Below, piece after piece: positions 1-64,000 of a stretch of DNA of 64,000 nucleotides; the stretch's first letter is position 1, and each line of letters starts with the position of its first letter. Below the pieces are notes generated by a model. It searched no databases. It was not told where the DNA came from and saw nothing but the letters and a program-made list of their open reading frames with translations. The DNA comes from Siphonodentalium dalli. Lineage: Eukaryota; Mollusca; Scaphopoda; Gadilida; Siphonodentaliidae. The DNA is taken from contig CP136062.1 of assembly GCA_032622095.1 (NCBI GenBank), positions 158,528,875 to 158,592,874 on the forward strand. The letters are read 5' to 3'. A program made the position numbers and the translations under genes.

Positions 1-132
1 ATTGTACAAACCACAAGCTATACAATTATATATCAAGTGCACCCGTTTAAGCATCACCAAGTTGCTTTCCATTACAAGACAATACTATTGTTGAATTCAC
101 AGTTTAATAAGAAACAATGCATTCCATTTCAG

Positions 133-186
133 TAATTGAACCATCACCACTGCCACCCACAGTGCGACCAACAACACCAGCGCCAG
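133..186 (+). CDS. Pro/Thr-rich linker mini-exon, unit U1
   Basis: A 54-bp phase 1-1 exon between acceptor 'ccatttcag' and donor 'ccag|gtatgt'. Completed by the G that ends the intact phase-1 donors seen here, it encodes VIEPSPLPPTVRPTTPAP. The composition (8 Pro and 3 Thr of 18, no Cys) is that of a stiff, probably O-glycosylated spacer between folded extracellular modules. It alternates with one TSR exon per genomic unit, giving an expected 90-residue linker-TSR period in the protein. An ATG at 117 is in the same frame but lies upstream of the polypyrimidine-AG acceptor, so I treat it as intronic. The splice sites and phase match are visible; the spacer role is inferred from composition. 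RNA evidence is needed to be sure it is used. Confidence 0.66.
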
Positions 187-2034
187 GTATGTTCAATAAA
201 ATTACTGCTAAAATACGGATTGCTGACCAGTTTCTGACAAGTGAGTCTGTGCACCATTACTTAGCAACGCAGTACAATATACATCAATTGTTAACTCGGC
301 AGTTGTCAGGTCACGGTGTTTAATCGCCCCACCCAAATATTGGTCAAAATGTTCAATAGTTAGAAAAGTGCCTCACACAACATTTGGTGGAAGTTTTACA
401 CAAGATATAGGTTGAAATTGTTCTCATTGTTTGATTTTCAGTGATTTGTGGGGAATTTGTTAAATTTATACCGACAGCAGTATGTTTTCCGACTTTTGTT
501 AAAAGACTGAAATGGCCACCAGTTGGAAATTTCCAACTTTCTTTAGGGGGAATATTTACGTGGCAACCGTTGGAAATATCCAATAGTTCGAAAGTTTGAG
601 GTACCAGCTGGAAACTCCAACCAACGGGGTAGGTTGCAAGAGCAACAGTGTGAACCTAGTAGTTTGGTTTGGTCAGGATCAATGGTGCAGTATACATTCC
701 AAGGTAGACACCCCAACGTGTACTTTCTAGCCACTTCCATGGTATTGTTTTAATTCAATTAAATTAGTTAACATTCTTATCAACATATATTTGTTCGACA
801 ATATTGGAATCAGTGGCATGTAAATGCAAATATTAATTGCAGTGGCTACAGGCAAACATTTAATATGTATGTATAATATTTGCATATAGAAATGGCATAA
901 TCATATGTATATCATCATATTTATCTCATATATCGGATTATTGTATTTTTTTCCAATTTTCCAATGTTTTTTCAATAATATCTACTAGATTAGATTATGC
1001 TGTATGGAACTGGTTCAGAATGGTGACTTCATTGTGTATTGCTCATGTTAACTTACCAATGGAGCTATGGAATATGCCACTCATGTGTTCCCAAAAATAG
1101 ATTTTACAAAATGTGGTATAAAAGTCACCATGTGGTGTTCTGGTCATATTTCAACAATCAATGCGCAGAACTGTGTATCTCTTTATCTCAAAGTGGTAGC
1201 CAAACTTGCTGCCAAAATATGGAAAATGGTAAATATTGCCCCAGCAGGCCATGTATTCGATTACAATCTGTGCTCGATGAATAAAAATGGTTATTCTGTC
1301 TTATTGACATTGAATACCAACATTTCTGATACACTTTGGTTAACTGTTCCTATTGTAGCCATTGATATTGCCAGAATTATTGGAATTTTCTCTCACAATC
1401 TTGCTATAAAAATAGGCAAAAAATCACTTTTAAGGTTTCGACCATTTATTCAAGTAAACTTAAACTGTCTTTGGTATCAAATGTGTTTATTGTTTTGACA
1501 AGACTTGAATGCATTACACTGAGGTGTTTTCAGACCAAATAATCAAGATGGCTTGAAAAATAGCAACCACATTTGGTAAAAACATTTGATTATTGCACAT
1601 ATATCTCAAAATGGTAGCAAATTGTGACTCACTTAGTTATTAAATATTTTAATTAATCAACTGACAACTGTATTCTATTCTGGTTGTCCCAGTGTCTTAT
1701 GGGCCGTGACAAACTGAATTTAAAGGATTCAGTATGTAACTTTGCCGAAAACATCTTTTGGGATGCTGGCCATTTTTTAACAGAAATGGACAGAACAATG
1801 AAATTGATCTGAAAGGGGCCATATTGTAAGGCTACTCTGCCCCAATAACATAAAAACTCTGGACCATTGGCAACCAAATTGATTGACTAATGTCAGGAAA
1901 ACAGTTTCATCCGTTTCGCATATAGCATGCCAGCAAGATGTAGAACTCTCTGACAGTACCTCTCCGTCAATTAACATATCCTTGAGTTATTGTGGAGAGC
2001 GAAAGCCACCCAGTGGTACACATGTACAATCCAC
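187..2034 (+). other. Intron, first part (U1; recurs in U2-U6)
   Basis: Intron between linker and TSR exons. It contains a cluster of three TTGGAA/TTCCAA palindromes (about 521-617) and AT-rich stretches. From about 1050 to 1650 there is mobile-element-like sequence with recurring 'caaaatggtagc' and 'caagatggct' motifs. ORFs of 81 and 143 codons overlap at 1039-1498 in two frames. They match no family I recognise, and U5 carries substitutions throughout them. I see no convincing exon. Confidence 0.6.
521..617. promoter_or_regulatory. Triplet of GGAAA-TTTCC-type palindromes
   Basis: Three related dyads lie about 40-48 bp apart: agttggaaatttccaact (521-538, a perfect 18-bp palindrome), gttggaaatatccaat (569-584) and gctggaaactccaac (607-621). 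The first contains GGAAATTTCC, which fits the general kappa-B pattern. The set recurs in every 7.4-kb unit and is absent from the 3,965-bp units. A regulatory role is speculation; it could equally be a feature of an inserted element. Confidence 0.25.
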
Positions 2035-2625
2035 ATAGGGCCATAGTGTTACTCTATATATATACATACATAACACATAAATGACCATGTAACCACTCGC
2101 TTTATATACATACACCTCACCCATGACCATACACCCACACTTGGGTATACTCGTACACCTCACAATTGACAATACAGCCACGAGTTACCATGCATGTACA
2201 CCATGTATACTCCTACTCTTCACTCATGCCACATATAGTCACCACATGTATATATATTCACCACATTCGTGATCATAGTGTCACCTCTTGTATAATATTC
2301 GCCTCAACATTGGCCATACAATCTCTCCATCTATATCAATTTGCCACACCATGGCGATATAGCCACTCAAGATATACATATACACTACAACCATAGCAGT
2401 AGCATCACTTATACACATCACCAAATGTAAAACATCCCTTCCATATCTACAAATACCCACAAACATGGCCATGCATACACTTCAGACTTGCATATACACC
2501 TAACTCGTGACAATTCAGCCACTCTATATATACCAAATTCGTGGTCATACAGCTACTCTTTGTTCAACTATCGACATTAGCCACTTAATATATACATGCA
2601 CTGTGTGTAATGATGTACACCTCGC
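2035..2625. repeat. Degenerate ~40-bp minisatellite (U1)
   Basis: About a dozen diverged tandem copies, each roughly 40-45 bp, built on 'cata-agccactc', then a TATA/TACA run, then 'cacctcac-catgac'. Copies within one unit differ far more from each other than the whole block differs between units. The minisatellite therefore decayed before the 7.4-kb amplification. Confidence 0.75.
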
Positions 2626-2650
2626 CCATCCCATATAATCACCACAGGTA

Positions 2651-3586
2651 CAAACCGACACCTCGCGATTGGTCCCATGGCTTTGGTCGATCCATTAATT
2701 TTAGTTTTTCCAAGGTAACCCTGTACGTCGTTGCCACCGATGTTGCCCGAAATATCGCCCAAGGTCATTTTCGGGTACTCGTGTTAAGGTCATGTTGGGT
2801 GGACAAAATAACCCAACATATTTCCCGTCCCGAGTTGACCATACATAACAAATTTCCCATCGATGTCACCGCTGACTACCGAGATATCGCCCAATGTCAT
2901 ATGTGGGTATCCGTTTCAAGGTCAAGGTCACCTCGGGCGGACAAACTGACCCGACGAAAATCTCCCGCGTCCCTTGGAAAGTACGAAATTTCGTCTCGAT
3001 ATCCCCAGTTTTGACCTGCCGTATATTTTCACTAAAGTAGATAAAAGCTCTTTAATAGCGACGCCTCATATACAAACGCTCATTAATTATCATGCGATTA
3101 ACCCATCAATCCACATTACGGTGGCAGTTGAAGGGTGAAGGAGTGGTCGCACGGGCTCGCAAATGGTCCGAGTGCATTGCCTGTTGTTTTTGCCCTTACA
3201 CAGCTAGTTTGGGTTCAATCGGCCCAGCCGTTTTCGTCTCGATATCCCCAGTTTCCGAGACGGTCAAATGCCGTATATTTTCACTAAAGTAAATAAACGC
3301 CCTTTAATAGCCACGCGTCATATACAAACGCTCATTAATTATCACGCGATTAACCCATCAATCCCCATGGCGGTGGTAGTTGAAGGGTGAATGTGTGGTC
3401 GCACGGGCTCGCGAATGGTCCGTTGACACTTTCCGTGACTTTTTACCCTTAGATAGGAAATTTGGGATCAATCGGTCGAGCCGTTTTCGAGTCTATAAAG
3501 GACACAAATATATACGGAAGTCTCAAACAATATAGTAGATTTATTATTCACGAGCAGTCAGCGTTCAGTGATTGTGACAAATAACG
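2651..3586. mobile_element. Composite mobile-element-like block (U1)
   Basis: This block is less AT-rich than its surroundings and is itself repeated twice over. A ~132-bp tandem duplication begins at about 2751 and 2884 ('atatcgccca'). A 252-bp tandem duplication begins at 3019 and 3271 ('ccgtatattttcactaaag'). It ends in 'gtctataaaggacacaaat' followed by the truncated TSR exon. It contains an AGGTCA direct repeat (caaggtcaaggtcacc, 2917-2932). No transposase is visible. I infer a non-autonomous insertion because it abuts an exon that has lost its 5' half. Confidence 0.5.
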
Positions 3587-3742
3587 TGTACAAAGAAATG
3601 TGGTGATGGACTAGAATACTATAAGGGAACTTGTACTAATCCTGCCCCGACAAATGGTGGTAAACAATATCATGGTATCAGCATGAAGAGTGCAACGTGT
3701 AATACACAATCTTGTATTGTTCCAGTTGTGTACAAAATGTAA
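3587..3742 (+). pseudogene. 5'-truncated TSR exon (U1)
   Basis: In frame from 3587 the sequence encodes the cysteine half of a TSR: CTKKCGDGLEYYKGTC, then NPAPTNGG, then CNTQSC, then IVPVVYKM and a TAA at 3740-3742. The WxxW half is missing. An in-frame TGA lies at 3575, and the composite mobile-element block runs up to the break. The expected phase-1 acceptor cannot be formed: the nearest 'ttcag' (3568) leads to stops in all frames, and 'acaaag' (3595) would give phase 0. The donor position reads 'ccag|ttgtgt' rather than GT. It resembles exon E (54000) in CxxxCGxGLxYYKxTC. Most likely it is an exon killed by insertion before the array expanded. Use as an alternative last exon is possible but unsupported. 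Confidence 0.7.
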
Positions 3743-4155
3743 CAGCACCACACATGCATCACCATTTGGAAGTATAAGAAAGCCATCATTTTCATTAACT
3801 ATCAACCAGCATGTTGTTACGAAGTTAAAGTCTGAGACTGAATCATTGTTTATAATGCACTTCAACTCGGGTTATTTACAAATATAGCCCATAGCATATA
3901 TAACATTCATATTATGCATGTCACACTTGGATTAGTAAGTGGAGGTTATAAGTTTAAAGGTGGTACCATGTTTGGAATATGTAGCACTTTATCATAAAGC
4001 AACTTAACTGGCAACTGAGTTGAGACAGTGATGAAACTTTGTTATTAGGTCTGAATTACAAGTGTAGATTATATAGTTATATGCAGAAACCCTATAACAA
4101 TACTGAAAGACTGTTCTTCCCTTATAAATATTTGAATGTGTTTTCTCTCGTGCAG
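3743..4155 (+). other. Intron between dead and live TSR exons (U1; recurs in U2-U6)
   Basis: AT-rich sequence ending in the pyrimidine-rich acceptor 'tttctctcgtgcag'. I see no further exon or known element. ORFs in other frames here are short and have no family signature. Confidence 0.6.
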
Positions 4156-4371
4156 TTAAAGGAAATTGGGGTGCGTGGTCACCAGTCGAGCCAGAAGGAC
4201 CAGGTTACCCTACAGACGGTAATAACGATGGACCTAAATGTAGTGCTAAATGTGGAGGTGGAGTGCAGAAATGGACCCGATCTTGTAACAAGCCAGCACC
4301 ATTGAATGGCGGTGCAAATTGTGTAGGAAATACAATGAAATCGAAATCATGCAACACTAAGCTATGTCCAG
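4156..4371 (+). CDS. TSR (thrombospondin type-1 repeat) exon T, unit U1
   Basis: A 216-bp phase 1-1 exon (72 codons) between acceptor 'ctctcgtgcag' and donor 'ccag|gttagt'. It encodes exactly one TSR: NWGAWSPV near residues 3-10, a 20-residue Pro/Gly/Asp/Asn-rich insertion, then CSAKCGGGVQKWTRSC, NKPAPLNGG, C, and CNTKLCP at the end. All six TSR cysteines and the Arg layer (WTRSC) are present. WxxW is the established site of C-mannosylation. The residue before Cys2 is Lys, so the POFUT2 O-fucosylation sequon (Ser/Thr there) is absent. TSRs mediate extracellular matrix and receptor binding; the specific protein cannot be named. Linker exons lie on both sides. The sequence looks identical in U1-U5, but so are the introns, so identity alone is not evidence of selection. 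Confidence 0.9.
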
Positions 4372-5624
4372 GTTAGTTCACCCAGTTACCACATATTAAA
4401 CTTTTATGTTTTACTAACAACGATATTGTTCTGTACATTAGTTTTTCCCAGATAAGATTAAGAGAAGTTTTTAAAAGGGTGAATGGATATTTGGAGTGGT
4501 TGTATTAAAACACTGACATATAACTCACCTTATATACACAGGTACTTCAATTATTTTAATCTCCATATATTTCTAAGAACAATTTCGATGATGTAATCTT
4601 TCTCCAATGTTTACCTGTTTTACTGGACTTTGATTGATAATGTAACAGAACTGTCCCAATGTTGACATAACTCTCGTTTTGACACACGGAATCTGGTCGT
4701 TGGAGTGTTATTTTTAATAGAAATAATAACATTTCTGATCTATGTGTGGCATAATGAGCAGTTCTGTGAAGACACGAGTACCTTAAATTGTTCATGTTAA
4801 TTATATCAAAGCAAAATATTCATTGTTTGTTATTTTTTAATGATAATTTGTGATGTTAATAGTTAACAAAATCAAATGACCTCACCCTGCTCTTTCATAT
4901 TATGTTTACTTATGGTCATATTAAGGGATATGTTTTCTTAACATTACAGTATCCCACACACATTTCATAGATGTTTGAAAAGGGGGGATATTTGAAGTGG
5001 CTGTATTAAAACTCATAGTAACACAGGAGAGACTATTTTGTGAATAAGGTTATTAATACTGTGTGGGGATCAATAACAAAGGGGTGTGTAGCCTATATTT
5101 GTAGGCTGATGAACTGATAGATATCAACGTAGTAGAACAAGATAGTTTATGTTGTTTGAGGCTCAATAACCAGTGAGTGGTGGTATATGTGGTTGTTGCT
5201 CAGCTCACGAGATTCGCAATTCAAGCATTCAAAATATAGTAATAATTTTATTGAAATGTCTCGTCTCATAAATTTTTAGACAAATTAATCTCTGCTTGGC
5301 CAATTGCTGAATTTGGTCGTCGAATAAGTGTGTTCATATGCCATGTCCTCAATGATGATACCTTCTTTACAGACGTTCATGCGCATTACTATTCGTGTTA
5401 TATCAATGTTGCCAACACATGCGTCCCTTAAATATTTCATGTTAATAGATTATTGCACAATATTCATATATATCTTTATTTCCTCCATCTAGGAGAGTAT
5501 GATTTACAAAATTATAACATAGTAATATAGAAAGGAAAATAGATAATTATTCCCGCCACTATGAGGCACAAGCACTCATCCAATCAACCTAGCACGGGCA
5601 CACAATCTCATCAGCATGCATCCT
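4372..5624 (+). other. Intron downstream of exon T (U1; recurs in all units and in the 3,965-bp array)
   Basis: Noncoding. It contains an old internal duplication: 'ggatatttggagtggttgtattaaaac' -like sequence at about 4482 recurs as 'ggatatttgaagtggctgtat' at about 4986. From about 4592 onward this intron is also the left part of each 3,965-bp unit, so the two arrays share it. No exon seen. Confidence 0.6.
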
Positions 5625-5935
5625 AATCCATGTATACACATATACATACAAAAGTATATACATACATACACACGCACACCCTCCCTCACACATAAACACC
5701 CTTACATACACACATGTATACATACGTCCATACAACACAAATATAAACCTTATTTACACTGGTGCACAATCATGTTGTGGGGTTAAGGAGACGATCACTC
5801 GATCTTTTCGACAATCCCGGGCGCTTTGCGCCCACCCACTCTCTCATGCACAATCATACTTATGCACACACAGGCGCGCACACAAGCGTCCACTTACACG
5901 CGCACACATATATATACTCAACTACAAAAACAACG
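5625..5935. repeat. TACA/CA-rich low-complexity block (U1)
   Basis: Imperfect (TACA)n and (CA)n tracts, including alternating purine-pyrimidine 'cacgcgcacacatatatata'. Apparent ORFs through it have a low-complexity His/Thr/Tyr composition; the longest, in some copies, relies on a TTG start. I do not regard them as genes. Confidence 0.7.
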
Positions 5936-6603
5936 AACAAAATATACCTGGATTGATGCCCAGTATTTTTGTATAAGAAAATGCCTATAAGGTACCGTCC
6001 CTTAGTTGATTACTACCACACATGCAGGCAAACATTCACAAGAGATATGCAGGACATGCCGAAACACGGAATTCACGGGGAACTGAATGAAAGATAATCG
6101 ACTTGAGTTAGTCAGTTTATAGTAAACGTGGTCAAATGTTCACCAGTAATTTAAGTAAACTCACACTTTTCTCAATATAACTCATAACAATTTAGACACG
6201 GAATGGGCAGGAGCCGGGACCAAAGAATCATTTTGCACCAATACCACTTAATCAACTCGAACGGCGGCGGTGGATATTCTAGTTAAGAACATGCGTGTAT
6301 CAGTATCTACAGATCTACTGTGTGTGACCCACATTATGTGAGTAGAGGAGGGATGCCCTATAGCAGAAGAGTCCACAATTAGAGGTACCATGTCTTACCT
6401 ACCGGAAGCTGACATAAGCTAATGATAGGTAGAGCACTCTGCTGTATAGGCAGTTTCTGATATAGTCATAAAGAGTAGGAAAATAAAAGATAGCAGAAAC
6501 CCAGAGAACACATAAAAATTTCGTGTTATGATTTATATTTCATAATAATATTTAATTTAATCATTGTATGATAACGTTATGTGAAAAAGAAATAATCAAA
6601 AAA
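5936..6603 (+). other. Intron sequence without recognised content (U1; recurs in U2-U5, partly in U6 and the second array)
   Basis: Noncoding. It contains a 24-base stretch between two AATCA repeats (about 6228-6256) that is deleted in second-array copies 1 and 2 but kept in copy 3. Homology to the second array ends at 6318. I see no exon, RNA gene or clear mobile element. Confidence 0.55.
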
Positions 6604-6851
6604 GCGAGGCCATATGTCGCCTCGCATATATAAGAGAATGCATTGGCCTAAAAAAATCATTTTTTACACTTTTTACCATTTTTTCTTACATTCTTTAACA
6701 ATTTTATAATTTTTTCTCACATTTTTTAACAATTTTTATAATATATTTCTACATTCTTTGACATATTTTTAATATGTGTTAAGCCAATGCATTCTCTTAT
6801 ATATGCGAGGCGACCTATGGTCGACTCGCATATATACGAGAATGCATTGGC
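6604..6851. mobile_element. Foldback / MITE-like inverted-repeat element (U1)
   Basis: A 30-bp perfect inverted repeat (arms 6618-6647 and 6783-6812, core 'gagaatgcattggc'), extending with mismatches to about 6610/6820, flanks an AT-rich 'aacaatttt' interior. The right arm is repeated again inverted at 6819-6851. This makes a second hairpin with ~33-bp arms, two mismatches and a 3-base loop (6783-6851). The left end holds a shorter hairpin, gcgaggc...gcctcgc (6604-6625). No coding capacity. The structure fits a non-autonomous foldback element; no target-site duplication is obvious. Confidence 0.65.
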
Positions 6852-7577
6852 ACAGGGCCGTTATGTTGGGTAAAGGGTTAAACCCTTCTACTCGTTGAAC
6901 TCCTGTATAGGTATCTAGTGCAAAAGGCAACAAAGGCAAAGTATTATATTAGATTCTCCTAATTATGCAATTATAGATATATGACATGTATCTCAAGTTT
7001 CGAAACTAAACACTATGCTATTATTTTATTTGAACTTGAAGTTGAATTTGAGCAATGTATTATATATTTTCATTGTATACCTGTCCACAGCACCGCTTGC
7101 GCAATGTCAGTAATTGCGGTGTCCCTGTTTTTATGACGGTGTGACAGAGGCAGACACATTACATAAGCATTCCTTTTCCTGTCACAACTCAATCAATACT
7201 CCCTCCTTTGAATAAGTCCAATGAGCAGTTGTTGGCTCATTTTGCCAAGGACACGACACAACTTTGCTGTTAAAAATTAAACATTGCTTGATCGCTACAA
7301 AATATGGCTGCAGGGTTGTCTTCAGCATGAGCAGTGGGTCATTCACCTGTGATTTTCCCTCAACTTTGATCAAAATCGAAGCGTCTGCGGTCGCACTTAA
7401 TGTGACTATATAGTTTTTGAGTCTCGTCGGCAACACCTCTTGACCATTGTACAAACCACAAGCTATACAATTATATATCAAGTGCACCCGTTTAAGCATC
7501 ACCAAGTTGCTTTCCATTACAAGACAATACTATTGTTGAATTCACAGTTTAATAAGAAACAATGCATTCCATTTCAG
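6852..7577 (+). other. Intron preceding the next linker exon, with a conserved antisense ORF (U1/U2 boundary; recurs in U2-U5)
   Basis: A 111-codon ATG-to-stop ORF lies on the minus strand at 7182-7517. Copies are at 14627-14962, 22072-22407, 29520-29855 and 36992-37327, with a 3'-truncated view at 1-72. Its product begins MESNLVMLKRVHLIYNC and matches no family I recognise. It is identical in five units, but the flanking noncoding DNA is equally conserved, so there is no evidence of selection. It could be a transposon fragment or chance. The rest is AT-rich with a small AAGGGTT-A-AACCCTT hairpin near 6876. Confidence 0.3.
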
Positions 7578-7631
7578 TAATTGAACCATCACCACTGCCA
7601 CCCACAGTGCGACCAACAACACCAGCGCCAG
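7578..7631 (+). CDS. Pro/Thr-rich linker mini-exon, unit U2
   Basis: Same 54-bp exon and splice sites as at 133-186. The coding sequence is unchanged. Confidence 0.66.
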
Positions 7632-9479
7632 GTATGTTCAATAAAATTACTGCTAAAATACGGATTGCTGACCAGTTTCTGACAAGTGAGTCTGTGCACC
7701 ATTACTTAGCAACGCAGTACAATATACATCAATTGTTAACTCGGCAGTTGTCAGGTCACGGTGTTTAATCGCCCCACCCAAATATTGGTCAAAATGTTCA
7801 ATAGTTAGAAAAGTGCCTCACACAACATTTGGTGGAAGTTTTACACAAGATATAGGTTGAAATTGTTCTCATTGTTTGATTTTCAGTGATTTGTGGGGAA
7901 TTTGTTAAATTTATACCGACAGCAGTATGTTTTCCGACTTTTGTTAAAAGACTGAAATGGCCACCAGTTGGAAATTTCCAACTTTCTTTAGGGGGAATAT
8001 TTACGTGGCAACCGTTGGAAATATCCAATAGTTCGAAAGTTTGAGGTACCAGCTGGAAACTCCAACCAACGGGGTAGGTTGCAAGAGCAACAGTGTGAAC
8101 CTAGTAGTTTGGTTTGGTCAGGATCAATGGTGCAGTATACATTCCAAGGTAGACACCCCAACGTGTACTTTCTAGCCACTTCCATGGTATTGTTTTAATT
8201 CAATTAAATTAGTTAACATTCTTATCAACATATATTTGTTCGACAATATTGGAATCAGTGGCATGTAAATGCAAATATTAATTGCAGTGGCTACAGGCAA
8301 ACATTTAATATGTATGTATAATATTTGCATATAGAAATGGCATAATCATATGTATATCATCATATTTATCTCATATATCGGATTATTGTATTTTTTTCCA
8401 ATTTTCCAATGTTTTTTCAATAATATCTACTAGATTAGATTATGCTGTATGGAACTGGTTCAGAATGGTGACTTCATTGTGTATTGCTCATGTTAACTTA
8501 CCAATGGAGCTATGGAATATGCCACTCATGTGTTCCCAAAAATAGATTTTACAAAATGTGGTATAAAAGTCACCATGTGGTGTTCTGGTCATATTTCAAC
8601 AATCAATGCGCAGAACTGTGTATCTCTTTATCTCAAAGTGGTAGCCAAACTTGCTGCCAAAATATGGAAAATGGTAAATATTGCCCCAGCAGGCCATGTA
8701 TTCGATTACAATCTGTGCTCGATGAATAAAAATGGTTATTCTGTCTTATTGACATTGAATACCAACATTTCTGATACACTTTGGTTAACTGTTCCTATTG
8801 TAGCCATTGATATTGCCAGAATTATTGGAATTTTCTCTCACAATCTTGCTATAAAAATAGGCAAAAAATCACTTTTAAGGTTTCGACCATTTATTCAAGT
8901 AAACTTAAACTGTCTTTGGTATCAAATGTGTTTATTGTTTTGACAAGACTTGAATGCATTACACTGAGGTGTTTTCAGACCAAATAATCAAGATGGCTTG
9001 AAAAATAGCAACCACATTTGGTAAAAACATTTGATTATTGCACATATATCTCAAAATGGTAGCAAATTGTGACTCACTTAGTTATTAAATATTTTAATTA
9101 ATCAACTGACAACTGTATTCTATTCTGGTTGTCCCAGTGTCTTATGGGCCGTGACAAACTGAATTTAAAGGATTCAGTATGTAACTTTGCCGAAAACATC
9201 TTTTGGGATGCTGGCCATTTTTTAACAGAAATGGACAGAACAATGAAATTGATCTGAAAGGGGCCATATTGTAAGGCTACTCTGCCCCAATAACATAAAA
9301 ACTCTGGACCATTGGCAACCAAATTGATTGACTAATGTCAGGAAAACAGTTTCATCCGTTTCGCATATAGCATGCCAGCAAGATGTAGAACTCTCTGACA
9401 GTACCTCTCCGTCAATTAACATATCCTTGAGTTATTGTGGAGAGCGAAAGCCACCCAGTGGTACACATGTACAATCCAC

Positions 9480-10070
9480 ATAGGGCCATAGTGTTACTCT
9501 ATATATATACATACATAACACATAAATGACCATGTAACCACTCGCTTTATATACATACACCTCACCCATGACCATACACCCACACTTGGGTATACTCGTA
9601 CACCTCACAATTGACAATACAGCCACGAGTTACCATGCATGTACACCATGTATACTCCTACTCTTCACTCATGCCACATATAGTCACCACATGTATATAT
9701 ATTCACCACATTCGTGATCATAGTGTCACCTCTTGTATAATATTCGCCTCAACATTGGCCATACAATCTCTCCATCTATATCAATTTGCCACACCATGGC
9801 GATATAGCCACTCAAGATATACATATACACTACAACCATAGCAGTAGCATCACTTATACACATCACCAAATGTAAAACATCCCTTCCATATCTACAAATA
9901 CCCACAAACATGGCCATGCATACACTTCAGACTTGCATATACACCTAACTCGTGACAATTCAGCCACTCTATATATACCAAATTCGTGGTCATACAGCTA
10001 CTCTTTGTTCAACTATCGACATTAGCCACTTAATATATACATGCACTGTGTGTAATGATGTACACCTCGC
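9480..10070. repeat. Degenerate ~40-bp minisatellite (U2)
   Basis: Unit U2 copy of the block at 2035-2625, essentially identical. Confidence 0.75.
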
Positions 10071-10095
10071 CCATCCCATATAATCACCACAGGTA

Positions 10096-11031
10096 CAAAC
10101 CGACACCTCGCGATTGGTCCCATGGCTTTGGTCGATCCATTAATTTTAGTTTTTCCAAGGTAACCCTGTACGTCGTTGCCACCGATGTTGCCCGAAATAT
10201 CGCCCAAGGTCATTTTCGGGTACTCGTGTTAAGGTCATGTTGGGTGGACAAAATAACCCAACATATTTCCCGTCCCGAGTTGACCATACATAACAAATTT
10301 CCCATCGATGTCACCGCTGACTACCGAGATATCGCCCAATGTCATATGTGGGTATCCGTTTCAAGGTCAAGGTCACCTCGGGCGGACAAACTGACCCGAC
10401 GAAAATCTCCCGCGTCCCTTGGAAAGTACGAAATTTCGTCTCGATATCCCCAGTTTTGACCTGCCGTATATTTTCACTAAAGTAGATAAAAGCTCTTTAA
10501 TAGCGACGCCTCATATACAAACGCTCATTAATTATCATGCGATTAACCCATCAATCCACATTACGGTGGCAGTTGAAGGGTGAAGGAGTGGTCGCACGGG
10601 CTCGCAAATGGTCCGAGTGCATTGCCTGTTGTTTTTGCCCTTACACAGCTAGTTTGGGTTCAATCGGCCCAGCCGTTTTCGTCTCGATATCCCCAGTTTC
10701 CGAGACGGTCAAATGCCGTATATTTTCACTAAAGTAAATAAACGCCCTTTAATAGCCACGCGTCATATACAAACGCTCATTAATTATCACGCGATTAACC
10801 CATCAATCCCCATGGCGGTGGTAGTTGAAGGGTGAATGTGTGGTCGCACGGGCTCGCGAATGGTCCGTTGACACTTTCCGTGACTTTTTACCCTTAGATA
10901 GGAAATTTGGGATCAATCGGTCGAGCCGTTTTCGAGTCTATAAAGGACACAAATATATACGGAAGTCTCAAACAATATAGTAGATTTATTATTCACGAGC
11001 AGTCAGCGTTCAGTGATTGTGACAAATAACG
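10096..11031. mobile_element. Composite mobile-element-like block (U2)
   Basis: U2 copy, with the same internal 132-bp and 252-bp duplications. Confidence 0.5.
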
Positions 11032-11187
11032 TGTACAAAGAAATGTGGTGATGGACTAGAATACTATAAGGGAACTTGTACTAATCCTGCCCCGACAAAT
11101 GGTGGTAAACAATATCATGGTATCAGCATGAAGAGTGCAACGTGTAATACACAATCTTGTATTGTTCCAGTTGTGTACAAAATGTAA
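11032..11187 (+). pseudogene. 5'-truncated TSR exon (U2)
   Basis: U2 copy of the half-exon at 3587-3742, unchanged. Confidence 0.7.
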
Positions 11188-11600
11188 CAGCACCACACAT
11201 GCATCACCATTTGGAAGTATAAGAAAGCCATCATTTTCATTAACTATCAACCAGCATGTTGTTACGAAGTTAAAGTCTGAGACTGAATCATTGTTTATAA
11301 TGCACTTCAACTCGGGTTATTTACAAATATAGCCCATAGCATATATAACATTCATATTATGCATGTCACACTTGGATTAGTAAGTGGAGGTTATAAGTTT
11401 AAAGGTGGTACCATGTTAGGAATATGTAGCACTTTATCATAAAGCAACTTAACTGGCAACTGAGTTGAGACAGTGATGAAACTTTGTTATTAGGTCTGAA
11501 TTACAAGTGTAGATTATATAGTTATATGCAGAAACCCTATAACAATACTGAAAGACTGTTCTTCCCTTATAAATATTTGAATGTGTTTTCTCTCGTGCAG

Positions 11601-11816
11601 TTAAAGGAAATTGGGGTGCGTGGTCACCAGTCGAGCCAGAAGGACCAGGTTACCCTACAGACGGTAATAACGATGGACCTAAATGTAGTGCTAAATGTGG
11701 AGGTGGAGTGCAGAAATGGACCCGATCTTGTAACAAGCCAGCACCATTGAATGGCGGTGCAAATTGTGTAGGAAATACAATGAAATCGAAATCATGCAAC
11801 ACTAAGCTATGTCCAG
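11601..11816 (+). CDS. TSR exon T, unit U2
   Basis: Same exon as at 4156-4371, with identical coding sequence and splice sites. Confidence 0.9.
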
Positions 11817-13069
11817 GTTAGTTCACCCAGTTACCACATATTAAACTTTTATGTTTTACTAACAACGATATTGTTCTGTACATTAGTTTTTCCCAGATAA
11901 GATTAAGAGAAGTTTTTAAAAGGGTGAATGGATATTTGGAGTGGTTGTATTAAAACACTGACATATAACTCACCTTATATACACAGGTACTTCAATTATT
12001 TTAATCTCCATATATTTCTAAGAACAATTTCGATGATGTAATCTTTCTCCAATGTTTACCTGTTTTACTGGACTTTGATTGATAATGTAACAGAACTGTC
12101 CCAATGTTGACATAACTCTCGTTTTGACACACGGAATCTGGTCGTTGGAGTGTTATTTTTAATAGAAATAATAACATTTCTGATCTATGTGTGGCATAAT
12201 GAGCAGTTCTGTGAAGACACGAGTACCTTAAATTGTTCATGTTAATTATATCAAAGCAAAATATTCATTGTTTGTTATTTTTTAATGATAATTTGTGATG
12301 TTAATAGTTAACAAAATCAAATGACCTCACCCTGCTCTTTCATATTATGTTTACTTATGGTCATATTAAGGGATATGTTTTCTTAACATTACAGTATCCC
12401 ACACACATTTCATAGATGTTTGAAAAGGGGGGATATTTGAAGTGGCTGTATTAAAACTCATAGTAACACAGGAGAGACTATTTTGTGAATAAGGTTATTA
12501 ATACTGTGTGGGGATCAATAACAAAGGGGTGTGTAGCCTATATTTGTAGGCTGATGAACTGATAGATATCAACGTAGTAGAACAAGATAGTTTATGTTGT
12601 TTGAGGCTCAATAACCAGTGAGTGGTGGTATATGTGGTTGTTGCTCAGCTCACGAGATTCGCAATTCAAGCATTCAAAATATAGTAATAATTTTATTGAA
12701 ATGTCTCGTCTCATAAATTTTTAGACAAATTAATCTCTGCTTGGCCAATTGCTGAATTTGGTCGTCGAATAAGTGTGTTCATATGCCATGTCCTCAATGA
12801 TGATACCTTCTTTACAGACGTTCATGCGCATTACTATTCGTGTTATATCAATGTTGCCAACACATGCGTCCCTTAAATATTTCATGTTAATAGATTATTG
12901 CACAATATTCATATATATCTTTATTTCCTCCATCTAGGAGAGTATGATTTACAAAATTATAACATAGTAATATAGAAAGGAAAATAGATAATTATTCCCG
13001 CCACTATGAGGCACAAGCACTCATCCAATCAACCTAGCACGGGCACACAATCTCATCAGCATGCATCCT

Positions 13070-13380
13070 AATCCATGTATACACATATACATACAAAAGT
13101 ATATACATACATACACACGCACACCCTCCCTCACACATAAACACCCTTACATACACACATGTATACATACGTCCATACAACACAAATATAAACCTTATTT
13201 ACACTGGTGCACAATCATGTTGTGGGGTTAAGGAGACGATCACTCGATCTTTTCGACAATCCCGGGCGCTTTGCGCCCACCCACTCTCTCATGCACAATC
13301 ATACTTATGCACACACAGGCGCGCACACAAGCGTCCACTTACACGCGCACACATATATATACTCAACTACAAAAACAACG
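13070..13380. repeat. TACA/CA-rich low-complexity block (U2)
   Basis: U2 copy of the block at 5625-5935. Confidence 0.7.
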
Positions 13381-14048
13381 AACAAAATATACCTGGATTG
13401 ATGCCCAGTATTTTTGTATAAGAAAATGCCTATAAGGTACCGTCCCTTAGTTGATTACTACCACACATGCAGGCAAACATTCACAAGAGATATGCAGGAC
13501 ATGCCGAAACACGGAATTCACGGGGAACTGAATGAAAGATAATCGACTTGAGTTAGTCAGTTTATAGTAAACGTGGTCAAATGTTCACCAGTAATTTAAG
13601 TAAACTCACACTTTTCTCAATATAACTCATAACAATTTAGACACGGAATGGGCAGGAGCCGGGACCAAAGAATCATTTTGCACCAATACCACTTAATCAA
13701 CTCGAACGGCGGCGGTGGATATTCTAGTTAAGAACATGCGTGTATCAGTATCTACAGATCTACTGTGTGTGACCCACATTATGTGAGTAGAGGAGGGATG
13801 CCCTATAGCAGAAGAGTCCACAATTAGAGGTACCATGTCTTACCTACCGGAAGCTGACATAAGCTAATGATAGGTAGAGCACTCTGCTGTATAGGCAGTT
13901 TCTGATATAGTCATAAAGAGTAGGAAAATAAAAGATAGCAGAAACCCAGAGAACACATTAAAATTTCGTGTTATGATTTATATTTCATAATAATATTTAA
14001 TTTAATCATTGTATGATAACGTTATGTGAAAAAGAAATAATCAAAAAA

Positions 14049-14296
14049 GCGAGGCCATATGTCGCCTCGCATATATAAGAGAATGCATTGGCCTAAAAAA
14101 ATCATTTTTTACACTTTTTACCATTTTTTCTTACATTCTTTAACAATTTTATAATTTTTTCTCACATTTTTTAACAATTTTTATAATATATTTCTACATT
14201 CTTTGACATATTTTTAATATGTGTTAAGCCAATGCATTCTCTTATATATGCGAGGCGACCTATGGTCGACTCGCATATATACGAGAATGCATTGGC
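14049..14296. mobile_element. Foldback element (U2)
   Basis: U2 copy of the element at 6604-6851, with the inverted arms intact. Confidence 0.65.
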
Positions 14297-15022
14297 ACAG
14301 GGCCGTTATGTTGGGTAAAGGGTTAAACCCTTCTACTCGTTGAACTCCTGTATAGGTATCTAGTGCAAAAGGCAACAAAGGCAAAGTATTATATTAGATT
14401 CTCCTAATTATGCAATTATAGATATATGACATGTATCTCAAGTTTCGAAACTAAACACTATGCTATTATTTTATTTGAACTTGAAGTTGAATTTGAGCAA
14501 TGTATTATATATTTTCATTGTATACCTGTCCACAGCACCGCTTGCGCAATGTCAGTAATTGCGGTGTCCCTGTTTTTATGACGGTGTGACAGAGGCAGAC
14601 ACATTACATAAGCATTCCTTTTCCTGTCACAACTCAATCAATACTCCCTCCTTTGAATAAGTCCAATGAGCAGTTGTTGGCTCATTTTGCCAAGGACACG
14701 ACACAACTTTGCTGTTAAAAATTAAACATTGCTTGATCGCTACAAAATATGGCTGCAGGGTTGTCTTCAGCATGAGCAGTGGGTCATTCACCTGTGATTT
14801 TCCCTCAACTTTGATCAAAATCGAAGCGTCTGCGGTCGCACTTAATGTGACTATATAGTTTTTGAGTCTCGTCGGCAACACCTCTTGACCATTGTACAAA
14901 CCACAAGCTATACAATTATATATCAAGTGCACCCGTTTAAGCATCACCAAGTTGCTTTCCATTACAAGACAATACTATTGTTGAATTCACAGTTTAATAA
15001 GAAACAATGCATTCCATTTCAG

Positions 15023-15076
15023 TAATTGAACCATCACCACTGCCACCCACAGTGCGACCAACAACACCAGCGCCAG
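15023..15076 (+). CDS. Pro/Thr-rich linker mini-exon, unit U3
   Basis: Identical linker exon. The U3/U5-specific variants begin only about 60 bases into the downstream intron. Confidence 0.66.
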
Positions 15077-16924
15077 GTATGTTCAATAAAATTACTGCTA
15101 AAATACGGATTGCTGACCAGTTTCTGACAAGTGAGACTGTGCACCATTACTTAGCAACGCAGTACAATATACATCAATTGTTAACTCGGCAGTTGTCAGG
15201 TCACGGTGTTTAATCGCCCCACCCAAATATTGGTCAAAATGTTCAATAGTTAGAAAAGTGCCTCACACAACATTTGGTGGAACTTTTACACAAGATATAG
15301 GTTGAAATTGTTCTCATTGTTTGATTTTCAGTGATTTGTGGGGAATTTGTTAAATTTATACCGACAGCAGTATGTTTTCCGACTTTTGTTAAAAGACTGA
15401 AATGGCCACCAGTTGGAAATTTCCAACTTTCTTTAGGGGGAATATTTACGTGGCAACCGTTGGAAATATCCAATAGTTCGAAAGTTTGAGGTACCAGCTG
15501 GAAACTCCAACCAACGGGGTAGGTTGCAAGAGCAACAGTGTGAACCTAGTAGTTTGGTTTGGTCAGGATCAATGGTGCAGTATACATTCCAAGGTAGACA
15601 CCCCAACGTGTACTTTCTAGCCACTTCCATGGTATTGTTTTAATTCAATTAAATTAGTTAACATTCTTATCAACATATATTTGTTCGACAATATTGGAAT
15701 CAGTGGCATGTAAATGCAAATATTAATTGCAGTGGCTACAGGCAAACATTTAATATGTATGTATAATATTTGCATATAGAAATGGCATAATCATATGTAT
15801 ATCATCATATTTATCTCATATATCGGATTATTGTATTTTTTTCCAATTTTCCAATGTTTTTTCAATAATATCTACTAGATTAGATTATGCTGTATGGAAC
15901 TGGTTCAGAATGGTGACTTCATTGTGTATTGCTCATGTTAACTTACCAATGGAGCTATGGAATATGCCACTCATGTGTTCCCAAAAATAGATTTTACAAA
16001 ATGTGGTATAAAAGTCACCATGTGGTGTTCTGGTCATATTTCAACAATCAATGCGCAGAACTGTGTATCTCTTTATCTCAAAGTGGTAGCCAAACTTGCT
16101 GCCAAAATATGGAAAATGGTAAATATTGCCCCAGCAGGCCATGTATTCGATTACAATCTGTGCTCGATGAATAAAAATGGTTATTCTGTCTTATTGACAT
16201 TGAATACCAACATTTCTGATACACTTTGGTTAACTGTTCCTATTGTAGCCATTGATATTGCCAGAATTATTGGAATTTTCTCTCACAATCTTGGTATAAA
16301 AATAGGCAAAAAATCACTTTTAAGGTTTCGACCATTTATTCAAGTAAACTTAAACTGTCTTTGGTATCAAATGTGTTTATTGTTTTGACAAGACTTGAAT
16401 GCATTACACTGAGGTGTTTTCAGACCAAATAATCAAGATGGCTTGAAAAATAGCAACCACATTTGGTAAAAACATTTGATTATTGCACATATATCTCAAA
16501 ATGGTAGCAAATTGTGACTCACTTAGTTATTAAATATTTTAATTAATCAACTGACAACTGTATTCTATTCTGGTTGTCCCAGTGTCTTATGGGCCGTGAC
16601 AAACTGAATTTAAAGGATTCAGTATGTAACTTTGCCGAAAACATCTTTTGGGATGCTGGCCATTTTTTAACAGAAATGGACAGAACAATGAAATTGATCT
16701 GAAAGGGGCCATATTGTAAGGCTACTCTGCCCCAATAACATAAAAACTCTGGACCATTGGCAACCAAATTGATTGACTAATGTCAGGAAAACAGTTTCAT
16801 CCGTTTCGCATATAGCATGCCAGCAAGATGTAGAACTCTCTGACAGTACCTCTCCGTCAATTAACATATCCTTGAGTTATTGTGGAGAGCGAAAGCCACC
16901 CAGTGGTACACATGTACAATCCAC

Positions 16925-17515
16925 ATAGGGCCATAGTGTTACTCTATATATATACATACATAACACATAAATGACCATGTAACCACTCGCTTTATATACA
17001 TACACCTCACCCATGACCATACACCCACACTTGGGTATACTCGTACACCTCACAATTGACAATACAGCCACGAGTTACCATGCATGTACACCATGTATAC
17101 TCCTACTCTTCACTCATGCCACATATAGTCACCACATGTATATATATTCACCACATTCGTGATCATAGTGTCACCTCTTGTATAATATTCGCCTCAACAT
17201 TGGCCATACAATCTCTCCATCTATATCAATTTGCCACACCATGGCGATATAGCCACTCAAGATATACATATACACTACAACCATAGCAGTAGCATCACTT
17301 ATACACATCACCAAATGTAAAACATCCCTTCCATATCTACAAATACCCACAAACATGGCCATGCATACACTTCAGACTTGCATATACACCTAACTCGTGA
17401 CAATTCAGCCACTCTATATATACCAAATTCGTGGTCATACAGCTACTCTTTGTTCAACTATCGACATTAGCCACTTAATATATACATGCACTGTGTGTAA
17501 TGATGTACACCTCGC
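16925..17515. repeat. Degenerate ~40-bp minisatellite (U3)
   Basis: Unit U3 copy, essentially identical. Confidence 0.75.
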
Positions 17516-17540
17516 CCATCCCATATAATCACCACAGGTA

Positions 17541-18476
17541 CAAACCGACACCTCGCGATTGGTCCCATGGCTTTGGTCGATCCATTAATTTTAGTTTTTC
17601 CAAGGTAACCCTGTACGTCGTTGCCACCGATGTTGCCCGAAATATCGCCCAAGGTCATTTTCGGGTACTCGTGTTAAGGTCATGTTGGGTGGACAAAATA
17701 ACCCGACATATTTCCCGTCCCGAGTTGACCATACATAACAAATTTCCCATCGATGTCACCGCTGACTACCGAGATATCGCCCAATGTCATATGTGGGTAT
17801 CCGTTTCAAGGTCAAGGTCACCTCGGGCGGACAAACTGACCCGACGAAAATCTCCCGCGTCCCTTGGAAAGTACGAAATTTCGTCTCGATATCCCCAGTT
17901 TTGACCTGCCGTATATTTTCACTAAAGTAGATAAAAGCTCTTTAATAGCGACGCCTCATATACAAACGCTCATTAATTATCATGCGATTAACCCATCAAT
18001 CCACATTACGGTGGCAGTTGAAGGGTGAAGGAGTGGTCGCACGGGCTCGCAAATGGTCCGAGTGCATTGCCTGTTGTTTTTGCCCTTACACAGCTAGTTT
18101 GGGTTCAATCGGCCCAGCCGTTTTCGTCTCGATATCCCCAGTTTCCGAGACGGTCAAATGCCGTATATTTTCACTAAAGTAAATAAACGCTCTTTAATAG
18201 CCACGCGTCATATACAAACGCTCATTAATTATCACGCGATTAACCCATCAATCCCCATGGCGGTGGTAGTTGAAGGGTGAATGTGTGGTCGCACGGGCTC
18301 GCGAATGGTCCGTTGACACTTTCCGTGACTTTTTACCCTTAGATAGGAAATTTGGGATCAATCGGTCGAGCCGTTTTCGAGTCTATAAAGGACACAAATA
18401 TATACGGAAGTCTCAAACAATATAGTAGATTTATTATTCACGAGCAGTCAGCGTTCAGTGATTGTGACAAATAACG
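17541..18476. mobile_element. Composite mobile-element-like block (U3)
   Basis: U3 copy. It has 'aacccgacat' where U1 and U2 read 'aacccaacat', a variant shared with U4-U6. Confidence 0.5.
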
Positions 18477-18632
18477 TGTACAAAGAAATGTGGTGATGGA
18501 CTAGAATACTATAAGGGAACTTGTACTAATCCTGCCCCGACAAATGGTGGTAAACAATATCATGGTATCAGCATGAAGAGTGCAACGTGTAATACACAAT
18601 CTTGTATTGTTCCAGTTGTGTACAAAATGTAA
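18477..18632 (+). pseudogene. 5'-truncated TSR exon (U3)
   Basis: U3 copy, unchanged in the TSR part. Confidence 0.7.
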
Positions 18633-19045
18633 CAGCACCACACATGCATCACCATTTGGAAGTATAAGAAAGCCATCATTTTCATTAACTATCAACCCGC
18701 ATGTTGTTACGAAGTTAAAGTCTGAGACTGAATCATTGTTTATAATGCACTTCAACTCGGGTTATTTACAAATATAGCCCATAGCATATATAACATTCAT
18801 ATTATGCATGTCACACTTGGATTAGTAAGTGGAGGTTATAAGTTTAAAGGTGGTACCATGTTTGGAATATGTAGCACTTTATCATAAAGCAACTTAACTG
18901 GCAACTGAGTTGAGACAGTGATGAAACTTTGTTATTAGGTCTGAATTACAAGTGTAGATTATATAGTTATATGCAGAAACCCTATAACAATACTGAAAGA
19001 CTGTTCTTCCCTTATAAATATTTGAATGTGTTTTCTCTCGTGCAG

Positions 19046-19261
19046 TTAAAGGAAATTGGGGTGCGTGGTCACCAGTCGAGCCAGAAGGACCAGGTTACCC
19101 TACAGACGGTAATAACGATGGACCTAAATGTAGTGCTAAATGTGGAGGTGGAGTGCAGAAATGGACCCGATCTTGTAACAAGCCAGCACCATTGAATGGC
19201 GGTGCAAATTGTGTAGGAAATACAATGAAATCGAAATCATGCAACACTAAGCTATGTCCAG
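19046..19261 (+). CDS. TSR exon T, unit U3
   Basis: Identical to the U1 exon, although neighbouring intron positions differ. Confidence 0.9.
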
Positions 19262-20514
19262 GTTAGTTCACCCAGTTACCACATATTAAACTTTTATGTT
19301 TTACTAACAACGATATTGTTCTGTACATTAGTTTTTCCCAGATAAGATTAAGAGAAGTTTTTAAAAGGGTGAATGGATATTTGGAGTGGTTGTATTAAAA
19401 CACTGACATATAACTCACCTTATATACACAGGTACTTCAATTATTTTAATCTCCATATATTTCTAAGAACAATTTCGATGATGTAATCTTTCTCCAATGT
19501 TTACCTGTTTTACTGGACTTTGATTGATAATGTAACAGAACTGTCCCAATGTTGACATAACTCTCGTTTTGACACACGGAATCTGGTCGTTGGAGTGTTA
19601 TTTTTAATAGAAATAATAACATTTCTGATCTATGTGTGGCATAATGAGCAGTTCTGTGAAGACACGAGTACCTTAAATTGTTCATGTTAATTATATCAAA
19701 GCAAAATATTCATTGTTTGTTATTTTTTAATGATAATTTGTGATGTTAATAGTTAACAAAATCAAATGACCTCACCCTGCTCTTTCATATTATGTTTACT
19801 TATGGTCATATTAAGGGATATGTTTTCTTAACATTACAGTATCCCACACACATTTCATAGATGTTTGAAAAGGGGGGATATTTGAAGTGGCTGTATTAAA
19901 ACTCATAGTAACACAGGAGAGACTATTTTGTGAATAAGGTTATTAATACTGTGTGGGGATCAATAACAAAGGGGTGTGTAGCCTATATTTGTAGGCTGAT
20001 GAACTGATAGATATCAACGTAGTAGAACAAGATAGTTTATGTTGTTTGAGGCTCAATAACCAGTGAGTGGTGGTATATGTGGTTGTTGCTCAGCTCACGA
20101 GATTCGCAATTCAAGAATTCAAAATATAGTAATAATTTTATTGAAATGTCTCGTCTCATAAATTTTTAGACAAATTAATCTCTGCTTGGCCAATTGCTGA
20201 ATTTGGTCGTCGAATAAGTGTGTTCATATGCCATGTCCTCAATGATGATACCTTCTTTACAGACGTTCATGCGCATTACTATTCGTGTTATATCAATGTT
20301 GCCAACACATGCGTCCCTTAAATATTTCATGTTAATAGATTATTGCACAATATTCATATATATCTTTATTTCCTCCATCTAGGAGAGTATGGTTTACAAA
20401 ATTATAACATAGTAATATAGAAAGGAAAATAGATAATTATTCCCGCCACTATGAGGCACAAGCACTCATCCAATCAACCTTGCACGGGCACACAATCTCA
20501 TCAGCATGCATCCT

Positions 20515-20825
20515 AATCCATGTATACACATATACATACAAAAGTATATACATACATACACACGCACACCCTCCCTCACACATAAACACCCTTACATATA
20601 CACATGTATACATACGTCCATACAACACAAATATAAACCTTATTTACACTGGTGCACAATCATGTTGTGGGGTTAAGGAGACGATCACTCGATCTTTTCG
20701 ACAATCCCGGGCGCTTTGCGCCCACCCACTCTCTCATGCACAATCATACTTATGCACACACAGGCGCGCACACAAGCGTCCACTTACACGCGCACACATA
20801 TATATACTCAACTACAAAAACAACG
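20515..20825. repeat. TACA/CA-rich low-complexity block (U3)
   Basis: U3 copy; 'acatatacac' at about 20593 replaces 'acatacacac'. Confidence 0.7.
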
Positions 20826-21493
20826 AACAAAATATACCTGGATTGATGCCCAGTATTTTTGTATAAGAAAATGCCTATAAGGTACCGTCCCTTAGTTGAT
20901 TACTACCACACATGCAGGCAAACATTCACAAGAGATATGCAGGACATGCCGAAACACGGAATTCACGGGGAACTGAATGAAAGATAATCGACTTGAGTTA
21001 GTCAGTTTATAGTAAACGTGGTCAAATGTTCACCAGTAATTTAAGTAAACTCACACTTTTCTCAATATAACTCATAACAATTTAGACACGGAATGGGCAG
21101 GAGCCGGTACCAAAGAATCATTTTGCACCAATACCACTTAATCAACTCGAACGGCGGCGGTGGATATTCTAGTTAAGAACATGCGTGTATCAGTATCTAC
21201 AGATCTACTGTGTGTGACCCACATTATGTGAGTAGAGGAGGGATGCCCTATAGCAGAAGAGTCCACAATTAGAGGTACCATGTCTTACCTACCGGAAGCT
21301 GACATAAGCTAATGATAGGTAGAGCACTCTGCTGTATAGGCAGTTTCTGATATAGTCATAAAGAGTAGGAAAATAAAAGATAGCAGAAACCCAGAGAACA
21401 CATAAAAATTTCGTGTTATGATTTATATTTCATAATAATATTTAATTTAATCATTGTATGATAACGTTATGTGAAAAAGAAATAATCAAAAAA

Positions 21494-21741
21494 GCGAGGC
21501 CATATGTCGCCTCGCATATATAAGAGAATGCATTGGCCTAAAAAAATCATTTTTTACACTTTTTACCATTTTTTCTTACATTCTTTAACAATTTTATAAT
21601 TTTTTCTCACATTTTTTAACAATTTTTATAATATATTTCTACATTCTTTGACATATTTTTAATATGTGTTAAGCCAATGCATTCTCTTATATATGCGAGG
21701 CGACCTATGGTCGACTCGCATATATACGAGAATGCATTGGC
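21494..21741. mobile_element. Foldback element (U3)
   Basis: U3 copy, with the inverted arms intact. Confidence 0.65.
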
Positions 21742-22467
21742 ACAGGGCCGTTATGTTGGGTAAAGGGTTAAACCCTTCTACTCGTTGAACTCCTGTATAG
21801 GTATCTAGTGCAAAAGGCAACAAAGGCAAAGTATTATATTAGATTCTCCTAATTATGCAATTATAGATATATGACATGTATCTCAAGTTTCGAAACTAAA
21901 CACTATGCTATTATTTTATTTGAACTTGAAGTTGAATTTGAGCAATGTATTATATATTTTCATTGTATACCTGTCCACAGCACCGCTTGCGCAATGTCAG
22001 TAATTGCGGTGTCCCTGTTTTTATGACGGTGTGACAGAGGCAGACACATTACATAAGCATTCCTTTTCCTGTCACAACTCAATCAATACTCCCTCCTTTG
22101 AATAAGTCCAATGAGCAGTTGTTGGCTCATTTTGCCAAGGACACGACACAACTTTGCTGTTAAAAATTAAACATTGCTTGATCGCTACAAAATATGGCTG
22201 CAGGGTTGTCTTCAGCATGAGCAGTGGGTCATTCACCTGTGATTTTCCCTCAACTTTGATCAAAATCGAAGCGTCTGCGGTCGCACTTAATGTGACTATA
22301 TAGTTTTTGAGTCTCGTCGGCAACACCTCTTGACCATTGTACAAACCACAAGCTATACAATTATATATCAAGTGCACCCGTTTAAGCATCACCAAGTTGC
22401 TTTCCATTACAAGACAATACTATTGTTGAATTCACAGTTTAATAAGAAACAATGCATTCCATTTCAG

Positions 22468-22521
22468 TAATTGAACCATCACCACTGCCACCCACAGTGC
22501 GACCAACAACACCAGCGCCAG
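22468..22521 (+). CDS. Pro/Thr-rich linker mini-exon, unit U4
   Basis: Identical linker exon with an intact acceptor and donor. Confidence 0.66.
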
Positions 22522-24369
22522 GTATGTTCAATAAAATTACTGCTAAAATACGGATTGCTGACCAGTTTCTGACAAGTGAGTCTGTGCACCATTACTTAGC
22601 AACGCAGTACAATATACATCAATTGTTAACTCGGCAGTTGTCAGGTCACGGTGTTTAATCGCCCCACCCAAATATTGGTCAAAATGTTCAATAGTTAGAA
22701 AAGTGCCTCACACAACATTTGGTGGAAGTTTTACACAAGATATAGGTTGAAATTGTTCTCATTGTTTGATTTTCAGTGATTTGTGGGGAATTTGTTAAAT
22801 TTATACCGACAGCAGTATGTTTTCCGACTTTTGTTAAAAGACTGAAATGGCCACCAGTTGGAAATTTCCAACTTTCTTTAGGGGGAATATTTACGTGGCA
22901 ACCGTTGGAAATATCCAATAGTTCGAAAGTTTGAGGTACCAGCTGGAAACTCCAACCAACGGGGTAGGTTGCAAGAGCAACAGTGTGAACCTAGTAGTTT
23001 GGTTTGGTCAGGATCAATGGTGCAGTATACATTCCAAGGTAGACACCCCAACGTGTACTTTCTATCCACTTCCATGTGTATTGTTTTAATTCAATTAAAT
23101 TAGTTAACATTCTTATCAACATATATTTGTTCGACAATATTGGAATCAGTGGCATGTAAATGCAAATATTAATTGCAGTGGCTACAGGCAAACATTTAAT
23201 ATGTATGTATAATATTTGCATATAGAAATGGCATAATCATATGTATATCATCATATTTATCTCATATATCGGATTATTGTATTTTTTTCCAATTTTTCAA
23301 TGTTTTTTCAATAATATCTACTAGATTAGATTATGCTGTATGGAACTGGTTCAGAATGGTGACTTCATTGTGTATTGCTCATGTTAACTTACCAATGGAG
23401 CTATGGAATATGCCACTCATGTGTTCCCAAAAATAGATTTTACAAAATGTGGTATAAAAGTCACCATGTGGTGTTCTGGTCATATTTCAACAATCAATGC
23501 GCAGAACTGTGTATCTCTTTATCTCAAAGTGGTAGCCAAACTTGCTGCCAAAATATGGAAAATGGTAAATATTGCCCCAGCAGGCCATGTATTCGATTAC
23601 AATCTGTGCTCGATGAATAAAAATGGTTATTCTGTCTTATTGACATTGAATACCAACATTTCTGATACACTTTGGTTAACTGTTCCTATTGTAGCCATTG
23701 ATATTGCCAGAATTATTGGAATTTTCTCTCACAATCTTGGTATAAAAATAGGCAAAAAATCAATTTTAAGGTTTCGACCATTTATTCAAGTAAACTTAAA
23801 CTGTCTTTGGTATCAAATGTGTTTATTGTTTTGACAAGACTTGAATGCATTACACTGAGGTGTTTTCAGACCAAATAATCAAGATGGCTTGAAAAATAGC
23901 AACCACATTTGGTAAAAACATTTGATTATTGCACATATATCTCAAAATGGTAGCAAATTGTGACTCACTTAGTTATTAAATATTTTAATTAATCAACTGA
24001 CAACTGTATTCTATTCTGGTTGTCCCAGTGTCTTATGGGCCGTGACAAACTGAATTTAAAGGATTCAGTATGCAACTTTGCCGAAAACATCTTTTGGGAT
24101 GCTGGCCATTTTTTAACAGATATGGACAGAACAATGAAATTGATCTGAAGGGGCCATATTGTAAGGCTACTCTGCCCCAATAACATAAAAACTCTGGACC
24201 ATTGGCAACCAAATTGATTGACTAATGTCAGGAAAACAGTTTCATCCGTTTCGCATATAGCATGCCAGCAAGATGTAGAACTCTCTGACAGTACCTCTCC
24301 GTCGATTAACATATCCTTGAGTTATTGTGGAGAGCGAAAGCCACCCAGTGGTACACATGTACAATCCAC

Positions 24370-24962
24370 ATAGGGCCATAGTGTTACTCTATATATATAT
24401 ACATACATAACACATAAATGACCATGTAACCACTCGCTTTATATACATACACCTCACCCATGACCATACACCCACACTTGGGTATACTCGTACACCTCAC
24501 AATTGACAATACAGCCACGAGTTACCATGCATGTACACCATGTATACTCCTACTCTTCACTCATGCCACATATAGTCACCACATGTATATATATTCACCA
24601 CATTCGTGATCATAGTGTCACCTCTTGTATAATATTCGCCTCAACATTGGCCATACAATCTCTCCATCTATATCAATTTGCCACACCATGGCGATATAGC
24701 CACTCAAGATATACATATACACTACAACCATAGCAGTAGCATCACTTATACACATCACCAAATGTAAAACATCCCTTCCATATCTACAAATACCCACAAA
24801 CATGGCCATGCATACACTTCAGACTTGCATATACACCTAACTCGTGACAATTCAGCCACTCTATATATACCAAATTCGTGGTCATACAGCTACTCTTTGT
24901 TCAACAATCGACATTAGCCACTTAATATATACATGCACTGTGTGTAATGATGTACACCTCGC
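24370..24962. repeat. Degenerate ~40-bp minisatellite (U4)
   Basis: Unit U4 copy; the TA run at about 24391 is one dinucleotide longer than in U1-U3. Confidence 0.75.
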
Positions 24963-24987
24963 CCATCCCATATAATCACCACAGGTA

Positions 24988-25924
24988 CAAACCGACACCT
25001 CGCGATTGGTCCCATGGCTTTGGTCGATCCATTAATTTTAGTTTTTCCAAGGTAACCCTGTACGTCGTTGCCACCGATGTTGCCCGAAATATCGCCCAAG
25101 GTCATTTTCGGGTACTCGTGTCAAGGTCATGTTGGGTGGACAAAATAACCCGACATATTTCCCGTCCCGAGTTGACCATACATAACAAATTTCCCATCGA
25201 TGTCACCGCTGACTACCGAGATATCGCCCAAGGTCATATGTGGGTATCCGTTTCAAGGTCAAGGTCACCTCGGGCGGACAAACTGACCCGACGAAAATCT
25301 CCCGCGTCCCTTGGAAAGTACGAAATTTCGTCTCGATATCCCCAGTTTTGACCTGCCGTATATTTTCACTAAAGTAGATAAAAGCTCTTTAATAGCGACG
25401 CCTCATATACAAACGCTCATTAATTATCATGCGATTAACCCATCAATCCACATTACGGTGGCAGTTGAAGGGTGAAGGAGTGGTCGCACGGGCTCGCAAA
25501 TGGTCCGAGTGCATTGCCTGTTGTTTTTGCCCTTACACAGCTAGTTTGGGTTCAATCGGCCCAGCCGTTTTCGTCTCAATATCCCCAGTTTCCGAGACGG
25601 TCAAATGCCGTATATTTTCACTAAAGTAAATAAACGCTCTTTAATAGCCACGCGTCATATACAAACGCTCATTAATTATCACGCGATTAACCCATCAATC
25701 CCCATGGCGGTGGTAGTTGAAGGGTGAATGTGTGGTCGCACGGTCTCGCGAATGGTCCGTTGACACTTTCCGTGACTTTTTACCCTTAGATAGGAAGTTT
25801 GGGATCAATCGGTCGAGCCGTTTTCGAGTCTATAAAAGGACACAAATATATACGGAAGTCTCAAACAATATAGTAGATTTATTATTCACGAGCAGTCAGC
25901 GTTCAGTGATTGTGACAAATAACG
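24988..25924. mobile_element. Composite mobile-element-like block (U4)
   Basis: U4 copy. It has a private 'acggtctcgcg' where the others read 'acgggctcgcg', plus one extra A in 'tataaaagg'. Confidence 0.5.
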
Positions 25925-26080
25925 TGTACAAAGAAATGTGGTGATGGACTAGAATACTATAAGGGAACTTTTACTAATCCTGCCCCGACAAATGGTGGTA
26001 AACAATATCATGGTATCAGCATGAAGAGTGCAACGTGTAATACACAATCTTGTATTGTTCCAGTTGTGTACAAAATGTAA
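25925..26080 (+). pseudogene. 5'-truncated TSR exon, Cys lost (U4)
   Basis: U4 copy with tgt to ttt at about 25970, turning the third TSR cysteine (KGTC) into Phe. Loss of a disulfide residue supports absence of constraint on this fragment. Confidence 0.74.
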
Positions 26081-26493
26081 CAGCACCACACATGCATCAC
26101 CATTTGGAATTATAAGAAAGCCATCATTTTCATTAACTATCAACCCGCATGTTGTTACGAAGTTAAAGTCTGAGACTGAATCATTGTTTATAATGCACTT
26201 CAACTCGGGTTATTTACAAATATAGCCCATAGCATATATAACATTCATATTATGCATGTCACACTTGGATTAGTAAGTGGAGGTTATAAGTTTAAAGGTG
26301 GTACCATGTTTGGAATATGTAGCACTTTATCATAAAGCAACTTAACTGGCAACTGAGTTGAGACAGTGATGAAACTTTGTTATTAGGTCTGAATTACAAG
26401 TGTAGATTATATAGTTATATGCAGAAACCCTATAACAATACTGAAAGACTGTTCTTCCCTTATAAATATTTGAATGTGTTTTCTCTCGTGCAG

Positions 26494-26709
26494 TTAAAGG
26501 AAATTGGGGTGCGTGGTCACCAGTCGAGCCAGAAGGACCAGGTTACCCTACAGACGGTAATAACGATGGACCTAAATGTAGTGCTAAATGTGGAGGTGGA
26601 GTGCAGAAATGGACCCGATCTTGTAACAAGCCAGCACCATTGAATGGCGGTGCAAATTGTGTAGGAAATACAATGAAATCGAAATCATGCAACACTAAGC
26701 TATGTCCAG
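26494..26709 (+). CDS. TSR exon T, unit U4
   Basis: Identical to the U1 exon and intact, in contrast to the damaged half-exon 400 bases upstream in the same unit. Confidence 0.9.
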
Positions 26710-27961
26710 GTTAGTTCACCCAGTTACCACATATTAAACTTTTATGTTTTACTAACAACGATATTGTTCTGTACATTAGTTTTTCCCAGATAAGATTAAG
26801 AGAAGTTTTTAAAAGGGTGAATGGATATTTGGAGTGGTTGTATTAAAACACTGACATATAACTCACCTTATATACACAGGTACTTCAATTATTTTAATCT
26901 CCATATATTTCTAAGAACAATTTCGATGATGTAATCTTTCTCCAATGTTTACCTGTTTTACTGGACTTTGATTGATAATGTAACAGAACTGTCCCAATGT
27001 TGACATAACTCTCGTTTTGACACACGGAATCTGGTCGTTGGAGTGTTATTTTTAATAGAAATAATAACATTTCTGATCTATGTGTGGCATAATGAGCAGT
27101 TCTGTGAAGACACGAGTACCTTAAATTGTTCATGTTAATTATATCAAAGCAAAATATTCATTGTTTGTTATTTTTTAATGATAATTTGTGATGTTAATAG
27201 TTAACAAAATCAAATGACCTCACCCTGCTCTTTCATATTATGTTTACTTATGGTCATATTAAGGGATATGTTTTCTTAACATTACAGTATCCCACACACA
27301 TTTCATAGATGTTTGAAAAGGGGGATATTTGAAGTGGCTGTATTAAAACTCATAGTAACACAGGAGAGACTATTTTGTGAATAAGGTTATTAATACTGTG
27401 TGGGGATCAATAACAAAGGGGTGTGTAGCCTATATTTGTAGGCTGATGAACTGATAGATATCAATGTAGTAGAACAAGATAGTTTATGTTGTTTGAGGCT
27501 CAATAACCAGTGAGTGGTGGTATATGTGGTTGTTGCTCAGCTCACGAGATTCGCAATTCAAGCATTCAAAATATAGTAATAATTTTATTGAAATGTCTCG
27601 TCTCATAAATTTTTAGACAAATTAATCTCTGCTTGGCCAATTGCTGAATTTGGTCGTCGAATAAGTGTGTTCATATGCCATGTCCTCAATGATGATACCT
27701 TCTTTACAGACGTTCATGCGCATTACTATTCGTGTTATATCAATGTTGCCAACACATGCGTCCCTTAAATATTTCATGTTAATAGATTATTGCACAATAT
27801 TCATATATATCTTTATTTCCTCCATCTAGGAGAGTATGGTTTACAAAATTATAACATAGTAATATAGAAAGGAAAATAGATAATTATTCCCGCCACTATG
27901 AGGCACAAGCACTCATCCAATCAACCTTGCACGGGCACACAATCTCATCAGCATGCATCCT

Positions 27962-28272
27962 AATCCATGTATACACATATACATACAAAAGTATATACAT
28001 ACATACACACGCACACCCTCCCTCACACATAAACACCCTTACATACACACATGTATACATACGTCCATACAACACAAATATAAACCTTATTTACACTGGT
28101 GCACAATCATGTTGTGGGGTTAAGGAGACGATCACTCGATCTTTTCGACAATCCCGGGCGCTTGGCGCCCACCCACTCTCTCATGCACAATCATACTTAT
28201 GCACACACAGGCGCGCACACAAGCGTCCACTTACACGCGCACACATATATATACTCAACTACAAAAACAACG
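27962..28272. repeat. TACA/CA-rich low-complexity block (U4)
   Basis: U4 copy; private 'gcttggcgcc' at about 28160. Confidence 0.7.
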
Positions 28273-28940
28273 AACAAAATATACCTGGATTGATGCCCAG
28301 TATTTTTGTATAAGAAAACGCCTATAAGGTACCGTCCCTTAGTTGATTACTACCACACATGCAGGCAAACATTCACAAGAGATATGCAGGACATTCCGAA
28401 ACACGGAATTCACGGGGAACTGAATGAAAGATAATCGACTTGAGTTAGTCAGTTTATAGTAAACGTGGTCAAATGTTCACCAGTAATTTAAGTAAACTCA
28501 CACTTTTCTCAATATAACTCATAACAATTTAGACACGGAATGGGCAGGAGCCGGGACCAAAGAATCATTTTGCACCAATACCACTTAATCAACTCGAACG
28601 GCGGCGGTGGATATTCTAGTTAAGAACATGCGTGTATCAGTATCTACAGATCTACTGTGTGTGACCCACATTATGTGAGTAGAGGAGGGATGCCCTATAG
28701 CAGAAGAGTCCACAATTAGAGGTACCATGTCTTACCTACCGGAAGCTGACATAAGCTAATGATAGGTAGAGCACTCTGCTGTATAGGCAGTTTCTGATAT
28801 AGTCATAAAGAGTAGGAAAATAAAAGATAGCAGAAACCCAGAGAACACATACAAATTTCGTGTTATGATTTATATTTCATAATAATATTTAATTTAATCA
28901 TTGTATGATAACGTTATGTGAAAAAGAAATAATCAAAAAA

Positions 28941-29189
28941 GCGAGGCCATATGTCGCCTCGCATATATAAGAGAATGCATTGGCCTAAAAAAAATCATTT
29001 TTTACACTTTTTACCATTTTTTCTTACATTCTTTAACAATTTTATAATTTTTTCTCACATTTTTTAACAATTTTTATAATATATTTCTACATTCTTTGAC
29101 ATATTTTTAATATGTGTTAAGCCAATGCATTCTCTTATATATGCGAGGCGACCTATGGTCGACTCGCATATATACGAGAATGCATTGGC
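28941..29189. mobile_element. Foldback element (U4)
   Basis: U4 copy, with one extra A in the run after the left arm. Confidence 0.65.
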
Positions 29190-29915
29190 ACAGGGCCGTT
29201 ATGTTGGGTAAAGGGTTAAACCCTTCTACTCGTTGAACTCCTGTATAGGTATCTAGTGCAAAAGGCAACAAAGGCAAAGTATTATATTAGATTCTCCTAA
29301 TTATGCAATTATAGATATATGACATGTATCTCAAGTTTCGAAACTAAACACTATGCTATTATTTTATTTGAACTTGAAGTTGAATTTGAGCAATGTATTA
29401 TATATTTTCATTGTATACCTGTCCACAGCACCGCTTGCGCAATGTCAGTAATTGCGGTGTCCCTGTTTTTATGACGGTGTGACAGAGGCAGACACATTAC
29501 ATAAGCATTCCTTTTCCTGTCACAACTCAATCAATACTCCCTCCTTTGAATAAGTCCAATGAGCAGTTGTTGGCTCATTTTGCCAAGGACACGACACAAC
29601 TTTGCTGTTAAAAATTAAACATTGCTTGATCGCTACAAAATATGGCTGCAGGGTTGTCTTCAGCATGAGCAGTGGGTCATTCACCTGTGATTTTCCCTCA
29701 ACTTTGATCAAAATCGAAGCGTCTGCGGTCGCACTTAATGTGACTATATAGTTTTTGAGTCTCGTCGGCAACACCTCTTGACCATTGTACAAACCACAAG
29801 CTATACAATTATATATCAAGTGCACCCGTTTAAGCATCACCAAGTTGCTTTCCATTACAAGACAATACTATTGTTGAATTCACAGTTTAATAAGAAACAA
29901 TGCATTCCATTTCAG

Positions 29916-29969
29916 TAATTGAACCATCACCACTGCCACCCACAGTGCGACCAACAACACCAGCGCCAG
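29916..29969 (+). CDS. Pro/Thr-rich linker mini-exon, unit U5
   Basis: Identical linker exon. It lies upstream of the diverged block of this unit. Confidence 0.66.
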
Positions 29970-31841
29970 GTATGTTCAATAAAATTACTGCTAAAATACG
30001 GATTGCTGACCAGTTTCTGACAAGTGAGACTGTGCACCATTACTTAGCAACGCAGTACAATATACATCAATTGTTAACTCGGCAGTTGTCAGGTCACGGT
30101 GTTTAATCGCCCCACCCAAATATTGGTCAAAATGTTCAATAGTTAGAAAAGTGCCTCACACAACATTTGGTGGAACTTTTACACAAGATATAGGTTGAAA
30201 TTGTTCTCATTGTTTGATTTTCAGTGATTTGTGGGGAATTTGTTAAATTTATACCGACAGCAGTATGTTTTCCGACTTTTGTTAAAAGACTGAAATGGCC
30301 ACCAGTTGGAAATTTCCAACTTTCTTTAGGGGGAATATTTACGTGGCAACCGTTGGAAATATCCAATAGTTCGAAAGTTTGAGGTACCAGCTGGAAACTC
30401 CAACCAACGGGGTAGGTTGCAAGAGCAACTGTGTAAACCTAGTAGTTTGGTTTGGTCAGGATCAATGGTGCAGTATACATTCCAAGGTAGACACCCCAAC
30501 GTGTACTTTCTAGCCACTTCCATGTGTATTGTTTTAATTCCATTAAATTAGTTAACATTCTTATCAACATATATTTGTTCGACAATATTGGAATCAATGG
30601 CATTTAAATGCAAATATTAATTGCAGTGGCTACAGGCAAACATTTAATATGTATGTATAATATGTGCATATAGAAATGGCATAATCATATATATATCATC
30701 ATATTTATCTCATATATCGGATTATTGTATTTTTTTTCCAATTTTCCAATGTTTTTTCAATAATATCTTCTAGATTAGATTATGCTGTATGGAACTGGTT
30801 CAGAATGGTGACTTCATTGTGTATTGCTCATGTTAACTTGCCAATGGAGCTATGGAATATGCCATTCATGTGTTCCCAAAAATAGATTTTACAAAATGTG
30901 GTATAAAAGTCACCATGTGGTGTTCTGGTCATATTTCAACAATCAATGCGCAGAACTGTGTATCTCTTTTTCTCAAAATGGTAGCCAAACTTGCTGCCAA
31001 AATATGGAAAATGGTAAATATTGCCCCAGCAGGCCATGTATTCGATTACAATCTGTGCTCGATGAATAAAAATGGTTATTCTGTCTTATTCACATTGAAT
31101 ACTAACATTTCTGATACACTTTGGTTAACTGTTCCTATTGTAGCCATTGATATTGCCAGAATTATTGGAATTTTCTCTCACAATCTTGGTACCAAAATAG
31201 GCAAAAAATCACTTTTAAGGTTTCGACCATTTATTCAAGTAAACTTAAACTGTCTTTGGTATCAAATGTGTTTATTGTTTTGACAAGACTTGAATGCATT
31301 ACACTGAGGTGTTTTCAGACAAATAATCAAGATGGCTTGGAAAATAGCAACCACATTTGGTAAAAACATTTGATTATTGCACATATATCTCAAAACATTG
31401 ATCACTCCTGTTCTGAAAATGGTAGAAAATTGTGACTCACTTAGTTATTAAATATCTTAATTAATCAATTGACAACTGTATTCTATTCTGGTTGTCCCAG
31501 TGTATTATGGGCCGTGACAAACTGAATTTAAAGGATTCAGTATGTAACTTTGCCAAAAACATCTTTTGGGATGCTGGCCATTTTTTAACAGAATGGACAG
31601 AATAATGAAATTGATCTGAAAGGGGCCATATTGTAAGGCTACTCTGCCCCAATAACATAAAAACTCTGGACCATTGGCAACCAAATTGATTGACTAATGT
31701 CAGGAAAACAGTTTCCTCCGTTTCGCATATAGCATGCCAGCAAGATGTAGAACTCTCTGACAGTACCTCTCCGTCGATTAACATATCCTTGAGTTATTGT
31801 GGAAAGCGAAAGCCACCCAGTGGTACACATGTACAATCCAC

Positions 31842-32437
31842 ATAGGGCCATAGTGTTACTCTATATATATATACATACATAACACATAAATGACCATGTA
31901 GCCACTCGTTTTATATACATACACCTCACCCATGACCATACGTCCACACTTTGGTATACTCGTACACCTCACAATTGACTATACAGCCACGAGTTACCAT
32001 GCATGTACACCATGTATACTCCTACTCTTCACTCATGCCACATATAGTCACCACATGTATATATATTCACCACATTCGTGATCATAGTGTCACCTCTTGT
32101 ATAATATTCGCCTCAACATTGGCAATACAATCTCTCCATCTATATCAATTTGCCACACCATGGCGATATAGCCACTCAAGATATACATATACACTACAAC
32201 CATAGCAGTAGCATCACTTCATATACACATCACCAAATGTAAAACATCCCTTCCATATCTACAAATACCCACAAACATGGCCATGCATACACTTCAGACT
32301 TGCATATACACCTAACTCGTGACAATTCAGCCACTCCATATATACCAAATTCGTGGTCATACAGCTACTCTTTGTTCAACTATCGACATTAGCCACTTAA
32401 TTTATACATGCACTGTGTGTAATGATGTACACCTCGC
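31842..32437. repeat. Degenerate ~40-bp minisatellite (U5)
   Basis: Unit U5 copy, with several private substitutions ('cgtccacactttgg', 'ggcaatac') because it lies in the diverged block. Confidence 0.75.
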
Positions 32438-32462
32438 CCATCCCATATAATCACCACAGGTA

Positions 32463-33397
32463 CAAACCGACACCTCGCGATTGGTCCCATGGCTTTGGTC
32501 GATCCATTAATTTTAGTTTTTCCAAGGTAACCATGTACGTCGTTGCCACCGCTGTTGCCCGAAATATCGCCCAAGGTCATTTTCGGGTACTCGTCTCAAG
32601 GTCATGTTGGGTGGACAAAATAACCCGACATATTTCCCGTCCCGAGTTGACCATACATAACAAATTTCACATCGATGTCACCGCTGACTACCGAGATATC
32701 GCCCAAGGTCATATGTGGGTATCCGTTTCAAGGTCAAGGTCACCTCGGGCGGACAAACTGACCCGACGAAAATCTCCCGCGTCCCTTGGAAAGTACGAAA
32801 TTTCGTCTCGATATCCCCAGTTTTGACCTGCCGTATATTTTCACTAAAGTAGATAAACGCTCTTTAATAGCGACGCCTCATAAACAAACGCTCATTAATT
32901 ATCACGCGATTAACCCATCAATCCACATTACGGTGGCAGTTGAAGGGTGAAGGAGTGGTCGCACGGGCTCGCGAATGGTCCGAGTGCATTGTCTGTTGCT
33001 TTTGCATTTACACAGCTAGTTTGGTTTCAATCGGCCCAGCCGTTTTCGTCTCGATATCCCCAGTTTCCGAGACGGTCAAATGCCGTATATTTTCACTAAA
33101 GTAAATAAACGCTCTTTATTGGCCACGCGTCATATACAAACGCTCATTAATTATCACGCGATTAACCCATCAATCCCCATGGCGGTGGCAGTTGAAGGGT
33201 GAATGGTGGTCGCACGGGCTCGCGAATGGTCCGTTGACACTTTCCGTGACTTTTTACCCTTAGATAGGAAGTTTGGGATCAATCGGTCGAGCCGTTTTCG
33301 AGTCTATAAAGGACACAAATATATACGGAAGTCTCAAACAATATAGTAGATTTATTATTCACGAGCAGTCAGCGTTCAGTGATTGTGACAAATAACG
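32463..33397. mobile_element. Composite mobile-element-like block (U5)
   Basis: U5 copy and the most diverged of the six ('attgtctgttgcttttgcat', 'tttattggccacg'). Identity with the other units resumes before its right end. Confidence 0.5.
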
Positions 33398-33553
33398 TGT
33401 ACAAAGAAATGTGGTGATGGACTAGAATACTATAAGGGAACTTGTACTAATCCTGCCCCGACAAATGGTGGTAAACAATATCATGGTATCAGCATGAAGA
33501 GTGCAACGTGTAATACACAATCTTGTATTGTTCCAGTTGTGTACAAAATGTAA
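33398..33553 (+). pseudogene. 5'-truncated TSR exon (U5)
   Basis: U5 copy. It matches U1-U3, so this part of U5 lies outside the diverged block. Confidence 0.7.
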
Positions 33554-33966
33554 CAGCACCACACATGCATCACCATTTGGAAGTATAAGAAAGCCATCAT
33601 TTTCATTAACTATCAACCCGCATGTTGTTACGAAGTTAAAGTCTGAGACTGAATCATTGTTTATAATGCACTTCAACTCGGGTTATTTACAAATATAGCC
33701 CATAGCATATATAACATTCATATTATGCATGTCACACTTGGATTAGTAAGTGGAGGTTATAAGTTTAAAGGTGGTACCATGTTTGGAATATGTAGCACTT
33801 TATCATAAAGCAACTTAACTGGCAACTGAGTTGAGACAGTGATGAAACTTTGTTATTAGGTCTGAATTACAAGTGTAGATTATATAGTTATATGCAGAAA
33901 CCCTATAACAATACTGAAAGACTGTTCTTCCCTTATAAATATTTGAATGTGTTTTCTCTCGTGCAG

Positions 33967-34182
33967 TTAAAGGAAATTGGGGTGCGTGGTCACCAGTCGA
34001 GCCAGAAGGACCAGGTTACCCTACAGACGGTAATAACGATGGACCTAAATGTAGTGCTAAATGTGGAGGTGGAGTGCAGAAATGGACCCGATCTTGTAAC
34101 AAGCCAGCACCATTGAATGGCGGTGCAAATTGTGTAGGAAATACAATGAAATCGAAATCATGCAACACTAAGCTATGTCCAG
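33967..34182 (+). CDS. TSR exon T, unit U5
   Basis: Identical to the U1 exon; it lies to the right of the diverged block. Confidence 0.9.
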
Positions 34183-35434
34183 GTTAGTTCACCCAGTTAC
34201 CACATATTAAACTTTTATGTTTTACTAACAACGATATTGTTCTGTACATTAGTTTTTCCCAGATAAGATTAAGAGAAGTTTTTAAAAGGGTGAATGGATA
34301 TTTGGAGTGGTTGTATTAAAACACTGACATATAACTCACCTTATATACACAGGTACTTCAATTATTTTAATCTCCATATATTTCTAAGAACAATTTCGAT
34401 GATGTAATCTTTCTCCAATGTTTACCTGTTTTACTGGACTTTGATTGATAATGTAACAGAACTGTCCAATGTTGACATAACTCTCGTTTTGACACACGGA
34501 ATCTGGTCGTTGGAGTGTTATTTTTAATAGAAATAATAACATTTCTGATCTATGTGTGGCATAATGAGCAGTTCTGTGAAGACACGAGTACCTTAAATTG
34601 TTCATGTTAATTATATCAAAGCAAAATATTCATTGTTTGTTATTTTTTAATGATAATTTGTGATGTTAATAGTTAACAAAATCAAATGACCTCACCCTGC
34701 TCTTTCATATTATGTTTACTTATGGTCATATTAAGGGATATGTTTTCTTAACATTACAGTATCCCACACACATTTCATAGATGTTTGAAAAGGGGGGATA
34801 TTTGAAGTGGCTGTATTAAAACTCATAGTAACACAGGAGAGACTATTTTGTGAATAAGGTTATTAATACTGTGTGGGGATCAATAACAAAGGGGTGTGTA
34901 ACCTATATTTGTCGGCTGATGAACTGATAGATATCAACGTAGTAAAACAAGATAGTTTATGTTGTTTGAGGCTCAATAACCAGTGAGTGGTGGTATATGT
35001 GGTTGTTGCTCAGCTCACGAGATTCGCAATTCAAGCATTCAAAATATAGTAATAATTTTATTGAAATGTCTCGTCTCATAAATTTTTAGACAAATTAATC
35101 TCTGCTTGGCCAATTGCTGAATTTGGTCGTCGAATAAGTGTGCTCATATGCCATGTCCTCAATGATGATACCTTCTTTACAGACGTTCATGCGCATTACT
35201 ATTCGTGTTATATCAATGTTGCCAACACATGCGTCCCTTAAATATTTCATGTTAATAGATTATTGCACAATATTCATATATATCTTTATTTCCTCCATCT
35301 AGGAGAGTATGGTTTACAAAATTATAACATAGTAATATAGAAAGGAAAATAGATAATTATTCCCGCCACTATGAGGCACAAGCACTCATCCAATCAACCT
35401 TGCACGGGCACACAATCTCATCAGCATGCATCCT

Positions 35435-35745
35435 AATCCATGTATACACATATACATACAAAAGTATATACATACATACACACGCACACCCTCCCTCACA
35501 CATGAACACCCTTACATACACACATGTATACATACGTCCATACAACACAAATATAAACCTTATTTACACTGGTGCACAATCATGTTGTGGGGTTAAGGAG
35601 ACGATCACTCGATCTTTTCGACAATCCCGGGCGCTTTGCGCCCACCCACTCTCTCATGCACAATCATACTTATGCACACACAGGCGCGCACACAAGCGTC
35701 CACTTACACGCGCACACATATATATACTCAACTACAAAAACAACG
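35435..35745. repeat. TACA/CA-rich low-complexity block (U5)
   Basis: U5 copy; one substitution, 'acatgaacac'. Confidence 0.7.
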
Positions 35746-36413
35746 AACAAAATATACCTGGATTGATGCCCAGTATTTTTGTATAAGAAAATGCCTATAA
35801 GGTACCGTCCCTTAGTTGATTACTACCACACATGCAGGCAAACATTCACAAGAGATATGCAGGACATGCCGAAACACGGAATTCACGGGGAACTGAATGA
35901 AAGATAATCGACTTGAGTTAGTCAGTTTATAGTAAACGTGGTCAAATGTTCACCAGTAATTTAAGTAAACTCACACTTTTCTCAATATAACTCATAACAA
36001 TTTAGACACGGAATGGGCAGGAGCCGGGACCAAAGAATCATTTTGCACCAATACCACTTAATCAACTCGAACGGCGGCGGTGGATATTCTAGTTAAGAAC
36101 ATGCGTGTATCAGTATCTACAGATCTACTGTGTGTGACCCACATTATGTGAGTAGAGGAGGGATGCCCTATAGCAGAAGAGTCCACAATTAGAGGTACCA
36201 TGTCTTACCTACCGGAAGCTGACATAAGCTAATGATAGGTAGAGCACTCTGCTGTATAGGCAGTTTCTGATATAGTCATAAAGAGTAGGAAAATAAAATA
36301 TAGCAGAAACCCAGAGAACACATAAAAATTTCGTGTTATGATTTATATTTCATAATAATATTTAATTTAATCATTGTATGATAACGTTATGTGAAAAAGA
36401 AATAATCAAAAAA

Positions 36414-36661
36414 GCGAGGCCATATGTCGCCTCGCATATATAAGAGAATGCATTGGCCTAAAAAAATCATTTTTTACACTTTTTACCATTTTTTCTTACA
36501 TTCTTTAACAATTTTATAATTTTTTCTCACATTTTTTAACAATTTTTATAATATATTTCTACATTCTTTGACATATTTTTAATATGTGTTAAGCCAATGC
36601 ATTCTCTTATATATGCGAGGCGACCTATGGTCGACTCGCATATATACGAGAATGCATTGGC
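36414..36661. mobile_element. Foldback element (U5, last copy)
   Basis: U5 copy. U6 is truncated before this position, so it is absent from the second array. Confidence 0.65.
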
Positions 36662-37387
36662 ACAGGGCCGTTATGTTGGGTAAAGGGTTAAACCCTTCTA
36701 CTCGTTGAACTCCTGTATAGGTATCTAGTGCAAAAGGCAACAAAGGCAAAGTATTATATTAGATTCTCCTAATTATGCAATTATAGATATATGACATGTA
36801 TCTCAAGTTTCGAAACTAAACACTATGCTATTATTTTATTTGAACTTGAAGTTGAATTTGAGCAATGTATTATATATTTTCATTGTATACCTGTCCACAG
36901 CACCGCTTGCGCAATGTCAGTAATTGCGGTGTCCCTGTTTTTATGACGGTGTGACAGAGGCAGACACATTACATAAGCATTCCTTTTCCTGTCACAACTC
37001 AATCAATACTCCCTCCTTTGAATAAGTCCAATGAGCAGTTGTTGGCTCATTTTGCCAAGGACACGACACAACTTTGCTGTTAAAAATTAAACATTGCTTG
37101 ATCGCTACAAAATATGGCTGCAGGGTTGTCTTCAGCATGAGCAGTGGGTCATTCACCTGTGATTTTCCCTCAACTTTGATCAAAATCGAAGCGTCTGCGG
37201 TCGCACTTAATGTGACTATATAGTTTTTGAGTCTCGTCGGCAACACCTCTTGACCATTGTACAAACCACAAGCTATACAATTATATATCAAGTGCACCCG
37301 TTTAAGCATCACCAAGTTGCTTTCCATTACAAGACAATACTATTGTTGAATTCACAGTTTAATAAGAAACAATGCATTCCATTTCAG

Positions 37388-37441
37388 TAATTGAACCATC
37401 ACCACTGCCACCCACAGTGCGACCAACAACACCAGCGCCAG
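37388..37441 (+). CDS. Pro/Thr-rich linker mini-exon, unit U6 (last copy)
   Basis: Identical linker exon. It is the last one recognised; the downstream A, D and E TSR exons have no linker between them, so the protein changes from a spaced to a directly abutting TSR arrangement here. Confidence 0.66.
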
Positions 37442-39290
37442 GTATGTTCAATAAAATTACTGCTAAAATACGGATTGCTGACCAGTTTCTGACAAGTGAG
37501 TCTGTGCACCATTACTTAGCAACGCAGTACAATATACATCAATTGTTAACTCGGCAGTTGTCAGGTCACGGTGTTTAATCGCCCCACCCAAATATTGGTC
37601 AAAATGTTCAATAGTTAGAAAAGTGCCTCACACAACATTTGGTGGAAGTTTTACACAAGATATAGGTTGAAATTGTTCTCATTGTTTGATTTTCAGTGAT
37701 TTGTGGGGAATTTGTTAAATTTATACCGACAGCAGTATGTTTTCCGACTTTTGTTAAAAGACTGAAATGGCCACCAGTTGGAAATTTCCAACTTTCTTTA
37801 GGGGGAATATTTACGTGGCAACCGTTGGAAATATCCAATAGTTCGAAAGTTTGAGGTACCAGCTGGAAACTCCAACCAACGGGGTAGGTTGCAAGAGCAA
37901 CAGTGTGAACCTAGTAGTTTGGTTTGGTCAGGATCAATGGTGCAGTATACATTCCAAGATAGACACCACAACGTGTACTTTCTAGCCACTTCCATGTGTA
38001 TTGTTTTAATTCAATTAAATTAGTTAACATTCTTATCAACATATATTTGTTCGACAATATTGGAATCAGTGGCATGTAAATGCAAATATTAATTGCAGTG
38101 GCTACAGGCAAACATTTAATATGTATGTATAATATTTGCATATAGAAATGGCATAATCATATGTATATCATCATATTTATCTCATATATCGGATTATTGT
38201 ATTTTTTTCCAATTTTCCAATGTTTTTTCAATAATATCTACTAGATTAGATTATGCTGTATGGAACTGGATCAGAATGGTGACTTCATTGTGTATTGCTC
38301 ATGTTAACTTACCAATGGAGCTATGGAATATGCCACTCATGTGTTCCCAAAAATAGATTTTACAAAATGTGGTATAAAAGTCACCATGTGGTGTTCTGGT
38401 CATATTTCAACAATCAATGCGCAGAACTGCGTATCTCTTTATCTCAAAGTGGTAGCCAAACTTGCTGCCAAAATATGGAAAATGGTAAATATTGCCCCAG
38501 CAGGCCATGTATTCGATTACAATCTGTGCTCGATGAATAAAAATGGTTATTCTGTCTTATTGACATTGAATACCAACATTTCTGATACACTTTGGTTAAC
38601 TGTTCCTATTGTAGCCATTGATATTGCCAGAATTATTGGAATTTTCTCTCACAATCTTGGTATAAAAATAGGCAAAAAATCACTTTTAAGGTTTCGACCA
38701 TTTATTCAAGTAAACTTAAACTGTCTTTGGTATCAAATGTGTTTATTGTTTTGACAAGACTTGAATGCATTACACTGAGGTGTTTTCAGACCAAATAATC
38801 AAGATGGCTTGAAAAATAGCAACCACATTTGGTAAAAACATTTGATTATTGCACATATATCTCAAAATGGTAGCAAATTGTGACTCACTTAGTTATTAAA
38901 TATTTTAATTAATCAACTGACAACTGTATTCTATTCTGGTTGTCCCAGTGTCTTATGGGCCGTGACAAACTGAATTTAAAGGATTCAGTATGTAACTTTG
39001 CCGAAAACATCTTTTGGGATGCTGGCCATTTTTTAACAGAAATGGACAGAACAATGAAATTGATCTGAAAGGGGCCATATTGTAAGGCTACTCTGCCCCA
39101 ATAACATAAAAACTCTGGACCATTGGCAACCAAATTGATTGACTAATGTCAGGAAAACAGTTTCATCCGTTTCGCATATAGCATGCCAGCAAGATGTAGA
39201 ACTCTCTGACAGTACCTCTCCGTCGATTAACATATCCTTGAGTTATTGTGGAGAGCGAAAGCCACCCAGTGGTACACATGTACAATCCAC

Positions 39291-39881
39291 ATAGGGCCAT
39301 AGTGTTACTCTATATATATACATACATAACACATAAATGACCATGTAACCACTCGCTTTATATACATACACCTCACCCATGACCATACACCCACACTTGG
39401 GTATACTCGTACACCTCACAATTGACAATACAGCCACGAGTTACCATGCATGTACACCATGTATACTCCTACTCTTCACTCATGCCACATATAGTCACCA
39501 CATGTATATATATTCACCACATTCGTGATCATAGTGTCACCTCTTGTATAATATTCGCCTCAACATTGGCCATACAATCTCTCCATCTATATCAATTTGC
39601 CACACCATGGCGATATAGCCACTCAAGATATACATATACACTACAACCATAGCAGTAGCATCACTTATACACATCACCAAATGTAAAACATCCCTTCCAT
39701 ATCTACAAATACCCACAAACATGGCCATGCATACACTTCAGACTTGCATATACACCTAACTCGTGACAATTCAGCCACTCTATATATACCAAATTCGTGG
39801 TCATACAGCTACTCTTTGTTCAACTATCGACATTAGCCACTTAATATATACATGCACTGTGTTTAATGATGTTCACCTCGC
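39291..39881. repeat. Degenerate ~40-bp minisatellite (U6)
   Basis: Unit U6 copy, with a few private changes near its right end ('gtttaatgatgttc'). Confidence 0.75.
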
Positions 39882-39906
39882 CCATCCCATATAATCACCA
39901 CAGGTA

Positions 39907-40831
39907 CAAACCGACACCTCGCGATTGGTCCCATGGCTTTGGTCGATCCATTAATTTTAGTTTTTCCAAGGTAACCCTGTACGTCGTTGCCACCGATGTT
40001 GCCCAAAATATCGCCCAAGGTCATTTTCTGGTACTCGTGTCAAGGTCATGTTGGGTGGACAAAATAACCCGACATATTTCCCGTCCGAGTTGACCATACA
40101 TAACATCGATGTCACCGCTGACTACCGAGATATCGCCCAAGGTCATATGTGGGTATCCGTTTCAAGGTCAAGGTCACCTCGGGCGGACAAACTGACCCGA
40201 CGAAAATCTCCCGCGTCCCTTGGAAAGTACGAAATTTCGTCTCGATATCCCCAGTTTTGACCTGCCGTATATTTTCACTAAAGTAGATAAAAGCTCTTTA
40301 ATAGCGACGCCTCATATACAAACGCTCATTAATTATCATGCGATTAACCCATCAATCCACATTACGGTGGCAGTTGAAGGGTGAAGGAGTGGTCGCACGG
40401 GCTCGCAAATGGTCCGAGTGCATTGCCTGTTGTTTTTGCCCTTACACAGCTAGTTTGGGTTCAATCGGCCCAGCCGTTTTCGTCTCGATATCCCCAGTTT
40501 CCGAGACGGTCAAATGCCGTATATTTTCACTAAAGTAAATAAACGCTCTTTAATAGCCACGCGTCATATACAAACGCTCATTAATTATCACGCGATTAAC
40601 CCATCAATCCCCATGGCGGTGGTAGTTGAAGGGTGAATGTGTGGTCGCACGGGCTCGCGAATGGTCCGTTGACACTTTCCGTGACTTTTTACCCTTAGAT
40701 AGGAAGTTTGGGATCAATCGGTCGAGCCGTTTCGAGTCTATAAAGGACACAAATATATACGGAAGTCTCAAACAATATAGTAGATTTATTATTCACGAGC
40801 AGTCAGCGTTCAGTGATTGTGACAAATAACG
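39907..40831. mobile_element. Composite mobile-element-like block (U6)
   Basis: U6 copy, with a ~12-base deletion at about 40105 (between 'cataac' and 'atcgatg') and single-base losses at 40086 and 40730. Confidence 0.5.
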
Positions 40832-40987
40832 TGTACACAGAAATGTGGTGATGGACTAGAATACTATAAGGGAACTTGTACTAATCCTGCTCCGACAAAT
40901 GGTGGTAAACAATATCATGGTATCAGCATGAAGAGTGCAACGTGTAATACACAATCTTGTATTGTTCCAGCTGTGTACAAAATGTAA
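40832..40987 (+). pseudogene. 5'-truncated TSR exon (U6)
   Basis: U6 copy with aag to cag (K to Q) in the first CxxxC and gtt to gct near the end. Reading frame and stop are retained. Confidence 0.7.
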
Positions 40988-41400
40988 CAGCACCACACAT
41001 GCATCACCATTTGGAAGTATAAGAAAGCCATCATTTTCATTAACTATCAACCCGCATGTTGTTACGAAGTTAACGTCTGAGACTGAATCATTGTTTATAA
41101 TGCACTTCAACTCGGGTTATTTACAAATATAGCCCATAGCATATATAACATTCATATTATGCATGTCACACTTGGATTAGTAAGTGGAGTTTATAAGTTT
41201 TAAGGTGGTACCATGTTTGGAATATGTAGCACTTTATCATAAAGCAACTTAACTGGCAACTGAATTGAGACAGTGATGAAACTTTGTTATTAGGTCTGAA
41301 TTACAAGTGTAGATTATATAGTTATATGCAGAAACCCTATAACAATACTGAAAGACTGTTCTTCCCTTATAAATATTTGAATGTGTTCTCTCTCGTGCAG

Positions 41401-41616
41401 TTAAAGGTAATTGGGGTGCGTGGTCACCAGTCGAGCCAGAAGGACCAGGTTACCCTACAGACGGTAATAACGATGGACCTAAATGTAGTGCTAAATGTGG
41501 AGGTGGATTGCAGAAATGGACCCGATCTTGTAACAAGCCAGCACCATTGAATGGCGGTGCAAATTGTGTAGGAAATACAATGAAATCGAAATCATGCAAC
41601 ACTAAGCTATGTTCAG
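41401..41616 (+). CDS. TSR exon T, unit U6 (variant)
   Basis: The only T exon with changes: gga to ggt (silent), gtg to ttg (Val to Leu after CGGG), and cca to tca (Pro to Ser at the last full codon). All six Cys, both WxxW tryptophans and the splice sites are kept. It is the last T exon; the next TSR exons downstream are A-type. Confidence 0.9.
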
Positions 41617-42885
41617 GTTAGTTCACCCAGTTACCACATATTAAACTTTTATGTTTTACTAACAACGATATTGTTCTGTACATTAGTTTTTCCCAGATAG
41701 GATTAAGAGAAGTTTTTAAAAGGGTGAATGGATATTTGGAGTGGTTGTATTAAAACACTGACATATAACTCACCTTATATACACAGGTACTTCAATTATT
41801 TTAATCTCCATATATTTCTAAGAACAATTTCGATGATGTTATCTTTCTCCAATGTTTACCTGTTTTACTGGACTTTGATTGATAATGTAACAGAACTGTC
41901 CCAATGTTGACATAACTCTCGTTTTGACACACGGAATCTGGTCGTTGGAGTGTTATTTTTAATAGAAATAATAACATTTCTGATCTATGTGTGGCATAAT
42001 GAGCAGTTCTGTGAAGACACGAGTACCTTAAATTGTTCATGTTAATTATATCAAAGCAAAATATTCATTGTTTGTTATTTTTTAATGATAATTTGTGATG
42101 TTAATAGTTAAGAGTATGATTATGTAACAAAATCAAATGACCTCACCCTGCTCTTTCATATTATGTTTACTTACGGTCATATTAAGGGATATGTTTTCTT
42201 AACATTACAGTATCCCACACACATTTCATAGATGTTTGAAAAGGGGGGATATTTGAAGTGGCTGTATTAAAACTCATAGTAACACAGGAGAGACTATTTT
42301 GTGAATAAGGTTATTAATACTGTGTGGGGATCAATAACAAAGGGGTGTGTAGCCTATATATGTAGGCTGATGAACTGATAGACATCAACGTAGTAGAACA
42401 AGATAGTCCATGTTGTTTGAGGCTCAATAACCAGTGAGTGGTGGTATATGTGGTTGTTGCTCAGCTCACGAGATTCGCAATTCAAGCATTCAAAATATAG
42501 TAATAATTTTATTGAAATGTCTCGTCTCATAAATTTTTAGACAAATTAATCTCTGCTTGGCCAATTGCTAAATTTGGTCGTCGAATAAGTGTGTTCATAT
42601 GCCATGTCCTCAATGATGATACTTTATTTACAGACGTTCATGCGCATTACTATTCGTGTTATATCAATGTTGCCAACACATGCGTCCCTTAAATATTTCA
42701 TGTTAATAGATTATTGAAAACTATTCATATATATCTTTATTTCCTCCATCTAGGAGAGTATGGTTTACAAAATTATAACATAGTAATATAGAAAGGAAAA
42801 TAGATAATTATTCCCGCCACTATGAGGCACAAGCCCTCACCCAAACAACCTTGCACGGGCACACAATCTCATCAGCATGCATCCT

Positions 42886-43196
42886 AATCCATGTATACAC
42901 ATATACATACAAAAGTATATACATACATACACACGCACACCCTCTCTCACACATAAACACCCTTACATACACACATGTATACATACGTCCGTACAACATA
43001 AATATAAACCTTATTTACACTGGTGCACAATCATGTTGTGGGGTTAAGGAGACGATCACTCGATCTTTTCGACAATCCCGGGTGCTTTGCGCCCACCCAC
43101 TCTCTCATGCACAATCATACTTATGCACACACAGGCGCGCACACAAGCGTCCACTTACACGCGCACACATATATATACTCAACTACAAAAACAACG
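42886..43196. repeat. TACA/CA-rich low-complexity block (U6 / second-array copy 1)
   Basis: This copy belongs both to U6 and to the first 3,965-bp unit. It shares 'cgtccgtacaac' with the later copies, whereas U1-U5 read 'cgtccatacaac'. Confidence 0.7.
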
Positions 43197-43555
43197 AACA
43201 AAATGTACCTGGATTGATGCCCAGTATTTTTGTATAAGAAAATGCCTATAAGGTACCGTCCCTTAGTTGATTACTACCACACATGCAGGCAAACATTCAC
43301 AAGAGATATGCAGGACATGCCGAAACACGGAATTCACGGGGAACTGAATGAAAGATAATCGACTTGAGTTAGTCAGTTTATAGTAAAAGTGGTCAAATGT
43401 TCACCAGTAATTTAAGTAAACTCACACTTTTCTCAATATAACTCATAACAATTAGACACGGAATGGGCATGAGCCGGGACCAGAGAATCAACTCGATCGG
43501 CGGCGGGTGGATATTCTAGTTAAGAACGTGCGTGTATCAGTATCTACAGATCTAC

Positions 43556-44079
43556 AGTTCTGATTAAGATATATGTGTGTCTGATTGACGTCAAAATATT
43601 CATAGTTTATTTGTTAATTTAAATGGTTAAGAGCATGATTGCAATTACAAAAATATCAAATGGCCACACTTCTCAACCATGTGCATGGAATCTATGTGGG
43701 CTTTATTGTCTTTATATGTGGTCATAATAGAGATATGTTTTCTGTATATTATCCCACACATTATCCCACACATTAACCCACACATTTTACTCTTTTTTAA
43801 TTAGTTGTCGAACGAGCATTGTCATTTTTTTGTTGATTTTAGTGCCACTTTCATGTAAACTTAGTTTCTCCATCGTCATATGGTTAAGTTGACTAGTAGT
43901 TGGAAGTTTTTCTCTTTCTCGTATATGTTAGTATCAGCTTACAACCATAAACTGTTTCTATTATCATGTATGTTTTTTTAAACTGTTAACATTCACATGC
44001 GGATGGTTTTACATGTTATGTATGTATTTTACTATTGCAATATTATGGTACCTTGTCTAATGTCGAGTTTGTACTGTAG
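43556..44079 (+). other. Intron upstream of exon A (copies 1 and 2; shortened in copy 3)
   Basis: AT-rich intron with a 'cccacacattatcccacacatta' -type short tandem at about 43752, ending in the acceptor 'gtactgtag'. Its left part ('ttcatagtttatttgttaat', 'gttaagagcatgattgcaat') is a diverged relative of the intron at about 42062-42126, so the exon-plus-intron cassette arose by older duplication. The equivalents are 47521-48044 and 51521-51980. Confidence 0.55.
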
Positions 44080-44295
44080 TTAATGGCAACTGGGGTGAAT
44101 GGAAACCCGTCCAACCAAAAGGAGCGGGATATGACACGGAAGATCCAAGCGACAAACACATGTGTAGTGCTAAATGTGGAGGTGGAGTTAAGAAATGGGT
44201 CCGAACTTGTAACAAACCAGCACCATCGAATGGTGGGACAGCTTGTGAGGGAAGGACGAAGAAATTAAGACCATGCAATACTAAGCCTTGTCAAG
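44080..44295 (+). CDS. TSR exon A, copy 1
   Basis: A 216-bp phase 1-1 exon (72 codons), acceptor 'ttgtactgtag', donor 'caag|gtttgt'. It encodes one TSR: NGNWGEWKPV, an acidic insertion (GYDTEDPSDKHM), CSAKCGGGVKKWVRTC, NKPAPSNGG, C, and CNTKPCQ at the end. Six Cys and WxxW are present. As in exon T, Lys precedes Cys2, so no O-fucose sequon. It is clearly homologous to exon T, with the same length, phase and CSAKCGGG core, but has a basic C-terminal half (RTKKLRPC). It abuts the next TSR exon without a linker exon. Confidence 0.9.
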
Positions 44296-44769
44296 GTTTG
44301 TTTACTACAATCCGTTATGGTCCATCAAGTTTTGTAAAGGTTGCAAAATTAATGCTTGGAGTGGCTGTGTGGGCAGCTACCGACGATAAATACCCGAACA
44401 GACAAATAGGATTAACTGTAAACAATATTATTTATCATTAGTGAGGGACGAAAAGTGTTATAAATAATTATTTTTACCAATGCAAATTTTAAAGTACATT
44501 GCTTTTTCTGACTGTCGTTTTTAACCAGTCGATTAACTATCGAAGGGCATTTTCAGATCTGTTCTGTCCATTGGGTAATTTGTTAGCTACTTTTGAAAGC
44601 GTTTACAAAATATTATAAACCCACTTGCCAAACATGTTGGCAAATGATTTCTTTTACCAAATGTAATTACGTTTTGTTATTGACAAGTTTGTTTTTGTCA
44701 TTTTGCAATTTTGGTAATTGCCAGTACAACCCTTTGGAATAAGCTAAATGGTTACCAACCTAATTTCAG
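44296..44769 (+). other. Intron after exon A
   Basis: Noncoding; homologous to the intron after exon D (both begin with 'gtttgtttac' and share 'tatggtccatcaa'). It contains the inverted repeat TTGCCAA-ACATG-TTGGCAA (about 44627-44645) and ends at 'cctaatttcag', an acceptor shared with exon E. Equivalents are 48261-48734 and 52474-52946. Confidence 0.6.
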
Positions 44770-44817
44770 CCAATGGTCGCTGGACTGTCTGACTACGATA
44801 CATTATTGCGGCTTATA
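44770..44817 (+). pseudogene. Remnant of an E-type TSR exon, copy 1
   Basis: Behind the acceptor 'accaacctaatttcag' lies 'aatggtcgctggactg', matching the start of exon E (GRWTAW). The sequence then carries a TGA in the expected frame and a small deletion. After ~48 bases it breaks at 'cggctta(g)agg' and joins the flank 'tttttcatgttatg'. Only the WxxW region remains, so it cannot encode a TSR. Confidence 0.7.
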
Positions 44818-44892
44818 GGTTTTTCATGTTATGTATGTATTTTACCATTGCAATATTCTGGTACCTTGTCTAATGTCCATTTTGTACTGTAG

Positions 44893-45047
44893 TTAATGGC
44901 AACTGGGGTGAATGGAAACCCGTCCAGCCAAAATGAGCGGGATATGACACGGAAGATCCAAGCTACGAACACATGTGTAGTGCTAAATGTGGAGGTGGGG
45001 TTAAGAAATGGGTCCGAACTTGTAACAAACCAGCACAATCGAATGGT
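44893..45047 (+). pseudogene. A-type TSR pseudo-exon, copy 1
   Basis: Behind an intact acceptor ('gtactgtag') the A-type TSR reads NGNWGEWKPVQPK and then TGA where A has GGA (44932-44934). After that the frame continues through CSAKCGGGVKKWVRTC to PAQSNG. At 45047 it breaks off into 'cgcttagaggtttttcatg', losing the last two conserved cysteine regions and the donor site. The broken end fuses to the same flank as the E-type remnant. It is most likely skipped in splicing. Confidence 0.85.
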
Positions 45048-45129
45048 CGCTTAGAGGTTTTTCATGTTATGTATGTATTTTACTATTGCAATATTATGGT
45101 ACCGTGCTAATGTCAATTTTGTACTGTAG

Positions 45130-45348
45130 CTGACGGCAATTGGGGTGAATGGAAACCCGTCCAGCCGAAAGGAGTGGGGTACGACGACACTGAGGATCCT
45201 GACGACGAACACATGTGTAGTGCTAAATGTGGAGGTGGGATTAAGAAATGGGTCCGAACTTGCAACAAACCAGCGCTATCGAACGGTGGGGCCGCTTGTA
45301 AAGGAAGGTCGAAGAAATTAAGACCATGCAACACTAAGCCTTGTCAAG
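45130..45348 (+). CDS. TSR exon D, copy 1
   Basis: A 219-bp phase 1-1 exon (73 codons), acceptor 'ttgtactgtag', donor 'caag|gtttgt'. It encodes DGNWGEWKPV, a strongly acidic insertion (GYDDTEDPDDEHM), CSAKCGGGIKKWVRTC, NKPALSNGG, C, and CNTKPCQ. All six Cys and WxxW are intact. It is one codon longer than A, within the acidic insertion. That insertion, with 7 Asp/Glu in 13 residues, could in principle bind cations, but no known Ca2+ loop pattern is evident. Confidence 0.9.
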
Positions 45349-45802
45349 GTTTGTTTACCGCAATTAGTTATGGTCCATCAATTTTGTAAAGGTGGCAAAA
45401 TTATTGCTTATTATTATATCACTGTGTGATATAGCCTTGGAGGTCTGTGCAGACAGCTACCAACGATAGTTTCCGGAACAGACAAAGATAATTAACTGAA
45501 AAAAATACTGTTGTCATTAGTGAGAGACGAACGGTATGTTATAAACAATTACTTTTACCAATGCAAATTATACAGAGCATTGCTTTTTGTGACTCGTATT
45601 TAACCACATTCAATTAACTATCAATGGATCTTTGCAGATTTGTTTTATCCACCGAATAATTTGTTAGCGACTGTTGACGGCGTTTAAACAAATTTATAAA
45701 AACATTTTACCAAATGTAATTATGTTTTGCCATCGACAAGTTTGTTTTTTGCCACTGGCAATTTTGGTAATTGCCAGCGCAACCTTGTATAATAAGCTAA
45801 AG
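45349..45802 (+). other. Intron after exon D
   Basis: Noncoding. It begins 'gtttgtttaccgc' and ends at the recombination junction 'aagctaaa'. It is a diverged duplicate of the intron after exon A ('aattttggtaattgccag' in both). Equivalents are 49314-49767 and 53526-53999; the last runs on to the exon E acceptor. No other feature seen. Confidence 0.6.
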
Positions 45803-46849
45803 TTATCTTTCTCCAATGTTTACCTGTTTTACTGGACTTTGATTGATAATGTAACAGAACTGTCCCAATGTTGACATAACTCTCGTTTTGACACACGGAA
45901 TCTGGTCGTTGGAGTGTTATTTTTAATAGAAATAATAACATTTCTGATCTATGTGTGGCATAATGAGCAGTTCTGTGAAGACACGAGTACCTTAAATTGT
46001 TCATGTTAATTATATCAAAGCAAAATATTCATTGTTTGTTATTTTTTAATGATAATTTGTGATGTTAATAGTTAAGAGTATGATTATGTAACAAAATCAA
46101 ATGACCTCACCCTGCTCTTTCATATTATGTTTACTTATGGTCATATTAAGGGATATGTTTTCTTAACATTACAGTATCCCACACACATTTCATAGATGTT
46201 TGAAAAGGGGGGATATTTGAAGTGGCTGTATTAAAACTCATAGTAACACAGGAGAGACTATTTTGTGAATAAGGTTATTCATACTGTGTGGGGATCAATA
46301 ACAAAGGGGTGTGTAGCCTATATTTGAAGGCTGATGAACTGATAGACATCAACGTAGTAGAACAAGATAGTTCATGTTGTTTGAGGCTCAATAACCAGTG
46401 AGTGGTGGTATATGTGGTTGTTGCTCAGCTCACGAGATTCGCAATTCAAGCATTCAAAATATAGTAATAATTTTATTGAAATGTCTCGTCTCATAAATTT
46501 TTAGACAAATTAATCTTTGCTTGGCCAATTGCTGAATTTGGTCGTCGAATAAGTGTGTTCATATGCCATGTCCTCAATGATGATACTTTCTTTACAGACG
46601 TTCATGCGCATTAGTATTCGTGTTATATCAATGTTGCCAACACATGCGTCCCTTAAATATTTCATGTTAATAGATTATTGCAAAATATTCATATATATCT
46701 TTATTTCCTCCATCTAGAAGAGTATGGTTTACAAAATTATAACATAGTAATATAGAAAGGAAAATAGATAATTATTCCCGCCACTATGAGGCACAAGCAC
46801 TCATCCAAACAACCTTGCACGGGCACACAATCTCATCAGCATGCATCCT

Positions 46850-47160
46850 AATCCATGTATACACATATACATACAAAAGTATATACACACATACACACGC
46901 ACACCCTCCCTCGCACATAAACACCCTTACATACACACATGTATTCATACGTCCGTACAACACAAATATAAACCTTATTTACACTGGTGCACAATCATAT
47001 TGTGGGGTTAAGGAGACGATCACTCGATCTTTTCGACCATCCCGGGCGCTTTGCGCCCACCCACTCTCTCATGCACAATCATACTTATGCACACACAGGC
47101 GCGCACACAAGCGTCCACTTACACGCGTGCACATATATATACTCAACTACAAAAACAACG
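46850..47160. repeat. TACA/CA-rich low-complexity block (second-array copy 2)
   Basis: Second-array copy; 'tatacacacatac' replaces 'tatacatacatac', a change shared with copy 3. Confidence 0.7.
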
Positions 47161-48044
47161 AACAAAATGTACCTGGATTGATGCCCAGTATTTTTGTATA
47201 AGAAAATGCCTATAAGGTACCGTCCCTTAGTTGATTACTACCACACATGCAGGCAAACATTCACAAGAGATATGCAGGACATGCCGAAACACGGAATTCA
47301 CGGGGAACTGAATGAAAGAGAATCGACTTGAGTTAGTCAGTTTATAGTAAAAGTGGTCAAATGTTCACCAGTAATTTAAGTAAACTCACACTTTTCTCAA
47401 TATAACTCATAACAATTTAGACACGGAATGGGCAGGAGCCGGGACCAGAGAATCAACTCGAACGGCGGCGGGTGGATATTCTAGTTAAGAACGTGCGTGT
47501 ATCAGTATCTACAGATCTACAGTTCTGATTAAGATATATGTGTGTCTGATTGACGTCAAAATATTCATAGTTTATTTGTTAATTTAAATGGTTAAGAGCA
47601 TGATTGCAATTACAAAAATATCAAATGGCCACACTTCTCAACCATGTGCATGGAATCTATGTGGGCTTTATTGTGTTTATATGTGGTCATAATAGAGATA
47701 TGTTTTCTGTATATTATCCCACACATTATCCCACACATTAACCCACACATTTTATTCTTTTTTAATTAGTTGTCGAACGAGCATTGTCATTTTTTTGTTG
47801 ATTTTAGTGCCACTTTCATGTAAACTTAGTTTCTCCATCGTCATATGGTTAAGTTGACTAGTAGTTGGAAGTTTTTCTCTTTCTCGTATATGTTAGTATC
47901 AGCTTACGACCATAAACTGTTTCTATTATCATGTATGTTTTTTTAAACTGTTAACATTCACATGCGGATGGTTTTACATGGTATGTATGTATTTTACTAT
48001 TGCAATATTATGGTACCTTGTCTAATGTCGAGTTTATACTGTAG

Positions 48045-48260
48045 TTAATGGCAACTGGGGTGAATGGAAACCCGTCCAACCAAAAGGAGCGGGATATGAC
48101 ACGGAAGATCCAAGCGACAAACACATGTGTAGTGCTAAATGTGGAGGTGGAGTTAAGAAATGGGTCCGAACTTGTAACAAACCAGCACCATCGAATGGTG
48201 GGACAGCTTGTGAGGGAAGGACGAAGAAATTAAGACCATGCAATACTAAGCCTTGTCAAG
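48045..48260 (+). CDS. TSR exon A, copy 2
   Basis: Identical in coding sequence to 44080-44295. The acceptor region reads 'gagtttatactgtag'. Confidence 0.9.
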
Positions 48261-48734
48261 GTTTGTTTACTACAATCCGTTATGGTCCATCAAGTTTTGT
48301 AAAGGTTGCAAAATTAATGCTTGGAGTGGCTGTGTGGGCAGCTACCGACGATAAATACCCGAACAGACAAATAGGATTAACTGTAAACAATATTATTTAT
48401 CATTAGTGAGGGACGAAAAGTGTTATAAATAATTATTTTTACCAATGCAAATTTTAAAGTACATAGCTTTTTCTGACTGTCGTTTTTAACCAGTCGATTA
48501 ACTATCGAAGGGCATTTTCAGATCTGTTCTGTCCATTGGGTAATTTGTTAGATACTTTTGAAAGCGTTTAAAAAATATTATAAACCCACTTGCCAAACAT
48601 GTTGGCAAATGATTTCTTTTACCAAATGTAATTACGTTTTGTTATTGACAAGTTTGTTTTTGTCATTTTGCAATTTTGGTAATTGCCAGTACAACCCTTT
48701 GGAATAAGCTAAATGGTTACCAACCTAATTTCAG

Positions 48735-48782
48735 CCAATGGTCGCTGGACTGTCTGACTACGATACATTATTGCGGCTTAGA
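48735..48782 (+). pseudogene. E-type TSR exon remnant, copy 2
   Basis: Same remnant as at 44770, with 'cttagagg' at the break. Confidence 0.7.
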
Positions 48783-48857
48783 GGTTTTTCATGTTATGTA
48801 TGTATTTTACCATTGCAATATTCTGGTACCTTGTCTAATGTCCATTTTGTACTGTAG

Positions 48858-49012
48858 TTAATGGCAACTGGGGTGAATGGAAACCCGTCCAGCCAAAATG
48901 AGCGGGATATAACACGGAAGATCCAAGCTACGAACACATGTGTAGTGCTAAATGTGGAGGTGGGGTTAAGAAATGGGTCCGAACTTGTAACAAACCAGCA
49001 CAATCGAATGGT
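48858..49012 (+). pseudogene. A-type TSR pseudo-exon, copy 2
   Basis: Same in-frame TGA and same 3' break as copy 1. One private change, 'ggatataacacg', gives Asp to Asn. Confidence 0.85.
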
Positions 49013-49094
49013 CGCTTAGAGGTTTTTCATGTTATGTATGTATTTTACTATTGCAATATTATGGTACCGTGCTAATGTCAATTTTGTACTGTAG

Positions 49095-49313
49095 CTGACG
49101 GCAATTGGGGTGAATGGAAACCCGTCCAGCCGAAAGGAGTGGGGTACGACGACACTGAGGATCCTGACGACGAACACATGTGTAGTGCTAAATGTGGAGG
49201 TGGGATTAAGAAATGGGTCCGAACTTGCAACAAACCAGCGCTATCGAACGGTGGGGCCGCTTGTAAAGGAAGGTCGAAGAAATTAAGACCATGCAACACT
49301 AAGCCTTGTCAAG
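49095..49313 (+). CDS. TSR exon D, copy 2
   Basis: Identical to 45130-45348, including splice sites. Confidence 0.9.
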
Positions 49314-50814
49314 GTTTGTTTACCGCAATTAGTTATGGTCCATCAATTTTGTAAAGGTGGCAAAATTATTGCTTATTATTATATCACTGTGTGATATAGC
49401 CTTGGAGGTCTGTGCAGACAGCTACCAACGATAGTTTCCGGAACAGACAAAGATAATTAACTGAAAAAAATACTGTTGTCATTAGTGAGAGACGAACGGT
49501 ATGTTATAAACAATTACTTTTACCAATGCAAATTATACAGAGCATTGCTTTTTGTGACTCGTATTTAACCACATTCAATTAACTATCAATGGATCTTTGC
49601 AGATTTGTTTTATCCACCGAATAATTTGTTAGCGACTGTTGAAGGCGTTTAAACAAATTTATAAAAACATTTTACCAAATGTAATTATGTTTTGCCATCG
49701 ACAAGTTTGTTTTTTGCCACTGGCAATTTTGGTAATTGCCACCGCAACCTTGTATAATAAGCTAAAGTTATCTTTCTCCAATGTTTACCTGTTTTACTGG
49801 ACTTTGATTGATAATGTAACAGAACTGTCCCAATGTTGACATAACTCTCGTTTTGACACACGGAATCTGGTCGTTGGAGTGTTATTTTTAATAGAAATAA
49901 TAACATTTCTGATCTATGTGTGGCATAATGAGCAGTTCTGTGAAGACACGAGTACCTTAAATTGTTCATGTTAATTATATCAAAGCAAAATATTCATTGT
50001 TTGTTATTTTTTAATGATAATTTGTGATGTTAATAGTTAAGACTATGATTATGTAACAAAATCAAATGACCTCACCCTGCTCTTTCATATTATGTTTACT
50101 TATGGTCATATTAAGGGATATGTTTTCTTAACATTACAGTATCCCACACACATTTCATAGATGTTTGAAAAGGGGGGATATTTGAAGTGGCTGTATTAAA
50201 ACTCATAGTAACACAGGAGAGACTATTTTGTGAATAAGGTTATTCATACTGTGTGGGGATCAATAACAAAGGGGTGTGTAGCCTATATTTGTAGGCTGAT
50301 GAACTGATAGACATCAACGTAGTAGAACAAGATAGTTCATGTTGTTTGAGGCTCAATAACCAGTGAGTGGTGGTATATGTGGTTGTTGCTCAGCTCACGA
50401 GATTCGCAATTCAAGCATTCAAAATATAGTAATAATTTTATTGAAATGTCTCGTCTCATAAATTTTTAGACAAATTAATCTGTGCTTGGCCAATTGCTGA
50501 ATTTGGTCGTCGAATAAGTGTGTTCATATGCCATGTCCTCAATGATGATACTTTCTTTACAGACGTTCATGCGCATTAGTATTCGTGTTATATCAATGTT
50601 GCCAACACATGCGTCCCTTAAATATTTCATGTTAATAGATTATTGCAAAATATTCATATATATCTTTATTTCCTCCATCTAGAAGAGTATGGTTTACAAA
50701 ATTATAACATAGTAATATAGAAAGGAAAATAGATAATTATTCCCGCCACTATGAGGCACAAGCACTCATCCAAACAACCTTGCACGGGCACACAATCTCA
50801 TCAGCATGCATCCT

Positions 50815-51125
50815 AATCCATGTATACACATATACATACAAAAGTATATACACACATACACACGCACACCCTCCCTCACACATTAACACCCTTACATACA
50901 CACATGTATTCATACGTCCGTACAACACAAATATAAATCTTATTTACACTGGTGCACAATCATATTGTGGGGTTAAGGAGACGATCACTCGATCTTTTCG
51001 ACCATCCCGGGCGCTTTGCGCCCACCCACTCTCTCATGCACAATCATACTTATGCACACACAGGCGCGCACACAAGCGTCCACTTACACGCGCACACATA
51101 TATATGCTCAACTACAAAAACAACG
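50815..51125. repeat. TACA/CA-rich low-complexity block (second-array copy 3)
   Basis: Second-array copy 3, nearly identical to copy 2. Confidence 0.7.
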
Positions 51126-52134
51126 AACAAAATATACCTGGATTGATGCCCAGTATTTTTGTATAAGAAAATGCCTATAAGGTACCGTCCCTTAGTTGAT
51201 TACTACCACACAAGCAGGCAAACATTCACAAGAGATATGCAGGACATGCCGAAACACGGAATTCACGGGGAACTGAATGAAAGAGAATCGACTTGAGTTA
51301 GTCAGTTTATAGTAAAAGTGGTCAAATGTTTACCAGTAATTTAAGTAAACTCACACTTTTCTCAATATAACTCATAACAATTTAGACACGGAATGGGCAG
51401 GAGCCGGGACCAGAGAATCATTTTGCACCAATACCACTTAATCAACTCGAACGGCGGCGGGTGGATATTCTAGTTACGAACGTGCGTGTATCAGTATCTA
51501 CAGATCTACAGTTCTGATTAAGATATATGTGTGTCTGATTGACGTCAAAATATTCATAGTTTATTTGTTAATTTAAATGGTTAAGAGCATGATTGCAATT
51601 ACAAAAATATCAAATGGCCACACTTCTCAACCATGTGCATGGAATCTATGTGGGCTTTATTGTGTTTATATATGGTCATAATAGAGATATGTTTTCTGTA
51701 TATTATCCCACACATTATCCCACACATTACCCACACATTTTACTCGTTTTTAATTAGTTGTCGAACGAGCATTGTCATTTTTTTGTTGATTTTAGTGCCA
51801 CTTTCATGTAAACTTAGTTTTCTCCATCGTCATATGGTTAAGTTGACTAGTAGTTGGAAGTTTTTCTCTTTCTCGTATATGATAGTATCAGCTTACAACC
51901 ATAAACTGTTTCTATTATCATGTATGTTTTTTTAAACTGTTAACATTCACATGCGGATGGTTTTACATGTTATGTATGTATAAACCCACTTGCCAAACAT
52001 GTTGGCAAATGATTTCTTTTACCAAATGTAATTACGTTTTGTTATTGACAAGTTTGTTTTTGTCATTTTGCAATTTTGGTAATTGCCAGTACAACCCTTT
52101 GGAATAAGCTAAATGGTTACCAACCTAATTTCAG

Positions 52135-52182
52135 CCAATGGTCGCTGGACTGTCTGACTACGATACATTATTGCGGCTTAGA
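52135..52182 (+). pseudogene. E-type TSR exon remnant, copy 3a
   Basis: First of two remnants in the rearranged copy 3. It precedes the intact A exon at 52258. Confidence 0.7.
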
Positions 52183-52257
52183 GGTTTTTCATGTTATGTG
52201 TGTATTTTACCATTGCAATATTCTGGTACCTTGTCTAATGTCCATTTTGTACTGTAG

Positions 52258-52473
52258 TTAATGGCCACTGGGGTGAATGGAAACCCGTCCAGCCAAAAGG
52301 AGTGGGATATGACACGGAAGATCCAAACGACAAACACATGTGTAGTGCTAAATGTGGAGGTGGAGTTAAGAAATGGGTCCGAACTTGTAACAAACCAGCA
52401 CCATCGAATGGTGGAACAGCTTGTGAGGGAAGGTCGAAGAAATTAAGACCATGCAATACTAAGCCTTGTCAAG
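52258..52473 (+). CDS. TSR exon A, copy 3 (variant, in the extra segment)
   Basis: A-type exon with four amino-acid differences from copies 1 and 2 (Asn to His before the first Trp, Ala to Val, Ser to Asn, Thr to Ser) and intact splice sites and cysteines. Its upstream flank ('accattgcaatattctgg', 'tgtccattttgtactgtag') matches the pseudo-exon at 44893, not exon A. It may therefore be the undamaged form from which that pseudo-exon derives. Confidence 0.9.
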
Positions 52474-52946
52474 GTTTGTTTACTACAATCCGTTATGGTC
52501 CATCAAGTTTTGTAAAGGTTGCCAAATTAATGCTTGGAGTGGCTGTGTGGGCAGCTACCGACGATAAATACCCGAACAGACAAATAGGATTAACTGTAAA
52601 CAATATTGTTATCATTAGTGAGGGACGAAAAGTGTTATAAATAATTATTTTTACCAATGCAAATTTTAAAGAACATTGCTTTTTCTGACTGTCGTTTTTA
52701 ACAAGTCGACTAACTATCGAAGGGCATTTTCAGATCTGTTCTGTACATTGGGTAATTTGTTAGCTACTTTTGAAAGCGTTTAAAAACAATTATAAACCCA
52801 CTTGCCAAACATGTTGGCAAATGATTTCTTTTACCAAATGTAATTACGTTTTGTTATTGACAAGTTTGTTTTTGTCATTTTGCAATTTTGGTAATTGCCA
52901 GTACAACCCTTTGGAATAAGCTAAATGGTTACCAACCTAATTTCAG

Positions 52947-52994
52947 CCAATGGTCGCTGGACTGTCTGACTACGATACATTATTGCGGCTTAGA
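52947..52994 (+). pseudogene. E-type TSR exon remnant, copy 3b
   Basis: Second remnant in copy 3. It precedes the pseudo-exon at 53070. Confidence 0.7.
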
Positions 52995-53069
52995 GGTTTT
53001 TCATGTTATGTATGTATTTTACCATTGCAATATTCTGGTACCTTGTCTAATGTCCATTTTGTACTGTAG

Positions 53070-53224
53070 TTAATGGCAACTGGGGTGAATGGAAACCCGT
53101 CCAGCCAAAATGAGCGGGATATGACACGGAAGATCCAAGCTACGAACACATGTGTAGTGCTAAATGTGGAGGTGGGGTTAAGAAATGGGTCCGAACTTGT
53201 AACAAACCAGCACAATCGAATGGT
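53070..53224 (+). pseudogene. A-type TSR pseudo-exon, copy 3
   Basis: Same TGA and same break. Both lesions therefore predate the amplification of the 3,965-bp unit. Confidence 0.85.
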
Positions 53225-53306
53225 CGCTTAGAGGTTTTTCATGTTATGTATGTATTTTACTATTGCAATATTATGGTACCGTGCTAATGTCAATTTTGTA
53301 CTGTAG

Positions 53307-53525
53307 CTGACGGCAATTGGGGTGAATGGAAACCCGTCCAGCCGAAAGGAGTGGGGTACGACGACACTGAGGATCCTGACGACGAACACATGTGTAGTGC
53401 TAAATGTGGAGGTGGGATTAAGAAATGGGTCCGAACTTGCAACAAACCAGCGCTATCGAACGGTGGGGCCGCTTGTAAAGGAAGGTCGAAGAAATTAAGA
53501 CCATGCAACACTAAGCCTTGTCAAG
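53307..53525 (+). CDS. TSR exon D, copy 3
   Basis: Identical in coding sequence to copies 1 and 2, although this genomic copy is rearranged upstream. Confidence 0.9.
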
Positions 53526-53999
53526 GTTTGTTTACCGCAATTAGTTATGGTCCATCAATTTTGTAAAGGTGGCAAAATTATTGCTTATTATTATATCACT
53601 GTGTGATATAGCATTGGAGGTCTGTGCAGACAGCTACCAACGATAGTTTCCGGAACAGACAAAGATAATTAACTGAAAAAAATACTGTTGTCATTAGTGA
53701 GAGACGAACGGTATGTTATAAACAATTACTTTCACCAATGCAAATTATACAGAGCATTGCTTTTTGTGACTCGTATTTAACCACATTCAATTAACTATCA
53801 ATGGATCTTTGCAGATTTGTTTTATCCACCGAATAATTTGTTAGCGACTGTTGAAGGCGTTTAAACAAATTTATAAAAACATTTTACCAAATGTAATTAT
53901 GTTTTGCCATCGACAAGTTTGTTTTTTGCCACTGGCAATTTTGGTAATTGCCAGCGCAACCTTGTATAATAAGCTAAATGGTTACCAACCTAATTTCAG

Positions 54000-54197
54000 C
54001 TGATGGTCGCTGGACTGCCTGGAAAATTGACTACAGAAAATTATTGCGGCTTAGAGATGGATTCGGAAGTGGCGGATGTACAGCTATATGTGGCGGTGGA
54101 CTGAGATACTATAAGAGAACATGTACTGGTGGTGCAAAATGTAATGGAAAGAGCGAAATGATGAGATATTGTAACATGCACTCTTGCAAAGACACAG
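54000..54197 (+). CDS. TSR exon E (single copy, divergent)
   Basis: A 198-bp phase 1-1 exon (66 codons), acceptor 'cctaatttcag', donor 'acag|gtaggt'. It encodes DGRWTAWKIDYRKLL near the start, an 18-residue stretch, then CTAICGGGLRYYKRTC, a short TGGAKCNGK segment, and CNMHSCKDT. Six Cys and WxxW are present. The NPAP-NGG motif of the T, A and D types is reduced to TGGA, and the insertion is basic rather than acidic. It is closest to the half-exon in the 7.4-kb unit (CxxxCGxGLxYYKxTC), and its 5' part is the source of the small remnants in the second array. Confidence 0.88.
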
Positions 54198-54345
54198 GTA
54201 GGTATGGCATAGCATAGGTGAACAAATATCATGAAATCAGCAGTTTCATTAACATTTCTGGTCAGTTCCAAACTGTCTGACCCAAGAGTCACATACTCTT
54301 AAAGACTATCCTTACACTAATGTTTGTGAATCAACATGAATAAAA
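54198..54345 (+). other. Start of intron after exon E
   Basis: Short unique intron sequence between the donor and the 32-bp minisatellite. No further signal. Confidence 0.6.
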
Positions 54346-56145
54346 TTGACAAGTGAGTATCCATATACTATGATTACTGGACGAGTTAGTAGCCAGCCAC
54401 TATGATTACTGGAGAGTGAGTAGCCAGACACTATTATTACTGGACGAGTGAGTAGCCAGACACTATGATTACTGGACGAGTGAGTATCCAGACACTATGA
54501 TTACTGGACGAGTGAGTATCCATATAAAATGATTACTGGACGAGTGAGTAGCCAGATACTATGATTACTGGACGAGTGAGTAGCCATATACTATTATTAC
54601 TGGACGAGTGAGCAGCCAGATACTATGATTACTGGACGAGTGAGTAGCCAGACACTATGATTACTGGACGAGTGAGTATCCAGACACTATGATTACTGGA
54701 TGAGTGAGTATCCAGACACTATGATTACTGGACGAGTGAGTAGCCAGATACTATGATTACTGGACGATTGAGTAGCCAGACACTATGGTTACTGGACGAG
54801 TGAGTAGCCAGACATTATGATTACTGGACGAGTGAGTAGCCATATACTATTATTACTGGACGAGTGAGTAGCCAGACACTATTATTACTGGACGAGTGAG
54901 TAGCCAGCCACTATGATTACTGGACGAGTGAGTAGTCAGCCACTATGATTACTGGACGAGTGAGTAGCCAGACACTATGATTACTGGACGAGTGAGTATC
55001 CAGACACTATGATTACTGGACGAGTAAGTAGCCAGCCACTATGATTACTGGACGAGTGAGTAGCCAGATACTATGATTACTGGACGAGTGAGCAGCCAGA
55101 CACTATGATTACTGGACGAGTGAGTATCCAGACACTATGATTACTGGACGAGTAAGTAGCCAGCCACTATGATTACTGGACGAGTGAGTAGCCAGATACT
55201 ATGATTACTGGACGATTGAATAGCAGACACTATTATTACTGGACGAGTGAGTAGCCAGACATTATGATTACTGGACGAGTGAGTAGCCAGACACTATGAT
55301 TACTGGACGAGTGAGTATCCAGACACTATGATTACTGGACGGCTGAGTATCCAGACACTATGATTACTGGACGAGTGAGTATCCAGACACTATGATTACT
55401 GGACGAGTGAGTATCCAGATACTATGATTACTGGACGAGTGAGTATCCAGACACTATGATTACTGGACGAGTGAGTAGCCAGATACTATGATTACTGGAC
55501 GACTGAGTATTCAGACACTATGATTACTGGACGAGTGAGTAGCCAGATACTATGCTTACTGGACGATTGAGTAGCCAGACACTATGGTTACTGGACGAGT
55601 GAGTAGCCAGACATTATGATTACTGGACGAGTGAGTAGCCAGCCACTATGATTACTGGACGAGTGAGTAGCCAGACACTATTATTACTGGACGAGTGAGT
55701 ATCCAGACACTATGATTACTGGACGAGTGAGTAGCCAGACATTATGATTACTGGACGAGTGAGTAGCCAGACACTATGATTACTGGAGGAGTGAGTATCC
55801 AGACACTATTATTACTGGACGAGTGAGTAGCCAGATACTATGATTACTGGACGAGTGAGTAGCCATACACTATGATTATTGGACGAGTGAGTATCCAGAC
55901 ACTATGATTAATGGACGAGTGAGTAGCCAGACACTATGATTACTGGACGAGTGAGTAGCCAGACACTATTATTACTGGACGAGTGAGTAGCCATACACTA
56001 TGATTACTGGACGAGTGAGTATCCAGACACTATGATTACTGGACGAGTGAGTAGCCAGACACTATTATTACTGGACGAGTGAGTATCCAGACACTATGAT
56101 TACTGGACGAGTAAGTATCCAGATACTATGATTACTGGACGAGTG
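54346..56145. repeat. 32-bp minisatellite (~56 units)
   Basis: Tandem copies of a 32-bp unit built from 'tgattactggacgagtgag' plus 'tagccagacacta'. Variation is mostly substitution: agcc/atcc, agacac/agatac/agccac/atatac, tgatt/ttatt. A few units are a base short (for example about 54401 and 55208). A four-unit (128-bp) pattern starting 'gagtaagtagccagcc' occurs at about 55022 and about 55150, which indicates higher-order duplication. Nearly every unit contains GTGAGT, the consensus downstream half of a 5' splice site. Confidence 0.95.
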
Positions 56146-57212
56146 TGGCACTCATCTATTATTGCTGAAAATTTCAACCACATAAATGACCACTGGGAAA
56201 ATAGTGAATTTACAGATATGGCGATATCATGTATCAAATATACGTTATATTTAATTCACATTTATTTTAAAATATAGCAAAATCCTTAAAGTTGATGTTT
56301 GATTCCAATTAAATGTCATGTAAACATCTACATCTGGTATCCTGATATCAGTTATCAGCACTCGACTGCACTTAGATTAATTGAATAGAGGTTACAATCA
56401 ACTAAATATTTCCCATAGACGACAGTGTTAGGGTTAAGCCATCCCCACGATTCATTGCCCTACTGAGCCAAACTTTAAATACTTTTGCGTGTAGAACTCC
56501 ATGTCGGACATAAGATGTCAAAAAAGAAATGGTGCTTCACCATACTTATTCCTGGAAGTAAATTGGCATTTCCACAACTACCCCCCTTTTGTGCACAATA
56601 TTTTAATATTAAAAATACCCCACCCCCTACCAAATTTGACGACCAATGTAGCCGCTTGACGAACAATCCCACACAAATATCCTCGCCTAATATTGATCTC
56701 ACTTCGCCTCATATGACACCATATCCGACCAATAAGCGTCCCGTAACTTATATTATATGGACCTAAACGCGGTTTTTAAAACAGTCAATATGAAACTATT
56801 TCCATACGAAATAAGCCCATATTGGCTTCTTTAACCTACCGTTTTCGTCGACACAACTTACCAGATACACGCTCTTTATCAATGTGTTTTAAATGCTGGC
56901 GCGCGCCATTCAACGAAATAACAGGTATGTTCTTATTTCACAATCAAATAAGTTCAATATGAACCTCTGTGAACATTTAGGTCCAATATGAACCTATTTG
57001 CACGACGATATATTACCCCTTGTAGTCGCTGGTGGATAATACTCGATTTTTCTGCCATCCTCACATAATAAACAGTGATGTGGCGAGAGGGTCTCCGTTG
57101 GGTTCCCCCCCCCTGGAATTCCAAACCTGCACCCCTGAACCAGCAATATGTAAAAGTCCGAAGAATTCCATTTACATTCACCCGCCTTGAGTTCAAGCCT
57201 GAAGTTAGTGGC
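56146..57212. other. Intron stretch, no gene recognised
   Basis: Mixed-composition DNA containing a C-run-rich patch (56581-56630, 'acccccctttt', 'ccccaccccct') and two 'ccaatatgaacct'-like direct repeats (about 56954 and 56984). ORFs of 75 to 124 codons exist on both strands, but they overlap one another and have no family signature. I suspect old mobile-element debris but cannot name it. Confidence 0.5.
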
Positions 57213-57632
57213 GTAGTGTATCTGACATTAACTTTTGCAGATTGCAGGTCCCCAGAGGGTGAATTCAGTGATTCTACACAGCACATCACAAAATTCACCC
57301 TCTGGACCTGATTCTGCATAGGCCTCATATTCTGGAAAGTATCTACAGTCTCAAATTAACATTGTTTTAGTTACTGTTCCATTCTGTTCAATTCTCTATA
57401 TCCACCAATCTGCAGACGATAAAATGCATAAACGAGGTGACTAATTTGGGTGAACATTACCAACTTCAACTGGGGAACTTCAATCTTATCCTATGTCTCC
57501 CTTAGCAGCTGAGGCTTAGACAGAATGAGTTTCAAGCGGGGTGAATTTGGTCATGCTACCACACCTATGCGCGATAGTATCACTAAATTAAACCTCTGGG
57601 ACCTCATTCTGCAAATGTCAGACACACTAAAT
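57213..57632. mobile_element. Inverted-repeat (foldback-like) element
   Basis: The arm at about 57213-57276 ('tagtgtatctgacatt', 'gcaggtccccagaggg', 'ttcagtgattct') is matched in reverse complement at about 57570-57632 ('agtatcactaaatt', 'cctctgggacctcattctgc', 'aatgtcagacacact'). A second, closer inverted match lies at about 57288-57318 ('aattcaccctctggacctga'). Arms are imperfect. No transposase. Probably a non-autonomous element inside the intron. Confidence 0.5.
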
Positions 57633-57741
57633 CCAGACTTGCTCGAATTGTGAGTTGAGACGACACCACCCATTGTCGACAATGCGAAGATCATATGCCT
57701 GTCGTGTTTTAAATTTTAAATTCGAAATTATTTTTTCCCAG
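57633..57741 (+). other. Intron end before putative exon F
   Basis: Ends in a pyrimidine-rich tract and AG ('ttattttttcccag'). Confidence 0.5.
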
Positions 57742-57872
57742 AACATGGAGGCATGTTTTCATGGGATGACGGCGACGATGACACCGATTGGAAGGTAAAG
57801 GTCAGACTGGCGGTATGGAGTATGGTGAATGGCGTAAACACCATAGATACGGATTCAGCAAGTTCATACAAG
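57742..57872 (+). CDS. Putative exon F, possibly frameshifted
   Basis: A strong acceptor ('attttttcccag') and donor ('caag|gtaaat') frame 131 bp. Entered in phase 1, as the upstream exons require, it reads EHGGMFSWDDGDDDTDWK and can stay open to the donor, but then exits in phase 0. From about 57795 a different frame gives a more protein-like GQTGGMEYGEWRKHHRYGFS and leaves in phase 1 like every other exon here. A single base missing near the short A run at 57792 would reconcile both halves into a 132-bp phase 1-1 exon. No cysteines, not a TSR, no family recognised. It may be a real exon with a sequencing error, a decayed exon, or chance. Confidence 0.35.
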
Positions 57873-58555
57873 GTAAATTCTTGCAGGGGTTTGTCATTAA
57901 GGGTGGGAGGACCTCACTTGACTTGACCATAACCACATGTGTACCATGATAATAAGCACTTGAAATATTGTTTGCTGCAAATTATGTATTTTTTTTTAGT
58001 TCTAAGCAAAAATGTTTGTTTTGTTGGATTCACTTACCCCATCACTATTATTTGTTGAATGGGTAATTATTTTAGTGGAAGATAGAAAATTTGATTATTG
58101 TTTTTGAAAACTTAGTCCGAGCACATGTTTACAGTGAATCAGGAAACAAGACATTTTGCAGTCAAATTTTCAAGGTAGATTTCTTATTTTGTTATACATT
58201 TGTCATCTACAATGTTTTTCTGCATCATTTACAGATGTGGCAACTTGTGTGCAATCTATAAATTTTAGATGGACAAAACACATTTTCAGTTTGATACTAG
58301 TTGAGATCTCCAGAACATTAAGAAAATAAAACATGAGCCCAAAAATAAAGAAAACTAACGAGCATGTCACTTTAGTTCACACGTGTTTTATGTAATACTA
58401 CACAAGGTTGATATCAGATTCATATTATGTTCTCACTTCTAAACGACCAAAATTCACGAGCGCCAAATATCATCCTAAACTGTCAATGGTAACTGCTCAC
58501 TTGCAAGCTATATAAAACCTCAAGATACGTAAGATATCCTAACTTGTTACATACA
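57873..58555 (+). other. Intron or intergenic stretch before the satellite
   Basis: AT-rich, with no ORF, RNA or repeat that I can support. Confidence 0.5.
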
Positions 58556-61500
58556 CTGGATTGTCCCGGACATTTTACATGTATAATCAGTATCATATGA
58601 CTGATGAAGTGGCGGATTGTCCGGACATTTTACATGTATAATCAGTATAATATGACTGATGAAGGGGGATTGTCCGGACATTTTACATACTATACTCAGT
58701 ATCATATGAACTGATGAAGGCGGATTGTCCGGACATTTTACATATATAATCAGTATCATATGACTGATGAAGTGGCGGATTGTCCGGACATTTTACATGT
58801 ACTGATCAGTATCATATGACTGATGAAGTGGCGGATTGTCCGGACCATTTTACATGTATAATCAGTATCATATGACTGATGAATGCGGATTGTCCCGACA
58901 TTTTACATATATAATCAGTATCATATGACTAATGAAGGCGGATTGTCCGGACATTTTACATATATAATCAGTATCATATGACTGATGAAGTGGCGGGTTG
59001 TCGGACATTTTACATGTATAATCAGTATAATGATGACTGATGAAGTGGCGGATTGTCCGGACATTTTACACGTATAATCAGTATAATATGACTGATGAAG
59101 TGGCGGATTGTCCGGACATTTTACATGTATGATCAGTATCATATGACTGATGAAGTGGCGGATTGTCCGGACACTTTACATGTATAATCAGTATTATATG
59201 ACTGATGAATGCGGATTGTCCCGACATTTTACATATATAATCAGTATCATATGACTAATGAAGGCGGATTGTCCGGACATTTTACATATATAATCAGTAT
59301 CATATGACTGATGAAGTGGCGGGTTGTCCGGACATTTTACATGTATAATCAGTATAATATGACTGATGAAGTGGCGGATTGTCCGGACATTTTACACGTA
59401 TAATCAGTATAATATGACTGATGAAGTGGCGGATTGTCCGGACATTTCACATATATAATCAGTATCATATGACTGATGAAGGCGGATTGTCCGGACATTT
59501 TACATGTATAATCAGTATAATATGACTGATGAAGTGGCGGATTGTCCGGACATTTTACATATATAATCAGTATCATATGACTGATGAAGTGGCGGATTGT
59601 CCGGACATTTTTACATGTATGATCAGTATCATATGGACTGATGAAGTGGCGGATTGTCCGGACATTTTACATGTATAATCAGTATAATATGACTGATGAA
59701 GGCGGATTGTCGGACAATTTACATGTATAAATCAGTATAATATGACTCATGAAGTGGCGGATTGTCCGGACATTTTACATGTATAATCAGTATCATATGG
59801 ACTGATGAAGTGGCGGGTTGTCCGGACATTTTACATGTATAATCAGTATAATATGACTGATGAAGTGGCGGATTGTCCGGACATTTTTACATATATAAAT
59901 CAGTATCATATGACTGATGAAGTGGCGGATTGTCCGAGACATTTTACATGTATAGATCAGTATCATATGACTGATGAAGTGGCGGATTGTCCGGACATTT
60001 TACATGTATAATCAGTATATATGACTCATGAAGTGGCGGATTGTCCGGACATTTTACATGTATAATCAGTATCATATGACTGATGAAGTGGCGGATTGTC
60101 CCGGACATTTTACATGTATGATCAGTATCATATGACTGATGAAGTGGCGGATTGTCCGGACATTTTACATGTATAATCAGTATAATATGACTGATGAAGT
60201 GGCGGATTGTCCGGACATTTTACATGTATGATCAGTATCATATGACTGATGAAGTGCGGATTGTCCGGACATTTTACATGTATAATCAGTATTAATATGA
60301 CTGATGAAAGTGGCGGATTGTCCGGACATTTACATGTATACATCAGTATCATATGACTGATGAAGTGGCGGATTGTCCGGACATTTGTACATGTATAATC
60401 AGTATAATATGACTCATGAAGTGGCGGATTGTCCGGACATTTTACATGTATGATCAGTATCATATGACTGATGAAGTGGCGGATTGTCCGGACATTTTAC
60501 ATGTATAATCAGTATAATATGACTGATGAAGTGGCGGATTGTCCGGACATTTTACATGTATAATCAGTATCATATGACTGATGAAGTGGCGGATTGTCCG
60601 GACATTTTACATGTATGATCAGTATCATATGACTGATGAAGTGGCGGATTGTCCGACATTTTACATGTATAATCAGTATCATATGACTGATGAATGCGGA
60701 TTGTCCCGACATTTTACATATATAATCAGTATCATATGACTAATGAAGGCGGATTGTCGCGACATTTTACATATATAATTCAGTATCATATGACTGATGA
60801 AGTGGCGGGTTTGTCCGGACATTTTACATGTATAATCAGTATAATATGATTGATGAAGGGCGATTGTCCGGACATTTTACATATATAATCAGTACTCATA
60901 TGACTGATGAAGGCGGATTGTCCGGACATTTTACATGTATATATCAGTATAATATGACTGATGAAGTGGCGGATTGTCCGGACATTTTACATATATAATC
61001 AGTATAATATGACTGATGAAGGCGGATTGTCCGGACATTTTACATGTATAATCAAGTATCATATGACTGATGAAGGCGGATTGTCCGACATTTTACATGT
61101 ATAATCAGTATAATATGACTCATGAAGTGGCGGGTTGTCCGGACATTTTACATGTATAATCAGTATAATATGACTCATGAAGTGGCGGGTTGTCCGGACA
61201 TTTTACATGTATAATCAGTATCATATGACTCATGAAGTGGCGGATTGTCGGACACATTTTACATGTATAATCAGTATAATATGACTGATGAAGGCGGATT
61301 GTCCGGACATTTTACATGTATAATCAGTATCATATGACTCATGAAGTGGCGGGTTGTCCGGACATTTTACATGTATATATCAGTATCATGTGACTGATGA
61401 AGGCGGATTGTCCGGACATTTTACATGTATAATCAGTATAATATGACTCATGAAGGCGGATTGTCCGGACATGTTACATGTATAATCAGTATCATGTGAC

Positions 61501-64000
61501 TGATGAAGGCGGATTGTCCGGACATTTTACATGTAATAATCAGTATAATATGACTCATGAAGTGGCGGATTGTCCGGACATTTTACATGTATAATCAGTA
61601 TAATATGACTCATGAAGTGGCGGATTGTCCGGACATGTTACATGTATAATCAGTATCATGTGACTGATGAAGGCGGATTGTCCGGACATTTTACATGTAT
61701 AATCAGTATAATATGACTGATGAAGTGGCGGATTGTCGGACATTTTACATGTATAATCAGTATCATATGACTGATGAAGTGGCGGATTGTCCGGACATTT
61801 TACATGTATAATCAGTATCATATGGACTGATGAAGTGGCGGATTGTCCGGACATTTTACATGTATAATCAGTATCATATGACTGATGAAGGCGGATTGTC
61901 CGGACATTTTACATATATAATCAGTATAATATGAACTGATGAAGGCGGATTGTCCGGACAATTTTACATGTATAAATCAGTATCATATGTCTGATGAAGT
62001 GGCGGATTGGCCGGACATTTTACATGTATAATCAAGTTATAATATGACTGATGAAGGCGGATTGTCCGGACATTTTACATGTATATATCAGTATAATATG
62101 ACTCATGAAGTGGCGGATTGTCCGGACATTTTACATGTATCATCAGTATCATATGACTGATGAAGTGGCGGATTGGCCGGACATTTTACATGTATAATCA
62201 GTATCATATGACTGATGAAGTGTGCGGATTGTCCGGACATTTTACATGTATAATCAGTATAATATGACTCATGAAGTGGCGGATTGTCCCGGACATTTTA
62301 CATATATAATCAGTATCATATGACTGATGAAGTGGCGGGTTGGCCGGACATTTTACATATATAATCAGTATAATATGACTCATGAAGTGGCGGATTGTCC
62401 GGACATTTTTATATATTTAATCAGTATCATATGACTGCATGAAGTGGCGGATTGGTCCGGACATTTTACATGTATATCAATCAGTATAATAAGACTGATG
62501 AAGTGGCGGATTGTCCGGACATTTACATGTATAATCAGTATCATAATGAACTGATGAAGTGGCGGGTTGTCCGGACATTTTACATGTATAATTCAGTATC
62601 ATATGACTGATGAAGTGGCGGATTGTCCGGACATTTTACATGTATAATCAGTATAATATGACTGATGAAGTGGCGGGTTGTCCGGACATTTTACATGTAT
62701 AATCAGTATCATATGACTGATGAAGTGGCGGATTGTCCGGACATTTTACATGTATAATCAGTATAATATGACTGACGAAGTGGCGGGTTGTCCGGACATT
62801 TTTACATGTATAATCAGTATCATATGACTGATGAAGTGGCGGATTGTCCGGACATTTTACATATATAATCAGTATCATATGACTGATGAAGTGGCGATTG
62901 TCCGGACATTTTTACATGTATAATCAGTATAATATGACTCATGAAGTGGCGGATTGGCCGGACATTTTACATGTATATTCAGTATCATTGTGACTGATGA
63001 AGGCGGATTGTCCGGACATTTTACATGTATAATCAGTATAATATGACTGATGAAGTGGCGGGATTGTCCCGGAACATTTTACATGTATGATCATTTTACA
63101 TGTATGAATCATATATGACTGATGAAGTGGCGGATTGTCCGGACATTTTACATGTATAATCAGTATAATATGACTGATGAAGTGGCGGATTGTCCGGACA
63201 TTTTACATGTATGATCAGTATCATATGACTGATGAAGGCGGATTGTCCGGACATTTTACATGTATAATCAGTATAATATGACTGATGAAGTGGCGGATTG
63301 TCCGGACATTTTACACGTATAATCAGTATCATATGAATGATGAAGTGGCGGATTGTCCGGACATTTTACAGGAATAATCAGTATAATATGACTGATGAAG
63401 TGGCGGATTGTCGCGACATTTACATGTATAATCAGTATCATATGACTGATGAAGTGGCGGATTGTCCGGACATTTTACATGTATAATCAGTATAATATGA
63501 CTCATGAAGTGGCGGATTGTCCGGACATTTTACTATGTATGATCAGTATCATATGACTGATGAGTGGCGGATTGTCCGGACATTTTTACATGTATAATCA
63601 GTATAATATGACTGATGAAGTGGCGGATTGTCCGGACATCTTTTACATGTATAATCAGTATCATATGACTGATGAAGTGCGGATTGTCCGGACATTTTAC
63701 ATGTATGATCAGTATCATATGACTGATGAAGTGGCGGATTGTCCGGACATTTTACATGTATAATCAGTATCATATGACTGATGAATGCGGATTGTCCCCG
63801 ACATTTTACATATATAATCAGTATCATATGACTAATGAAGGCGGATTGTCCGGACATTTTACATATATAATCAGTATCATATGACTGATGAAGTGGCGGG
63901 TTGTCCGGACATTTTACATGTATAATCAGTATATGATGATTGATGAAGGCGGATTGTCCGGAACATTTTACATATATAATCCAGTATCATATGACTGATG
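58556..64000. repeat. 53/55-bp satellite, continuing past the window end
   Basis: About 100 copies of a unit containing 'ggattgtccggacatttta', 'catgtataatcagtat(c/a)atat' and 'gactgatgaag(tg)gcgg'. Units alternate between 'cagtatcatatg' and 'cagtataatatg' over long stretches (a dimer of about 108 bp), and between 'gaagtggcgg' (55 bp) and 'gaaggcgg' (53 bp). Each unit carries three small palindromes: TGTCCGGACA, ACATGT and TCATATGA. Single-base gains and losses are very frequent, unlike anywhere else in the window. ORFs on either strand are simply the repeat translated. Confidence 0.95.

What the first reader, a model, noticed from the sequence alone, without database searches (positions are those of the whole stretch)
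1..43555. Genomic accordion: a 7.4-kb tandem unit that adds a linker-TSR pair to a protein with each copy
Seen: six near-identical units, each with a phase 1-1 linker exon (54 bp) and a phase 1-1 TSR exon (216 bp), all on the + strand. Known: symmetric exons can be duplicated or skipped without frame damage, and TSRs (Pfam TSP_1 family) are classic shuffled modules. Inferred: array copy number sets the number of 90-residue linker-TSR modules and could vary between individuals. The array is open at the left window edge, so the true copy number is higher. Very large, almost identical, intron-containing units used this way are unusual.
Basis: partly seen in the sequence, partly recalled or inferred. 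Interest (0 to 1): 0.78.

Follow-up and report, generated by a model that had tools for sequence, protein, structure and literature searches.

The report
Tandem DNA array sets protein-module number
An animal gene holds a row of nearly identical 7.4-kb DNA blocks, each predicted to add one thrombospondin-type module and a short proline-rich spacer to a protein, and two assembled versions of the row differ in length; this resembles the human LPA and DMBT1 genes, so it is a good new example of a known kind rather than a new kind of thing.

Summary
Six units (98.4-99.97% identical) fill window 1-43490, each with a 54-nt linker exon and a 216-nt TSR exon, both phase 1-1, + strand. (1) The array runs about 26 kb further left and mixes two unit types, 7.4 kb (linker+TSR) and 2.66 kb (TSR alone): 8 linkers, 12 TSRs. 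(2) A second copy about 0.3 Mb away, 0.13-0.19% divergent at the array edges, has 7 linkers and 9 TSRs; predicted array length is 774 against 1008 residues, no stop in either. One pair of long units looks younger than the split of the copies; the extra short block does not clearly do so. (3) A paralogue on C6 keeps the linker exon and the TSR (dN/dS 0.23 and 0.43), so both exons are probably real. (4) The units carry a dead half-TSR exon that is intact in the paralogue. The second copy may be a haplotype, a segmental duplicate or a redundant contig; the window ends 5.4 kb from an assembly gap. No transcript was available. LPA KIV-2 and DMBT1 work the same way: a new member of a known kind.

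The parts
1..43490 (+). tandem array, six units of about 7.45 kb (the sixth is cut at 6.2 kb); the right-hand part of a longer array
   Evidence: extends left to about C2:158502505
133..186 (+). linker exon, unit 1 (54 nt, phase 1-1, VIEPSPLPPTVRPTTPAP)
   Evidence: homologous 27-nt exon in the C6 paralogue
7578..7631 (+). linker exon, unit 2
15023..15076 (+). linker exon, unit 3
22468..22521 (+). linker exon, unit 4
29916..29969 (+). linker exon, unit 5
37388..37441 (+). linker exon, unit 6
4156..4371 (+). alpha TSR exon, unit 1 (216 nt, phase 1-1)
11601..11816 (+). alpha TSR exon, unit 2
19046..19261 (+). alpha TSR exon, unit 3
26494..26709 (+). alpha TSR exon, unit 4
33967..34182 (+). alpha TSR exon, unit 5
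41401..41616 (+). alpha TSR exon, unit 6
3578..3715 (+). beta TSR relic, unit 1: 5' half lost, no usable acceptor seen; intact homologues in the C6 gene. Same relic at 11023-11160, 18468-18605, 25916-26053, 33389-33526, 40823-40960
3522..6195 (+). the part of the unit that also occurs alone as the short (2.66-kb spaced) unit left of the window
41838..53978 (+). second tandem, three copies spaced 3.96 and 4.21 kb, its first part sharing sequence with the first array
44079..44291 (+). gamma TSR exon, copy 1 (also 48044-48256, 52257-52469)
44937..45107 (+). broken gamma TSR, copy 1 (also 48902-49072, 53114-53284); stop inside
45129..45344 (+). gamma-2 TSR exon, copy 1 (also 49094-49309, 53306-53521)
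53999..54187 (+). delta TSR exon, the last TSR found in this gene; conserved in the C6 gene
   Evidence: Pfam TSP_1 17.5 bits, below cut-off
54348..56145 (.). 32-bp minisatellite, about 56 copies, presumed intron
57742..57872 (+). likely downstream exon (acidic, then His-rich), phase 1-1; conserved on C6. This copy is out of frame relative to the second C2 copy by a one-base difference; the second copy is open
58558..64000 (.). 55-bp minisatellite, continues to the assembly gap 5.36 kb right of the window

Best explanation
This is part of a large gene for a probably extracellular protein built largely of thrombospondin type 1 repeats (TSRs), one per phase 1-1 exon, with proline/threonine-rich linker exons. 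A block linker-(dead beta TSR)-alpha TSR became tandem, in two unit types: a core with the alpha TSR alone and a 7.4-kb block that also holds the linker. Because the exons are phase 1-1 and each unit carries its own splice sites, each gain or loss of a unit by unequal exchange should add or remove 72 residues (TSR alone) or 90 residues (linker+TSR) without frame damage. Shown: the anatomy, the open reading through 20 and 16 predicted exons, the paralogue, and two assembled copies that differ in number. Inferred: splicing of all units into one mRNA, unequal exchange as the mechanism, the order in which the two unit types arose, variation between individuals, and adhesion or ligand binding that scales with TSR number.
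For: Copy A reads L-a5-(L-a)7 (20 exons, 20 with AG/GT, 1008 aa, 0 stops, 72 Cys = 6 per TSR); copy B reads L-a3-(L-a)6 (16 exons, 16 with AG/GT, 774 aa, 0 stops). First unit pairs with first (7 substitutions in the core, 7 in the linker part) and last core with last core (2), while the cores of inner units A6-A11 differ by only 1-11 from each other; an old-edge, young-centre pattern expected from unequal exchange. Two neighbouring long units in A differ by 2 in 7445 (0.027%), less than the A-B divergence at the edges (14/7469 and 15/11250), so a gain or an equalising exchange in A is probably younger than the split. Between the common unit sequence and the two C6 alpha exons, DNA identity is 90% and dN/dS is 0.064/0.282 and 0.084/0.195; gamma 0.075/0.394. 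Flanking intron aligns to C6 at only about 64-76% or not at all. A scan for P/T-rich mini-exons on both strands of 128 kb of C2 and 70 kb of C6 gave three distinct peptides: two forms of this linker and one on C6, at the homologous place. No gap falls in the alpha exon (21 copies) although 108 of 2693 alignment columns have gaps, nor in the linker (15 copies) although 488 of 4818 do.
Against: No transcript data. Inside the array the alpha exon is not depleted of substitutions (8 sites, 8.9 expected; 3 silent and 5 replacement by my reading) and the linker has an excess (9 sites, 1.7 expected), so recent constraint is not visible. The extra short block of A (A2A3 against A4A5) differs by 11 in 5304, no less than A differs from B, so it need not be younger than the split; only A2 against A4 is near identical (1). 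The last linker part does not pair uniquely between copies (14 substitutions, tied with another), and one divergent linker part sits 7th in A but 2nd in B (31 substitutions apart), which a simple one-step history does not explain. The unit carries a dead exon and the second tandem a broken TSR per copy. The assembly is fragile here: 100-N gap 5.4 kb right of the window, a following contig that duplicates C2:160.22 Mb, and 5 one-base indels with 0 substitutions in 900 bp between A and B. The 5' end of the gene was not found. I set the mini-exon scan's thresholds after seeing the linker.
Confidence: 0.7

Rival explanations
1. The array is real but its different lengths are an assembly effect: copies A and B are one locus assembled twice, and the assembler gained or lost units. 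(Not exclusive of the coding part of the best explanation.)
For: Gap and contig edge at minisatellites; the contig after the gap duplicates C2:160.22 Mb at 98.3-100%; A and B differ by only 0.13-0.19% at the array edges and by 0 substitutions and 5 one-base indels in 900 bp near the contig edge; neighbouring units differ by as little as 2 in 7445.
Against: A and B differ by substitutions (14 and 15 at the two edges), most units carry differences of their own, and the offset change between the copies (12,790 bp) fits two short plus one long unit.
Confidence: 0.3
2. A and B are a recent segmental duplication, two paralogous genes in every individual, each with its own array length.
For: Same strand, same chromosome, about 0.31-0.34 Mb apart depending on the place sampled; other pairs of equal-scoring TSR exons are frequent in the hit lists; larger tandem structure upstream (TSR hits spaced 37.2-37.7 kb).
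Against: The gap and the duplicate contig between them are what a retained second haplotype would also give.
Confidence: 0.35
3. The array is a decaying or silent part of the gene: amplified neutrally and skipped or not transcribed.
For: Dead beta exon in 12 of 12 A units; no depletion of substitutions in the alpha exon among 21 copies and an excess in the linker.
Against: No stop or gap and AG/GT sites in 21 of 21 alpha and 15 of 15 linker exons; constraint between C2 and C6.
Confidence: 0.15

Closest known systems
LPA kringle IV type 2 (KIV-2) array, human apolipoprotein(a)
   Same: Tandem units of several kb (5.5 kb), two exons per unit (160 and 182 bp), large introns, copies 98-100% alike in exons, copy number (1 to >40) sets the number of protein domains (PMC4378929, passages).
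   Different: There one domain is split over two exons; here one TSR exon plus a separate linker exon. Here two unit types coexist, and variation between individuals is not shown.
DMBT1 (SALSA/gp340) SRCR array
   Same: Extracellular Cys-rich domains with interspersed Ser/Thr-rich segments; tandem CNV gives 7-21 domains and changes bacterial binding (PMC9038570, passages).
   Different: SRCR, not TSR; function and alleles are known there, unknown here.
Poly-TSR proteins (SCO-spondin recalled; thrombospondin-1 and properdin matched)
   Same: Several TSRs per chain; the array TSR matches thrombospondin-1 TSRs in the PDB.
   Different: Here alpha, beta, gamma and delta TSRs have about 11-16 extra residues between the second Trp and the first Cys compared with the upstream TSRs (counted), and part of the number is set by a nearly identical array.
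C6 paralogue in the same genome (C6:43.236-43.291 Mb)
   Same: Same exon types in a similar order: canonical TSRs, linker, beta, alpha, gamma and delta TSRs and the acidic exon.
   Different: No 7.4-kb array in the pieces read: alpha TSR twice, beta intact (three), linker 27 nt; it has instead a 498-bp tandem of canonical TSRs.

Membership tests
Thrombospondin type 1 repeat (Pfam TSP_1) | Profile score above the curated cut-off (21.6 bits) | tested here: met
   alpha 27, gamma 26.8; C6 gamma 28, C6 beta 26.1, canonical 45.1; delta 17.5, not met
Thrombospondin type 1 repeat (Pfam TSP_1) | Six conserved cysteines and the tryptophans | tested here: met
   in 20 aligned TSRs two W and five Cys are invariant and the sixth Cys is in 19 of 20, one C6 alpha lacking it; 72 Cys in 12 TSRs of copy A
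Thrombospondin type 1 repeat (Pfam TSP_1) | TSR fold | not testable with these tools
Intragenic, intron-containing tandem array that sets domain number (LPA KIV-2, DMBT1 kind) | Tandem multi-kb units each holding complete frame-neutral exons | tested here: met
Intragenic, intron-containing tandem array that sets domain number (LPA KIV-2, DMBT1 kind) | Copy number differs between alleles or individuals | tested here: inconclusive
   two assembled copies differ (12/8 against 9/7) but may be alleles, paralogues or assembly products
Intragenic, intron-containing tandem array that sets domain number (LPA KIV-2, DMBT1 kind) | All units spliced into one mRNA and protein | not testable with these tools
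   no RNA or protein data available

The most novel reading that the evidence does not exclude
The two copies are alleles: one animal carries TSR-array alleles of 12 and 9 modules and makes two extracellular proteins differing by 234 residues, in an invertebrate counterpart of LPA/DMBT1 whose array grows in two step sizes, a bare TSR (72 residues) or a linker+TSR (90 residues), so that the number of binding modules and their spacing can be tuned separately.
Probability: 0.3. Interest if true: 0.6.

Novelty: new member of a known kind. Interest (0 to 1): 0.45.

Why it matters
Protein length set by the copy number of large intron-bearing DNA units is well described for a few human genes, where it matters for disease and microbe binding. 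A young example in another animal, with a paralogue that shows the unamplified state, a fossil exon that helps to order events and two unit types, would let the growth of such arrays be dated and the effect of module number be tested. It also warns that such genes are easily miscounted in assemblies.

Tried and rejected
A linker read by chance is unlikely: a scan of both strands of 128 kb of C2 and 70 kb of C6 for P/T-rich mini-exons with splice sites (thresholds set by me after seeing the linker; identical peptides shown once) gave only two forms of this linker and one exon on C6, none on the minus strand; a 121-bp alignment of mainly upstream intron joins the C2 and C6 places at 69%. 'Every unit adds a linker' was rejected. 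The half-TSR as a working exon was rejected: an in-frame stop lies just upstream with no AG between, and the donor is changed (read; the same flanking letters in the 5 of 6 window units that the pattern matched; the sixth, unit 4, was found by profile). Three other ORFs of the unit (141-152 aa) and four outside the array gave no Pfam match. No Rfam family reached its threshold in the window. A first motif search printed nothing, as the motif did not fit these TSRs. A first joined reading of A and B undercounted exons (16 and 11) and was replaced by one from listed coordinates. In the linker-DNA search one of 16 matches, on C3, covers only intron next to the linker and was not counted.

Species: not identified. 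A literature search for nine chromosomes and 2.2 Gb gave one paper, on the scorpion Hadrurus arizonensis (2.23 Gb, nine chromosomes, nanopore; PMC11126328, passages). The arthropod cuticle family Chitin_bind_4 (its arthropod link is recalled) gave 0 matches here, which speaks against an arthropod, though the tool warns that this does not show absence; the haemocyanin family PF14830 (mollusc link recalled) also gave 0. I leave it open.

Literature searches for TSR arrays with copy-number change: 0 papers, 12 of 16 listed, 2 of 2, 10 of 23 listed. I saw titles and abstract starts only; none of these describes such an array. Searches were likewise without use. Only open-licence papers are held.
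Full report
OBSERVATION. The window is C2:158528875-158592874 of a 2.23-Gb genome in 9 contigs. Self-comparison shows six head-to-tail units of about 7445 bp from 1 to 43490, the sixth cut at 6.2 kb. They are 98.41-99.97% identical over 15 pairs, gaps left out. Each holds a 54-nt linker exon and a 216-nt TSR exon, 6 of 6 with AG/GT and phase 1-1. The TSR scores 27 bits against Pfam TSP_1 (cut-off 21.6) and matches thrombospondin-1 in the PDB at E 1.2e-13.

Starting about 580 bp before the TSR exon, the unit has the 3' half of another TSR (beta). A profile finds it in 12 of 12 units of this array, 6 of 6 in the window. In the paralogous gene on C6 the same exon is complete (three examples in the pieces read). 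Here its first half is gone, a stop lies just upstream in frame with no AG between, and the donor is changed (read). It is a fossil exon copied along with the unit. In copy B it was not counted; one B unit lacks the start of the core.

EXTENT. Searching the genome with TSR and linker DNA shows 12 TSRs and 8 linkers in this array (copy A), of which the window holds 6 and 6. To the left lie units spaced about 2.66 kb that correspond to unit positions 3522-6195 and contain the TSR without the linker. The order is L-a5-(L-a)7; 20 of 20 exons have AG/GT and read 1008 residues with 0 stops and 72 cysteines.

SECOND COPY. About 309-322 kb further right lies a second version (copy B): L-a3-(L-a)6, 16 of 16 exons with AG/GT, 774 residues, 0 stops. 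The change of offset across the array, 12,790 bp, fits two short and one long unit (calculated). Left and right edges differ between A and B by 14 of 7469 and 15 of 11250 bases. The first unit pairs with the first (7 and 7 substitutions) and the last core with the last (2), whereas cores of inner units A6-A11 differ by 1-11. Two neighbouring long units differ by 2 in 7445, less than A differs from B, so a gain in A, or an equalising exchange, is probably younger than the split. Not all fits so well. The extra short block (A2A3 against A4A5) differs by 11 in 5304, mostly between A3 and A5 (10), so it need not be younger. The last linker part does not pair uniquely (14, a tie), and a divergent linker part sits 7th in A and 2nd in B, 31 substitutions apart. 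Unequal exchange with some gene conversion is the likely history, but the steps are not resolved.

WHAT A AND B ARE. Unresolved. A 100-N gap lies 5.36 kb right of the window, at the end of the 55-bp minisatellite as assembled. The contig after the gap matches C2:160.22 Mb at 100% over 2251 bp and at 98.3-100% in 4 of 4 further 300-base samples. In 900 bp near the contig edge A and B show 0 substitutions but 5 one-base indels, which looks like consensus error in one of them. B's left flank matches A's at several offsets because the upstream region is itself repetitive. Alleles, paralogues and redundant assembly all remain possible.

ARE THE EXONS REAL. Between the common unit TSR and the two C6 alpha exons DNA identity is 90%, dN/dS 0.064/0.282 and 0.084/0.195; the six C2-C6 alpha comparisons range from 88 to 90% identity; gamma gives 0.075/0.394. 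Flanking intron aligns at about 64-76% or not at all. The linker exists on C6 as a 27-nt phase 1-1 exon with similar splice contexts. Against recent constraint: among 21 alpha exons 8 sites vary where 8.9 are expected (3 silent, 5 replacement by my reading), and among 15 linkers 9 vary where 1.7 are expected (Poisson P about 7e-5). Seven of the nine mark the first linker of both copies and keep it proline-rich. No gap or stop falls in either exon in any of the 21 and 15 copies.

THE GENE. In the fetched 133 kb of C2 the TSR profile (E 0.01) hits only the + strand: 14 canonical TSRs upstream (one a partial match), 12 alpha with 12 beta relics, then a second tandem (spacing 3.96 and 4.21 kb) with gamma, broken gamma and gamma-2 in three copies, then delta. 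A likely later exon (acidic, then His-rich) lies at 57742-57872; a search with its C6 version gave three matches at E up to 1: C6 itself, copy A (E 0.07, first 17 residues) and copy B (E 0.75, full length). C6 shows a similar order (canonical TSRs, linker, beta, alpha, beta, gamma, gamma, alpha, beta, gamma, delta, acidic exon) in the pieces read; C6:43265001-43270000 was not fetched. The 5' end, and whether TSRs further upstream (spaced 37.2-37.7 kb) belong to this gene, are unknown.

MECHANISM AND COMPARISON. Frame-neutral exons in a homologous tandem make gain or loss of whole modules harmless to the frame. This is how the human LPA KIV-2 array (5.5-kb unit, exons of 160 and 182 bp, 1 to >40 copies; PMC4378929, passages) and the DMBT1 SRCR array (7-21 domains, effect on bacterial binding; PMC9038570, passages) behave. 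The present array looks like them: met for anatomy, open for variation between alleles, untested for transcription. Function (adhesion or ligand binding scaling with TSR number) is inference from the TSR family.

VERDICT. A true and well-formed observation, a partly right interpretation, and a new member of a known kind. Interest is moderate and would rise if A and B prove to be alleles.

Noticed in passing
C2:158329583, 158367251, 158404803, 158441974 (outside the window): TSR exons of near-equal score spaced 37.2-37.7 kb: a larger-scale tandem upstream on the same strand; sampled pieces of the region are about 96-99% alike.
   Followed up: partly
C2:158626145-158668345 (L028, L027): Two samples 40 kb apart, between copies A and B, lie in the same satellite with a 30-base period (read from alignment offsets); whether it is continuous was not checked.
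   Followed up: no
C2:158598333-158620300 and C2:160219302-160241470: The contig right of the gap is a 98-100% copy of sequence 1.6 Mb away in the places sampled, suggesting misplaced or redundant contigs.
   Followed up: partly
C2:210.64-210.65 Mb (-) and C2:213.61-213.62 Mb (+); C5:57.29 (+) and 57.53 (-); C5:144.59 (-) and 144.74 (+): Pairs of TSR exons with equal scores in inverted orientation: inverted duplications or redundant contigs.
   Followed up: no
whole genome: TSR exons are numerous: 150 matches scored (the limit) of 1811 candidates, with clusters on C3:161.60-161.82, C2:167.00-167.22 and C1:226.57-226.72 Mb.
   Followed up: no
C6:43236567-43238726: Five canonical TSR exons at 498-bp spacing in the paralogue, four with the same peptide: a smaller version of the same process.
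   Followed up: partly
linker of the first unit, C2:158503481, and its partner in copy B: Seven of 54 bases differ from the common linker, changing five residues yet keeping it proline-rich; conversion from another linker or selection.
   Followed up: partly
window 6600-6860 (unit 1): An AT-rich element with inverted ends; similar pieces occur in both orientations left of the array, so it looks like a short transposon.
   Followed up: no
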